Positions 1 to 64,000 of a stretch of 64,000 nt of DNA are shown in pieces. Location of the stretch: assembly GCA_963971405.1 (NCBI GenBank), contig OZ020491.1:6132855-6196854 (forward strand), read 5' to 3'. The position numbers and the translations under genes were made by a program. Every line of letters starts with the position of its first letter. Position 1 is the first letter of the stretch. The notes beneath the pieces were generated by a model. It was given only the letters and a program-made list of their open reading frames with translations. It had not been told where the DNA came from and searched no databases. This DNA comes from Psococerastis gibbosa. Lineage: Eukaryota > Arthropoda > Insecta > Psocodea > Psocidae.

Positions 1-4
1 ACAA

Positions 5-346
5 TTGGCAATCATCGGTCATGATCACCTGTCACTAGGTGACGTCGCGAACCTCGCCGACAAGATGGCCACCATCAATTCAGCAACACGTGACCGGATT
101 CTTGAGTGCACAATGGCCCCTGTGGACCTATTGAAGACGTTAACAGAGAACGTCGCGGCTCTACAGGCACAGTTCGCCGACAGATACGGACAACGTGCCA
201 CACAGCCACGGTTCCAGCGCCAGTTCCGTTCACCAGCGCCTAAACAAGACCCAACTTGGTGTTTTTACCACCAAACCTATGGGAGGAAGGCCAGAAAGTG
301 CCAGCAGCCATGCAGATTTCCGAAAAACGACGATCGCAGCCAGTAA
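5..346 (+). CDS. gag C-terminal part of the gypsy element (partial at window edge)
   Basis: This is the C-terminal 113 residues of a gypsy Gag (capsid/nucleocapsid). It has a helical capsid-like stretch followed by a knuckle beginning WCFYH with further Cys residues spaced as in arthropod gypsy elements (WC.YH then C...PC). The gag frame overlaps the pol frame that starts near 256, in a -1 relation. That arrangement is one this family uses with programmed frameshifting. Gag would package the element RNA in cytoplasmic particles. The true start lies left of the window. Confidence 0.75.
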
Positions 347-3300
347 AGGCAGGGCCTGCCTGCGCCACTACACACCTGCTTAAAACCTCACATCGCCTTC
401 TTATCACGGACCCTTGCACCAAGATACGTTATCTCATTGACACAGGGTCCGACATCTGCGTTTTTCCACGTGCCCGTCTCAACCTACCGCTCCGTCGTAC
501 TCAACTCGAGCTGACTGCCGCCAATGGCACAATCATCAATACGTACGGAACAACAGCTCAACAACTGGACCTGGGATTACGACGCAGTTTCCGTTGGAAT
601 TTCATCATTGCCGATGTCACGCAACCCATCATCGGTGCAGACTTTCTCGCAGCCTCTAATTTGCTGGTGGATCTCCAGAACTCAAAGCTGATCGACGGGA
701 CAACGCATCGCAAGGCGAACCTGTGTCAAAGCCCCTCCAAGCAACCTAGCGTTTCTACCTTAACAATACCGCACAGTACCCCGGCCAGTCTAAAAGTAAT
801 AATTGAGGAGTTTAGCGACCTCACGCGGCCGAGACAACCCACAGACCAGGTCAAACACTCCACGGTCCACTACATTAGAACGACAGACGGACCTCCCGTC
901 TCCGCTCGCCCACGCCGGCTGGCCCCGGACAAGTTTATTATCGCCAAAAAGGAGTTCAACGACATGATCCAGACCGGCGTATGTCGTCCGTCCGACAGCC
1001 CATGGGCCTCACCATTACACCTAGTACCTAAAAGCGACCATTCATGGCGCCCATGCGGGGACTACAGACGGCTCAATGCTCGAACAATTCCTGACGCGTA
1101 CCCAGTCCGCCACATCGCAGATTTCAGTGCAGAATTGCGAGGAAAAACCGTATTCAGCAAAATAGACCTGGTCAAAGCATTCACCCAGATACCAGTTTCC
1201 AATGGTGACATTCCAAAGACAGCAATAAATACTCCGTTCGGCCTTTTCGAATTCCCATTCATGACATTCGGTCTTCGCAATGCTGCTCAAACCTTCCAAC
1301 GCTTCATGGATAACATCCTACGCGACCTCCCGTGGGCATATTCATACATCGACGACGTACTGGTTGCATCGAGTGATAAGCAGGAGCACGAATCACACCT
1401 ACGTCAACTCTTCCAACGATTCCGAGAATATGGCCTAGTCATTAATCCTAGCAAGTGTACCCTCGGCGTTGGGTCAATCAGCTTTCTTGGTTACCTCGTG
1501 TCAGCAGAAGGCACACAAGCCCTACCAGACAGGGTAAAGGCACTCACTGAATACCCTCTTCCAAAGACATTCAAAGATCTACGCCGTTTCCTTGGCATGA
1601 TTAACTACTACCGCCGGTTCCTACCAAATGCAGCCAACGAACAAGCACCACTCAACACGTTGTTATCTGGAGACAAGGTAAAAGGGAACGCTACGATACC
1701 ATGGACAACAAAGCTTACCGAAGCTTTCAGCTCATGCAAACACAGTCTGGCACGCATCACCCTACTCGCGCATCCAGATCATACGGCTCCGATTGCACTA
1801 GTCACAGATGCATCAGACACCAGTATCGGAGCTACAGTCCAACAACGGATCAACGATCATTGGCAGCCATTGGCATTCTTCTCGCAGAAACTTAAAGAAA
1901 ACCAACGAACATGGTCCGCCTACGATCGCGAATTGCTTGCGGTACACGACGCCATTCGTCATTTCCGTTACCTGCTAGAAGCGCGCGCTTTTGTCGTGTA
2001 TACCGATCACAAACCGTTGACGCACGCTTTTCAGAATCCAAAAACAAGTTGCTCACCTCGCCAAATGCGGCAAATGGAATTCGTCTCTCAATTCACCACG
2101 GACATCCAGTACATCGCTGGGCAGGACAACTTGGCCGCTGATGCATTCTCAAGAATCGAAGCAATCTCTACTCCCGTATCTCCTGAGCAACTTTCTTCTG
2201 CTCAGAAAGACGACAGAGAACTCAAAGAGCTTCGGTCCAGTAGAAAGACGTCCCTCATCCTCGTTGATGTTCCCATTCCGGGCTCTGATTCAGTCCTTAC
2301 GTGCGATTCTAGTCAAGACATACAACGCCCATTTGTGCCCAAACCATTACGTCGACAACTTTTCGAGCACCTACACAGCCTACATCACCCAGGAATAGCA
2401 GCGTCTGCTAACCTGGTTGCCCAACGCTACATATGGCCTTCTATCCGTAAGGATTGCCGCGCTTGGGCTCGTCTGTGTGTCAACTGTCAATTGTCCAAGA
2501 TACATCGACACACCCTCACTGCGATTGGAACCTTTACTCAGCCTGACCGACGGTTTCAGCACATACACCTCGACATTGTAGGCCCATTACCACCGTCGGA
2601 AGGCTACACGTATTTGTTAACACTCGTTGACCGTTTCACGCGATGGCCGGAAGCCGTTCCTATGGTGAACATCACCGCCGAAAACGTCGCCAGAACCCTC
2701 ATTTCCTGCTGGATCAGCCGGTTTGGGTGCCCGGAGACAATTACTACAGATCGCGGCCGACAGTTTGAGAGCCATTTGTTTGCTGACCTGGCCCGATTAT
2801 GCGGATTTCACCATGCACGGACTACCAGTTACCACCCTGCATCCAACGGCATGGTAGAGCGTATGCACCGCTCACTCAAAGCCTCCATTATGTGTCATGC
2901 CAATGACAAATGGACGGAAGCCCTTCCGCTAGTTTTACTGGGCATGCGCGCCACTCTTAAGAAAGATCTTCAAGCTTCTCCAGCAGATCTGGTCTATGGT
3001 GAACCATTAAGACTACCAGGACAGATGCTGACAACTCCTCCTTCAAATCAGAGTCCGGCGGACACTCTCATCTCACTTCGAAGGAAATTCGACTCACTAC
3101 GCCCCACTCGCGTCAAGAGACACGGGGCTCATCAAACATTCATCCCACAAGACCTTGCCAAGGCCACGCACGTTTTCGTGAGACAAGACCACGTCCGTGC
3201 TTCCCTCGAACGTCCTTATGCGGGACCATTCCCTGTGTTAAGTCGCACCGACAAAACAGTTACGATTTCAAGCCGCGGTCGTGCGGTTACTGTGTCAATG

Positions 3301-3519
3301 GACAGGGTCAAGCCGGCCTACATTAATGCCAGTACAGACGAACCGTCTCACCAGTCTACGATCAACCCCCCGCATCAGCATCCTGCTCAAGATAAACCTC
3401 AGGAGAAGGTCTCCTCACCACTTCCTGCCACTGACGTCGTGCCGACACCACCGACTCGCACCACTCGCTCAGGTCGTCACATCCACGTTCCACGACATTT
3501 CTCCGACTTCCAGTCTTAG
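256..3519 (+). CDS. pol polyprotein of the Ty3/gypsy element (protease-RT-RNase H-integrase)
   Basis: The frame is open for 1,087 residues. An aspartic protease lies near residues 55-140, with DTGS at about 62-65 and IIGADF further on. Reverse transcriptase follows, with a substrate-binding LVPK motif, the DLVKAF block, and catalytic YIDD at about residue 364. RNase H shows TDAS and the downstream TDHKPL block. The integrase has an HHCC zinc-binding region (HLHSLHH, later CVNC) and a DDE core ([22 protein letters not shown]). A basic C-terminal tail ends just before the purine tract. The polyprotein would be cut by its own protease, copy the RNA in particles and integrate the cDNA in the nucleus. 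The annotated start is only the first open codon, since the family usually enters pol by frameshift from gag. Confidence 0.93.
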
Positions 3520-3530
3520 GAGGGGGGTAA

Positions 3531-3880
3531 TGTGGGGACCACTTAGTCCCACATGTGTAATAACCAGTCTGCTTCCAGCTTCACCTTTTTCCCGTTAGAT
3601 GGCGCTGTTCACATTCAGATAATTCAATATTCCTCAATCTTCCTTTTACGTATTTATTTCTCTTATTCAATAATATCTTTAATCTACCCTCTGTGTCTCA
3701 TCAGCTCCTTTAGCTGTGGACACAGAGTTGGTTTTTCTATATGGAAGCAGGCTGGATCAAATTCAATATTAATTGTAAGCATGTATCGTTCTCGTCTCAC
3801 AGCTCATATTGTAACCACTGTGTGTTAAATTACTCTAACTTGAGTCGAAGCACTGCAATACAAACCAATTCAAGTCTACA
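3531..3880 (+). repeat. probable 3' LTR of the gypsy element
   Basis: Right after the pol stop there is a purine-rich run (AGGAGGGGGG) and then TGTGGGGACC, the expected form of a plus-strand primer followed by an LTR starting TG. A plausible LTR end is ...TCTACA at about 3880, giving TGT...ACA termini and a length near 350 bp. The partner LTR is outside the window, so the right boundary is inferred only. Confidence 0.55.
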
Positions 3881-5597
3881 CTGCCTATTCAATTGCATCG
3901 TCCTTCGACTTAGCTACAAGTGCATCCTACGGTTTTCTCCTAAACTGAAATCGTCAATTACTTTTTCGATATCAATATTGATTTCTCGCTCGATCGCCAT
4001 AAGAGCAAGTGAGGACAGCCGATCCTGGCCAGTAGTATTCCTGGTGTAGGTTTTAAGCCGCCTTGGACAGGAGAATGACCGCTCACAAGATGCTGAACTT
4101 GCCGGCACTGTCAGCAGGAGCCTGAATAAGTTGAAAACCACCGGGAAGGCTTCTTTATGATTTTTTTCTACAAGCTCAGAACATCTTTCGTCAAAAGACT
4201 TATTTTTCATTGATTCCATGTTGTACAAACAGCTTAATTCGGCTACTGTTTGGTTTTCCGGTAATTTGTAAAAGTTACAAATTTCGCTGACTGCATTAAG
4301 ATCCACTGTGTTTGCAGTTACGATGCTTGATAATTTCTGCAGAATATTGAGGTTGTTTTCCTTGAAACGGCTTGTAAGCTCTTCAATTAATGTATCTACA
4401 ACTGCATAGACAATTTCAATTCGATAGAAGTCTTCAGCGCACAGAAAATAATTTTTTGTGCCACCACCAAATTTCTTAGGAACGTTCTTGACTCTGGGAA
4501 GCGATGCTGGTTTAAAACCACATTTTTCAGCTATCTGCTTGGAGAAGTCCCACAGCTGCTTAAAGAAGGAGTCATTCCTAAATGATTTCAACACTTCGAC
4601 AGTACTCTGTGCGACTTCGTTCACGGCTGCGAAGTTGATGGAACTAGACTGCAGAGTTCTCGACAGAATGTCACATTGGCTTAATACTCTCATTAGAAAA
4701 ACTAAACAAAAAATGAAATGGAAGTCTTCCATCCTCTTTACGAGAGAATTGGCTTCTCCACCGACAGAAGGATCAGTCTCGGCAATCTCGTTCAATGCCA
4801 TGATGGTTGCATCAAAATTGTCCAACAGGGATCGTACTGCCTCCACCCTGCAGTACCACCGAGTGTCGCTTAAAGATTTCAGTGTTTTTGTTCCTCCATA
4901 AAAGGAACACATGCTTTTTTGAATTTTCTCAAAAATTGCATGCCTTTTGTATGATCGTTCAATAAAGTTGTACAGGCACTGAAGATCAAAAAATACGTTT
5001 CTTATCTCGGAAACTGATGTGCAAAAGCTGACGATGCATAAATTTAGGATATGCGCATAACAGTCAATATACATGGCCTTTGGATTGACTTCCAACAATC
5101 TTATGCAACTCCTTTATACGGTCCTCTCATACTGGACGCACCATCATAGCATTGGGCTCGAAGGTTTTGTATATCAAGATCCATCGATGTTAAAACGGAC
5201 TGCAAGAGGTTTGCCAGTGATTCACCGTCAGTTTTGGCAGTTCGGTAAAATCCTACAAATGATTCATGGACCCTTAAGTTTTCATCAACATGTCTCAAAA
5301 CGATAGCCACTTGTTCATGTTTCGCAATATCTTGTGTCTCATCAGCCATTAATGCAAAAAATTTGTTTCTTTTCACTTGACATGATATTTCATTCATTAT
5401 TTGATTTCCAATAAGTTGCAGCAACTGATTTTGAAACCTTGGAGCAATATATTTGTAATTTCTCTCTCTTTGGCAAAGCGTTTAATTATTTCATTGTCGC
5501 AAGAACGAAGCTCCATCAGCTCAAGAAAATTTCCTTTTTACCTTGAATTATTGGGGGGGCAGTTGCCCCCTCTTGCCCCCCCCAATTTACGCCTATG
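3881..5597 (-). mobile_element. decayed hAT DNA transposon with GC-rich 5' end
   Basis: The minus strand carries a broken hAT transposase. At the far (5') end it has a short GC-rich subterminal region and a terminal sequence reading CATAGGCGTAAATTGGGG on the minus strand, ending at 5597. Only about 30 bp separate the recognisable coding sequence from this end, so the N-terminal zinc finger and 5' UTR appear to have been deleted. The other TIR is not visible; the gypsy LTR begins where it would be expected. The TIR closely matches the ends of the non-autonomous element at 37428-37903. Confidence 0.85.
3914..5560 (-). pseudogene. hAT transposase (ZMYM1/TTF-type), broken
   Basis: Read right to left, the pieces match a hAT transposase of the TTF/DUF4371 type. 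GNFLELMELR and CDNEIIKRFAKERE lie near 5540-5470. NYKYIAPRFQNQ and MADETQD-like residues follow in another frame (5460-5102). The main block (5101-3914) holds YAHILNLC, the LFRLLLTVPASSASCERSFS hallmark of the hAT dimerisation domain, and LSSLALMAIERE at the C-terminus. At least two frameshifts separate the blocks, near 5465 and 5101. The BED or TTF zinc finger expected at the N-terminus is missing. A working enzyme would bind TIRs and make 8-bp target duplications. This copy cannot encode one. Confidence 0.9.
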
Positions 5598-5906
5598 ACC
5601 GTACCGTATTTAGGTGGATTTGGCAGGCATTCCATTTTGCATGTATTTCCGGTTGGTACTAGGTAAGTTTACTAAGTATTAACGATACTGTTCAATGCAA
5701 AATATTCACAATTAATACCCTGGCTTATAGTATTTTTTTTACAAACTGAAATCAAAGTGATAGGCAACGGCATAAGAATGTTTATGCATATGCATTTTGC
5801 AATGGGAAACCACTGCATTGCATTTTCCTAGTATGCTACAGTCATCATGATTAAAATGCATTCGACACTCTACACTCTTGATTTCTATGGGGAGTCCAAA
5901 ATACGG
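5598..5906. other. unassigned AT-rich spacer
   Basis: I see no coding sequence, TIR pair or tandem repeat here. A self-complementary stretch around ATGCATATGCAT (about 5782) is too short to assign. Confidence 0.5.
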
Positions 5907-6120
5907 TAGGTATAGTCCACGCAAAATGAGAAAAGTATGGACATGGAATGTTTTGATCCTGTGCAACACTTTAAAAATATTCCTTGCACCAATTTGTGTT
6001 ACCTTGTTACATTGGATGCAAGGCATAACAAAAATTGTGCAAATAATATTTTTACAGTGTTGCCCAGGATCAAAACATTCCATGTCCATACTTTTCCCAT
6101 TTTGCGTGGACTATACCTAT
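5907..6120. mobile_element. foldback MITE, almost entirely palindromic
   Basis: The left half from GTAGGTATAGTCCACGCAAA is repeated in reverse at the right end (TTTGCGTGGACTATACCTA). Pairing continues inward through the TATGGACATGGAATGTTTTG block to a centre near 6014, so the arms are about 100 bp. The sequence sits between TA dinucleotides, as in Tc1/mariner-like MITEs. Matching shadow reading frames on both strands are a side effect of the palindrome. Confidence 0.82.
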
Positions 6121-8033
6121 ATCTACTTGTCTATAATTGCCATGATTATCGCCAATCTTCAATAGATGAGGCATAGCCTACGAAGAAAAAGATTGAAGAT
6201 TTTATTAATTCAGAGCATGCGTATTTTAGTGCGTCGTGTAGTAGGCTACAGTCCATAGCCCACTAAACTTATTAGCATATTCACAGCAAGATAGCGTATA
6301 CGCATTTATGCCGCATACCCGTATTAGCGCCTTTCACAGCGACAGTAAGTTACTCGTGTGTGTTATCGCAGCCTTGACTGCGGGTATCGTGTGAGTCCTA
6401 TATTAGAGAGATTGGTCAATGCGGTCTGATATTGTGCTAACATGCGTGAGAAGGCCCAAGCGTGGACAATAGGCCAAAAATGCCGTGGAAGGTCTCTGTT
6501 ACAATAAAATCCCATAGCGGTTCTGAACACCCGTGATTGTGCAGGACTTGAGAGCAAAATGATTTCTATATAGGAGAGATGGGGCATTCGAGCAAGCTAA
6601 AAATATTTTTGGGTCACCTGGTACGTTTTTTCCAATGGCTGGTCAAGGAAATGAAACATCAAGTGGCCCCGGTATTAAAAAAAATTGGAGCGCTTGAATG
6701 CCCCATATGTCTTCGGTGCCCTCCAATGCGTTTATGAAATCTCGCTGCAACTGATTTTTTTTTTTAACTTTACGAACCAGTTTGACTTAGGAGTGAAGTG
6801 AGGAAAAAGAAACATTATAGGCCCCTCATGTATAGGCCTACCGTACTATAGAAGGGCAGAAGCTAGGTAGGTTTCCAGGAGTAGCCACAAGATCGCAGAC
6901 CCATTGGCCATAGGGGAAGCTTACGGCGATGGCAACTGACATAGTGAGTATAAGAAATTGACTTGAGGCGACCCGGGGGGGGGGGGGGGGGGGCACGCTG
7001 CGCATGTGAACTGTAAGGGGAAAGAAGAAAAAGAAGTCAAAGAAATATAATACAGTAAGTTATGCCATAAAGATTTTTGACAGGTAAACTTAATTTACAA
7101 AATCCTACCAATATAGGCTATAGCACCAAAATTGTTTAACGTAGGCCTACTAGATATTTATCCTGGGTCTCTGTCAATAAATAGATTTTGCAAATTCATC
7201 CGGGAATGGCTGATGAGACGGGAAAGAGGTGGTATGGAGTCCTTATTTGAAATAGTGGACTAGACTTGTATGTGCGTAAGATAGGGTTATTAATGTGTAA
7301 GTTTAGCATAAATAGTGCAATAACATGTTTAATTTAATTTATTATTTATTTTAGTTTTAGGGCAGAGAAAATTGCTATAGGTTTAATAGTCCTCACTATA
7401 GTTGCCCTTACAATTATTATTGCGTATTAATTGTTTTTTTTTTTTTTTAAATTCAATACACGTTTCATTCATTGATTTATCTGATTCATCTATATGTTTT
7501 CCTCATGCATATACAAGTAATAAGGAACCTAAAATCAGTTTCTACACTGTCATTCTATCGCTATTGTCTTCAGAAAAAACTTAACCTTGCTGCCTGGAAC
7601 TGCTGATTTGCTATGGCAGATCTTCACTGTTTCCAGGCATGTAGCCAGCCATGTAGCAGCGATTGTTTGGTTTCTGTGGGACGAAGGACTTCTTCGGACC
7701 GCATCACCGCCTGCTAAGTTTCGTGCGACTCTCTCCCCGGCCTACAGACCTATTGTGGGGACCATCCGAGTCAAGGTTGCCAAACATAATTAGGGACATG
7801 GTGTGATGAGCTGTATTATTAGTAAGTATGCAAATGAGACGCTGATTGTAACTTATGAGTAGGGGATCAGTTCCCTGAATGGACGGCAAGGTCGAGGGCT
7901 CGTGCGGACTTGATTTATTTTTATTTTCGTGCGGCTTCAATAGTCTTGTAATTATGTACCTATACACATAACAATAAAGATTAAAATATAAAGTTGTAGT
8001 TAAGCCTCCAAGAGGCATGAAAATATAGGCTAC
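6121..8033. other. unassigned spacer with a poly-G tract
   Basis: This is AT-rich sequence without a convincing gene. It contains an 18-nt or so G run near 6976, a poly-T run near 7432, and TAGGCCTAC-type palindromic words at about 6833 and 7141. Short open frames have no recognisable domain. Confidence 0.5.
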
Positions 8034-8036
8034 CTG

Positions 8037-8304
8037 CAGCCTGATCGAGGCGATTATAATACCGGGGTTAAATAAATACCCTAGGATTGTAAATGTAAAC
8101 AAACAAATTTTGAATAGGCCTAGCACTTTCCATTATAAAATCATCTTGTTTACATTTTTAATACCAGGGGATTAAATAAATACCCTAGGGTTATAACTGT
8201 AAACAAACAAATTTTGAATAGCACTTTCCATTATAAAATTATCTTGTATTCTTAATACAGGGGATTAAATAAATACTGGTATTATAATCGCCTCGATCAG
8301 GCTG
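8037..8304. mobile_element. Harbinger-like MITE copy 1
   Basis: The left end CAGCCTGATCGAGGCGATTA is mirrored by TAATCGCCTCGATCAGGCTG at the right end, and pairing extends for about 30 bp. A CTG trinucleotide flanks both sides (8034-8036 and 8305-8307), giving a 3-bp CWG target duplication as known for PIF/Harbinger elements. The interior holds two direct copies of a block of about 100 bp containing GTAAACAAACAAATTTTGAA. Confidence 0.8.
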
Positions 8305-8377
8305 CTGGAGATTGATCTACTAAGTTAATATAATAATAATAAGTTGTAATCGATAAAAAGTTATAGGTACCTATAAG

Positions 8378-8682
8378 TAGGGGCGTAAAGTTGGGGGTCC
8401 AACTTGCCCCCCAGCTCCTTTTGGGGGGCTTGCCCCCCCCCCCACCTCGAGCATTGTAAGGCATGGTTCATACTTCATGGTCCCCTTTGCAGCAATATGA
8501 ATATAGGCATTCCTTTTTCAGCTTTGTACAATCTACAGCTATACTTAACTACTATTAAAATGCGTAAAACCCTACTATTTTGCTCTTATAACTTATTTTC
8601 AATTTTTCCTTATCCTGTCGGATGACGTCATAAGGTCTACTTTGTTTTGCCCCCGCCATCATTCTAAAACTTTACGCCTCTG
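8378..8682. mobile_element. non-autonomous hAT element (GGCGTAAA ends)
   Basis: Ends are TAGGGGCGTAAAGTT on the left and, inverted, CAGAGGCGTAAAGTTTTAG on the right. The interior carries a GC-rich hairpin and the AATGCGTAAAACCCTACTAT motif shared with other hAT derivatives in the window. The flanks TACCTATAAG and TACCTAAG look like a slightly altered target duplication. The TIR resembles that of the hAT transposon at 3881-5597. Confidence 0.8.
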
Positions 8683-9950
8683 TACCTAAGGAAGGGCTTA
8701 GAGACCAAATTGGAAAAAATGAACATTCGAGTTCATTGAGGCTAAAATTTGCAACTCAAATTAAAATGTATAGGTATAACCTTTTTCATGAATTCTAGCA
8801 GTGCTAAAATTACAAATATTTTTATAGGATAAAGAACAGCTTTCGTTTTCTATTGATGCTTAATTTATTGCATATAATTAGTATTCTTAAGACATGTATT
8901 TATTATAGGTACGGTATTGTATTCATTAAATTCCGTTTTGTCATATACGCAACTACCAAATCCCCTAATACAGTTAAGGTACCGGTACAATACCATGTTG
9001 GAAACAGAGCTTATTATCGCCTCAAGCTAGAGTAACAGCATGGTGCATTTAACTCCAAAGCGGAAAAAATTTAATTTGCACCCCTTCTAGGCGCTTTTGT
9101 TATGGTCTATTTGATCATATAAGCCTATAGGAGGCTACGCGCAATAATTGAACTTGTCTTAATTTAAATTGTACAATATATTATCATACAATATAAATAT
9201 ACGTACCCTAGCATCGTTGCTCTCTCGCTTCGTCTTCTTCTTCTACTTGGGAATTGCCCCATAAGTAGCCGTTACAAGTCTTTTATCACTTTCGGGAGCT
9301 TACCCATCAGTAGTCCAATAGACATGTAACTAGCGCCCTGATTGGTCAGTTATGACGTACAATTGATGAAAGCAGGCCATAGGTATACTGGTACACCGAA
9401 CCCAAAAAAATCAGCGGACCGGCCCGTTTGGCCTTAACTTCGTTGGTCATTGGTCCACACCGCGAGTCTATAGGTATCGCCGCAATTCTTTAGCTTTTAA
9501 AGCCTTTTCTATCGAATATTGGCGATCATCATGGCGTAGACATAAAAAGTTGTACAAGAAAAACTTCTTTTAAACACCTACTAAACTTATGGCTTCATGA
9601 GAAAAAAACAGATTTAGAAAACTTACTATTCCATGTAGAACAATAAAAATATATTTTCATCAACATTTTTTACTCAACTTAAAGAACAAAACTTATTTTT
9701 CTATTAACTCTTTTCTAGCATATACACTTTTACATACGTAACACATACAGTACCTGCACACTGTCGTAACAAATCGGAGTTAAACTGAGATGCTGTACCG
9801 GCCCTAGCACGTGGAAACACAGTTGGGCTGGTTATAATTCCTTGTAAAGTATTGAATGTAATATAACTTAAGTATTTTAGCGTATTTAAAGTTAATATTA
9901 ATTTTGTCATTTTATGTATACTTCTCTTGTTGGAAAAAATTGGAATAAAT
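8683..9950. other. unassigned AT-rich spacer
   Basis: No recognisable gene or element. The stretch has many A/T runs and a few palindromic words such as GGTACCGGTAC near 8978. Confidence 0.45.
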
Positions 9951-9985
9951 ATATATTTGATTTGATTTGATTTGATTTGATTTGC
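9950..9985. repeat. (TTTGA)n microsatellite
   Basis: About six perfect TTTGA units lie directly beside the 3' edge of a minus-strand LINE fragment. They are probably the short tandem tail that RTE/CR1-like LINEs add at their 3' ends. Confidence 0.85.
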
Positions 9986-10200
9986 ACCTTGGAGACTGCT
10001 GCTCGGAAAGGCTGCTCTTGCCAAACCACTGCCATCGGTTTTTCAACCAGAATGTTCTTCTTCTCTCTTCCCTCTGTCCCTCTACCTTGCCTTGGATTAT
10101 GCAGAAGGCAATACTTTTCGTTCCTCATCACGTGGCTGAAGTATGTTACTTTCCCTTTATAGGTAACTATCAGCAGAAAATCGGCTTCTGCATTCATTTT
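9985..10200 (-). mobile_element. LINE ORF2 C-terminal fragment, copy 1
   Basis: The minus strand encodes FSHVMRNEKYCLL, a basic middle with GREKKN, and FRAAVSK. This is the pattern of the C-terminal tail of RTE-type LINE ORF2 proteins (HVMRNEKY...G.RG.GR...SWL.NL..W...FRAAV.K). It ends at CTCCAAGG and is followed by the pentanucleotide tail. The same boundary is seen in a second copy at 56185-56540. It is 5' truncated and non-functional. Confidence 0.78.
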
Positions 10201-10865
10201 GTCGCACTACAACGCCTAAATCGTTTGATGCTTCAAAGATGCTATTTTATAGCCTATTCTGCATAGAGGAGCATATTTCCGCAGTTCTTCTATATACGTA
10301 GTCTTCCGTCACAAATGACTAGCGAAGGCCTACAACAGTAGGCATTTGTTTCCGGGTGAAGGCCATGGAAGAAGAAGAAAATGTTGAAGGTCGCGTCACA
10401 TTACACACGCGTTCTTCACGGAGCGTATTGTTTTCTCAATTCTGTTAAAGTTGATTAAACACAATGAATTAGGCTGAACGGTTGTAAAAAATTTTGCAAT
10501 TAGGCGAGGCGTTCAAAATTGGTGGCCCCGCGGGTTTATTATAATAAAGATTGCAGGTCCTTGGGCTTAAAGAATAGCCTATGGTAACTGTATTTAACAC
10601 TTTGAATGGCTGCCATTTTATTTTTGGTACCGGTACCTACCTGTATCGTATATCTTTTCAGAACGCAACAAGACTATTGATAGCCACAAAACCTTTATTC
10701 CGGAGTAGGTACTGGCTACTTACTTACAGTGTCCGGCTATCGAAACGGAATGATTGTTGAGTTACAATTAACGAAGTTAAACCTATAAGTTCAATACACA
10801 CAACGAGATTCCACTGTAACAATACCTAGCCTATATACGTACTCTGGGGCTGTGATGTATGTGCG
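10200..10865. other. unassigned spacer
   Basis: No gene or clear repeat boundary seen. The word TACCGGTAC recurs here (near 10628). Confidence 0.4.
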
Positions 10866-10964
10866 CACCGACGGTGGTAAATTTTAGGGGCGGCTAATTT
10901 TGAGGATAAAAAATTAAAAATAAAATTATTGCATTAGGCCTATGCATTAGTCTACATAGATCCA

Positions 10965-11170
10965 ATCAGAAAGCAGAATCGAGTTTTACGTGAAAACGGC
11001 GCAACAAAAACGTCCGTAAAAAAGGTCAATAGTTGTTCTAGATAATCAGCTGACGGGATATACATTGGGGTAATCTTAGTGACATCGCGGGAGAGGGCTG
11101 GCAAGGGGGGGGGGGGGTCAAATTTCACTGCCTAGAGGCGGCAGATACTTAAATACGTTCCTGTTCTGTG
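10965..11170. repeat. interspersed repeat shared in inverted orientation with 43060-43480
   Basis: Blocks such as ACGTAAAAC/GTTTTACGT, AACAAAAACGTCCGTAAA and CTGCCTAGAGGCGGCAG recur as reverse complements around 43075-43465. The element type is not identified. CTGCCTAGAGGCGGCAG is itself a near-palindrome. Confidence 0.55.
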
Positions 11171-11193
11171 GGTTATAGAAAATAAAAATAAAT

Positions 11194-11285
11194 GTAACTG
11201 CAAAGCTTTTGACGGCCGGAGTCATATATATAATGGCATATCGACCACTGCCCATCAGCCCGGATTCAACTGATTATTCATAATG
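11194..11285. mobile_element. deleted Penelope-like element terminus
   Basis: Left-tip sequence AACTGCAAAG...GACGGCCGGAGTC is joined to right-arm sequence CGACCACTGCCCATCAGCCC and CGGATTCAACTG. In the fuller element at 31129-32591 these two blocks lie at opposite ends. This copy therefore keeps only the termini. Confidence 0.65.
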
Positions 11286-11304
11286 AGAATAAAATAGTTG
11301 TAGC

Positions 11305-11652
11305 CAGGGATGCCAACTTGGGGGGGGGGGGGGGCACGGTCCATCTTGCCCCCCGCACCGCAGACTAGTTTCTGAGGGGGGGGCAGCGCCCCCCAGAAGC
11401 AAAGAACCCTTAGTGCAGTTTATTTATTTGTCTCCCTTAATATTTCAAACATTAAGATAAAAATAAATCACATAATTTGGCATTTGCACCGCACCAACTT
11501 TTAGAAACTTTTTCGCGCCGTGCGAGTGTATGTCGGTCAATGCTTTCGGCATTATAGTTATTTTAAGTAACCATTTACCAATGCATTTTCCTAATACTTT
11601 CCAGAGTACCGAATTCTTGCCCCCCCAGAATTTTTAAAACTCGGCGTCCATG
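11305..11652. mobile_element. non-autonomous hAT-like element with GC hairpins
   Basis: Ends read CAGGGATGCC on the left and, inverted, CATGGACGCC on the right, with G/C runs just inside both. Flanking octamers GTTGTAGC and GATGTAGC match at 7 of 8 positions, as expected for an old hAT insertion. Confidence 0.65.
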
Positions 11653-11689
11653 GATGTAGCATCACATATTTACGCGTGCGGGGCTCCTT

Positions 11690-11935
11690 GAACCATACAT
11701 CTTACGATCCAGAGGAAAAAACCTCAAAGGTGCATAGGAGCTGCAGCTCCTATGGACAGGTGCATAGGAGCTAACTTTTGGTTCATTGGAGCTGCAGCTC
11801 CCATGGACATTTAGGCACGCCCCACCTTTTGATGCATAGGAGCTGCGCAAGTTCATAGGAGCTGCCCTGTGGTGCATAGGAGCCGCAGATCCTATGGACA
11901 GCCACTTTTTTGGTTCATAGGAGCTGAAGTTATTG
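11690..11935. repeat. cluster of palindromic CATAGGAGCTG repeats
   Basis: At least six copies of (T/G)CATAGGAGCTG or its complement lie within 250 bp. Two copies form the perfect palindrome TAGGAGCTGCAGCTCCTA or near versions of it. Isolated relatives occur at 15040 and 16850-17000. Confidence 0.75.
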
Positions 11936-12704
11936 AAACAGGCACCTTTTATTATTTTGCTGCAATTATGAAAGCCTTTTGCTGTAGTTTACAGCAGTTC
12001 CCGCTTTTTTTTTAAATGGTGAATGCACTGTACTTTGACATCAATTGATTTGCAGATATGATCTGTCTCATTGTATTTTACTACTAAATCAATTTATAGA
12101 TTTTTCCTCAAGACCCTTAATTTTCAAACATGCAGCAACGGATCCACCAGAGTCCACTCATCCCTGAAATGGGTACCGTTCCTTTATCAGAAGGGAAAAA
12201 CGCTGATGTCGGGCATGTTGCGGACCGTAATAGACCTAGTAGTGCGTGGATCATGGGGTCTAGACATGCCACGGCGCGGCTTTTTTAAGTATTTTTATTC
12301 TCTTCACGGCCCGGTCGCATTTAACTGAACAACTTCTACCGATAATGTGCTAAATTGAATATTTTACATGCTGAATCAACACTTAATACTCTTACTAATT
12401 ACTTTGACGTAAAACTCTTCATGGTTGTCATGACAAATGAGGAACTCAAAGCTACTGTACGACCCCAGCCATGACAGGCTTACTGGGTCAACTGGGTTGC
12501 AGCCCCTCACATGAAATGGAAAATTAAACACCAACTAAAAATAGTAGCCTACCGGCACTAAAACAGTCAAATAATTGTCAAAAATTAAGAAATTGCAGCT
12601 CCCTTGATTACACACTCTATAATATTGTTTCATTAAATATACGCATAAGAAAAATTGGAACGTGATGTGATTACAAACATTTTCAACAACACTTCATGGT
12701 ACTG
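11936..12704. other. unassigned spacer before the satellite array
   Basis: A short open frame at 12071-12328 shows no recognised domain. No TIRs or repeat units are visible. Confidence 0.4.
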
Positions 12705-13995
12705 TTATTAGTCGGAAAAGTGGCCCAAAAATTGCCCAAAACTAAAATTTTTGGTTTTCTCTAACTTCACCCCTAATTGCACAATAAAACACTTTCTTCA
12801 ATATATGCTCCAGAGAGCAGTGTTTGGTCGGAAAAGTGGCCAAGGGCCGAGAAATTGCCCAAAACTGAAAGTTTTTGATTTCTCTTTCTTCACCCCTAAT
12901 TACACAATTCGAAAACCTTCTTCAATATATGCTTCAGGGAGCAGTGTTTGGTCGAAAAAGTGGCCAAGGGCCGAGAAATTGCCCAAAACTAAAATTTTTG
13001 GTTTTCTCTAACTTCACCCCTAATTATATAATTCGAAAACTTTCTTCAATATATGCTTCAGGGAGCAGTGTTTGGTCGGAAAAGTGGCCAAGGGCCGACA
13101 AATTGCCCGAAACTAAAATTTTTGGTTTTCTCTAACTTCACCCCTAATTACACAATTCGAAAACTTTCTTCAGTATATGCTTCAGGGAGCAGTGTTTGGT
13201 CGGAAAAGTAGCCAAGGGCCGAGAAATTGCCCAAAACGAAATTTTTTTGATTTCTCTTTCTTCACCCCTAATTACTTAATTAGAAATATTTCTTCAATAT
13301 ATGCTTCAGAGAGCAGTGATTGGTCGGAAAAGTGGGCAAGAGCCGACAAATTGCCCCAAATTGAAATTTTTGGTTTTCTCCAACTTCACCCCTAATTACA
13401 TAATTAGAAAAATTCCTTCAATATATGCTTCAGGGAGCAGTGTTTGGTCGGAAAAGTGGCCAAGGGCCGAGAAATTGCCCAAAACTAAAATTTTTGGTTT
13501 TCTCTAACTTCACCCCTAATTACACAATTCGAAAACTTTCTTCAATATATGCTTCAGGGAGCAGTGTTTGTTGGGAAAAGTGACCAAGATTAGAGAAATT
13601 GCCCAAAACGAAAATTTTTTGATTTCTTTTTCTTCACCCCTAATTACACAATTCGAAAACTTTCTTCAATATATGTTTCAGGGAGCAGTGTTTGGTCGGA
13701 AAAGTAGCCAAGGGTCGAGAAATTGCCCAAAACTAAAATTTTTGGTTTAATTCCTCTAACTTCACCCCTAATTACAAAAGTCGAAAACTTCCTTCAATAT
13801 ATGCTTCATGGAGCAGTGTTTGTTCGGAAAAGTGACCAAGATTAGAGAAATTGCCCAAAACTAAAATTTTTGGATTTCTCTAACTTCGCCCCTAATTACG
13901 CAATTCGAAAAATTCCTTCAATTTATTCTTCGGAGAGCAGTCGGAAATGTGACTAAGAGCCAAGAAATTGCCCATAAGGATGCTTTTAGTTTTCT
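12705..13995. repeat. 124-bp satellite array, about ten units
   Basis: The word ATATGCTTCAGGGAGCAGTG and close variants begin at about 12807, 12931, 13055, 13179, 13303, 13427, 13551, 13675 and 13803, so the period is 124 bp with one 128-bp step. Each unit also contains CGGAAAAGTGGCCAAGGGCC, AAATTGCCCAAAACTAAAAT and CTTCACCCCTAATTACA. The first and last units are more diverged than the middle ones. Overlapping open frames through the array arise from the repeat and are not genes. Confidence 0.97.
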
Positions 13996-14340
13996 TTTCC
14001 CCCTAATCGCCTCGTTCCAAGTAAGTTATGTTTTGTACTAGGGTGAACCCCAATTCCATAGTATCCAAAGTATGCTAAACAGTACTAATGTATTTTCTGA
14101 CACCGTTTCCATCATTCATTCTAATGCGTATGTAATGTTATGACATAGTTGCATAACTTTAATCATGAAACAGCTAAAAAATGGATATTTTCGGTAAAAT
14201 TTGATTTTGTCACATAAAATGGGCTTTGGGGATGCCCGATTTGCGCTTCACGCATGCCCATTTTGAGCGGGAACCACTCATTCATGGTACGATACATTGT
14301 ATCATTATTCCTATTAATCTAATCTCACTTTCAAATGATG
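13996..14340. other. unassigned spacer
   Basis: No gene or repeat boundary that I can support. Confidence 0.4.
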
Positions 14341-14360
14341 GAGTGGGGGCGCAAGCCTTT

Positions 14361-14700
14361 TTATTGACTTTTTTGTTCTATTAGTAAGCCAACCTAGCGG
14401 ACATAACAGCAAAGGCTGTCACGGACGGAGTCGAATGAAAAACCAGTAGAAGCCGGGTTGATGGGCCGTGGTCGAAATGAAAGCGAACTTCCACTGGTTC
14501 TTCATTCAAACTAGCGGAGTTAGGGCTATACAGCCCTCTCTTACACTCAACTAGGAAGACTCGGGACCACCTGCTTTACATGCCCTCCGAAGTATGGCCT
14601 GAACATGTAGCAAGTGTGGGACTCAAACCAACAACCTTTCGGGTGGAGTCTGTACCACTACCTTACTCTACATGCCCTGACTTCGCATCAGCTTCACATG
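14361..14700 (-). mobile_element. SINE1 copy, split by a mini-Penelope
   Basis: This is a minus-strand tRNA-derived SINE. The head lies at the right (complement of a B box near GGGACTCAAACC and of the ACATGCCCTGA start). The body contains CTCTCTTACACTCAACTAGG, and the A/T-rich tail lies at the left. A 109-bp sequence interrupts the tail region at 14402-14510. Confidence 0.85.
14402..14510 (+). mobile_element. 109-bp mini-Penelope inserted in SINE1
   Basis: It is flanked by perfect CTAGCGGA duplications (14394-14401 and 14511-14518). It contains GCAAAGGCTGTCACGG, GGGTTGATGGGCCGTGGTCG and AAATGAAAGCGAACTTCC, all matching the left end of the Penelope-like element at 31129. It closes with ACTGGTTCTTCATTC, matching that element's right tip. 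It is therefore a deletion derivative that keeps only the termini. Confidence 0.85.
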
Positions 14701-15264
14701 CCAATTACAATTTATTACACATGGCTACATGCCACCTGGGGATTTCTTGTGTGAAAAATAGGAAAGACATAGTGAGGGGTTTAAAACGCATTTTGATAGC
14801 AATAGCGTTTTGAATTTACAGGCGAGCCCGAGTTGGGCCAGCTATGACTAATTATTTACCTACATAACAATGTTAAATTCAATAATATTGGCAAAGGAAA
14901 TACAGGCAAAACTGTTGCAACAAATAGGCCTAATAGTGAAGTGTGAACTAAAACCATGATGAGTAGGCCTACTGCCCTTATCAGTTCCAAAATCTGCGTT
15001 GGTAGCCATTTGTCTGCCTGCTTTGTAGGTGGGCACGCAGCTCCTATGAATCATGCCTAACTGCTGCTGATGTAAATATGTTCATGATTCTGAATTCAGC
15101 AATTATATTGCCAACTAGAAACTTTTGCTTATCTAACATAGCCTATGAAGGTATTTAAATTGAAAAAAATGCACTTACAAAATACATAGTCTATCGGTCT
15201 ATAAAATGAAAATATGCGAAAATTGAAATAAAAAAGAAATAATTACTTTTATTTTATTGCAGTA

Positions 15265-15452
15265 TTATGTCAACCTAGTGGAGTTATAGAACTATAAAAC
15301 CTTTTCTCACACTCAACTAGGAAAGCCCGGGCCTGCCTGCTTTACAAGCCCTCCGAAGCATGGCCAAAAAATGCATCATGTGTGGGACTCGAACTAACAA
15401 CCTTGCGGCTGAAAGTCCGAGTTCGCATCACTAATCTACATGTCCTGACAAA
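15265..15452 (-). mobile_element. SINE1 copy, diverged
   Basis: Right-hand tRNA-like head (complement of the B box at GTGTGGGACTCGAACTAAC, start at ACATGTCCTGACA), then a body with CTCACACTCAACTAGG toward the left. The A/T tail is reduced. Confidence 0.82.
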
Positions 15453-15615
15453 AATGGCTCTGAAATATTGAGACAAGAATTAGGCTCACATTAACAATAA
15501 CCGTTAGATGCTATATGCTTGGATGTCAATCGGCATAGGTAAAGGAAGAAATTTGAAGCCTGAAAAATATAAATAAATAAATAAGGGTGTAAATTTGAAC
15601 GAAACCATGATGTTT

Positions 15616-16330
15616 AGGGGCCGCTGTTCAGAATTTTTTTTTTTTTGGGTCCAATTTTCATGGCACATCAATACATAAAGTTTGCCCGCTTGCGATAGGT
15701 TTTCGAATGGGGTGGTGTTCCCCCCCCCCCCCCACCGTATTTTCGTAAAACAGTAGAAAAGAGGAAAGCCGTTCTCATGGGCTTACGCATCTCCTAATTA
15801 CAGGCATGATCTTAATTTTCCCACCCACGGGTCGGGAGGCCAAAGGGGGGCCCGGAGGTCTCCCCCGGAACGGTTTTTGAAACAAAATAGGCCTGAAATT
15901 GTGGAGTTTTCACATTTTGGTGTATATACGTCTTGAAACGTATTCTAATAATGTTTAGGTTTTCAGCCGAAGAATAGCAGACCAACTACGAGAAAGGGGG
16001 CAGGCGCGTCTCCCCCGGGGAATTATTTAGAAAAAGAATAGGCTCAAAATAGTGGAATTTACGCACTTACGCAACTTGATAGCAGTTATGTGTTTATATT
16101 TTACATGTGAAGAATATTACAGCTTACAAGGGGGGCCCGAGGCCCGAGGTCTACCCCGGGGAATGTTTTTTAAAAGATAGGCCTGAAATAGTTTGTCGGC
16201 AAAAAGTTTTTGATTTTGCAGACGATAACTTTATTAACAAATTGGAAACAGGGGAATTTTTTTAAAAGAAATATCTGAACAATTTTCTGTTTTGGTAAAT
16301 TTTGGGTGGGGGGGGGGGGCGGACCCACTG
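15616..16330. mobile_element. hAT derivative with three GC-hairpin units
   Basis: The left part (GGTCCAATTTTCATGGCACA, AGTTTGCCCGCTTGCGATAG, TTTTCGAATGGGGTGGTGTT) matches the reverse complement of the element at 57145-57527. Inside, a unit with GGGGGGCCCG...TCTCCCCCGG and TAGGCCTGAAAT occurs three times. The 57-kb relative has fewer units. The right terminus is lost or diverged where the inverted satellite begins. Confidence 0.72.
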
Positions 16331-16364
16331 TTGGTGTTGAATCACTGACCTGCTTGAACCAGAA

Positions 16365-16712
16365 ATTGAAAAAAAAATGTTCGAATAATGTAATTAAAGC
16401 CAAAGGTATCTCGTTCTTCGCAACTTTTCCGACCGGTAAGAGCGATATCGATTCTGATATTTAATTATTTAATTTGTCCGATTGTGCATTTAGGGGTGAA
16501 ATTAGTGAACACCACAAATATCTTGAAATTTGGAAATTGATACGCTCTTGGCATCTTTTTCCGTCCAATAACAGTATTTTGAACCAGAAATTTAAGAAAA
16601 TATTCGAATAGTGTAATTTGGAGCGAAGTTTGTGAAAACCAAAAAATCATAATTTTGGGTAATATCTTTGTTCTTGGCCACTTTTCCGACCAATAGCTGC
16701 ATTCTGACGGTA
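16365..16712 (-). repeat. diverged, inverted satellite units
   Basis: On the minus strand the words GGTCGGAAAAGTGGCCAAG, CAAACTTCGCTCCAAATTAC and GGACGGAAAAAGATGCCAAG repeat about every 129 bp, for nearly three units. They are clearly related to the 124-bp array at 12705-13995 but much more diverged and in opposite orientation. Confidence 0.8.
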
Positions 16713-16839
16713 GTCTTGATTGCGTGCAATTATTTGATTATACCCATGTACACCATTTCTATTTTTTTAAAAACAGCGCTAAAATTGAATTTGCTCTATT
16801 GTGGCCAGCAATACAGCCAATTTGCTATTAGCAATTGAA

Positions 16840-17110
16840 GCACACTGTCTGGTTCACAGGAGCCAGGCCGGCCACGGCGGTGCATAGGAGCTAACCTATG
16901 GATGTACTGCCGCACTCTAAGATGACAAAATTCATTAAAATCTAGTAGGAAATGGTTCATAAATGGTTCATTAAAATAGTGCTTAGCTTATCTAGGAGCC
17001 GCGGCTGCCATGCAAATTCTGAAATATCTTAAGAAGGTATAGGGAAACCAATGCTTAGCGCGGTGCAAGGGAGCTAGGTAGACGAACAGTTTATGACTTC
17101 TGGTAAATAC
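16840..17110. other. spacer with CATAGGAGC relics
   Basis: Contains GGTTCACAGGAGCCAGG, GGTGCATAGGAGCTAACC and TAGGAGCCGCGGCTGCCAT, isolated relatives of the 11.7-kb palindromic cluster. No gene seen. Confidence 0.5.
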
Positions 17111-17321
17111 TTTACAGTGCTATACTGTATATATTCGCTTGCCGCCAACTTGTTTTTTTGTTAATTTGCTGCCACGTCTCATGGGACCATCCGCCATTGA
17201 AAAGATATATGTATATTGTATATAGCCTAACGTGTGCACGCGGCCCAAGAATCAAAAAATATTTTCCTCTAATAAAGCCTTTGTAAATATAGCCTACTAA
17301 ATGTTTGCACGCTTCGGCTGA

Positions 17322-17413
17322 TATAAATAAATAAATAAATAAATATTGACTTTTTTGTTCTATTATACTAAGCCAACCTAGCGGAGTTAGGGCTATAAAG
17401 CCCTCTCTTACTG
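17322..17413 (-). mobile_element. SINE1 tail fragment
   Basis: Holds the (AAAT)n tail and the AAGCCAACCTAGCGGAGTTA block through CCTCTCTTAC. The tRNA-like head is missing. Confidence 0.82.
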
Positions 17414-17594
17414 TAAAACTAATGTGATTATTATTTCGGGATGTAACCGTAGACAATTGAGTCCACAGAGCATCGTAAAACACTTAAATGTTTCTGAAGT
17501 TTTTAGAAAAGGCCCATGCATCAGTTTGGCTTCCTTTGCGAGCCCATGCATCTCGCGGACGTGGGATTGGTCGAATTTCACATAGAGATGACTA

Positions 17595-17720
17595 TAGAGG
17601 TCGGCGATATTGACAGAAATATCGATATATCAAAATATCAAAAACATAATATCGATATCGATAATTATCGGGCATTAGAATATCGATATTCAATATATTG
17701 TTTTCGATATTTTGCCGTTA
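17595..17720. repeat. ATATCGATA-rich stretch
   Basis: ATATCGATA and its variants occur at least six times in about 125 bp, giving a low-complexity palindromic tract. Confidence 0.7.
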
Positions 17721-17755
17721 AAAATTACGAAAAAATAGAACTGATGACACAGGGC

Positions 17756-18142
17756 TTAGGCGCCCATTCCACCGACCGGCTAGGGCTATTTACAAAAACA
17801 GTGACGTGGTAGCAGACATTCAAGACTTAGGCGGGGTTTCCACCGACCTCGCATTGCAGAATTGACGGAAATGTTTATTTTCCTCTATGCCATAGTTAAA
17901 ATTGATCAATGATCATACAGTAAAATCACAAACAAACTAAAATTAAAAAATGGCGTCATGGGATATGTTAAGTACAAACATTTTAATAGATTTCTATAAA
18001 AAGAATAATTCTAATTTCCGTCAATGTCATTTGCATTCTGCAATGCGAGGTCGGTGGAAACGTCACCTAAGTCTTGAATGTCTGCTACCACGTCACCGTT
18101 TTTGTAAATAGCCCTAGCCGGTCGGTGGAATGGGCGCCTTAG
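17756..18142. mobile_element. MITE-A copy 1 (long TIRs)
   Basis: Ends are TTAGGCGCCCATTCCACCG and its inverse CGGTGGAATGGGCGCCTTA. Pairing continues through GGCTAGGGCTATTTACAAAA, GTGACGTGGTAGCAGACATT and GCATTGCAGAAT, so the arms exceed 120 bp in a 387-bp element. The middle has TTGATCAATGATCAT. No coding sequence. A near-identical copy is at 34777-35166. Confidence 0.92.
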
Positions 18143-18504
18143 CAGTGCTTCAGGATGTTCATGGCAGTTTCTTCCTCCAAGCTGCAACGGTGACATAGTG
18201 TGCTCTCCGGCGAACACTTATGCTGTACACCACTTACTCCAAACAATACCATAAGAATCCCTCATTAGTTGATGATGACTGAAATACCGTAAAAAGAGGC
18301 GATTGTCGGCTAAAACAAAAGACGTATTAGAGGTAGCTAAATGGTATACTTGAGTACTTCCCTAAGTAATTGGAGATGACGCCTCACCCACGCACTCCTT
18401 ATTACAATTTTGCAGTGTCATGGTTTAATGTGAGGTAATAATATAGTCTAACACTCCACTATAGAGGGAAGGACGTTGACACAATAAGCAACAGTCAACT
18501 TCGA

Positions 18505-18650
18505 TGGCTCGCTTGTACTTGTGCGAGTCTCTACACGCCATGCGATCGGAGACGTGTCGTAACCCAACACGGCTATTAACCCACAGAGGCGACTACGGAC
18601 TAAAGAGATCAATCGCGATACATTCATTAAATTGTTTGTATGCGATTAAC
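18505..18650. repeat. R2 interspersed repeat, copy 1
   Basis: Shares CTTGTACTTGTGCGAGTCTC, GGAGACGTGTCGTAAC and ATACATTCATTAAATTGTTT with 24598-24735 and 55540-56150. The nature of the repeat is unknown; a SINE-like origin is possible. Confidence 0.7.
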
Positions 18651-19390
18651 CCCTTATTTGAAGTTAAATCAATGGAGAACAGAATCAGTGCATTTGAAAT
18701 GTGGATATACTGACGAAACAATTTATAGGGGAGTCCAAACGGGGATTTCGGGATTTGCTCGAGCGCGTCAGATTAAGGTATGGTAAGTTCATTACATGCT
18801 AAGTAGTGTATATTTCACTAATCTGACCATTTGAGTGTGACCTAAAGAAACTGGAGGACTTTAAAGATGTGCAGCTGCGTGATGCCTATATTTCTCACTG
18901 CGTCCCCACTTTAACTTATCTGTTGCCATGACGCCATAATATTATTTACAGCGTATTTCCAACGTTTTGTCTAATTTTGTTATTTTTAATTTATTTTTAA
19001 TAAAAGTTATGAGAATTAATGTTTATAAATATTTACTATTTAATACTATTATTATGAATATAACATCATATTATATTTAATAGGTTTGCAACCCAACAGG
19101 TCTCTATGACGCTCGAGTAAATACCCATCATTTAGCCTCGCGGGCTCACCTACTATTAGTGGATGCTGCACATTTCCTTGAGAAATCATATTCCTATAAT
19201 TGCCAGAACCGAAAGGGTTATTTTATTTTTTATTTTTAGAAAATACGACTAAAATAGTGGTGGTGTACTGGCGTACGCAGCAGTTAGATGACAAGCAGTA
19301 GCGTTTAGATGTTACTGACGAAGACTTATTAACAAAATTGGAAACAGGGGGATCTCCCCTGACGGATAATTTATAGGCGCAAATTAAATA
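18651..19390. other. unassigned AT-rich spacer
   Basis: No gene, TIR pair or tandem array noticed. Confidence 0.4.
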
Positions 19391-19394
19391 AATA

Positions 19395-20872
19395 AATAAT
19401 TAAGGACTTTTTATTGTTTCTATACTAAGCCAACCTAGCGGAGTTTGGGCTATAAAGCCCTCTCTTACACTTAGGGTTGCCAACCGTACTCTATATCAGA
19501 GTGTTGTACTCTTTTTCATGTATGAGTACTCTACAAACTGAAAGTCTTTCAGAGTACGCAAAAATACTCTTTTTCTGAAACATGTAAGAAGCAAAAATGT
19601 TTTTTTGAAAGAACGTAAATTTAGAAGTGGCGGGTCCAGAAAGGGGGGGCCATGGGGGCCCCGAGAAAAATCAGCGTACACTATATAAAATAGGACATTC
19701 TAAACAAAAGCCTTAGTATGGTAACATGAATATGTCTTCCATGTTTAAATTATAAATTTTACTGTTGTAAAAATCGTAAAACCCCACTATTTTGCTTCCG
19801 GCAACTTGGCTAAGCATTTAAGCATTCCTTTGCTAGCTCTAAAATAATCATTACTTTACTGCTGTTAAAATGCATAAAACCCCACTATTTTGCACTTAAA
19901 TTTTCAAAATTTTCCTCCGGGGGAGATCCCCGGCCCCCCTTGCTGCCAGCTATGTGAATAAATATTAAAGCATTCCTTTGTAAGCTTTAAAAAAATATGT
20001 GCTACTATTTTAAACTTTTCACATTTTTTCCCCGGGGAGAACCCCGGGCCCCCTGCTTCCAGCAACTTGGATAAGCATTTAAGCATTCCTATGCTAGCTC
20101 TAAAATAATCATTACTTTACTGCTGTTAAAATGCGTAAAACCCCACTATTTTGCACTTAAATTTTCAAAATTTTCTTCCGGGGGAGACGCCCGGCCCCCC
20201 TGCAGCCAGCTATATGAATAAGTATATAAGGCATTCCTTTGTAAGCTTTAAAAAATATGTGCTTTCCTGCTGTTAAATTACACAAAACCCCACTATTTTG
20301 CACTTAAATTTTCAAAATTTTCTTCCGGGGGAAACCTCCCAGGCAGCAAATTGGGTAAGCGTTTAAGCATTCCTTTGCAAGCTTGAAAAAAATCAATAGT
20401 TTACTGCTGTTAAAATGCGTAAAACCCCACTATTTTGCATTTACATTTACTGATTTTTCTTCCGAGGGAGACCCCTGGGCCCCTCTGTTTCCAGCAATAT
20501 GAATAAGCATTATTGCTGCATTATCACTGCTGTTAAAATGTGTAAAAATCCACTAATTTTTTAATTTGGGCGCTAATTTCTGTATGGTACTTTCCATAGG
20601 TCCATGGTTTTGACTCATTTAACAGTAAATATACTAAGTACTCTTTTTTGAAATGCTGTACTCTTTATTTTCCTTCTCAAAAGTCAGATGTACTTTATTT
20701 CGAGAAAAAAAAGTTGGCAACCCTACTTACACTCAACTATGAAAACCTGGGACCGCCCGCTTTACATGCCTTCCGAAGCATGGCCAGAAAATGTAGCCAG
20801 TGTGGGACTCGAACCAATAACCTTTCGGGTGAAAGTCAGAGTCCGTACCACTACGCTACATGTCCTGACAAA
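19395..20872 (-). mobile_element. SINE1 copy, split by a hAT element
   Basis: The tail side (AAATAAATAAAT, AAGCCAACCTAGCGGAGTTT, CCTCTCTTACACT) lies at 19395-19471. The head side resumes at 20726 with CTTACACTCAACTATG and ends with the tRNA-like part at GTGTGGGACTCGAACCAATA to ACATGTCCTGACA. The A and B box equivalents are nearly intact on the minus strand. Confidence 0.93.
19472..20725. mobile_element. hAT element nested in SINE1, with tandem GC-hairpin units
   Basis: It has perfect 13-bp TIRs, TAGGGTTGCCAAC and GTTGGCAACCCTA, and perfect 8-bp target duplications, CTTACACT, at 19464-19471 and 20726-20733. The interior (about 19735-20560) is a tandem run of roughly five units of about 150-175 bp. 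Each has AAAACCCCACTATTTTGCAC, AATTTTCAAAATTTTC, a GC hairpin (CCGGGGGAGA...CCCCGG type) and TTTAAGCATTCCTTTG. No transposase is encoded. Confidence 0.95.
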
Positions 20873-21059
20873 TTAGTGTTTTTTTATTTCTTGACACCCA
20901 AATTTAAACCAAGTAACAAAAATTTCCTATGGCCTTTTGTACCCCAATACATACCGCACCCATTTTAAAACAATTTTTAAGAAACAAATGGTCGACACAA
21001 TTACTGTAGATCTTACGGTAGACAATATCGCAATCGGCAACACCTCAAACCTCTTGCGC

Positions 21060-21860
21060 TTTCGAAATAAAATAATAGTTATGGATGGGAGATGTTAAAA
21101 TTGTTGAGCGAAGTGGCCCGCCGATTTGTCTATTCACTATTGTGATGGTTGCCATAGAAAGACTTGTTATTGACAATACAAAGCAACCTTGAGGGAGAAG
21201 GGAAGTACCTGCTGATATACAACGTTTGGCGGTCCTATTGTAGGTACCTGTGATTGTAATCATACAAATTTTGATACGCTTTACGATAAATGCCGTTTCG
21301 TATTTTTTCCTCTACGCTAAATTTGTACTAAAAAACAATCTTCAGCTTAGGTAACCATACTGAAATGTAGACTCTTTAGAGTGCTTTTATTATGTTCTGC
21401 AAATAACATGGCAGTATAATGGAACGCAAAAGAATATCTCACCCCCGCGGGGAATTGTATTTAAATCCAGTTGGCTAATTAAAATAACCCGGTCGTCCCA
21501 GCCAGTAGCGTAATTTCAGCTTTTAGCTTGATTAGGCAATTTCTTTTTACGATGCACCCTTTACAAGAAATGAAGACACCTAATATCTATTAGGTAAGGT
21601 ATTATTGGGTTAATTGCAAGAGTGGGCCGAACGAAAATTCGCCCATGTGGAAAATAACGACAGCAACGACCCCCCCCCCCCAAATAAAGATATGGCTTCA
21701 CTCCCGCCAATTTCGATTTAAATAATCGATTTAACGATTTCATTTCCATTAATTTTTAATTTTCATAATAAATTATAAGATTTGTTCTAAATAAGTGCCA
21801 TGTAAAATATTGAATTTATTTATCAAAATACACTAAAATATGAGGTGGTTATTCCTAAAA
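21060..21860. other. unassigned spacer
   Basis: No supportable gene. A C run at about 21670 and TCGATTTAAATAATCGAT near 21713 are the only features noted. Confidence 0.4.
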
Positions 21861-21919
21861 TTATTGGTATGGCCCGGGCCATACCTAGCCCTATGGAACC
21901 GGCGCCCATGAATGGCCCC

Positions 21920-22320
21920 GAGGCATAATTTTTGTTATTACCCACATGCCAAATTTCATCAAAATCCACGGAGAAGTTTGCCCACAAATCGACGAACCGA
22001 CAGTTCGTTTGACAGACAGACAGCCTTTTTTAGTTAATAACTTATTTATATATATGTAAAAAAAATCCCCCTCCACGCTAATTAAGACTGATTTAGGTAA
22101 TTGGTACTTGTTGGAGCCAGTCTGAAGATGGTGTTACACCGAAACAGCTGTTACTATTAAAAATTTATGTTGTGGAATTAAGTGCAATTTTTCATATATA
22201 AAGTTAATAATCATGTTTCACTTCCACTAAGTCACTGAAGAAACTCTCTCATGGATGAGCCTTTTTTAGGTTCCTGTGACCTCAAAACGTTTAAATCCAC
22301 TGAAATCTCCAAATTTCCTA
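21920..22320 (-). repeat. Rep1 fragment interrupted by another relic
   Basis: On the minus strand the Rep1 words CATCAAAATCC/GGATTTTGATG, the (GTCT)n-type run and GTTTTGAGGTCACAGGAACC are present in pieces at 21925-22045 and 22255-22320. The sequence between them includes CTGAAGATGGTGTTACACCG and AAACAGC, which resembles a Penelope-type terminus but is too degraded to be sure. Confidence 0.5.
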
Positions 22321-22324
22321 ATAA

Positions 22325-22502
22325 ATAAATAAAATACAAAATAAATATTGACTTTTTGTTCTATTACTAAGCCAACCTAGCGGAGTTAGGGCTATAAAGT
22401 CCTCTCTTACACTCTACTAAAGGAATGTAGCCAGTGTGAGACTTGAACCAACAACCTTTCGGGTGAAAGTCGGAGTCTGTACCACAACTCTACATGTCCT
22501 AT
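22325..22502 (-). mobile_element. SINE1 copy
   Basis: Tail AAATAAATATTGACTTTTTG, body AGCGGAGTTAGGGCTATAAA, and head with GTGAGACTTGAACCAACAAC and CTACATGTCCT on the right. It carries a short internal deletion of the middle body after CACTCTACTA. Confidence 0.88.
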
Positions 22503-22544
22503 ATACTTTATACTGTATACCATTTACTGTGTATGAATAGGAAA

Positions 22545-22850
22545 ACAATAAATAACTAATGACTTATTGTTATATTCCTAAGCCAACTTAGCGGACTAAG
22601 GCTATAAAGCTCTACACTCAACTATAGCAATCCCCGGGACCGCCTGTTTTGCATACCCTCTAAACCATGGCCAGAAAATGCAAGTAGTGTCCGACTCAAA
22701 CTAACAACTAACATTAAACCGCACACGGACCTTGCGGAATGTTAATTAATTGCCACGACACAAATTGTAATTGCGTAGATGTTGGTATTAATATAATTGA
22801 ATTCAATTTGACAACCTTTCGGGTGAAAGTCATAGACTAAAATATATAAA
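22545..22850 (-). mobile_element. SINE1 copy with an internal insertion
   Basis: The body (AAGCCAACTTAGCGGACTAA, GGGACCGCCTGTTTTGCAT) runs to CCGACTCAAACTAACAACTA. About 115 bp of unrelated AT-rich sequence follows, and the head resumes at GACAACCTTTCGGGTGAAAG near 22811. Confidence 0.75.
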
Positions 22851-23204
22851 GTACCAATACTGCATTCCTGACTGTTGACGGTTCGTTTCTCGCTATTCTG
22901 TATCTTTTATTATTAAACAATGAAACGTATGCAGGTTAATCCTAAGTATAGGCCTACAAGAAGTAATCAGTCAGACTCGGTAATTGAAAGTACGTGTTTA
23001 GGTCAGTAACCAGCAGGTGTGGTACCTACGAGTAGGTATGTTGTTCACTGGAGAATCCGATTACTGTCTGTAGGTACAGGTATCACTTCACTATGGAAAG
23101 TGTGTGAAAAAAGGTACAAATGTCGCAACTCTAAGAGAATGAGATGCATCCTGCAATGAATCCTGCATTCCTATATAGCCTGCAGTGCTAAGCTACAATA
23201 GGTC

Positions 23205-23890
23205 GCATCCCCCTTGATAGTTTGGCTCTGGGGAAAAAGTAAAAAAAAAACTACATTTTCATGAAAAATGACTAAAAAATATAAATAATTAATTAATTAA
23301 TTAATATTAACTTTATTTTAACTTAAGGTACAAAGATATACAGTATATCAAAAGAGTAACATGATGTTATACCTTAAGCAAGACAGCGTTACATTCACAC
23401 TCATATATAGTACTCATGCACACAAGCATTCAAAATCACAGATTCAGACGTACATATTTTTTTCTGCGGAACCCTTCCACCGATGCTTTCTTACTTCAGG
23501 TATATGTTTTAGGTGTTAAATAGAGTAACAAAAATGAACCGGTTTCTTTCCGAACAAAGATTCGGTTTTGAAGAAAAAATTAGATTTTGAAGAAATTATG
23601 AATAATTCATGTCCCAGCATATCGCAGTATAGCGCAGCATATCCTGCCAGTATTACTGTGTTGTATCGTATTATATTGGTCTGCCCATTCTTGACTAAGC
23701 AATCGTCCCATCGATCAATTCAGTGCTTTGGGATAGGGAAACTGGACATTTAGTCCTAAGCCGAAATTTAACCCTAAGAGAAGTATTTACATAGGAACTA
23801 TTACAGTCCCTATTCTAATTGATAAATAGGAAAGTATATGTACGGGCTCACTTGTACCGGTTCTCCAACATAGGCGGATTGCTTTTGAAA
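23205..23890 (+). repeat. Rep1 3' portion, diverged
   Basis: Shares CCCCTTGATAGTTTG, AAAAATGACTAAAAAATA, TTCTGCGGAACCCTTCCACCG and the final TTGTACCGGTTCT with full Rep1 copies, but has internal insertions such as a TTAA repeat near 23290. Confidence 0.6.
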
Positions 23891-23919
23891 GTAGCTTGTC
23901 GTTGACTGGTGATATGGAT

Positions 23920-24070
23920 CAGGGACGGATCCAGTCCATTTGGGGGGTAGTTGCAGGTCAAAATAGGAAAAAAATGTGTATTATCGATTAAATAGAGCGT
24001 AATAAATTTATAAATTGACCTACAATAGAGTTACCTCCCCTGCCCCCCCCCCCCCCCGTATCCGTCCATG
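23920..24070. mobile_element. 151-bp hAT MITE (CGGATCCA ends)
   Basis: Ends CAGGGACGGATCCAG and, inverted, CATGGACGGATAC. It is flanked by perfect 8-bp target duplications, ATATGGAT, at 23912-23919 and 24071-24078. A G run lies inside the left end and a C run inside the right end. Confidence 0.93.
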
Positions 24071-24071
24071 A

Positions 24072-24597
24072 TATGGATAGTGGGTTTGTTTGTGTATAAC
24101 TAGTGTTGAGTTGAGCGTAGCAAAAATATAATATCAATCATTATCAATCAATCAATATCACTCACAAATTGACCAATATAGGCATGCAATAATGAATCCA
24201 TTGATAACGTCAAACACAAAATCGAAGCCTCAATAACCCAGCCCAATCTTCTGAATGGATCGAAGATTGGGGAACAGGCGAATAATGCGAGCCTTGACCC
24301 GTGGGGGGCTATTCCTTTGTGTCAGGTGGCAGTGCACGGGTCAAATTTGGCCCGCCTTGGGTCAAACGTGAGCCAAAGTTGGCAGCGGCAGATTTATGGG
24401 ACGTCAGGCATGTGCTGGATTCTCTAACAGATCGCATGTTATTACTGATTACCAGTGGTTATTCAAGGCCCAGACTCTGAGATCCTATACTCTAAGCAAG
24501 TCAGTACCCTTATACGTTGCAAGAAAGTCAGAGGTGCCGGATCACTGGTCCCAGGAATCACGGGCCCCGGGAATCGACTTCGATAGCAAGGTGGCAG
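24072..24597. other. unassigned spacer with short ATCA repeats
   Basis: An AATC/ATCA-rich run is at about 24135-24165. No gene is recognised in the open frames around 24400-24700. Confidence 0.4.
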
Positions 24598-24735
24598 CGT
24601 CCTTGTACTAGTGCGAGTCTCTACAAGCCATGCGTTCGGAGACGTGTCGTAACTCAAAACGGGTGCTAACTTACAGAAGCGACTGAAGAGGTCAATCGGA
24701 TACATTCATTAAATTGTTTGCATGCAATTAATCTT
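24598..24735. repeat. R2 interspersed repeat, copy 2
   Basis: Contains GTGCGAGTCTCTACAAGCC, GGAGACGTGTCGTAACTC and ATACATTCATTAAATTGTTT, matching the copy at 18505. Confidence 0.7.
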
Positions 24736-24805
24736 GTTAATAAAAATAAAAATAAAAAACAAAAACCCGGGAAAGTGAGGGGACTTTCAAAATGTTGCTC
24801 CAGGC

Positions 24806-25060
24806 AGTGCCGGATTAACCCATAGGCACTTGGGGCACAGGCCCACGACCCCCACAATAATGCCTAAAATTCCGGCCCCCACAAACGAGATTAAAAATAA
24901 AAAAATTAAAAAAAAGTTATGAGTTAAATAAATAAATAAATAAATAAATATTGACTTTTTTTGTTCTATTGCTAAGCCAACCGGAGTTAGGGCTGTAAGC
25001 CCTCTCTTACAGCCCGGGACCGCCTGCTTTACATGCCCTCCGAAGCATGGCCTGAAATCC
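24806..25060. mobile_element. hAT fragment joined to a truncated SINE1
   Basis: 24806-24900 begins CAGTGCCGGATTAACCCATA and matches the inverted right end of the hAT element at 36140-36406. It then breaks off. From about 24915 a minus-strand SINE1 tail and body follow (AAATAAATATTGAC, AAGCCAACCGGAGTTAGG, GACCGCCTGCTTTACATGCC), without a full head. Confidence 0.75.
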
Positions 25061-25539
25061 TACTTCTTCTTCCTCTACCCCGTAAGTGCCGCGTGCGCAG
25101 CCTGGGAGGGGGGGGGGGTGGCCCCGAACCCAATTCCTGAACTCGCCCCGGAAATTCGAATAGTCTTAATACAATTATTGTTTCGTATAATTGGAGTTCA
25201 GCTTTAACTGTGTATCTATACTCAAAACCTGGAAGATAGGGCGGCATTCTCAGTCTTCTTTCCAGATTATTCTGGGATTCAGACACATAACAAATGATGA
25301 CAGCGATGGCCCTGAAAGATATAACCAGATGCCTATAAATCTCATGCATAATTACTCAACACAAACTAGACCTAGTTAGGCATAGGCCGGGTATTTAGGT
25401 ACACCTACGGGAAATGACACATTATTTATTATTACTCTTAAGGAATTTTTCTTTGGTCTTGTAGTAGGTACATTGCCCCTAGTAACGGAGGTAGATAGGT
25501 AGGTAGAGCTTTCTATAATTTATTTTGAAGTCTGGAATG

Positions 25540-25773
25540 TAGTGGCGGCGCTAGAAATTTTAAGGGGGGGGGGCATGAATTCTATCGGGGGGGGGGGGGG
25601 GCAATGAGAAAACAAAACATTTTTCGTTGGGAGTAAGTATAATGAAAGTAAGTAAAATGTAAAATATCTCATAAGTGGGGGGCCAGAGAAACTTTCGGGG
25701 GGGGGGGGGGCAGGGGGGCCAGAGAACTTTCGGAGGGGCCAGGCCCCCGGGCACCCCCGTAGCGCCCCTACTG
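25540..25773. mobile_element. hAT-like MITE with G/C-run interior
   Basis: Ends TAGTGGCGGCGCTAG and, inverted, CAGTAGGGGCGCTAC. The interior has four long G runs and a repeated GGGGGGCCAGAGAA...CTTTCGG block. Flanking octamers are only partly similar, so the boundary is less certain than in other copies. Confidence 0.68.
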
Positions 25774-25869
25774 CTGACGTGATGCATCGGTGATAAACTG
25801 TAGCCCAATGATTCCCATAAGTACCAGGGTCCGAAATAGAATTATATATTAATGAAATAGTATACCTAT

Positions 25870-26130
25870 ACATGGCCGTGCCCAGGGGGGTGGTCCAAGA
25901 GGTCTGGACCCCCCCCCCCTCCCGAAATGAAAGGGCTTTCCACAAATATTTAATTTTATATTTTATGGATACAATTTATCATTTTATGTAAGTAAACATA
26001 AACTTTGAAGAATTTGAATAAATTTATTTGAGTTTGAACAATGGATAGAATGGACTTTCATTAATAAATTACGATAAAATTTTTTTGATCATCCCCCCCC
26101 CCCGAAACCAAAACCTGGGCACGGCCTTGA
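25870..26130. mobile_element. hAT MITE family 1 (GGCCGTGCCCAGG ends), copy 1
   Basis: Left end CATGGCCGTGCCCAGG and inverted right end CAAGGCCGTGCCCAGG, each followed by a G/C run. The flanks GTATACCTAT and GTATATCTAT are nearly the same 10-mer. A second copy is at 35641-35896 and a one-sided fragment at 56652-56700. Confidence 0.85.
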
Positions 26131-26199
26131 GTATATCTATATGATAATTGGTAATGGTAATAATAATATATACCCCCCTGCCTTATTCAAGTCATTAGG

Positions 26200-26840
26200 A
26201 AGACCATTTAGAAGACCTATTACGGTAATTTGGGATTAATAACGTAACACCGGGGTTTATATAATACGGGGTTTATTTTTAATCCCAAATTAGAAAGGTC
26301 GTAGTAAGAACTTGGGTGGAGGGGGGTCTATCTGACGTCACGGAAGGGGAGGTAACCTCAATATTATATTTAAAACTCCATTAGTGTTGCAGAAATTTCG
26401 GGGGGGGGGGGGCCTCTGGCTACTAATAAACATTAAAATATCAGGTAGAATTTTGAAATATATAATAAACATTTTAATTAATTCTAAGGGAGAAAAGATT
26501 GAAAACTCACCAATAATATAACCGAGGATTAATTTATCAATTTGAATTTCCCGCGCATTTTGCACTCATTTGCTTATACAATTTAATAAACCCCGGTGTT
26601 ACCATCGTCATAGTAAGGCTGCAGCAGTCTTATTATAGCGGTTTAGGATTAACTTTAACACCGGAAATAGGATTACATTATTGTAAATAACCCCGCAAGG
26701 TGTCACGTGACGGTGTTAAAATAAACCCCTTAGGTGTCATTAATTCGCATTAATTCAATTGTATAAAAACAAATGAGTGCAAAACGCGCAGGAAATTAAA
26801 ATTGTTAAATTGCTACCATTCTGTAGTATTCAATTTGAAT
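26200..26840. mobile_element. cluster of Harbinger-like MITE pieces
   Basis: Repeated pieces with ACACCGGGGTTTAT, AATTTGAATTTCCCGCGCA, TTTTGCACTCATTTG and GGTAGAATTTTGAAAT occur in both orientations. They match 46440-46770 and 51165-51353. One right end is GTCATAGTAAGGCTG at 26621, followed by CAG. The pieces lie directly against the 3' side of the second gypsy element. Confidence 0.65.
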
Positions 26841-26841
26841 T

Positions 26842-28389
26842 TCACGCGCTAATTGGCGCGGCTAATTCTCCTAAATTCTTGATAAATTTTCTCAAAAATT
26901 GAACACATCCTAAAAATTGTCTCACTTGACGTGGTGTTTTCGGCTCTGACCACTTTTTAATCGCTTCCACTTTCTCTGGGTCTGGCGATAGAGTATCATT
27001 ACAAATGACATATCCTAAGAATTTCAAACGCTCTTGTAGAAATTTTGACTTTTTATAATTTATGATAAAATTATTTTCTCTTAACTTTGTTAGGACCTTG
27101 TCCAGTATTTCCCAATGCTCCTCTACTTTCTTCGTGTAAACACAAATATCATCTACAAAAAAAGCAATACCTTTAGTTCCAAGTGGTCTTAACACTTTAC
27201 TAATGGTTTTGTGCCATTCATGAGGTACTGTACTTATGCCTAGTGGTGCTCTAGTGTACTCCCACTTTGACGAAATCGTGAAACTTGTATACTTTTGACT
27301 GTCCGGATGAATAGGGAGAGAAAAATAAGCTTCTTTTAGGTCAATCAAACTCAGAATACAAGCTCCTTGTATACCTTCAATTACCTGATTCAGGTCCGGT
27401 GAAACACTCGTCTGTGGTCTTATTCTAGCGTTTAACGCTCTGAAGTCATTAATCAAGCGCTCTTTTTGGCGCGTATGATCAATATACATAAAGGCTGGTG
27501 TGTTCCATTCCGAATTACTTTCTACCAGCACTCCTTGAGCCTGAAGTCTCTTGCATTCCCACTCAGCTTTCTCTTCAAGAGCAGGAGGTAGCCTATACTG
27601 TCTTATTTGCACTGGTGGTAACGTTTCATCCACGTAAATCCTTAGAACGCCCGCTTCTGTAACTCCTGATGAATTCTTAAACCTCTCTTGCCACTCATTT
27701 AATCTGATCGCCGCTGCTTCCTTCATTGCCGGTGTTAGGCAGGGATGAGTGAAATCTGCTGGCACATACTTTTCCAAAACTTGAGAGCTTTCTGTAAATA
27801 ACTTTGCCTCTTCTTCTAACTCTGCTAATCCTATCTCGTCAACTGACAATTCATTCTGCGAGCATAGCGGAATCCTTTCAGGTTTTTCATTGTTATCATC
27901 CGAATCTAGCGTAAGGACTCTGTCAGCTACCCGAATCGACGCCTTTAACTGAGTTAACGTATCCATCCCAATTATGAATGGGTGCCTCAGACCTTTTATA
28001 AGGCAAACAGACTGTTTGACTTTCTTTGATCCAATCTTCAGATCGACCCATGCCTTCCCTACTAACTCTGCTGTAGTATTGTCGGCTAATTTCACACTTC
28101 CAGTGCCAGGAATAACTCTGTAGCCTTTCGCCAGTAATAAATCAAACCATTTTGCTTGAATACAACTCTTTGAACAACCCGTATCGATCATTCCCGGGAA
28201 TCTCGTGCCCCCTATATGAACTGAGATGAACATTCTCGCCTGCGGGCCTATGCATGACAATACAATACCATCATCCGACGGTGTTATTCTAGGTAACTCC
28301 TTAATGTATTCCGCAAAACAATCTTCTGCTGGACATGGTTCATTAGCCATGAAGGGTTCTGACAGTGAAGAGGCCAACTCTTCCCTCAC
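26842..28389 (-). CDS. pol part (protease and reverse transcriptase) of the second gypsy element
   Basis: The 515-residue frame carries an aspartic protease with IDTGCSKS near residue 70 and IIGMDTL further on. Reverse transcriptase follows: LINDFRALN, SLIDLKEAYFSLPI, an FVDD catalytic box in place of the commoner YxDD, LKFLGYVI and RQFLGCVQFLRKFI. It overlaps the end of gag by a few bases in another frame, an arrangement this family reads by frameshifting. It belongs to a fossil element, not a host gene. Confidence 0.88.
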   Translation of the reverse strand: MREELASSLSEPFMANEPCPAEDCFAEYIKELPRITPSDDGIVLSCIGPQARMFISVHIGGTRFPGMIDTGCSKSCIQAKWFDLLLAKGYRVIPGTGSVKLADNTTAELVGKAWVDLKIGSKKVKQSVCLIKGLRHPFIIGMDTLTQLKASIRVADRVLTLDSDDNNEKPERIPLCSQNELSVDEIGLAELEEEAKLFTESSQVLEKYVPADFTHPCLTPAMKEAAAIRLNEWQERFKNSSGVTEAGVLRIYVDETLPPVQIRQYRLPPALEEKAEWECKRLQAQGVLVESNSEWNTPAFMYIDHTRQKERLINDFRALNARIRPQTSVSPDLNQVIEGIQGACILSLIDLKEAYFSLPIHPDSQKYTSFTISSKWEYTRAPLGISTVPHEWHKTISKVLRPLGTKGIAFFVDDICVYTKKVEEHWEILDKVLTKLRENNFIINYKKSKFLQERLKFLGYVICNDTLSPDPEKVEAIKKWSEPKTPRQVRQFLGCVQFLRKFIKNLGELAAPISA

Positions 28390-29627
28390 TGTCCCCTCTT
28401 CCCGTTTCCCTGGTTGGCGTCCAACAACTTATCCACCTTTTCCGTCAATGCCAATATCGCGTCCTGCATTCGGTTCATCCTTTCTTCCGATGACATAGCT
28501 GATCCTCTCATGACATTTCTCCTTCGTCCTACGTCACCACAGCCATGACCATACACCACTCCTTTCTTACCACATCGTGTACAAAACACCCCTCTGGGTT
28601 TGGGACACTCCCTGAACAGGTGCGATGGGGATGAGCAATTGTGGCACAATAAATTCACTTCGTCTTCTTCTTCTTCATCACTACGTTCCAGAGCAAACAT
28701 TGACTGACTTGATTGGACAACTTGACTACTTCTGATAGTAGCCTCTATTGTTGAACACGCATCTTCCAGCTCTTGTAAAGACGAAAATTGCATGAATGCT
28801 AATTGGGACTGGTAGACTGGTTGCAGATTTCCTCTCGCTATATCAATAACTACTGTAGCATCCACTTTCATGCCAAGCTTTTTGACTGATCGCCTAATAT
28901 CGCTGATGAAGTCAATTGGTCGCTCTGTGATACCTTGACGTCTGCCTAATATCGCTTGTAAAGTTCTAGCCTCACCCCTGCATGGTATGTAAGCTTGAAT
29001 CAGCGCCTTCTTAGCCTTTCTCCAACTTCCCCATTGGCGCAAATGCTGCTCAAAAAACCTATCTACCGGAGCAAGCAGTATGTCACTTATTGCTGGCCAA
29101 AATTCATCTAAATCCACTCCATGCAAAACGGCTAGTTTTTCTATTCGTTCTAAGAAATCTTCAATGTCTCCTGTTCCATCAAAGACCAACTTCCTAGCAT
29201 GTGCCATGTTCAGAAAACGCATTACTTCCGGTCCCACTTGTCGTGTTAGGTCCACATTCTTGTGAAATTTCTTTACCCTCTTCTTCACTGCCATATCACC
29301 ACTGGCTCTTGATTCATCCCCGGAATCTGTACTAGACTCCTGACATCTTAGTGACCCCTTCGGTTTAGTATACCTCAAATTACTCTCCTGTTCCACATGA
29401 CCCGTTTTTTCTTTATTTTTAATACTTTTACCTTTCAGAAAACGAGTTAAGGGCAAGTCTTCATCCGAAGAGCGATGTTCCCTACTCTCGGTCTGATGAA
29501 TACCCACTTGTTCGGTATTTCCATTTTTATGTTCACTTTTACCCTCTATATGCTCTTCCTCATTGTCTTTCAATTTGTTCCTATTGGCTGCTCTTTTCTC
29601 CCTTCCGGTGCCTGACTTGTCCGTCAT
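28386..29627 (-). CDS. gag of the second gypsy element
   Basis: The 413-residue frame has a charged N-terminal region, a helical capsid-like middle (GDIEDFLERIEKL to ACSTIEATIR), and nucleocapsid-type zinc-binding motifs: CHNCSSPSHLFREC (CX2CX4HX4C) and a second CTRC-based motif. It lies directly upstream of the protease/RT frame on the same strand. The start is the most upstream ATG, just after a minus-strand leader. Confidence 0.82.
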   Translation of the reverse strand: MTDKSGTGREKRAANRNKLKDNEEEHIEGKSEHKNGNTEQVGIHQTESREHRSSDEDLPLTRFLKGKSIKNKEKTGHVEQESNLRYTKPKGSLRCQESSTDSGDESRASGDMAVKKRVKKFHKNVDLTRQVGPEVMRFLNMAHARKLVFDGTGDIEDFLERIEKLAVLHGVDLDEFWPAISDILLAPVDRFFEQHLRQWGSWRKAKKALIQAYIPCRGEARTLQAILGRRQGITERPIDFISDIRRSVKKLGMKVDATVVIDIARGNLQPVYQSQLAFMQFSSLQELEDACSTIEATIRSSQVVQSSQSMFALERSDEEEEDEVNLLCHNCSSPSHLFRECPKPRGVFCTRCGKKGVVYGHGCGDVGRRRNVMRGSAMSSEERMNRMQDAILALTEKVDKLLDANQGNGKRGQ

Positions 29628-29700
29628 TGTGAATATGACCCTTCGTACTGGGTTAATAGCACTCTATTGCTATGTATATTTCTCAAAGGTACAAAAAAAT

Positions 29701-30239
29701 AAAAAATAAAAAATTCGCTAACCTAATCAATTTCACATTTTAAAAGGGCTACGAAACACAACAAAATAATAACCCCAAATAGCTTCTTAGATAAAACACT
29801 GCTGCACTCCAATCAATAAGTGTCTATTCCTATAATGAAAGTCCAAAACTGACAATATTCAAAACAAAATATCCAATTAACCAAAGATACCAGCTCTCAC
29901 ACAGTTCGAGCTCACGCTATCCAATCACAAATCGCTAAACCTGACTCTATAGATTCATAATTTGGCCTTTCAATCCGGGGCCACAAGTTCGAAATCCAAA
30001 GCATTATCCCTTAACTGACTTTTATCCGACACTAATTGTCCATCTTCGCTAACCCAATCTTAACATAAAGTAGAAATTTTTTTTACTAAGCAATTTAAAT
30101 CCCCAGATTTGAGACAACTTACTTAATATTCCAATATAATTATAATAGTACAGTATGGGACCCAGTTCCCCTCCGCTTATCCTAAAGTTTCCAAATTTAA
30201 AACCTGCAAAGGCGAAGACAGATAACCCCATAAAAGAAA
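29701..30239. other. leader or flank of the second gypsy element
   Basis: Sequence upstream of gag on the minus strand. On that strand TGGCCCCGGATTGAA near 29980 could be a primer-binding-like site, but I cannot pair it with an LTR. No gene. Confidence 0.35.
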
Positions 30240-30605
30240 ACTACCCCCATAGTAACATAATAAACCAAACATGTTTATTGACTTACTACAAGATAGACTG
30301 GTAAAACAGTTGATATAGTATAGTATGAAAAGCATACAATATAATAATAGAAGAAACTACCTCCATAGTATCACAATAAACCAAAAATGTCTATTGACTT
30401 ACTACTGGGCACATTAGAAAAACAATTAATACCGTACTGTATTCGACGAACGCATATGATATAATAATAATAAAAAATCTACATAGTGTCATAATAAACC
30501 AGAAATGTCTATCGAGTTACTACCTAGCACACTGAAATAACAGTTAACATAGTACTGTGTATTTTACTGAAGCATACAATCTAATAATAATAATCAAAAG
30601 GTAGG
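30240..30605. repeat. three tandem units of about 116-118 bp
   Basis: The word ATAATAAACC(A/G)(A/G)A(C/A)ATGT begins at about 30258, 30374 and 30491. Each is followed by TATTGACTTACTAC-like sequence, an AGTA/TACTGTAT segment and AATAATAATA. The units are clearly diverged. Confidence 0.75.
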
Positions 30606-31142
30606 TAGGTAGGTACTCCGTGCAATGAAATATATATTAGGGTGGGTGGGTAAAATAGCTGAAATTCAAAACTTGGGTGCCATGTTATTGCATTGCACTA
30701 TTTTGTTTAAAACAGTTGAATCCATTCGAATAAATAGCTAACAGCACCTTGGCGTTCATTTTTACAGGGTCACGTGACACCTTGGGGTTTATTGCTTTCC
30801 AATTTATACGTAGTATAAGGAAAGCTTTGTGACGGTCGAAATTTTCGATTCCGAGATTTCAACGGATTTACACGTTTTAAGGTCCCAGGAACCCAAAAAA
30901 GTGGTTTTTACGAAATGTCTGTCTGTCTGTCTGTGCGTCGATTTCCGGGCAAACTACTCGGTCGATTTTGATGAAATTCGGGATGATTCGGGTTCACAAA
31001 AATCATACCTCAGGACCATTTTTTTTTATTTTGGGCTAACTCAATTTGGGGGGGTTTTATTTTCAAAAAACTTCAAAAAAAGTCTAAAAAAATTATTTCC
31101 CAAAAACGGCTCAAACGATTTCTTTTAATATAACTGCAAAGG

Positions 31143-31210
31143 CTTTCACGGCCGGAGTCGAATGAGGAACCAGTAGAATCCGGGCTGATGGGCCGTGGTC
31201 GAAGTGAAAG
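31143..31210 (+). ncRNA. hammerhead-like fold at the Penelope terminus (candidate)
   Basis: CTTTCAC (31143-31149) can pair with GTGAAAG (31204-31210). CCGGAGTC (31152-31159) can pair with GAATCCGG (31176-31183) with one mismatch. Then come CTGATG (31185-31190), a short GGCC/GGTC stem and GAA (31201-31203). This is the layout of a hammerhead ribozyme with three helices. The core is not canonical: CTGATGG instead of CTGATGA, and G at the cleavage position. Penelope-like elements are known to carry hammerheads. Activity is doubtful. Confidence 0.4.
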
Positions 31211-31538
31211 AGAACTTCCAAACGTTTCGTCAACATCTGCGGTCGACATCTTCAGTGGAACTGCGTAGACTTCTAAGATTGTATCTCGGAGGCTCAGCAG
31301 CGACTGTGAGGGCAGGAGGTTGTGCTCTGAAATTTATACTAAGATGCGGGGTGGTGGGGGGTGGAGGCGGAGTCATCCTCGCTCCTGATTGGCTCCCTAC
31401 TACCTCAACCTGATTTCCGGATGATGACCCCAGTTTCTTTGCTATAGTCTTCTTTAAGGCTGGATACCAAATTCTATTGACCTTTAATCCTTCTTCTTTC
31501 CTATTTCTTTCCTTCCGTTATTCTTCGTTCTTCTTGAT

Positions 31539-32522
31539 GTGTTGGTAACGAAGAAAGAAGACGGAACTCTGGGCCACACAGTGTATCGAAAACCGACCCA
31601 CACGGATAGATACTTGAACAAGAATTCTAACCATCATCCGAGCCAAAAACGAGCCATGATAAAGACACTCATCCACCGTGCCAACAGGATCTGCGAACCA
31701 ACATTTCTTCAACGGGAACTCAAGCACTTAGACACGGCACTGCAATCGAATGGATACAGCGCACGAGAAATAGCCCGCGCCATCCGACCCCGCATGAATA
31801 GATCCGCTCGGCAAGACGCACCCCCAAGTACTACTGGCCTACTCTGCCTTCCATTCATCAAGGGAGTCTCAGACCGTATAGGTAAACTCTTCTTACGGCA
31901 CAATGTGAAGACTATTTACAAGCCTACGAGTAAATTAAATAGTTTGTACAGATCAGCCAAAGATAGCCGGGACCCGATGACGTCAGCAGGTGTTTACAGG
32001 ATTCCGTGTTCGTGTGGAGAAGTCTATATAGGTACTACGAAACGAAGCTTAAAAACCAGGATTGATGAACATAAACGAAACTGCCGTCTTCTACAGTCGG
32101 AGAAGTCTGCAATCACTGAGCATGTTCTAACACAAACCGGTCACATAATACAATTTCAAGATGCTACAGTACTTTCTACAACTTCTTCATACCACCCTCG
32201 GTTACACAGAGAGGCTATAGAGATCCACAAGCACCCGCATAACTTCAATAGGAAAGAAGAAGGATTAAAGGTCAATAGAATTTGGTATCCAGCCTTAAAG
32301 AAGACTATAGCAAAGAAACTGGGGTCATCATCCGGAAATCAGGTTGAGGTAGTAGGGAGCCAATCAGGAGCGAGGATGACTCCGCCTCCACCCCCCACCA
32401 CCCCGCATCTTAGTATAAATTTCAGAGCACAACCTCCTGCCCTCACAGTCGCTGCTGAGCCTCCGAGATACAATCTTAGAAGTCTACGCAGTTCCACTGA
32501 AGATGTCGACCGCAGATGTTGA
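31539..32522 (+). CDS. Penelope-type polyprotein end: RT remnant plus GIY-YIG endonuclease
   Basis: The first residues (LVTKKEDGTLGHTVYRKPTH) match the last conserved part of Penelope RTs. A basic linker and then a GIY-YIG domain follow: GVYRIPCSCGEVYIG (the GIY and YIG halves with CxC between), TKRSLKTRIDEH and TEHVLTQTGH. Catalytic Tyr, Arg and His positions look present. The 3' third lies in the right inverted arm. Most of the RT is missing, so the frame is a truncated retroelement gene. The GIY-YIG enzyme would nick target DNA for target-primed reverse transcription. Confidence 0.9.
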   Translation: MLVTKKEDGTLGHTVYRKPTHTDRYLNKNSNHHPSQKRAMIKTLIHRANRICEPTFLQRELKHLDTALQSNGYSAREIARAIRPRMNRSARQDAPPSTTGLLCLPFIKGVSDRIGKLFLRHNVKTIYKPTSKLNSLYRSAKDSRDPMTSAGVYRIPCSCGEVYIGTTKRSLKTRIDEHKRNCRLLQSEKSAITEHVLTQTGHIIQFQDATVLSTTSSYHPRLHREAIEIHKHPHNFNRKEEGLKVNRIWYPALKKTIAKKLGSSSGNQVEVVGSQSGARMTPPPPPTTPHLSINFRAQPPALTVAAEPPRYNLRSLRSSTEDVDRRC

Positions 32523-33059
32523 CGAAACGTTTGGAAGTTCTCTTTCACTTCGACCACGGCCCATCAGCCCGGATTCTACTGGTTCCTCACTGATTTCTTT
32601 TAAATTCACATATATTGTTGTTGTTGTTAATGTTGATAAAATGCGGGGGGTCGCTTGCCCCTTGATAGTTTGCTTCTGGGGGTAAAAAAATAAAAATGAC
32701 TAAATTTTAATGAAAAATGACTAAAAAATAATTTTTCTGCGACACCTTTCTATCGATGATTTCTACCTTCAGGTATGTTTGCTGTATTGCTGTGTGGTAA
32801 TGTGTTGGTCTGACCTATCTAGAATTTACCACCTCACCACCAGTGACGAGTGACGTCAGGTGGACACCCCCCCCCCCCCCGAGATATCGGAAATTTAACC
32901 ATAGGAAAATTATTTACCATGAAATTACTCATTTTCTCTATCTACTAATTTTGATAAATTGGAAAGCATGTTCAAGTAAACTCGGACCGGTTCTTTACAG
33001 TAATTTAGCCCTATTCCCGGTGTTAATTCCAAATGCCATAACTGGGCTGCTGAAGACGA

Positions 33060-33640
33060 AAGCGCAGGACTGAGAGAGCTGGAGGCTGTTATGTAGGGAG
33101 TTGCTGCCAACCAATCGTTGGAATTGTGACCTCATCCAGAAGGAGAATGGAAAATCCTATCATATGACTAATACTTCGGTTAATCCATCTTCCAGAAAAT
33201 AGGCTAATAATTATATAACCCTCTCTAAACTACCTGTTACATCCTCTATGTGATTATGTAGACTCTTTGTTATTCTTTCCCATAAGGAGCCTTCACCGAG
33301 GTGATCCCCGGATGCACGATTTCCACTTAGTAGCAGGCGCACATTTAGGCTCGTGTATATACAGTACATATAGGTACAGTAAAGGTACTTGACTATGTAT
33401 GAACCATGGACGGCGCACTTTGATGAGTAACCTCATCTTATCAACATAATCTCTAGTGAACATTTACTTTAAACCTGAAGAATCCGGGCCTTGACCTGAA
33501 GATAGGGGTTACAGGCTACTTGAAGTTTGTTTAAGAGCGCTTTGGTTGGGTCAAACTACGAAGAGCCACTCCCACCCAGTGTTGGCAAACCTGCTTCTTC
33601 CTCCCGTCTGGGTACCACACCACGATTAAAAAAAGTCTTC
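33060..33640. other. unassigned spacer
   Basis: No gene or repeat recognised. Confidence 0.4.
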
Positions 33641-33644
33641 GTGA

Positions 33645-33780
33645 GGAATACTGTAACCGAAATTAGAGGATCTAGAAATATATGGACTTAGCGATTTCGA
33701 ACCCCATGAGATTTTTCTTGATCTTCTAATTTCGGTTATACTTAACGAGGAGGTTGCCTCTTCAACTACTTGACTCAACT
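33645..33780. mobile_element. SINE2-related inverted fragment
   Basis: Contains ACCGAAATTAGAGGATCT and, inverted, GATCTTCTAATTTCGGTTAT followed by AACGAGGAGGTTGCCTCTTC, the same tail seen at 47640 and 57675. A short tRNA-like remnant, GCGATTTCGAACCCCATG, lies between. Confidence 0.65.
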
Positions 33781-33784
33781 TGTC

Positions 33785-34063
33785 TTAGGTAGGCGCATCC
33801 AGCCCAGGGGGGCTTTTGGCCTCAGCCCCTACACCACGCCATCTCGGACGATCTTCCACCGCTAGCTACCAGTCTCGGGTGCTGGTGGCGTGCGCATCTT
33901 CGAGCACATGGTCCATCCATCTGAGCCTTGTCATAGCGGGCCGATTGGGGAGGTTGAAGGTGTCTTCGAAAACCAGCTTCGGCGTCTTCGCTGCTTGTAT
34001 ACGGCGCACATGACCCAGCCATTTGATTCGACACTTTTTATTGTAAAGCTTCATTTTGAACAC
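33785..34063 (-). mobile_element. LINE ORF2 C-terminal fragment
   Basis: On the minus strand: RIKWLGHVRRI, then PKLVFED, MTRLRWMDHVLEDA, TRDW and, after a stop, AVEDRPRWRGV. This is the typical C-terminal tail of RTE-type LINE ORF2 (WLGHV.R...P....GRP..RW.D.V..D....W). One in-frame stop follows TRDW; the rest of the LINE is missing. Confidence 0.8.
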
Positions 34064-34132
34064 AAATACGGTTGTCCATTAAGAAATAGCAGGTAGGCCT
34101 ACGACATTACTGCCAAACTACAGTATCTACTA

Positions 34133-34482
34133 AGTTTTAGAACGATGGCGGGGGCAAAACTAAGTAGACCTTATGACGTCATCAGGCTTTCCGTAAGGAT
34201 ATATTTTGATAATTGATAATATTATCATTACGATGGTTTCTTCTAGGAATAATATTGATGCATTTTAACAAAGAGGGAGGCGCGGGAGTCTCCCTCGGGG
34301 GAAGAAATTGAAAATATAAGTACAAAATAGTAGGGTTTTACGCATTTTAATAGTGTATAGCTGTAGATTTTACAAATAAGCTAACAAAGGAATGCTTATA
34401 TTCATAGTGCTGTAAACAGGCGCCCCCCCCCCCCCCGGCGGGGGCAAGATAGACCGTGCTCCCGCCTATTTTACGCCCCTGG
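34133..34482. mobile_element. hAT element with one GC-hairpin unit
   Basis: Perfect 8-bp duplications ATCTACTA lie at 34125-34132 and 34483-34490. The right end is TTTTACGCCCCTGG, matching the GGCGTAAA family. The left end begins AGTTTTAGAACGATGG, which lacks the first 11 or so bases of the TIR seen at 8682 (inverted). Inside are a GC hairpin, AAAATAGTAGGGTTTTACGC and AACAAAGGAATGCTTA. Confidence 0.82.
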
Positions 34483-34776
34483 ATCTACTATGGTCAAAAT
34501 CCGCAGCCTGTTACATAACGTTTGGTAGTTTTGCACACTTTAGCATTACAAAAAGCAATTTAAAAGTAAAAAGAAAATTATAGCTATCATATCTCCTTCC
34601 TTAGAATATTCGATCGAATTTCTCCGACATTCTCACGGGCACACGATCTTCATTATATAGTAAATGCGTCCAATTGGCTGCAATTTCTTCGCCTATTACA
34701 GCCTTGCTATTAATTCTTTTCAGTGTCCCAAGCTCCCCTGTGGTCTGTGGACTGTGGCCCATTTGGGTGGGACGTC

Positions 34777-35166
34777 TAAGGCGCCCATTCCATTGACCGG
34801 CTAGGGCTATTTACAAAAACGGTGACGTGGTAGCTGACATTCAAGACTTAGGTGGCGATTCCACCGACCTCGCATTGCAGAATGCAAATGACATTGACGG
34901 AAATTAGAATTTTTCTTTTTATAGAAATCTATTAAAATGTTTGTACTTAACATATCCCATGACGCCATTTTTTAATTTTAGTTTGTTTGTTGGTGATTTT
35001 ACTGTATGATCATTGATCAATTTTAACTATGGCATATAGGAAAATAAACATTTCCGTCAATTCTGCAATGCGAGGTCGGTGGAAACGCCACCTAAGTCTT
35101 GAATGTCTGCTACCACATCACTGTTTTTGGAAATAGCCCTAGCCGGTCAATGGAATGGGCACCTTA
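34777..35166. mobile_element. MITE-A copy 2
   Basis: Same length and structure as 17756-18142, with ends TAAGGCGCCCATTCC and GGAATGGGCACCTTA. It runs in the reverse orientation judging by the asymmetric central part. Few differences are visible, so both insertions are fairly recent. Confidence 0.9.
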
Positions 35167-35289
35167 AGTATAAAATATTGTGTATGCGTATCAATGGGGG
35201 CAAGAAGTCTTAGTGGTTAGCCTAAGAATAAAGAAATCATGTGTGATCCCTTATAATTTTAAGGTTTATACCAAAAAACCATTTAATAG

Positions 35290-35335
35290 GTACTTTAGTT
35301 GAGTTACGACACGTCTCGGATCGTATATGATGAAT
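35290..35335 (-). repeat. short R2 fragment
   Basis: GTTGAGTTACGACACGTCTC is the reverse complement of the R2 core at 18555 and 24650. Confidence 0.5.
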
Positions 35336-35640
35336 GGGTCGCACAAGTCCGATACAATAAGCATTAATAATTATTCCGCCAAGGCCGCTGGGCATTTTTG
35401 TGTACCGAAAGAAAATATGTTTCTGCATGCACCAAGCTACACATGGGGTGTCTACACTTTCTTTAGTACCCAAGGCATACGCCAAACATATGCTCATGTC
35501 TTATTTACAACAAAGAACAAAATGTCCTATTTAAAAAATGCTTCCCATATTTAATTAAATCGGTATTCAAAATTACCGATCCAAATGAGAATTTTGCGAA
35601 TGTTCGACTGGGCCCAATAGTAACATTTTATTAAATCTAT

Positions 35641-35896
35641 CATGGCCGTGCCGAGGGGGGTGATCCAAGGGGTCCGCCCCCCCCCCGTAATAAAAGGGCT
35701 TTTCACAATTTTTTAATTACATATTTTAGGGATACAATTTATCATTTTATGTAAAGCTGTATTGTTTGAAGAATTGGAATAATTTTTTTTTTTTTTTAAT
35801 TTGGACATTGGATAGAATATGGACTTTCATTAAATAAAATAAAACGTAAAAATGTTTTAGACCCCCCCCCCCCTAACAAACACCTGGCCACGGCCT
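35641..35896. mobile_element. hAT MITE family 1, copy 2
   Basis: Left end CATGGCCGTGCCGAGG, inverted right end AAGGCCGTGGCCAGG. The interior matches 25870-26130 (AAAGGGCTTTTCACA, GATACAATTTATCATTTTAT, GGACTTTCATTAA). Confidence 0.83.
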
Positions 35897-36139
35897 TCTA
35901 TCTGTCCCCCTGAAAGACTGAAGGATAAAGTTCAAATTTCACCCCCCCCCCCCCCCCCCACGGAACGGAATCAAACCACGTGATTGGCTAGACGTTTTGT
36001 AACGAAAGCCCACTATTTCGCAGCTATTTATTCCAAAAATGTTCACCCGGGGAAAATACCGAGCCCCTTGTTTGCAGTTTTATTTGCCCATTGCATGTAG
36101 GCTACTAGATTTTCCTCTTTCAAACGTTTCTGCTTAGAT

Positions 36140-36406
36140 CAGTGCCGGATTAACCTCATGGGCCAAAGATACGAGTATATGGGGGCCGTGCTTTGTATAA
36201 ATCTGCCTCCAACATGGGAGCAAAAAAAAAACCGTTTAATTTCCCGCCAATTTCAAAGTTTGTTTGGAAATTATTGTTTTCAACTTTTAATTTATTTTTA
36301 TTTTTATTATTTTAAAAAAAATCTCGTTTTGGGGGAATTTTAGGCATATTTGTAGGGGGCCGTGGGCCTGTGCCTCATCAAGTGCCCATGGGATAATCCG
36401 GCGCTG
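36140..36406. mobile_element. hAT MITE (CAGTGCCGGATTA ends)
   Basis: Ends CAGTGCCGGATTAACC and, inverted, CAGCGCCGGATTATCC. Flanks GCTTAGAT and GCTGAGAT match at 7 of 8 positions. A truncated relative lies at 24806-24900. Confidence 0.85.
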
Positions 36407-36409
36407 GCT

Positions 36410-37425
36410 GAGATGCCAGTTAGTCTGCAGCCACGGCTATTTAAATGCTGGCAACCTTGCAGCGGTAGGTGCCGTAGAGCTAAAGTGTTACCAACATAGC
36501 AATATACCTATTGTAATGACAAGGTGGTCCATACACCATCCCATGTAATCTGTCATTTCATTGACAGCTCTACTCCCTACTCTACCTTGGACTTATTTCT
36601 TTGATATTTACCCGCGTCTTTTAGAACAACCCATCAACGTCAGTGCCCTGTGAAGGAATTCCATACCGGCTTCAACTTACCAGTACCCGGAGTCGTCAAC
36701 AAGCGGGGAGGGGGGGGGGGGGGACAAAGTTAAAAAAAAATAGAATGGGCCCAAACCAAAAGCTAAAGTAAGTAAGTAAGGCCGCATTGTGATGAAACGG
36801 TAGGCGGAAATGGCAAAGGCTGGCAAAGTTGGCCAGAAGGAATATGACTGAGTTTGTATAAAGGGTTCCATCATAAAAAGAAAATTGCGGCAAATGAAAA
36901 ATAAATAAATAAGCAACTCATCAGGCAGGACTGAGATCAGAACGCAGCACTATAAGTTCTGTACACTTGACCTTGGGTCTCTGGCAGTCTTAATAGATGT
37001 ATTTTGACTATGTTTAGCTTATGGCAAGAAACTTCAAGTTTAATCATTCGGAGGTCTACCACTTCATTGCATGCGCTACGGATGCCCATCTTTCCTACGT
37101 GGTCGCGACTATTCCCAAATTCATATAAAAATATCTAGAAATGCTTAAAAACCATCTATTTATTACTATTATAAGTTGCGAAGAAATTTTCCGGAAGTTG
37201 AACATTGGTCGCCGTCTCAATAGGTAGATGAATCTCCCTAAAAACCCTAAAAACACGCTTTTCACACTACCATTCGTCCTTTCGCCTGATCGGGCAGTTT
37301 TAAAGCCCTCAGTTGATTCGGCTGACAGACTTTCTGCCCTTTTTTTGCCCCGTCCCGAAAATTAAAATAAATTTACATCCCTTCGATTTCCCTTCGCCAA
37401 CTTCTCATTAAATGATCGTTCTTTT
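36410..37425. other. unassigned spacer with poly-G tract
   Basis: A G run near 36708 and an AAGTAAGTAAGT microsatellite near 36767. No gene. Confidence 0.45.
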
Positions 37426-37427
37426 TT

Positions 37428-37903
37428 CATTGGCGTAAATTCCCAAAATGTCTAGGGGGGGGGCTTTAGGACCCCAAGACTTTGATCCCCCGGAGAAAAA
37501 AAATCGAGAAATGGATTCTACCCTGGAGAAAGGGGGGCCCGGGGGTCTCCCCCGGAGAAAAAATTGATGAATAGGCCCAAATTAGGGAGGTTTCACTTAA
37601 TTTGCAAGCAGTATAGTTGAGATTTTACAGACGAATAAACTCATCACTGAGGGGGGCCCGGGGGGTCTCCCCCGAAGAAAAAATTTGAAAAATAGGTCTG
37701 AAATATTGGTGTTTTAAGCATTTTGAGTAATATATTTTTGTGAAAGTACTTGGTCAATATGTTGATTTTTTTCATGTAAAATAAGCATACTAAGAATTAA
37801 TTTCCCTTTCATTATTGTGGATACTATGCGTTTAGCCTCCATAACGTCTTTATCACCAGAAATCCTGGGGGGGGGGGCTACGGGTGGACCGTATGCGCCA
37901 ATG
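37428..37903. mobile_element. non-autonomous hAT with two GC-hairpin units and perfect TSD
   Basis: Left end CATTGGCGTAAATTCCC, inverted right end CATTGGCGCATACGG. Perfect 8-bp duplications TCTTTTTT at 37420-37427 and 37904-37911. Two tandem units begin AGGGGGGCCCGGGGG and contain TCTCCCCCG(G/A)AGAAAAAA and ATAG(G)(C/T)C(C/T). The TIR is nearly that of the hAT transposon at 3881-5597 (CATAGGCGTAAATT), so that family is the likely source of transposase. Confidence 0.9.
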
Positions 37904-37911
37904 TCTTTTTT

Positions 37912-38453
37912 TAGCGAAACTTGACGTCATATGTTATACGTCATACACTCACTATAGTATGTAGTATACGCCAAGCCGGCCCAGTCTACTTGCACTGACC
38001 TAAAATCCCAATAATTACCATATATATCTTCTTAAATGCCCATTATCACATTATGTGAATACTCATTGTTGCACTGTATATAACTGAACGCATGATTATT
38101 TAACTTCGTTAATGAATTTTATCGCATGGGAAACCGATTGTTCTACTTCCTTCTACAATTGCACATACAGGCACAGCTGGAGAAAAATCTGGAGTTCTTT
38201 GTTGACTTGACGAGTGGAAGAATAAAAATAATGCTTTTAAAATTGTAGACCAACGCATTGTTTAGTGGGGATCTGCAGTTTGGACTGACTGCTAACTGAA
38301 ATGAATGCAAAATGCGCGGGAAATTCAAATTGATAAATTAAAACTAGGCTGAAATTGGATGGCGCCGCAGACTAGAGCGTTTAGGGTGCACTATTGCTAA
38401 TGACGGTTGGGCTCCAGTCGTCCAATATGCTGCCATAGCGAGATTCGCAGAAG
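37912..38453. other. unassigned spacer with one Harbinger-like fragment
   Basis: AAATGCGCGGGAAATTCAAA at about 38310 is a piece of the Harbinger-like MITE interior. Nothing else supported. Confidence 0.45.
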
Positions 38454-38526
38454 CAGGGCCGTAACCAGGATTTTTTTCGGGGGGGGGGGGTTTGAACCCC
38501 CATGAACCCCCTTGGCTACGGCCTTG
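38454..38526. mobile_element. 73-bp micro hAT MITE
   Basis: CAGGGCCGTAACCAGG at the left is mirrored by CCTTGGCTACGGCCTTG at the right; almost nothing but TIRs, a G run and CCCC blocks remain. Flanks CGCAGAAG and CGCAGACG match at 7 of 8. Confidence 0.82.
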
Positions 38527-38799
38527 CGCAGACGCAATAGAACTCGACAAGTGCGACTGTGTGCGCCTAAATTGTGGCCTGGGTCCCGACTCCAAGATAC
38601 ATAGCCTAACTATACCTTCACAGCGTCGGAGAATCTTTCTCATACATCTTTTTAAGTCACTAGAGCTGCCCTCCGTTGGGGGGGGGGAATGCATTAACAC
38701 GGAGGCTTTAGGACTACAAGAAAATAGACTTTAAAGTATCTAGAGTCAAGGTGACTCACTGAAGCATTGAAATTGGCACCCGTAATTTGAGAACCACAA

Positions 38800-38960
38800 T
38801 TTAATACGAAAGTATTTTGAAATACAAAATACGTCATAAAAGCATTAAAATTAAAATACAAAATACCTTTAAAGCAAACCAATTTCAAAAACAAATACCT
38901 ACAAAATATTGTAATTTTGTATTTTGTATTTGTATTTTAAATGCAATTTATTTGAAATAC
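38800..38960. repeat. AAATACAAAATAC inverted low-complexity repeat
   Basis: AAATACAAAATAC words on the left (38820, 38855) face GTATTTTGTATTT-type words on the right (38920-38935), forming a loose palindrome. Confidence 0.6.
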
Positions 38961-39304
38961 TCTCATCCTTGTAGTTACGTACCCATTACGTCAGGACTCG
39001 GGAGCTCTTTAAGAGCCTTTTAAGTGGCCTCCTTTGGTATCATCTATAATAAGAATCTTCGATTGGTTTAATTATAAAATACGTTGGTAATTTCCTCTAT
39101 TTACTTTTAATTAGGACAATCATCTTATTGTTCGATAATGATTTTCCCATACCCATGAACGACGCGACGAGTCAATCTCAATCTAGCAAGGCCGTATATA
39201 AGAAGGTCAAAAAATATTTTGTTGGATCGCAAATTGATGGCCCAGGGGCCAGGGAGGGAAAGAGGATCCTAGAAATAGTCAATAATCATCGCTGTAAGTA
39301 ACGC

Positions 39305-39600
39305 TGGAAGGGTGAGTTGGGAGTCTGTAGATGGTGGAGCGTTGTACAATACCGAGAGGACTGGAGAAGTGTTGTCGCAGGCCAAAGCTCATCAAGGACT
39401 GTAGAGCCAGAAGTAGGAGAAGAAGATAAGTATATTATTCCTCGAAGACGCTGGAAGGATGAGTTGGGAGTCCGTAGATGGAGGAGCGTTGTTCAAAACA
39501 GAGATGACTGGAGAAGTGTTGTCGAGCAGGCCAAAGCTCATCAAGGACTGTACAACCAGAAGAAGAAGAAGGGAAAGAAGAAGAAGAAAATTATGTTATA
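39305..39600 (+). mobile_element. two tandem LINE 3' tails
   Basis: Two direct copies (about 39305-39425 and 39437-39560) encode WKDELGVRRWRSVVQ, DDWRSVV and AKAHQGL, the last residues of RTE-type LINE ORF2, followed by GAAGAAGAAG-rich sequence. The first copy has small indels relative to the second. Confidence 0.78.
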
Positions 39601-39721
39601 GGTTTACACGGGTTCTTAAGAAAGAGAGCGACATCATGAGCCTAAAATATGTCTCCAATTTAGGCAATACTTAAGCTACACAACAGCTTATGCAACGCAA
39701 TTGGTAGTGGCGCGTTTATAA

Positions 39722-39902
39722 CAGGTGGTTCCGGGAGCGGGTCTGGCGCAAAATAAACATAGGATAAGCTTGTCATTCCGTGTTTACATTTTTTCTTCTA
39801 AGCCTTGTGAAACGTATCTTAAAACTTTTATGTAAATAAACAAACAAACTGAAAGCTTTTCTTACGTTTATTTTGCTCCAGACCCGCTCCCGCAACCGCC
39901 TG
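39722..39902. mobile_element. 181-bp MITE with 50-bp TIRs
   Basis: CAGGTGGTTCCGGGAGCGGG on the left faces CCCGCTCCCGCAACCGCCTG on the right. Pairing continues through TCTGGCGCAAAATAAAC to AAGCTT, about 50 bp. No target duplication is obvious. Confidence 0.82.
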
Positions 39903-40073
39903 CTGCAAACTGGTCCTAAATTTTAATTACACAACCAATTTTTCTTTTTGTTTATTTACCCGTTTACTGTTTACCCCAACATCAAGTATATATCGCAAAT
40001 TAAGCATTACAACAACTCACATTAAGTAATTAATTTAATCTTACATTTTCCCATTTTAGTACGATCTCGTATA

Positions 40074-40629
40074 TACAGGGTTTGTCCGGAAAGTAGTGGG
40101 ACTGAATCCAGGAAAGAAAATTTATTTACAATATCGGTACATTGACTTAAAAACTTTCAAAATGGGAACCTTCTGCAGCCGCACACAGTGCTGTCAGCGC
40201 TTTTTCCAATCCTCGAAAGCCCCCTGGAACGCGGAAGCCGGAATCTCGGTAATTTTCTTCGTCACGGCGTCTTGAACTCCCTGTACTGAGCCGTGGTGGT
40301 GTCCCTTCAGACTTTTTTTGAGGTGAGGGAAGAGAAAAAAGTCTGGGGGAGCGACATCTGTGCTGTAGGGTGGCTGGGGGTTGGTTGCAATACCGTGTTT
40401 GGCCAGATACTCCGTGACAATGAGCGCCGTGTGACTTGGTGCATTGTCATGATACAGCTTTCACGCATTCGCAAAGGCTGGGCGGACGTAGACGAACCGT
40501 TTTCGCAGGCGACCGGTGCGCAGCTTCCCAAGAACCCTCCACCACCAACTCCGCCCATGGAAACCTCTCTCCTTTGCTCCGTTTGGACAGGAAAAATCCA
40601 GTCCCACTACTTTCCGGACAAACCCTGTA
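40074..40629 (-). mobile_element. mariner element, internally deleted
   Basis: It has perfect TIRs of about 29 bp, starting CAGGGTTTGTCCGGAAAGTA at the left and inverted at the right, between TATA flanks. The minus strand between them encodes the second half of a mariner transposase: FSCPNGAKE, then YHDNAPSHTALIV (catalytic D within HDNA), YLAKHGIATNPQPPYS, and APPDFFLFPHLKK (second catalytic D, D34D-like spacing). The part coding for the DNA-binding domain and first catalytic Asp is gone. TIRs are intact, so the copy could in principle have been moved by a related enzyme. Confidence 0.9.
40190..40595 (-). pseudogene. mariner transposase C-terminal half
   Basis: The frame with HDNAPSHTALIV and the DFFLFP block is readable between about 40480 and 40190. 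Upstream residues (GFHGRSWWWRVLGKLR) are in a neighbouring frame, indicating a small frameshift near the GKLR/RPAFANA region. The first half of the protein is absent. Confidence 0.82.
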
Positions 40630-40647
40630 TACGCCTCTTGTTTGAAA

Positions 40648-40975
40648 AGGCGGGGTTTCCACCGACCTCTCATTGCAGAATGCAAATGACTTGACGGAAT
40701 TTTTCGTTTTACCCTATGCCATAGTTAAAATTGATCAATGATCATAGAGTAAAATCACAAACAAACAAACTAAAATTAAAAAATAGCGTCATGGGATATG
40801 TTACGTACAAACATTTTAATAGATTTCTATAAAAAGTAAAACTCAAATTTCCGTTAATGTCATTTGCATTCTACAATGAGAGGTCGGTGGAATACCTGCC
40901 TAAGTTTTGAATGTCTGCTACCACGTCACCGTATGTGTATTTTGCACTTAGAGGTCGGTGGAAACCGCGCCTAAG
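40648..40975. mobile_element. MITE-A copy 3, shortened
   Basis: It lacks the outer CGCCCATT arm. It starts at GGCGGGGTTTCCACCGACC and ends at GGTCGGTGGAAACCGCGCC. The interior matches copies 1 and 2, including ATTGATCAATGATCAT. It begins 18 bp after the mariner TIR. Confidence 0.82.
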
Positions 40976-41052
40976 AGCAGTGCATTATACGATGGGTCGG
41001 TTAATCTGCACCTGCCTGGCCTCAGTTCAGTTCCACTTTGACTCTGACCCTT

Positions 41053-41270
41053 GGCAGGACATGTAGAGTAGTGGTACAAACTCTGACTTTCAACCGAAAT
41101 GTTGTTGGTTCGAGTCCCACACTGGCTACACTTTCTGGCCATTATTCGGAGGGCATGTAAACAGGCGGTCCCGAGTCCTCTTAGTTGAGTGTAAAAGAGG
41201 GCTTTATAGTCCTATAACTCTGCTAGTTTGGTTTAGTAATAGAAGAAAAAAGTATTTATTTAATTTAATT
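41053..41270 (+). mobile_element. SINE1 copy, plus strand, tRNA-derived head
   Basis: The only plus-strand copy. The A box is TAGAGTAGTGG at 41064-41074 and the B box is GGTTCGAGTCC at 41107-41117. Spacing and flanks resemble a tRNA. The body has GGCATGTAAACAGGCGGTCC and TTGAGTGTAAAAGAGGGC, and the element ends in an A/T-rich tail. RNA polymerase III would transcribe it from the internal boxes. Confidence 0.9.
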
Positions 41271-41307
41271 ACCCTGACTCACTTTTAATAATTATTAAGT
41301 ATACATA

Positions 41308-41989
41308 CAGTGGCGGCTCGTGGTGTATCAAAATGGTGGGGCAACGAATTGTAATAAAGTAATAGCATATAACTTACCACTACTTGAATAACAAATAGAT
41401 TCTTCGGCATTTCGATGTGGCAAACAAGTCTATCACTCGCTGTTTACATTTTTGTAATATTTGTTTACATTACCCTGCCTGGCCGTTGGGCAGAACCTGA
41501 CTTCCCTAGTCAAAAATTCTTCTTTGAAAAATTTTATAATAATCATCAGTCATGACAAAATAGTGAAACTCTTCTCAAAAATAACTCTTATAATTATGAT
41601 TTTAAAAAAATACCAATATTCAACGATATTATTAATACGAAACATTTAAAGTCATTTTTGGGGCGCTGCCCCGCTGCCCATGTATAAATGCATATGGCAT
41701 GAATTGCATTGCAAGGTCCATAAGAGAAAAGTTGTGTACACCTTTTCAATGGTGCGAACGATCTTCTTAACTTTTGCCTGACTCGGTTGCCATGGCGACC
41801 CGGGGCTAAATTGAAAATTGCCCCAAGTTGCCCAGAGCACGCACATAGCATAGCCGAATTGTAGCAGTTGCATTTTTCTTCAGAATAGTATATTATTATT
41901 TCATTATTATTAAAAGGAAATTGCTTTGTTTGCCTGTAAAATTATGGGAGGGCTGTAGCCCCAGTGCCCTTATGGACGAGCCGCCACTG
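41308..41989. mobile_element. 682-bp non-autonomous hAT with perfect TSD
   Basis: Ends CAGTGGCGGCTCGTGG and, inverted, CAGTGGCGGCTCGTCC. Perfect TATACATA duplications at 41300-41307 and 41990-41997. Interior AT-rich with a GGGGCGCTGCCCC hairpin at about 41659. No transposase frame. Confidence 0.94.
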
Positions 41990-41999
41990 TATACATAAC

Positions 42000-43050
42000 A
42001 TGAAAACACCATAAATAATCAGTATAATCAGTATAATCACATTTTCAGTTTAAGTGCCAGGGCATAGCTGGATTCACATCGTCAAAAATTGAAGTACAAA
42101 AAAAAAATGACTAGGGCCTATCACAATAATATTACATTAATAATTCACCACGAGGGTTTCGTTAACAGTGCATAGGCCTATACCTAACTCCAAACTAGTT
42201 CATAAAATTCATTTAAAATATAAATATAAAAATTTAGATATAACATATAAAATAAAATGGCTACGACTACTGTACAGAGAAGACAATGTTCGACATACTG
42301 GTTAATCACATGTTACGCCAGGTGATGTCATAAGGGTATAAAGACCGGATACCAAAAAATTGGCAGGTCTAAGAAATGAAGGTACAAAAACAAAAATAAA
42401 CATAGCAATAGCAACGCTATAATATGTAGGCTGTAGGTATGATGACCGAAAAAAACTAGTGTCATTTTCAAACTTTCTTCCGGTAGCCTCAAGGCACCAT
42501 GCTTGGACCGTGCCTATACCTGAAGGGACAATGTAATGCCGCACCTCATGGGAAGATGACCATTGACTACCACGGTGGATGGAAAGTGAAACAATAACCA
42601 TGTTTAACTTATGGGAGGTGAACTGGTACCTGTTCGGTACTAGTCCTCAGGCATGCGTGTCTTCGGTTTTCAGTTCAGTTAGTGCCTGAGTGTCATGGTG
42701 TGTGGTTTGTGTTTTTAATCTTCCCGACGTGAACATTTGGATATACGCAACTCTTCGTCACATCCTGTGAGTTATTGACTTTTATCTTTTGGGTATTTTC
42801 TAGTTTTGTTTTGGTTGTTTTAATGGCAGGGCGACCAATTTTAAGTGCATCCACTTTTTTGTATCTTATACCAATGCATAGAAATAATATGGGGCTCCAA
42901 GACCGAAGCCCCCACCTCTAAAACGAAAAACGTCGTCGTGTAGTGTTTTAGATAGAATGATACCTATTTTGAAGAAAACAAAATCGTTATGCCTTGGCAT
43001 TTGGTGCTATATGAACAATATATTGTACCTAAGTGTAGTCTACAGACCCG
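42000..43050. other. unassigned spacer
   Basis: No gene, TIR pair or tandem repeat that I can support. Short open frames only. Confidence 0.4.
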
Positions 43051-43059
43051 GCAGGTTGA

Positions 43060-43480
43060 CCCAGGTAGGACGTAGGTATTTAAGCTTCTGCCGCCTCTAG
43101 GCAGCGAAGTTTATTGCCCCTACCTAACAAACGAAGACTCGACGTTTACACACACTACTTCGTACTTACGAATTACTTACTGAATGTTAGGTTAGGCCTT
43201 TTTTTCAATTTTAAGCTGCACACGGGCTGAGCCCTGCAGCATTATAATTATTGTAACTGGACTTTTAATGGAAATAATAAATTTATTGTATTATTATATT
43301 GTATCCCCCCCCCCTTGTCAGCGCCCTCCACGATGTCACAAAGATAAAAGATTACCCCCAATACATGCCTGATTATGTAGAATATTTAGTTATTCAGTTG
43401 CAACATCAACCAATCCAATGACTGTTTGCATCCTTCTTTACGGACGTTTTTGTTGTGCCGTTTTAACGTAAAACGCGCGC
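43060..43480. repeat. inverted partner of the 10965-11170 repeat
   Basis: CTGCCGCCTCTAGGCAG at 43090, TTTACGGACGTTTTTGTTG at 43439 and TTTTAACGTAAAAC at 43462 match the reverse complement of 10965-11170 in order. The middle is longer here. A C run lies near 43305. Confidence 0.55.
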
Positions 43481-43549
43481 GTAGTCCGCCAATTGGAAAA
43501 CACAACACTGGGTAGACCAGATTTTCCAAACCTTAATTCCGGACACACT

Positions 43550-43910
43550 CCTCGAAAACACTGGAAGGATGAGTTGGAAACTAACCTTCACGATGTTGGG
43601 AGTCCGCCGTGGATGGCGGAGCGTTGTAAAAAACCGAGATGACTCGGAGAGTGTTATCGCGCAAGGACTGTAGAACTAGAAGAATTCCGGCCACACATGC
43701 ATTGCAATTTCAGCAAGTGTAAAATTTTTTATGGCTCTTCTGGCTCTACAGCCCTTGATGAGGTTTGGCCTGCTCAACAACACTCCTCCAGTCATCTAGG
43801 TTTTGTACAATGCTCCACCATCTACGGATTCCCATTTCGTGAAGATCAGTTTCAAACTCCCCCTTCCAGCGTTTTCGTCTTCCTGTCATACTTGTTTTGT
43901 CCTTTGTGCA
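43550..43910. mobile_element. two LINE 3' tails in head-to-head orientation
   Basis: 43550-43680 on the plus strand (AACACTGGAAGGATGAGTTG, GGAGCGTTGTAAAAAACCG) and 43735-43910 on the minus strand (complement of CTACAGCCCTTGATGAG..., AATGCTCCACCATCTACGG, CCAGCGTTTTCGTCTTCC) both match the LINE tail at 39305-39600. Confidence 0.72.
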
Positions 43911-44124
43911 TCTTTCGACATAATTTAATTATGTATATGCTACAATATGATGTCCTCACGTTCATTCACCTTATAAGATTATAGCTATGGTATGTGAATC
44001 ACAAAGCGGATGAAAGATGAGAGGAAGTTTAAGTCCATTAACCTCGCCTCTTATTATTCGAACGCCCATTCATGGACAGACTGATCTTGTAACCCAAGCC
44101 AAATATTCTATCTAGTTGCTTGCC

Positions 44125-44470
44125 TGTTTATACGTTAGCATAAGGAAAGGCTTGTGATGGTCGAAATTTTCGATTCCAAGATTTCAACGGATTTACCCGT
44201 TTTGAGGAAGGAACCCTAAAAAGTGGTTTTTACGAAATGTCTGTCGGCCTGTCTGTTCGACGATTTGTGGGCAAACTACTCGATCGATTTGAATGAAATG
44301 GGGCGTGTAGGTTTGCAAAAATTATACTTCCGGCTATTTTTTATTTATTTTAGGCTAACTCAATTCGATTTAGAGATTTAAACGGAAATTCACATTTTAA
44401 AGCTCCAGGAATCAAACCAAAAAAGTGGTTTTTACTATTAATAACAAAATAACGCAAGACTTCTTTGAAT
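44125..44470 (+). repeat. Rep1 5' fragment
   Basis: TTATACGTTAGCATAAGGAA, GGTCGAAATTTTCGATTCC, GTGGTTTTTACGAAATGTCT and GATTTGTGGGCAAACTACTC follow the Rep1 order, then the copy breaks off. Confidence 0.78.
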
Positions 44471-44776
44471 TGTGTTCACAACTTCAGGTATGTTTTCAGT
44501 GCTAAATAAATAAGTAACAAAACCGAACAGGTGTTTTCCCAATCGGTACTCATAACTATCCATTACGTTACCTATGTACAGTATGATATTTGACAAATAT
44601 CATGTACTGGATAAATAGTACCGGCACTTGTATAGTAGTTGTAAATTACAATTTGTAATGGAGGACACATGTCCGTACGTGTAATGTAATAAGAATTCAT
44701 GTCTCAAATCTATGATAGCCAGCAGGGCTTTTAGATTTAGGCGATTTAAAGAATCGGTCCAAGCTTACTCGAACAT

Positions 44777-45541
44777 GTTTTCCTATTATCAATAAATTAT
44801 TAGATATATAATATGAGTAATTACATAGTAAATAATTTTGTTATGGTTAAATTTTGGATCCCTCGACATTTCCTATGCCAAAGCACTGAATTGATCGATG
44901 GATTGCAAATTCGAGGCAGACCAATGCATAACAACACAGCAATAATATCAGGCTACACATTATATTTGAGCGTGAATTTTCCATAATTTCTTCAAAAAAT
45001 AATTTCTTCAAAAGATATTTTTTTTTGCAAAAAACCAAATCTAATTGTTTGGAAAAGCAACCTATTCGGTTTTTTTACTCTATTTAGCACCTAAAACATA
45101 CCTGAAGGTAGAAAGCATCGATAGAAAGGTTCCGCAAAAAAAATATTTTTTAGTCATTTTTCATGAAAATTGTGTCTTTTTTTAACCCCAGAAGAAAACC
45201 ATGAAAAGGCTAGTGACCCACTGCGTTTTATTAACATTAATCATGACTACAATTATATTCTTGTGAATTTAAGAGAATTAATTTTAGAGACACAATTTTT
45301 TTTTTTTGTTTTTTTTGTAAGGTAAAACCCCCAGTATTGAGTTAGACAAAAATATAAAAATATATCAGGAAGTATGTGTTTTGTGAACCTACATGCCAAA
45401 TTTCTTTCAAAACCATCAAGTAGCTTACCCACAAATCTACAGACAGATCGATATTTCGTAAAAAACACTTTTTTGGGTTCGTGGGACTTCAAAACGTGTA
45501 AATCACAAAGCTTTCCTTATACTACGTATAAATAGGAAAGC
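44777..45541 (-). mobile_element. Rep1 copy, inverted
   Basis: The left tip GTTTTCCTATTATC and the right tip TATAAATAGGAAAGC are the two TIRs. On the minus strand the order is palindromic tip, TTGTGATTTACACGTTTTGA, GTTTTTTACGAAATATCGAT and so on. It differs clearly from the 30.8 and 52.5-kb copies. Confidence 0.75.
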
Positions 45542-45714
45542 AATAAAATCTGGGGGTTTTCGAAAATGCAACTTAACGCCATCTTCCGCTGCAGCCTTCA
45601 ATTTGACTGTTGGTGTTTCACTTCTGCCTTTGGTTACAAGTACTCACCTTTCTTCAGCTACGTTACCACAGTCTAATATCCTCCTCCATCTGAGAATGTC
45701 ATTAACCCCCTTAG

Positions 45715-46080
45715 CAACAAATGCCAGTGATCTACCTGTTAATACTAGCAATCGTTCAATAGGCGTACGCCAATAATTAATTAATGATTATATCAAAACA
45801 CTCCACATCATTTCAGAATCATGCAAAATCTAGATCTAGACCGACACTTTAGAGCTAATAAATTACCAGTTACAGAGATATAGGATACTGTGCATCAAAT
45901 AGTAGCAACAAATGGGTGTTCTACCTCTTAATACTAGCAATCGATCAATAGGCGCACGCCAATAATTAATTAATGATTACATCAAAACACTCAGCATTTC
46001 AGAATCATGCAAAATCTAGATCTAGACCGACACTTTAGAGCTAATAAATTACCAGTTATAAAGATATAGGATACTGTGAT
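45715..46080. repeat. two-copy tandem duplication, period 190 bp
   Basis: AATACTAGCAATCG(T/A)TCAAT at 45741 recurs at 45931. CGCCAATAATTAATTAATGA and TCATGCAAAATCTAGATCTA are found in both units, which are over 90% alike by eye. Confidence 0.9.
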
Positions 46081-46439
46081 GTAAACATGCTGAACATATT
46101 ACGGTGTACGTGTGTTTCGCCATACCCATTCACCAGCCTGATATAAAATTAAGGAATTTTATTTAAGAGAACTTGGTGACCCATGAAAAAATATGTGACC
46201 TTTACTTGGCTAAGACGGTGTACTACCAAATTTGCTACTCACTATAATTGTGGTGGTAGGCTATTATATTAGCCTTGAATGGATGAGTACTGTATAGCAG
46301 GCAGTACTTGAGTAACTTGCGAAATTTTTATATTATCTGAGAATGTGAGTGTAATGGCCATGGTCCGTGGAAGTATGTAGTTTTAAGAGGGATTTAAGGG
46401 GAATTTTTAAGAGGGACTTTAAGATGGATTTATTTGCAC

Positions 46440-46775
46440 CCCCTGCTACCCGATCATGGCGATTTTAATACCGGGGTTAATATAATACTCTGGTATTAAA
46501 AATGTAAACAAGATAAATATACAATGAGAAGTGCTATTCAAAATTTGTTTGTTTACAGTTTAACCCCAGGAGTAAGTAAATCGGCCCATTATAGCGACTT
46601 GGGATTAACATAATATCGGGGTTTATTCAATTGTTTTAAATAAGTGAGTGCAAAATGCGCGGGAAATTCAAATTGATAAATTAATATTTTTAGTGAGTTT
46701 TTAATTTTTTCCCCCTTAGATGTAGACACATTAATAAAAATTCTTATTTTATTACCAAATTCTACCTGTACACTT
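46440..46775. mobile_element. Harbinger-like MITE pieces
   Basis: GATCATGGCGATTTTAATACCGGGGTTAA-type start (46456) followed by an inner block, then a reverse-oriented piece (AATATCGGGGTTTATTCAAT, GTGCAAAATGCGCGGGAAAT). It matches the 8037, 26200 and 51165 copies. Confidence 0.7.
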
Positions 46776-46899
46776 TATGGTTTAGTTTTAGGTTAGTATT
46801 TCTTTCAATTACAAAACAATGGAACCATTCTCTTGTGTTCCAATAATTTATTCATTTGAATTTTCACCGTCAAGTCCCAAGAGGTCTTAGGAATTGTGT

Positions 46900-47230
46900 T
46901 TTTATTTTTATTTTTATTTTTTTATTTACGAAATGATGTCTGCCTATCTGGCGGTCCATCTGTGAATCGTCTCATCGATTTGTATACAAACTGATCAATG
47001 GATGGTTCAAAAAGATCATGTATTGGTACGATTTTTTCTATTTTGGGCTAACTCTACTCCACACCCAAAAAAATTCAAAAATAATATTTTTCTCAAAAAT
47101 GGCTCTAATTTTTTTTTAATCTCACATACAATACTCGTACATTGTACGATAGTCATTATCAATTTGATAAAAGTACCCACATTTAGGTCGCACTTCCTCT
47201 TGTTAGTTTGATTCCTAGGGCAAAATAATA
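46900..47230 (+). repeat. diverged Rep1 fragment
   Basis: ACGAAATGATGTCTGCCTAT, TTTTGGGCTAACTCTACTCC and CTCAAAAATGGCTC follow Rep1 order with many differences. Confidence 0.6.
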
Positions 47231-47429
47231 ATTAACTCAATTTCTATGAAGAATTGCTATAGAAAAATAATGCTTCTAGTTTCTAGCTTCAGGTGGAGCT
47301 AAATAAAAAAAGACCACCGACACTTTTCAAGCGATGGTGGCCCTAAATGGTACATACTCTACTGCCATCGCGTTCCTAGTACGCGGGCCATGTTGCGTTC
47401 GTCCGTGTGTAGCGGGGTATAGACCTAAT

Positions 47430-47520
47430 TGACTTAGACATGCTAAATGAATTAATATAGGCTATTACTTCTAAGGGACGTTGCCCTGAAGTAATAATTT
47501 TCAAATAAATAAATAAATAA
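47430..47520 (+). mobile_element. retroposon 3' tail (SINE-like)
   Basis: GACTTAGACATGCTAAATGA, TCTAAGGGACGTTGCCCTGA and an (AAAT)n tail. An inverted relative lies at 53345-53460. The head is not seen. Confidence 0.65.
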
Positions 47521-47599
47521 TCAGCAGCGGCATGATTATTGCATTCCATTTTTCCCCTATACCAGTGAAATTAAGGCACCCATTAGAATGAGTACCATT

Positions 47600-47850
47600 A
47601 CATTGTAGTATTATATGGTATATATAACACTGACATTAAAGTAACCTCCTCGTTATAAGTGAAATTAGAGGATATGGAAAAAACCGGGCTTGGCGGGATT
47701 CGAACCCACGATCTACGCCTAACCGGGGCGTCGTCTTACCCGCTGGACCATTAGTACCATATCGGGAACGTGTACCTTTCGGTTGATAGTCCAGCAATCT
47801 ACCTACTGTACCATGCCGGTCATATAGGATTATATATAGGATATTATATA
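47600..47850 (-). mobile_element. SINE2 copy with dimeric tRNA-like head
   Basis: On the minus strand one tRNA-like body occupies about 47758-47686. It has an A box TGGTCCAGCGGG, an anticodon arm with stem ACGCC/GGCGT and loop CCGGTTA, and T arm GTGGG/CCCGC around TTCGAAT. A second, partial tRNA-like unit precedes it (TGGTACAGTAGGTAGA near 47812). The acceptor stem does not pair and U33 is C, so it is not a working tRNA gene. The tail contains CTCTAATTTCACTTATAACG and AGGAGGTTAC. Confidence 0.78.
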
Positions 47851-48234
47851 GGATAGGACTTGGTTCGCGATAAATTAACGGTTTTAATGATACCAAGCCT
47901 TTACCCACGTTGCTTGGTACTTGGCCAGTACCAGGAACAACTTTTGGCTGTTACCCAAATTCCAACGCGTAAAGCCATGCTAAACGTTCATATGCTTTAT
48001 GGTTTTTGGGGCCACATGCTCTATCTGGACCAGTGGCTCTTAAAGGTTTTTTGACAGCGACCACTTTTGACATGTCTTGCGACCCCCACGCAAGCGAACA
48101 CACTTAGAAGTACCTCATGGCTCATAAAGTTGTGAAGCTGGATTTTCCGCAATGGGTACTATTAAAACCAACAACAGAAACCACCTGAAAACCTTGGATC
48201 TCAACTTACTTCTCAGTAGCACCAACATAAGACC

Positions 48235-48402
48235 ATGGGCGGATCCAGCAGAAATTATAGGGGGGGGGGGGGTCGCAATGCTTTAGGTGAGTTTTCTTAA
48301 AAAAAAAATAAATTAACTTTATTATCTTATGAATTTACTCATTTAGAGGGGGTCATGACCACCATTACCAACCCCCCCCCCCTCCGTGGATCCGCCATTG
48401 CA
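48235..48402. mobile_element. hAT MITE (CGGATCCA ends), copy 2
   Basis: CATGGGCGGATCCAGC at the left faces CCGTGGATCCGCCATTG at the right, with a G run and a C run inside. Same family as 23920-24070 and 62359-62533. Confidence 0.85.
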
Positions 48403-48589
48403 CATGACCTCGAATTCACGTACTTATTAAAAGAAAGCAAACCATTCATCCATCTCACACTGATGTGATCATTTTTATAATTTTTATACTTTTAACTCAA
48501 AATTATACTTCTTAGCATAAAGTATTAGTTTTTTTACATTTCGCTACGCCTTGGACAGATTTTCATGACCCCCAGTTTAAGAACGACGG

Positions 48590-48652
48590 ATCTAGACACC
48601 CCACTCTAAACACCCCACTCTAAACACCCAACTCTAGACACCCCACTTTACT
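48590..48652. repeat. 14-bp minisatellite
   Basis: About four units of CTCTAAACACCCCA (variants with GA for AA). Confidence 0.9.
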
Positions 48653-49120
48653 TTACTCATTAGGTCAACGTGATAGATCGAGAACTGAACTTTATAGGTC
48701 ACCTCTACAAAACCTCTGAGAAATGTAATTTAAAACTTGTAAATAAGGCATTAACGTATTGGCTGCATCATAAAAAATTAGGCTATTTGAATTACTCAGG
48801 TTCTTCAAACCAAACAAGCTGGCACAACATAAAATCCATAATCCAATATTTCACTCAATATTAATACCACCGACTGCCACCTATTGCAACATTTCTATAG
48901 CAAATAACATTGAAACCGCACGATGATCCCGCAAATCAATTCAACTGATTATGTCCAAGTCAGGCAATGTCAATCCAAACAAGGTGATGCAACGCGGTTT
49001 GAAGATGATTGTCTAGGTACTCATGAAGGACAATAAATGAGAACCCCGCGGTGTTTTGGTGCAAAAATTGGGTAGGATTTAAAAAATGTACAGGTAGAGG
49101 TGTATGGCGAATGCGATGTA

Positions 49121-49447
49121 CAGTAGAAAGCCGACTATCCGAACGCCAATTAGCCAAATCTTCAATTATCTGAATAGGTCCTAAGCGTAATATTAAGCTT
49201 GAGAATGCTATCTTTACGTGATTTCTGCAGCAACGATCTATTATAAAACCGATTTCAGGACCGATTTCATGTGAAAAGGCGGGAATGAGCGTTATTGTAA
49301 AACTGTGTTTGTTAAATGCATATGTTAATAAAGTTTATTCTATATGCGTAACAGTTCGTTTTTCTTTATTACCAGTCTATGTCCGATTGTCCGAATTATC
49401 GATTAACCGAATCGACCCAATTACTTCGGTTAATCGGCATTCTACCG
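49121..49447. mobile_element. pogo/Tigger-like MITE
   Basis: Left end CAGTAGAAAGCCGACTATCC and inverted right end CGGTAGAATGCCGATTAACC, with secondary TATCCGAA/TTATCGATTAACCGAA blocks inside. Both resemble the CAGTAGAACC..ATTATCCGAA ends typical of pogo-like elements. A TA precedes the left end. No transposase. Confidence 0.72.
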
Positions 49448-49449
49448 AA

Positions 49450-50220
49450 ATGCTGAAATGCATTGCTTCTACAACGCTCCACGCGTTGTCGACGATCTTA
49501 GAGCCAAAAAACATCAATGGATCGGCCACGTACAGTTTGATTTGGATAACTCTTGAGTTGGTTTGTTGATTGAGTTTGCTTGGTTTAGGGACAAAGAAAA
49601 TTTAGGTATATCTGTAAAAATGGGTTACATTGAAAGCAAAATGAAAAAGAACATGGCATGCTTATCAAAACCACTTAACAGCCTCATCAAAAAAAAATTA
49701 AAGGACAAACCGAGCACCTCCAAAATGTGAGCCAAGTCGGCGCCATTTGTCAGTGCAAATGGGCGCAAATTGCCTGAAACTGGATAGTCCTAAGACCCCC
49801 CCTCCCCCATGTGGTGTTGATATAAGTACCTACACACTACTCACTGCTAATCAAATCAAAACAGCCTATGATGCAATAAGTCTCAAAGATGATTCCGCGA
49901 TGAACAAAGATTGGTGACCCCCGTGAAGACTTTGGCGCCAAAAGGTTAATGCCAGGTGTTGGTGTGTTGGCCTTCTTGTATATTCTGAAGAATGGGCAGG
50001 ACTATTTGGCGAATGCTGATGAGTCTTTCTTAATATTAATAGGCAGAGGAGGTCAGGTATTGGAAATAAGCCTGAGAAGGTGAAAGGGATGCAAGTGATG
50101 ATGCTCCTTATAATGACCCACTCACCGATATGAATATGCATGCTAAAGATGGGCCGAGAAAGGTCATCTTAGGAGTCAGTGTCTGTAGTTAAGTTATTTT
50201 CTCATTTAACAATCATGGTG
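49450..50220. other. unassigned spacer
   Basis: No gene, TIR pair or tandem array found. Confidence 0.4.
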
Positions 50221-50247
50221 TACATTAGCATCTTCGGCAAAACAGGA

Positions 50248-50345
50248 TAGGCGATATTTTTGATTTTGAGATTTCAGTGAATTTGTAACACGTTTTGAGG
50301 TACCTGGAACACAAAAACGTAGTTTTTACGAAATGTCTGTATGAA
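50248..50345 (+). repeat. short Rep1 fragment
   Basis: ATTTTTGATTTTGAGATTTC, CACGTTTTGAGGTACCTGGA and GTTTTTACGAAATGTCTGT match the first part of Rep1. Confidence 0.65.
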
Positions 50346-50349
50346 ATAA

Positions 50350-51160
50350 AAATCCAGGAGTGATCAATGTCAACCTCTACGCTTCCTCTTACAGAACAGA
50401 ACCCTTTCTCCATCAGTCTTATATATGAGTTGCAATTTTATTGTCTAAACATTTTTTATGTCACATCTATATAGCTACCTACCTTGTAGAAAGCGACTAT
50501 AATCAACTCATTGACGTGTTGTCTCTACAAAGTCATGATTTATAATAACCGTTCCGTCATGTTGTACGAAAAGGACTTGTCCATCTGTTTCTCTAACTAG
50601 TATAATTAAATTTAGGCGGGACATTTAAAATTGGTTGGGACTGCGGAATTGAAAATATAATTCGATGCACGACTTCGAATCTGTGACGGCGGGTAGGTTC
50701 TGTGTAGAAGTTGTTTTGTAGCTGGCAAATAGTCAAGTAATAGATAATGTAGCGGATGCACTACCGTAAAAGTGTCTTTAGTCCGGGACAATAAATAAAA
50801 CGAGGAATATAACGAGACTAGAATGTATTATACATGCAAAACACAAAAAACTAAATACAAATAGAATCGATTAGGTATTAAAAGGCACTGACTACGAGAA
50901 ACTAACGTAAAGCTTGACCGAATTACCCTGGCTGCCTGCAGACCATCTCAGTGTGCTTATAGTCCGTAGAAATATCTAGAAGCAACTGGAAATTTCGGGG
51001 AACATCTTCTCGTTACTAGAGCCGGTTGGAGAACTTCCATTTCCATAAGGGAGAAATCCTTTGGGCTAACCCTACTTCATTATTTTCACACTGTATATGT
51101 AATATTGAAGAAACACGATACATTTATTTATTGTTATTATTATAAGTTAAAATGTACCTA
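50350..51160. other. unassigned spacer
   Basis: No supportable gene or element. Confidence 0.4.
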
Positions 51161-51164
51161 CAGG

Positions 51165-51353
51165 TAGAATTTTGAAATATAATAACAATTTTAATTGATA
51201 AGTCTCCATCAAAGGGAGAAAAAATAGAAAACTCACCAAAAATATATCCAAGGATGAATTTATCAATTTGAATTTCCCGCGAATTTTGCACTATTTAAAA
51301 CAATTGAATAAATCCCGGTGTTATGTTAATCCCAAATCGTCATAGTAGGGCTG
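51165..51353. mobile_element. Harbinger-like MITE, one end
   Basis: GGTAGAATTTTGAAATATAA, AATTTGAATTTCCCGCGAAT, AAATCCCGGTGTTATGTTAA and the end GTCATAGTAGGGCTG followed by CTG repeats match the 26.4-26.6 kb copy. The other TIR is missing. Confidence 0.72.
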
Positions 51354-51659
51354 CTGCTGGCTACTGGGCTATTGATCTCTTAAGGGACGCAAATTAATTC
51401 TCTCGACTTGACCCAGCAGTAATTGACCATCTGAGATCAGTGTGGTATTTCTTCCTATTATCATTCGGCACCTCCGACTATTTTGTAATTCTAAAAACTT
51501 TCTTCCGCGCTAATAAATCATTCCATTCATCATAACCGCACGGCCTTGAAGATTGAAGATGCCACATACCATGATTAGTATTCCAACATATGATTGCTGC
51601 GCGAATTGTCCCAGTATAGATGGCAGGTAGCAGGCGAGAGCCCAGGCCGAAATTGTGTT

Positions 51660-52000
51660 GTTGTTTACAACGCCTTTCAGCATTTCTGCTGTAAGCAACC
51701 CTGTCAGCCTGGCGGGGGGAGTGAGTCTGTTGTTAACTTGAGGCACCCTAAGAGCAGACTCTTTCACCTCGGGGGAAAGGGGAGTGGGCTTCCTGAGTAT
51801 AGAGGATTCTGAACCACTTCGGGAACATCTTAAAGTCAAACGATTACTTCGGAGGTGACCAGGAATCGACACGCGCGTAGACTGACTTGTATAGTCTCAG
51901 CGGGTTATCATGTCCCACCATGTTGCCCTGCCGACGCTGAGAACACTACCAAGTTTGCCGCATTTTGAAACATGCTCTGCTCTCATGGATTCAACATGGT
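51660..52000 (-). repeat. family F repeat, copy 1
   Basis: On the minus strand: GAGCAGAGCATGTTTCAAAA, a GGCAACATGGTGGGACATGA block, GACACG...GGTCACCTCCG, CTTTCCCCCGAGGTGAAAGA and CAGGCTGACAGGGTTGC. Three other copies lie at 54882, 60674 and 61467. No coding function is recognised. Confidence 0.75.
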
Positions 52001-52509
52001 ATAGGCCAAATTGGTCGAAATTGTTGGACCATTTCCCTTTGCTGGCACATCATGACAAAGCTGTTAACCGATTGCGTCCTAACTTTTATTTTTTTATGCC
52101 TTTAGCTTCGGTCACGGCACCTTTGAAGACTGGCCAGTTTTTGTAGTTCACCTAACTTTGTGGATTTTTTGCTCCTTTTCAGTCTCCATTACCTTGTTCT
52201 TCGACTTCTTCATTTTAATTCCCTTTTCCAATACTCCTGCCTATGACTTTCTACAAAGTTAAATTGGTACTCTGTGTCTCTGATGTAATCGACGTTTTAT
52301 AACTTTGACATGCGATATTAAAATATTAAAAAAAATTGGGACACGTTTGTATTTATCAGTGCAAGCTCGCAGGGCGACTCCCCCCCCCCCCTCCACCCCC
52401 CTTATCCACCTCTCCCCAGGGAGAAAAGTGTGAAACTGTAGGTACAAGATATAGAACCACGCGTTTTTAGACTAACTCATTCTTTTGAACACAGACAATG
52501 GAAATTTTT
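52001..52509. other. unassigned spacer
   Basis: Contains a C run near 52381. No gene. Confidence 0.4.
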
Positions 52510-53316
52510 GCCTTCCAATTTATACGTAGTATAAGGAAAGCTTTGTGATGGTCCAAATTTTCGATTCCGAGATTTCAAAGGATTTACACGTTTTGAGGTC
52601 CCAGGAACCCAAAAAAGTGGTTTTTACGAAATGTCTGTCTGTCTGTCGCTCTGTCTGTCTGTTCACCGATTTCCGGGCAAACCACTCGGTCGATTTTGAT
52701 GAAATTTGGCATGTAGGTTTAAAAAAATCATACCTCGGCATCACTCTTTTTAATTTGGGCTAACTCAATTTTGGGGGGTTTTATTCCCAAAAAAGTCCAA
52801 AAAAAACGTCTAAAAAATTAGTTCTCAAAAACGGCTCCTACAATTTCGGGTGTTATAACAAGTTTTTCTAAAACTCTAAGTTTTTGTTATTTTTTGTTTA
52901 TCCTACGATTTCTTTTAAATTCACGTATATTGTAGTCGTTATTAATGTTAACAAAACGCGGTGGGTCGCTTTCCCCTTGATAGTTTGCTTCTGGGGGTAA
53001 AAAAATATAAATAACTAAATTTTAATGAAAAATGACTAAAAAACAATTTTTCTGCGGAACCTTTCTATGCTTTAGGTGTTCAATAGGGTAACAAAAACGA
53101 ACAGGTTGCATTCCAAAAAAAAATATTTGCTTCTGTGCCAAAAATTATTTTTTGAGAAATTATGGAAAATTTACGCCTCAATTGAGTTTTAAGGAGTTTT
53201 TAATATATTGAGGTGGACCCCCCCCCCTCGAGGAATCTGATATTTAACTATAGGGAAATTATTTCCTATGAAATTATATTCTATATATCTACTAATTTAT
53301 TTATAAATTGGAAAGC
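52510..53316 (+). mobile_element. Rep1 copy without the Penelope insertion
   Basis: Ends GCCTTCCAATTTATA and TATAAATTGGAAAGC. It has the same internal order as 30794-32967 and shows the empty site CGATTTCTTTTAAATTCAC that the Penelope-like element disrupted there. Confidence 0.85.
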
Positions 53317-53344
53317 ATGTTCGAGTAAACTCGGACCGGTTCTA

Positions 53345-53460
53345 TTTATTTATTTTCTTAATTAATTGGAAAATATTACTACGGGACAATGCCCCTTAGA
53401 TGTAATACTTGTACATCAAAACATTTAGCATGTCTAAGTCAATGTTAAGTTAAAACAACT
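53345..53460 (-). mobile_element. retroposon 3' tail, inverted relative of 47430
   Basis: On the minus strand: TTGACTTAGACATGCTAAAT, TCTAAGGGGCATTGTCCCG and an A/T tail ending AAATAAATAAATA. Confidence 0.65.
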
Positions 53461-53464
53461 TAAA

Positions 53465-54345
53465 ATTTCATGAGATAAAAGTGAAATACCACATTTAAAT
53501 AATACAACATGTACATAGGGTATAGACAGTAGTTAACAAAGTAAAAATATAGTAAACATACGGTGGTCAACTATTGCATTGGTATTATAAATCCTAATAT
53601 TGATGAAATATTTAAATATGACATAGGTCTATTCTTTTATTGCAACACATGGGCCCGAATGACACCCCCCCCCCCCGCCTACGGATCGACATTTTCTTCC
53701 TACTACTAGCCAGTGTCCAAACAGACCTATTGGTTATTTTCTCATGACTTGGACTACCAGCACCACGATTGTCACGGTTCTTCCTATTGCTCAATTCTGG
53801 TACCCATATCATAGCCAGTTGAGTGCCCAGATAACCAAAGATGACTCAATGGTTTTCATTTCAAGTGGCATTGAGTTGAGAAAGCTTACAAAGCCGTCTT
53901 TCAGATGGTAAACACGTTACATGGTATTCCTTTTGATGGATGCCAATTGACAAAAACTGTGGGAAGCTACGTGCGTCGTTTTTGTACCCATTGTTACTTT
54001 TAGTTAGACAATACTGGAGACCTTCAATTAAAATTACATTAAAGTATCATTAGATGATAACTTTCTCTTTATGCGCCTTCATTGACGGCTACGCGTCTAA
54101 TAGTTGATGGCACATCTAGGTAGGCTTATGTTAATCATATCTGTTGGTTAACATAACCTTGGCCTTTATTATTAGCTTATGTGAAACGAACTTGTAATAA
54201 CCCAGCGTCTATAATATGGCAATGTGGCTGGGACACGTTGTGAGAATGACTGCATATCGAAAAGAATGTATAACGTCTGTACAACAAGCAAGTATAAAAA
54301 AAAGTATTAAAAAAAACGATGGAAGGTCAAATTAGATGCTGATTT
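53465..54345. other. unassigned spacer
   Basis: A C run near 53664. No gene recognised. Confidence 0.4.
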
Positions 54346-54349
54346 CAGC

Positions 54350-54715
54350 AGGCTCGTTGGACTGCACCGCTTGTGAATACTTGTGGCACAATGGCACACT
54401 ATTGTCTGTACAATGTAAATGCTCCAACCATACGAAAGCTGGGCTTTCAAGTGGTAATTGGCGGATACGTTCAGAAGAGATACTTATTCATGGTTCAATT
54501 TTGTCTGAAGAAATCGACTGCACTGTTTGGATTGGCTCGTTGGAATCGACAGTTCGTGAATGCTTGTGACACAATGACACAGTATTGTCTGTACAATACA
54601 GATGCCCCAACCATACGAAAGCTGGGCTTTCAAGTGGTGATTGGCGGATACGTTCAGAAGAGATTCATGGTTCAATTTTGTCTGAAAAATTGGATTGACC
54701 CATTGGACTGAACCG
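54350..54715. repeat. tandem duplication of a 183-bp unit
   Basis: GGCTCGTTGGA at 54351 recurs at 54534. CCAACCATACGAAAGCTGGG and GGCGGATACGTTCAGAAGAG are in both units. 183 is a multiple of three, so one frame stays open across both. A diverged third relative with CCACCCATACGAATGCTGGA lies at about 55243. Confidence 0.9.
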
Positions 54716-54881
54716 TTTGTAACTTGTAATACAACGAGCCACTCTAAATCTAAAGGGGTATTTATTCTTGGCTCAATTTGATCGAAACAATAATTGTATA
54801 TATTGTACTTGGAATTTGTGAATGCCCATATAAAACGTTCCACTCCTTATATCGGTCGCCAACGGCCTTACTATGTTGAAT

Positions 54882-55290
54882 CCATTTGAGCAGAGCATGT
54901 TTCAAACTGCGGAAAACTTGGTAGTGTGCACAGCGTTGGCAGGGGAACATGGTGGGACATTATAACGCGCTGAGACAATACCAGTCAGTCTACGTGCGTG
55001 TCAAGTCCTGGTCACCTCCGATTTAATCGTTTGACTATACCATGTTCCCCAAGTGGTTTGGAATCCACTCTAATCAGGAGGTCCACCCTGTCAGTCAACT
55101 CCCCTTTCCCCGAGGTGAAAGAGTCTGCCCTTAGGTTACCTCAAGTTAACAAACGGACTCAATCCCCCCGCCAGGCTGACAGGGTTGCTTAAAGCAGAAA
55201 TGCTGAAGGCAGGCGTTAGAAACAACAACTCCTTATGTTGGTGCTCCACCCATACGAATGCTGGAGTTTCAAGTGGAGATCGGGCGGCAG
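54882..55290 (+). repeat. family F repeat, copy 2
   Basis: Runs TGTTGAATCCATTTGAGCAG through CCAAGTGGTTTGGAATCCAC, CCCTTTCCCCGAGGTGAAAG and CAGGCTGACAGGGTTGC to an AAATGCTGAAGGCAGGCGTT end. It continues into a unit related to the 183-bp duplication, which suggests both belong to one larger repeat. Confidence 0.75.
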
Positions 55291-55539
55291 GTTCTGACGG
55301 ACCTTGGAGCGGTAATGACCATGGCCGCTCTCTGACACTCTTCCTACTGTATTTATTTGCGCATGAACCTGAGTGAGGGAGATGTTTTACAATGTACACA
55401 GGAAGCTTTGTTCGAGCTTTATGTTTATAACGTTATCACGAATGCAAACAGTCCAGGGAAATAGGGCAAAATACCTAAAGGGCCTCTTCTAACGAAGGTA
55501 GGCGATCATCATAGCAATTCGGACTTCAATAACATAGTG

Positions 55540-56150
55540 GTAGCTTGTTCGTACTTGTGCGATCGCTGACCTGTCGTAACTCAATACAGGTATTACCTAC
55601 AGCAGCCTGATCATGGCGATTATAATACCGGAGTTCATTAAATACCATGTCACGTGATGGGATTAATTCAATTGTTTAAAATAAATGAAAAGCAAATTTC
55701 AGAATTTTTAAATTGTGATATTGGCAATGCTAATAAACTGAACTGACGCGACGCTGTCGTAAAAAATATAAATAGCAAATATAAACACACATCGCCCTAG
55801 AAATAAACAAGATTTAATATTTTGAATTAATATATTAAGGATTATAAATAATTTTTCTAAATCTAAGGCAGAAAAAATGAAGAAACCCACCAAAAATATA
55901 GCTAAAGATAATTCAATTGTTTAAATTTGAATTTTCCGCGCTTATAGTACTGCGACCATTACCAACATCATAAATTAAAAAAAAAATCGGAAATTTCGTT
56001 GTTTTTTATTTCAAACAATTGAATTAATCCCATCACGTGACATGGTATTTAATTAACCTCGTTATTATAATCGCCATGATCAGGCTGCAGAGGCGACTGA
56101 AGAGGTTATTCGGATACATTCATTGAATTGTTTGTATGCGTATAATCTTT
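55540..56150. repeat. R2 repeat copy 3, split by a MITE
   Basis: TAGCTTGTTCGTACTTGTGC and CTGTCGTAACTCAATACAGG before the insertion, AGGCGACTGAAGAGGTTATT and ATACATTCATTGAATTGTTT after it, in the R2 order. Confidence 0.75.
55603..56087. mobile_element. Harbinger-like MITE copy, complete, in R2
   Basis: CAGCCTGATCATGGCGATTA at the left is mirrored by TAATCGCCATGATCAGGCTG at the right. Pairing extends through ATGTCACGTGATGGGATTAA and CAATTG for about 90 bp with small differences. A CAG trinucleotide flanks both ends (55600-55602 and 56088-56090). No coding capacity. Confidence 0.87.
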
Positions 56151-56184
56151 TTATAAAAAAAATTGACAAGTAAGTAGATAAGAA

Positions 56185-56540
56185 AAACTTGGAGACTGCT
56201 GCTCTAGAAAGGGCAGTCTTGCTTTCGGCTAACCACTGCCATAGGTTTTTCAACCAGGATGTTCTTCATCTGCCGGGAGCCTTCTGTCCTTCTATCTTTC
56301 CTTGGACTATTACGTACAGCAGGAGATGTATTTTATTCCTTATCATGTGGCAGAAGTATGTAAGTTCTTGTTTCTTGACTGTCAGCAGCATCTCGGCTTC
56401 TGTGTCCATTGGCCTCAGTACCTCAGCATTAGGGACTCGATCTCTCCATCATATACGCAACATTCGTCTGTGTATCCACATTTCAAATGAACTGATTCTG
56501 CTCTCCATAGTTCGTGACAACTTCCATCCATACATACTAT
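56185..56540 (-). mobile_element. LINE ORF2 C-terminal fragment, copy 2
   Basis: The minus strand matches the 9985-10200 copy (CTGAAGATG-free, with complement of CCTTGGACTA, ATCATGTGGCAGAAGTATG, and the same edge at CTCCAAG) but extends further upstream, encoding NVDTQTNVAYMMERS-like and LTVKKQEL-like residues. Several frames are needed, so it is decayed. Confidence 0.75.
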
Positions 56541-56651
56541 ACTTATAGGAGGGACCGATGGGCTAGTATAAGAAGGCCTGGGGCCATAAAAAGTTATTAA
56601 AAAAATAACCTCTATATACCTATAGAACGATTAGAAACACTTAACATTTCA

Positions 56652-56700
56652 CCAAAGGCCGTGCCCAGGTTTTGATTTCGGGGGGGGGGGGGGTCCAATT
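56652..56700. mobile_element. hAT MITE family 1 end fragment
   Basis: AAAGGCCGTGCCCAGGTTTT followed by a long G run is the inverted right end of 25870-26130. It sits inside or beside the LINE remnant. Confidence 0.7.
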
Positions 56701-57130
56701 TTTTTTAAACGTATGTATGTATAAGATATTTTGAGTTTGTTCAATATGCGGCTGTGAATTTCCTGAAACACCACCCAATTACTGTTAACAATGCAACCGA
56801 GGTATCGGTATTGTTTACATTGTACTACAGGCGCGCCATCCAGAACTATATTCAGATTTATCTCTGCCCTCTCACTGACAGCCATCATTTAGGTTATCTA
56901 AATGTTAATTAAGATACCCACATTTCTGCTTGCTACACTTATTTTATTCATAACAAATGCAGTTGTTCTTCTGATGAAGCAACCTGGACAGTGTCATCTG
57001 CATAACGCAGATTGTTGACAAGCCCTCCATTGATAGCAATGCCTTCCATGGCTGCATCCAGTCACTCTTTGCCATTATCCGCTCAGCATACTGGTTTAAC
57101 AGGGTAGGTGATAACACAGATCACTGTCTG
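56700..57130 (-). mobile_element. LINE reverse transcriptase remnant
   Basis: Minus-strand residues NNLRYADDTVQVASSEEQL (catalytic YADD box, near 57020-56960), INGG before it, and VQCKQYRYLGCIVN with EIHSRI after it (56850-56750) follow the order of an RTE-type LINE RT. At least two frameshifts or gaps separate them. Confidence 0.85.
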
Positions 57131-57144
57131 ACGCCCCACTTTCC

Positions 57145-57527
57145 CAGTTACGTAGCCAAGGGGGGGGGGGGTCAACTGGGTCCGGACCCCCCCCCCAAAA
57201 TTTTCAAATATTTATTTAAACAAACTCCCGGGGGAGACCTCGGTCCCCCTGTTTCCAGTTTTGTTAATAAAGTTCTCGTCTGCAAAATAAAAAATAAAAT
57301 TGCCGACAAACTTTTTCAGGCCTAAAAACAGCCCCCGGGCCCCCCTTCGGCCTCCCCATCCCTCGGGTGAGGAAATTAAGATCATGACCATGCACGGGGG
57401 GGGGGGGGGCGCCAAAGGAAACACCACCCTATTCGAAAACCTATCGTAAGTGGGCAAACTTTATATATTGATGTTGCATGAAAACTGGACCCCCCCCCCC
57501 CCCAAAAGAAGAATCTGGCTACGCCGC
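57145..57527. mobile_element. hAT derivative (CGTAGCCA ends) with GC hairpins
   Basis: Left end CAGTTACGTAGCCAAGG, inverted right end GCGGCGTAGCCAGATTC. Flanks CACTTTCC and CGCTTTCC match at 7 of 8. The interior is the reverse complement of much of 15616-16330, with fewer GC-hairpin units. Confidence 0.82.
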
Positions 57528-57604
57528 TTTCCCGCGCTTAAAGGGTATTTGATTTGACTTCGTGTTTTCCACTAGGTCTGCAGTAGTTTGATGCCAGTAT
57601 AAAT

Positions 57605-57750
57605 TAGCAATAGCTCTTTATATTGCAGTATTATATAGTATATACAGTATAACACGGACATTAAATTAACTTTGGTTGAAGAGGTAACCTCCTCGTTATA
57701 ACCGAAATTAGAGGATATAGGAAAAGGCTCCTATCATTGTTGCCAACCCT
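57605..57750 (-). mobile_element. SINE2 tail fragment
   Basis: TTGCAGTATTATATAGTATA, AGGTAACCTCCTCGTTATAA and CGAAATTAGAGGATATAGGA match 47600-47680; the tRNA-like head is absent. Confidence 0.7.
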
Positions 57751-59235
57751 AGTTAGGTATCAAAAATGTAGATTCCCCTATATTCTTCACGTGCATGCAA
57801 CATTGGAATTTCAATAGTTTGAAATGACCACAGAACACGTACGTGCGACTACAGATATACAGGAAGCTGTCACTGTTACTATTCCATGTTCAATTTAATT
57901 ACCACTGTTTTCGCATATTTTTTGTTAGTGCCTGATTCTATTTCAGGTAGCCTCAACGCCAGCTTTTAGCGTGCCCATATACAGTATACAAAGCTCATAG
58001 GAAGAGGAACCTCCACGGAAACCTACTTTACAATCTGCTGAATCACGCAAATTATAGGTTCAAGTTTGACTTACGTTTGTAATGTGTTGACAGCATGGTA
58101 TTTTACAGGATGAATTATTGTATTGTAGTCATAGGACAGGTAGATCAGGTATGGGTTGTGTCGTGCCTATTTAAGGCGTTTCTTATATTTGTTTTCATAG
58201 AAAATCTAAAGGGCAGTTGTAATGCTTTAGGACATTTTCTACATTATTGTGCGTGTCGTTTGATTCCCTGTTAGATTGCTTACTGGAAAATATGCGGTTG
58301 ATTTATCAATGTAGGTGTAAATAATTGGAAAAGAATTAAGAGGACATGCTGCGTAGAAAATTGGTACGGTAACCCAAAATTAAATACTTTTCATTTTTTA
58401 TTTCATAAACTCAACAAGTTATAAAAATTTGCCTAATTTTAGCTGTAGTAGACTACTTTGTGCATCATATACCTAATCGGGTATTTTTACTTTCCAGCTT
58501 TGTAATTTTTGCAAAAAAATCCCAAATTACGCGAACTTTTAGCCCCCTCTGGTTTCTATGAAAGAACTAAGGTACCAAAAATTTAATATTTCCTATATTA
58601 TGATGCATGAAGTAGTCGTATACAATTTACATGAGCCGAATTTTAAATAACTTGTATTGTTAATGAATTAAAAAATAAGAAGTCAATAAAAACAAAAAAT
58701 TGTGGGGTGCTAATTTTCCACGTAGCATATCTTCTTAAGAGCAATTTTGGAGTAGCCTACCCCTACTAATCGATTTGTGCAGCATTGATTTATAGAAAAT
58801 ATCCATTAAATTTAGTTTTAGTTCAGTTCTCTTGTAACTGGACTATATGCCAGATTCATAGTCTAGGACCCTACTTGCCACTTATATGCAGTAGATTGAT
58901 CCAAGAAAACAATGCTTGAGAGGCAAAGACCCTACAGGTCAAAGTTCAACAAGAATTATACTTTCTTCTCTTCTTACCATTATCATACATTCTCCGTGTC
59001 CATAAACTCCTAATAACAACCTAAGCATTTTCCAATATCGCTACATATCAGTCTCTTTCTGATAGAAGCATCCATTAAATTAGGCTATAGTTCTAGATAG
59101 AAGAAGTGACGGGTATGATAAGAAGCTGGGTTTATACAGGGATTGTCCATAATAATAGGACGTATGTATGAATATATTGTAGCATACCTATCCCAGCAGA
59201 GGCGTCGGATTCTCAAAATTCGGGAGGGCTAGTGA
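57751..59235. other. unassigned AT-rich stretch
   Basis: 1.5 kb with no TIR pair, tandem array or recognisable coding sequence. It is the quietest part of the window. Confidence 0.45.
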
Positions 59236-59239
59236 ACAT

Positions 59240-59345
59240 ACGTATTATACTTACTTACTTTTTCGTGTCCGAGGCAGAGGCTCCTAGTTTCTGGGCCCAG
59301 TATTCTGCCAACCTGACGCCATGGTCGTTGCACACCCAAAGGGGG
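59240..59345 (-). mobile_element. possible retroposon 3' end with TAAG tail
   Basis: The minus strand reads through CATGGCGTCAGGTTGGCAG and GGAGCCTCTGCCTCGGACAC to a short (AAGT)n run. It looks like a retroposon end, but I cannot place the family. Confidence 0.4.
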
Positions 59346-59387
59346 TGGAAGTCTTTGTTGTCTGGGGGTGAAAGGGTTAGCCGCTAG

Positions 59388-59479
59388 CAAGGGCGGATTT
59401 AATGGGGGGGGTCAGAGGGTCAATAAATTAACTGACACTAGATAACAATGGATTAAAAATAATGCAAAATCCGCCCTTG
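59388..59479. mobile_element. 92-bp micro hAT MITE
   Basis: CAAGGGCGGATTTAATGGGG faces AAAATCCGCCCTTG. Flanks GCCGCTAG and GGCGCTAG match at 7 of 8. Confidence 0.87.
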
Positions 59480-59489
59480 GGCGCTAGAT

Positions 59490-60545
59490 GTTTCCACTTA
59501 GCGCCCGGGCTACGCCAGATTGCAAAAATATTACATATATTGTTATAAGTTAAATAAGTGTACGTACAACCCGAACACGATAAGATGGCACTATTGGAAC
59601 ACATTGTTTATTCGAAATCTTGCAAAAGCGGAATATCGAGATATCGAGTTTCTTCGATTTTTATAAATGTTCCAAGTGCCATCCTGTCGTGGTCGGGTAG
59701 TGGTACATTCATTTTTTGGTAAAAACAATGGACCTGTTGTATGATTACAATGGTGAACATTTTGCTTAGTGAACGTAAGCATCATAATGTCAATCATGTC
59801 AGTACCGTACCCAGGGAGGTCTGCCGGTTTCAATCCCTCCCCGCTCTGGAAAAAAATTACTACACTGAACCGGAGTCACATCAATCAATCTCGTTGAAAA
59901 ATAACGAAAAATCCAAACGATTTGATTGGTTTGACGCAATTGAAGTTCATTGCGCGTATAAATCAAACGTGGCGCCCTTCAAATGGATTGCCAGGAGCAA
60001 TTAGAACTTCTTCCAGGCGCCCGCATCTTCGGTACGTGCCGTTACCTGACTTTACTAGGTGCCCATAGTCTTTACCCAGTGATGTGGAAGAGTGGCCAAA
60101 GGAAACAATAGAGTCGGCTGCTTCCTGGGAGTATTTGAATCAAAGGTCAATTTGAATATATTTGTTCCTCATACCTGAGTCACGAACTTGACCCTGCGCA
60201 CATCTTTTGTAATATACCAGGGCAAGGTCGTAATTATTATTATTATTATTATAGATACGGTAATTTCCGTTTGAATTTTCTTTCGCATGGTGATGAGCTA
60301 GAAGGCTTGGAAAGTGTTTTAAATGGGGATGATTTGCTCCTTACTAGTAATGAATTCGGTTCGGATGTTCGATCTGACCGAACCGAGGAACAAGATTGAT
60401 AGATTGGTCCAACACGAGAGATAGATAGAAAATATTAATAGTGGGACCATTCCGAACTGGATCGAATACATTATTGATCAGAATTGTTCAGACAGCGGTT
60501 ATCGGTCCGTGTACAGTAGTCATCGGTCTGTGAATCATCCATCAC
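59490..60545. other. unassigned spacer
   Basis: An ATT microsatellite near 60236 only. Short open frames (59741-60004 and its complement) have no known domain. Confidence 0.4.
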
Positions 60546-60554
60546 CACGTCCTA

Positions 60555-61015
60555 CATTATAGGACATGATAACGAACTGAGACTACCATTCAGCCCGTGT
60601 CGAGTCCTAGTCCCCTCCGAATTAATCGTGTGACTTTTCTGATAATGATATATCGAAATATACACAAAACCAAAATGAATCCAACAGAACAAAGTCTTTT
60701 CAAAACTGCAGCAAACTGGGTAGTGTTCACAGCGTTGGCAGGGAAAATGGTGGGACATAATAACGCGCAGAGACTGCTGACAGTCAGTCTAAATGCGTGT
60801 CGAGTCCGTCGAGTGTCACCTCCGAATTAATCGTGTGACATTGCTATGTTCCCCAAGTAGTTCAAAATCCACTATAATCAGTAAGTCCACCCTGTCAGTC
60901 AACTCCCCTTCTCCCTGAGGTAAAGGAGTCGGCCTTTAGGGTGCCTCAAGTTGCTAAAAAAAACTCACTCCCTCGCCCGGCTGACAGGGTTTTTTTTAAA
61001 GCAGAGCAAGTCGGT
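60555..61015 (+). repeat. family F repeat, copy 3 (with a partial duplicate before it)
   Basis: 60555-60650 repeats the GACATGATAACG...GTGTCGAGTCCTAGTC part. 60674-61015 is the fuller copy, with AACTGCAGCAAACTGGGTAG, CCCCAAGTAGTTCAAAATCC and GGCTGACAGGGTT. Confidence 0.75.
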
Positions 61016-61466
61016 TTGGAAACAAACAAACAAAACTACATACGGTACTATATAGGATCGCAGCCACCCGAAAAAAATCCTGGTTACGGGCCTGCACCTC
61101 AACCTTATCAGAGAAGTTAAGCTCATCTGTTAGGCGTAGATATATTCGACAAATTTGAAAGTTAGGACATTGATATAGCCTATAAGAACTTGATTGGAAG
61201 TTGGAATTCAATAGGTGACAACTGCCCAAGAACCAGTTTTGTCATTTGACGCCAGCAAGGTTGTCCTTGTTTTCAGTGGGGAAGAGAGCGGAAGTGGTCT
61301 GGTAAAAGTCACAATATGGTTTTATAGACCAGCAACTGCCAGGTTGAGGGGCAATTAAGAGTTGCCAACTTTGGGCGGCTCCATCCATGCCATCGTTTAA
61401 GGAAAGTGGAACTCGAAGAAGCCGCAATGCACACCTAGGTACAGTAATAGAAGCCAACCTAGTCGA

Positions 61467-61795
61467 CGAGCACAGAACCAATTTCAAACTGCAGAAAACT
61501 TGGTATTGTGCACGGAGCAGGGAAACATGGTGGGACACGATAATTTTAGCTGAGACTGCCAGCCAGTCTAAGTGGGTGTCGAGTCCTGGTCACCTAAGAA
61601 TTAATCGTGTGACATTACATATGTTCCCCAGGTGGTTCGGAATCCACTATAATCAGGAGGTCCACCCTGTCAGTCAACTCCTATTCTCACAAAGGTGAAG
61701 GAGACTGCCATTAGGGTGCCTCAAGTTAATAAACAGACTCACTCCTCACTGACAGGGTTGCTTGGGCAGAAATGCTGAATATGCTCTATACTGTA
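61467..61795 (+). repeat. family F repeat, copy 4
   Basis: TTTCAAACTGCAGAAAACTT, CCCCAGGTGGTTCGGAATCC, GGTCCACCCTGTCAGTCAAC and CTGACAGGGTTGCTTGGGCA in the family order. Confidence 0.77.
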
Positions 61796-62355
61796 TAAAT
61801 AACATCGCTTGAAATGTATCGGTAAGGAATACTGGTCGGCACTGCCATAATCTACTAATGTATGGTGGTGCCGCGCAGTATTCCGCCCTACTCAAGTGAT
61901 GATGGAAACCGCCCTAACAAGTACGGTACCGGCAAATATTCTAGAAGCCTGGACCGTTTTGTCCGTTTTGCCGGTGGACCATCTCAACCCACTGACCCCA
62001 CCAGACTAAAACGAAAGTAGCCGCATTGATGGCAGTTATTGTGCGTACCTGATTATACCTATGCCTCCCAATCATAACCCCATTCGAAAACTGGTAAATT
62101 GTAGGAGATGCACATAACCTGATGTGTGTGAGGGTACCTATCATGCGAGGCTTCCGGCCATTACGTAACTGTCAATTGGACCTGACCGCGATTAGGCATA
62201 ATAGTGCATTTGGTTGTAATGGCCGTTTTTCAGGGAAATGGGCTATTTTATAGTAGATAAGGAATAAGTGGCATACTCGGTGTTTTGATCGTTTTCTTTT
62301 TCTTCTTCTTCTAATGCCTCTTCTATCAAAGTTTGTCGATCATCATGGCAATTAT
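61796..62355. other. unassigned spacer
   Basis: No gene or repeat boundary found. TCTTCTTCTTCT run near 62299. Confidence 0.4.
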
Positions 62356-62358
62356 AAT

Positions 62359-62533
62359 CAGGGGCGGATCCAGCGGAAAATTTAGGGGGGTCACAAGTTG
62401 TATGTGTAGGTGTGCAGCCTATACCGGGACCCTCCCGACAATAGCTTTTGTAAAAAATATTTTTACCATCTTATGAATTCACTGATTTAAGGGGGCCATG
62501 ACCCCCGCGACTTCACCCGTGGATCCGCCATTG
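62359..62533. mobile_element. hAT MITE (CGGATCCA ends), copy 3
   Basis: CAGGGGCGGATCCAGCGG faces CCGTGGATCCGCCATTG. The interior has AAATTTAGGGGGGTCAC and AAGGGGGCCATGACCCC, as in the 48-kb copy. Confidence 0.87.
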
Positions 62534-62566
62534 ACTTTAGTCATGATGATTGCACGAGGGAATTGT

Positions 62567-63060
62567 AAGACGCATATTCCACCTACGTCAATACTTACTT
62601 TTACTTTTATCGCGCCTTATCCTCATGGAGGGTCGGCGGCACGACAGCAGCGTTTCCACACAGTCCTGTTCTGTGCGTCCTCGGTGGAGAGCCTCAAACT
62701 TGTCATATCCCCGGCGTTCTTTCTTCCCAGTGTAACTCTCGGCCTCCCCGGTGGTCTTCTTCCATGTATCTCCCGGTTTATTACTCTTTTCACTAGGTGG
62801 TTTTTGTCTCTAAGCTGTATGTGCCCCCACAATAGTGCATAGTAAATGTGGTATTGACGTGGTAGCAGACATTTTTAGACTGTCTTTAATGTCTGCTACC
62901 ACGTCAATGCCACAATGTACGACCTTAATGCTCAGCAGCAACTTTTTGGGCACGGGGGTGTGCCTTTGCACTTGAACTGACAATGTTCTTATGACAATAA
63001 TAATTAGTTTAGGACGCAAATTACTATGCACTATTGACGTAGGTGGAATAAGCGCCTTAT
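62567..63060. mobile_element. composite MITE-A relative carrying a LINE fragment
   Basis: Outer ends AAGACGCATATTCCACCTAC and inverted AAGGCGCTTATTCCACCTAC, each followed by GTCAATA, recall the MITE-A start. Inside lie a minus-strand LINE tail (about 62610-62835) and a hairpin of GACGTGGTAGCAGACAT facing ATGTCTGCTACCACGTC (62854-62910), the MITE-A inner arm. Confidence 0.72.
62610..62835 (-). mobile_element. LINE ORF2 C-terminal fragment inside a MITE
   Basis: The minus strand encodes GRRPPGRPRVTLGRK, GDMTSLRL and EDAQNRTVWKRCCRAADPP, the last segment of an RTE-type LINE ORF2 (GRPPGRPR..W...D....L..EDAQDRT.W...R.ADP). Confidence 0.85.
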
Positions 63061-63313
63061 GCATTGGTTTCCTGTTGCCTTCGGCATCCCTATGCCGTTG
63101 ACTCTTCATTGAGTTCCTCGCCGAAGACAAAAGAGTGCCCCTGTACTGAAAATAATGGTTTTTCCTTACCCCGGCTCAAATTGAGTCCTTTATCTGTTTA
63201 GTCGCCATTACGTGTTTCCATCTTGGCAAGAATCTGCGGCAAGAAATTGATATCTGGAGACGATGGTCTTGCCTCACCACCCAAATATTTGACTGCATGG
63301 GCTTACCCCCTAC

Positions 63314-63346
63314 ATCAATCAATCAATCAATCAATCAATCTTTGTC
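63314..63346. repeat. (ATCA)n microsatellite
   Basis: About seven ATCA units, next to CTTTGTCAGTAACCCACCAA. It may be the tail of a minus-strand retroposon. Confidence 0.85.
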
Positions 63347-63581
63347 AGTAACCCACCAAGGTGGGATTGACGGCGTCCAGCAGTAATTTTTCTGCAGTGA
63401 TGTACTGTATACCTCAGCAACTCAGTGTAGTTTTACAACAACTACTGTATGTATTCTATGTTTGAAATCATAAATAAAATTAGGTAAACATTGTTTGGCT
63501 TAGAATAATTCTTATCGAATATGTCAAAATTTATTGTGTTGACCGCTAAAAAAGGCAAAAAAGGTTTCATTTTCACTTCAG

Positions 63582-63831
63582 ATTAGGCGTAACCCATGTG
63601 CTTAAATATACAACAGTAAAAGTTCCAATACCACCACCAGATGAACTATGTCGGTTAAAAATCATTAAGGAATGCATAAAGCATTTAAACGACAAAATCA
63701 AGAGTCTCAATATCAACTTTTTACTTAAAAGAGAACATCTAGTGGTACCTATGATTAATATCCCAGCGAAAGACTCGGGAATCAACCCTCAAACCGAAGA
63801 TTTAAAAGTTCGTCGTGCACAAATCTTCTAA
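63582..63831 (+). CDS. candidate host exon, unknown protein C-terminus
   Basis: An open frame follows a good splice acceptor (TTTCATTTTCACTTCAG ending at 63581). It reads RLGVTHVLKYTTVKVPIPPP, then a charged helical part (ECIKHLNDKIKSLN), then LVVPMINIPAKDSG, and stops after RRAQIF. Composition looks like protein (charged, Pro/Ile-rich, no low-complexity run), unlike the repeat-derived frames elsewhere. I do not recognise the family. No start codon is needed if it is a last exon. It could be chance. Confidence 0.42.
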
Positions 63832-63845
63832 CAAGCCTTATAGTA

Positions 63846-64000
63846 ATGACATCTCCCAATGTGAGCTACACTCGAAGAACAACCGAAGAATTAGTACGAC
63901 GAGACTCTATCGACACCTTAGCCAGCGGGCCCTACGACAGAAGAAACTACACAACTCGGCACAAGGAGATTCAGATACCTGACGATGCTACAGGTTACAA
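63846..64000 (+). CDS. candidate host coding exon at the right edge, N-terminus
   Basis: ATG at 63846 opens a frame to the end of the window (51 codons, no stop). It begins MTSPNVSYTRRTTEELVRRD and continues with TLASGPYDRRNYTT and EIQIPDDATGY. The base composition (higher GC than the flanks) and the Arg/Thr/Asp-rich residues look protein-like. It starts 15 bp after the stop of the preceding frame and in another frame. A branch-point-like CTAAC and an acceptor-like TTATAG lie just upstream, so it could also be an internal exon. No family recognised. Confidence 0.4.
   Translation, partial: MTSPNVSYTRRTTEELVRRDSIDTLASGPYDRRNYTTRHKEIQIPDDATGY

Follow-up and report, generated by a model that had tools for sequence, protein, structure and literature searches.

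A GC-hairpin module is shared by non-autonomous hAT-type elements with different termini in Psococerastis gibbosa

The analysed stretch (the window, 64,000 nucleotides of contig OZ020491.1) contains several short hAT-type elements which carry one or more copies of a module of about 113-150 bp (Table 1). The module consists of a GC hairpin, containing CCGG, followed by an AT-rich part with AAATAGTGGGGTTTTACGCATTTTA. We counted one module at 34.3 kb, two at 37.5 kb, three at 16 kb, and five plus two end fragments at 20 kb, which bears out the numbers in an earlier note on this DNA (one, two, about three and about five, with a related form at 57.3 kb). By eye, the family consensus shows a partial third module upstream at 37.5 kb. 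A further module, absent from the list in that note, lies at 8.5 kb, and weak fragments were found at 14.75, 19.24, 36.0 and 52.4 kb (E 6.6e-7 to 0.008). No closed ORF of at least 150 aa overlaps the elements in the window. An RNA-gene origin was also considered and found no support, with no Rfam family above threshold in positions 15,000-38,500 and no tRNA identified by ARAGORN in the window.

Table 1. Module-bearing elements, modules and a transposase copy in the window
Feature	Position	Strand	Remarks
Truncated hAT transposase copy (dimerisation domain)	3914..5597	-	5' TIR CATAGGCGTAAAT; candidate F2 helper
F4 element	8379..8683	-	TIR CAGAGGCGTAAAG / CAGGGGCGTAAAG; no clean TSD
F4 module without GC hairpin	8489-8610		inside F4 element 8379..8683
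Longer F3 element, decayed ends	15637..16327	+	aligned extent; F3 consensus aligns at 80-82%
Three F3 modules	15844..16229	+	15844-15970, 15996-16126, 16130-16229
F1 element, hAT-type	19472..20725	-	1254 bp; TIR TAGGGTTGCCAAC; TSD CTTACACT on both sides
5'-truncated F6 inside F1	19625..20565	-	terminus CAGTGGCGGGTCCAG, first base changed; right limit approximate
Array of five modules, order c-b-a-b'-a'	19801..20485	-	in F1/F6 chimera
Additional module fragments at 20 kb	19712-19795 and 20525-20559
F4-related element, hairpin kept	34132..34480	+	5' TIR lost or altered
Single module with hairpin	34275..34414	+
Solitary module fragment	36004..36067	-	by eye no TIR or TSD
F2 element	37428..37903	+	TIR CATTGGCGTAAAT, right end substituted; TSD TCTTTTTT on both sides
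Two F2 modules	37531..37781	+	37531-37633 and 37651-37781
F3 element	57145..57529	-	TIR CAGTGGCGTAGCC, substitutions at both ends; no clean TSD by eye
F3 module, AT-rich part altered	57198..57345	-

The hairpin and AT-rich motifs reported at 34.3, 37.5, 16 and 20 kb are present, and with up to two mismatches they exceed chance in the window: GGGGGGCCCGGGGG gave 12 matches against 0.24 expected and TTTTACGCATTTTA gave 8 against 1.59. ATAGGCCTGAAAT by itself was close to chance (7 matches against 2.49 expected, 2 shuffles as high). A profile built from the 20 kb modules only matched the sites at 34.3 kb (8e-22), 8.5 kb (1.7e-13), 37.5 kb (5e-12) and 16 kb (4.8e-10), the best match in the reversed window being 0.011, so that likeness through GC-richness alone does not account for the repeats. 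The site at 57.2 kb was matched by this profile only at 0.013, and the form at 57.3 kb was matched at 2.7e-5 by a profile built from the modules at 16 kb; the forms at 57.3 kb and 16 kb are members of the same element family. Judging from these one-group profiles, the module is homologous between elements with different ends. The original observation is thus confirmed and extends further than had been noted. An 18-mer from the module has 1,538 exact copies in the 409 Mb genome and none in the reversed control.

Sorting the carriers by their ends gave six non-autonomous families (F1-F6), with terminal sequences which we take to be of hAT type. They show both features of hAT membership, short terminal inverted repeats (TIR) and 8-bp target duplications (TSD), the latter recognised by script in five of the six families. 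With at most one mismatch permitted in the TSD, both features were found in 23 of 30 F2 loci (13 with a perfect TSD), 3 of 5 distinct F1 loci, 4 of 10 fetched F3 loci (one of the ten, with no module match, left unscanned), 4 of 11 F4 loci and 2 of 3 F6 loci. The script found no TSD for F5, and by eye there is one in L087 with one mismatch. The elements also resemble MITEs, with sizes of 281-1254 bp, many copies and no coding capacity seen. Queries with F2, F3 and F4 returned 1904-3201 first-look candidates each, the best 40 of which were scored; F4 is abundant, with 2463 of them.

For F1, F4, F5 and F6 the interiors are more alike than the ends (module z 16-28, ends z -0.8 to 4.4), and the same holds for F2 against each of these four (module z 10.4-28.4, ends at most 4.4). 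F3 is the exception: in the AT part of its last module the only resemblance is to F2 (z 5.8), and its ends resemble those of F5. With z values of 7.7 and 10.1, the ends of F3 and F5 are related to each other, and plain descent can therefore account for some of the sharing. We consider it possible, though rather unlikely, that such descent explains the whole pattern, with all six families coming from one module-bearing hAT MITE and their ends drifting along with the transposases used. Besides the related F3 and F5 ends, the fact that five of the six TIRs are variants of CAnnGsCGnn and that a run of G follows the 3' TIR in F2-F6 fits this reading. However, the TIR of F1 is different, an F6 terminus lies inside F1, and F4, F5 and F6 are close in the interior but not in the ends; for F4 and F5, an end replacement is suggested.

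The 20 kb copy of the TAGGGTTGCC family (F1) has its own ends, the first 11 TIR bases and the TSD CTTACACT matching exactly, and also contains the terminus of a second family (F6, CAGTGGCGGGTCC). F6 occurs in standalone copies as well, of 506 bp with TSD ATAACAAT (L097) and of 753 bp with TSD GGTGCTGG (L099). Between the latter and the interior of F1 an alignment at 83% (E 3e-111) runs as far as the terminal bases of F6; its end point depends in part on where the F6 copies were trimmed. By eye, the F1 sequence beyond the F6 terminus is unlike the flanks of the three F6 copies. Four of the five F1 copies show a readable right joint; in L004 it was not recognised. Genome-wide the F1/F6 joint occurs at 25 places and the reversed control at 0. 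At least 19 joints lie 86-162 bp inside F1 termini (among 100 listed of the 177 termini counted), and 6 of the 25 have no F1 terminus beside them among the termini listed. The other 81 of the 100 listed termini are without a joint, although diverged joints may be among these; at one of the joint-free termini (C1:4998954) a perfect hairpin lies 369 bp away. Two patterns joining the F1 flanks retrieved 0 places for an empty site, and on the left side of the joint the TSD match is only 6 of 8 by eye. The module in the 20 kb TAGGGTTGCC family is best explained by a putative capture of a 5'-truncated CAGTGGCGGGTCC element; that the joint arose by insertion and not by another rearrangement, and that the composite was mobilised from its outer ends, we infer.

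For the trees we used only modules that cover at least 85 model positions, which left 142 of the 154 found; a later tree had 93 rows after F2 thinning and F6 addition. Second copies of the window loci, and L008, which is the same element as L002, were excluded. On the module tree the seven labels (with the chimera taken as one) changed 13 times, against a minimum of 6 and a shuffled mean of 54.5. Most forks (63 of 90) stayed open. The aligned modules grouped mostly by family and array position, which argues that arrays were mostly inherited whole, and in the F2 loci examined the two module positions formed separate clades. Two F1 copies (L001 and L003) read c-b-a and the window copy reads c-b-a-b'-a'; relative to these copies, b'-a' is a local two-module tandem gain at 20 kb. 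In the 37.5 kb family (F2) there are double-array forms, and elements of the 16/57 kb family (F3) have as many as three modules. The earlier note had proposed a module that spreads between transposon families and expands in tandem. Its interpretation is partly supported, since one likely capture at 20 kb and a real but limited expansion stand, and the word "spreads" is too strong.

We consider it likely that the array is the shared interior of a hAT-type MITE-like set, which was inherited, amplified, recombined by nesting and locally duplicated. Arrays would arise early, the families would mostly inherit an array of fixed order, and cut-and-paste transposition would amplify it. When one element inserts into another, the outer ends may mobilise the composite and so create a new combination of end and interior, the 20 kb family being the putative case, in which a TAGGGTTGCC element holds a CAGTGGCGGGTCC element truncated at its 5' end. 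Duplications of single modules or of several, probably through slippage or unequal exchange, would then alter the length of the array locally. The locus is a sequence-level pointer to how a non-autonomous transposon can gain new ends, by capture of a whole element and copying of the composite. It also offers natural test pairs within one genome, near-identical modules that have or lack the hairpin or sit between different ends.

The module had also been suggested to be an independent small element, and this was not borne out. When loci were sampled through the AT core, all ten adjoined hAT-family ends, eight on both sides and two on one side, one of these two being a chimera. Neither these loci nor the solitary fragments include a module that looks independently mobile. 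An independently mobile element or satellite monomer inserting into hAT elements could leave solitary fragments such as those at 36.0, 19.24 and 14.75 kb, and runs of perfect hairpins about 124 bp apart (e.g. C1:855587-855982) would suit it too. Nevertheless, the solitary fragments have by eye no ends of their own and the AT-core loci all lie beside family ends, and we regard such an origin as very improbable.

A search with PF05699 gave 913 transposase candidates, and the best 150 were scored and all matched. One transposase family has the TIR CATAGGCGTAAAT, one base off that of F2, with the 5' end seen in the window and the 3' end in L067 and L068. We infer which transposases act, and from its ends the CATAGGCGTAAAT family is a candidate helper of F2. 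No helper for F1 or F3-F6 was found among the loci read. Elements with transposases of 836 aa and 735 aa were tried as module carriers and rejected, as the module was absent from the one copy read of each. Four transposase loci have modules nearby: in L069 the module is outside the element, in L064 in an F4 element and in L067 in an F2 element, and in L040 no family end was found around the modules.

The lineage consensus sequences differ at only 0-2 of 25 hairpin columns, compared with 28-38% of the remainder in comparisons with F2. F2a and F1 differ at 0 of 25 hairpin positions and 24 of 75 elsewhere, F2a and F2b at 1 of 25 and 28 of 74. Within the hairpin and outside it, single copies diverge from their own consensus at much the same rate. 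The pattern suggests that the hairpin is under constraint between lineages, within a comparison that covers lineages still possessing it (a stricter version omits the last F3 module) and is subject to selection bias, as the lineages were first noticed via their hairpin; a bias of this kind is also pointed out in the coral paper (PMC2872659). The 38-column AT core found no support as the constrained part, because 36 of 70 alignment windows of equal length had a between/within ratio as low.

The near-identical hairpins, with single copies decaying alike in both parts, are what would be expected of a functional cis unit selected in source elements, e.g. a subterminal array bound by hAT transposases (BED or similar), in which repeats would add binding sites. 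In the accessible parts of two papers, subterminal repeats, and often CGG, are bound by hAT-type proteins (PMC8097297, PMC10368747), and the "subterminal transposase-binding array" proposed in the earlier note is possible on the sequence evidence. Yet the abundant F4 has lost the hairpin (0 of 9 copies), two delimited long-frame transposase elements (L069 and L070) hold no module inside, and a heading in the Hermes paper states that extra transposases bound inside the ends are unlikely to support transposition (PMC10368747). Stem covariation was not seen in 71 distinct hairpins: the paired fraction of cells was 80.7%, the shuffles gave 81.7%, and 482 of 500 shuffles equalled or exceeded the observed value. 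The test, which 117 of 123 candidate modules entered and which has little power with a near-invariant consensus, lends no support to base pairing as such. Considering also the bias from first spotting the lineages by their hairpin, we hold a cis unit to be a tentative explanation, and we are less sure that the hairpin is kept in source lineages as an aid to transposition. It is doubtful that the 25-bp hairpin is a selected cis signal for the transposases of several hAT lineages, giving carriers more than one helper and arrays a higher dose. If it were, carriers could owe the module either to descent or to their having captured an element that bears it, and cross-mobilisation among hAT families would be directly testable.

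Among literature titles and abstract openings, with most subscription papers outside this scope, we found no description of this hAT case. The closest precedent is the CMITEs of Acropora (PMC2872659), according to the accessible text of that paper. Their interior is more conserved between families than the TIRs, they form tandem arrays, and in CMITE-IN a new mobile element was made by the insertion of one element. Our F1, F4, F5 and F6, and F2 against each of them, likewise have interiors more conserved than the ends, unlike F3. CMITEs, however, have piggyBac-type ends with TTAA where the present families have hAT-type ends with 8-bp duplications, their arrays are made of whole elements and not of internal modules, and the accessible text makes no mention of a constrained hairpin such as the one here. 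Internal tandem repeats are known in the MITEs Xmix and miDNA4 of Xenopus and Pearl of bivalves (PMC9659126), where a non-autonomous DNA transposon also carries and spreads a tandem array, but the accessible part of that source describes no single module common to elements with different ends. Hermes, Ac and Tol2 share with our elements repeated motifs near the ends, which in those hAT elements can bind transposase domains (PMC10368747, in part); these are short motifs, whereas ours are units of 113-150 bp that lie further inside. Finally, in the MER6 MITE with a SINE V domain (PMC6887750, in part), a conserved domain is likewise carried by a mobile element of another kind, there a mariner with a SINE and one domain rather than an array.

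The genome assembly comprises 409 Mb in 68 contigs, its size and transposon content pointing to a eukaryote, and the window corresponds to positions 6132855-6196854 of contig C19. The earlier note had claimed that one GC-hairpin module is common to hAT elements with different terminal inverted repeats (TIRs), and the motifs it named are present where it placed them in the window. The module runs from a GC hairpin (about 25 bp) through an A-rich stretch and AAATAGTGGGGTTTTACGCATTTTAACAGCAGTAAAG into a more variable tail, with a spacing of 113-150 bp. We built profiles from aligned modules in four groups, one profile per group, and in the window each profile recovered members of the other three groups; the best matches in the reversed-window control were 0.011 to 1.1. 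Genome-wide, the AT-core 18-mer GGGTTTTACGCATTTTAA occurs exactly at 1,538 places and the hairpin 21-mer GGGCCCGGGGGTCTCCCCCGG at 1,706, with 0 in the reversed control for both.

Based on element ends, the carriers were assigned to six families, which we labelled F1-F6. In keeping with a hAT nature, target site duplications (TSDs) of 8 bp with at most one mismatch were found at 23 of 30 F2 loci, 3/5 for F1, 4/11 for F4, 2/3 for F6 and 4/10 for F3 (one of the ten left unscanned); F5 has a single candidate, with one mismatch, seen by eye at locus L087. We also sampled ten AT-core places, every tenth of 100 listed 18-mer matches and all on contig C1; the sample is biased towards families retaining the exact 18-mer. 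The carriers were F4 (five), F5 (four) and a natural chimera (L093, 1-700), in which an inverted F6-type interior is joined to the F2 3′ part. Locus L064 (2124-2197) holds a 74-bp end-to-end F4 remnant without the module, with a likely 8-bp TSD (one mismatch, by eye). Two loci, L002 on C3 and L008 on C59 (a 17.8 kb contig), carry the same F1 element with the same module layout and are probably an assembly duplicate.

Carrier families and other features of the window
Feature	Ends or TIR	Window position	Remarks
F1	TAGGGTTGCCAAC	19472-20725	F6 part inside
F2	CATTGGCGTAAAT	37428-37903	
F3	CAGTGGCGTAGCC	57145-57529; about 15637-16327	
F4	CAGAGGCGTAAAG / CAGGGGCGTAAAG	8379-8683; 34132-34480	Hairpin kept in 34132-34480
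F5	CAAGGCCGTAGCCAGG		Module-bearing copies found outside the window
F6	CAGTGGCGGGTCCAG		Stand-alone copies found outside the window
Truncated transposase copy	CATAGGCGTAAAT family	3914-5597	98.6% identical to locus L068 over 1,634 aligned bases
hAT-like element, 682 bp	CAGTGGCGGCT	41308-41989	TSD TATACATA; TIR and TSD perfect; no module match
147-nt repeat		15306-15452; 20726-20872	84% identical
Foldback-like inverted repeats		17745-18152; 34777-35166	Arm lengths 118 and 107 nt, arm complementarity 92 and 94%; similar to each other by eye
Tandem array		12722-13941	124-bp unit, 9.8 copies, 87% matches
1087-aa open frame		256-3519	Adjoins truncated hAT transposase copy; by eye looks like a Gypsy-type polyprotein
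327-aa frame		31539-32522	Presumably resembles the GIY-YIG end of a Penelope-like element

The 147-nt repeat is possibly a tRNA-derived SINE; it holds a stretch that we take to resemble a tRNA B box, and ARAGORN found no tRNA. By eye, the 20 kb F1 element seems to lie within one copy of this repeat.

In the module tree, family labels change 13 times, compared with a minimum of 6 and a shuffled mean of 54.5, with 63 of the 90 forks unresolved. F2 modules split by array position into two clades (41 and 45 modules), and because the clades follow position, the module pair predates the spread of these F2 copies. In three F5 copies the first module clusters with the F4 module (fork support 81). Another cluster, with support 87, unites the final modules of three F1 copies, of L098 (an F6 copy) and of the chimera L093. 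Among F1, F4, F5 and F6, the AT part of the module gives z of 16-28 and the 60-bp ends z of -0.8 to 4.4. F3 is the exception: its ends are like those of F5 (z 7.7 and 10.1), but the AT part of its last module is similar to F2 alone (z 5.8), and the evidence linking F3 to the other families comes from the hairpin and, at 16 kb, from its first two modules. We read the tree as showing arrays probably inherited in order, plus a small number of transfers from one set of ends to another.

Arrays also show local expansion. The module order is c-b-a in F1 copies L001 and L003 and c-b-a-b'-a' in the window copy, where a and a' are 95.7% alike. F2 has a short form (449-554 bp, two or three modules) and a long form (755-1028 bp, three or four modules). 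Short F3 copies have none to two modules above threshold and the 16 kb copy has three.

The interior end of F1 (...GGACCCGCCACTG, then CTAAATTT) is the terminus of F6, a family that also stands alone with its own TSDs (L097, L099). With F6 copies trimmed to their ends before alignment to F1, the alignment extends to the F6 terminal bases, and the F1 sequence past the joint differs by eye from the flanks of F6 copies. The joint occurs at 25 places genome-wide and the F1 3′ terminus at 177; among 100 listed termini, 81 lack the joint and the other 19 carry it 86-162 bp further in. That most listed TAGGGTTGCC ends have no recognisable joint is as expected should only one subfamily carry the captured element. 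Counting against capture, the unoccupied F1 insertion site was looked for and not found, the opposite side of the F6 insert is truncated (6/8 match), and the right joint is not shown in one of five F1 copies.

The aspect worth following is the apparent constraint on the hairpin. Anchoring with a hairpin-free profile, we found the hairpin within 42 nt upstream in none of the nine modules of the F4 main group and in 80 of the 98 others; after shuffling, it was found in 0/107. With none in the F4 main group, the hairpin is dispensable in some lineages. Lineage consensi show 0-2 differences per 25 hairpin columns, while outside it they differ by 28-38% in comparisons involving F2; F1 versus F5 (1/25 in the hairpin, 7/82 in the rest) carries little information. 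When F3 was added, none of 10,000 permutations of the columns reached the conservation of the hairpin, and no 25-column stretch outside it came near its value (0.142 vs 0.065). Measured against the consensus of its own lineage, a single copy diverges to a similar extent in hairpin and rest (F2a 5.2 and 4.1%, F2b 5.1 and 5.3%, F1 10.7 and 8.9%, F5 11.2 and 15.4%). The simplest reading of these comparisons is that the hairpin would be constrained on source elements and decay neutrally once inserted. Alternatively, recurrent homogenisation could have produced the likeness between lineages, or the apparent constraint could be a bias, as the lineages were noticed via their hairpins. According to two papers (PMC8097297, PMC10368747), hAT-type proteins bind subterminal repeats and, in many cases, CGG or CGC; by analogy the module hairpin may be linked to such binding. 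For Hermes, a section heading in the latter argues against the need for such inner binding (PMC10368747).

Regarding candidate helpers, the window and other loci hold a transposase family whose TIR, CATAGGCGTAAAT, is one base off that of F2. At locus L067 (1127-1243), such a transposase-bearing element is inserted into an F2 module. In the parts read of these elements, which lie outside the 5′ region of any intact copy, no module was found. Separately, a hAT transposase with an 836-aa open frame has at least 59 places genome-wide with one identical score; its copy L069 has TIR CAGGGCCGTG/CAGTGCCGTG and TSD CCCACACT, and the family looks recently active.

The nearest precedent we found is the coral CMITE set, which shares with the hAT set its conserved interiors, its arrays and the presence of a composite element (PMC2872659). 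The CMITEs are of piggyBac type (PMC2872659), whereas the elements here are hAT. The latter form a hAT counterpart of CMITEs, carrying internal module arrays.
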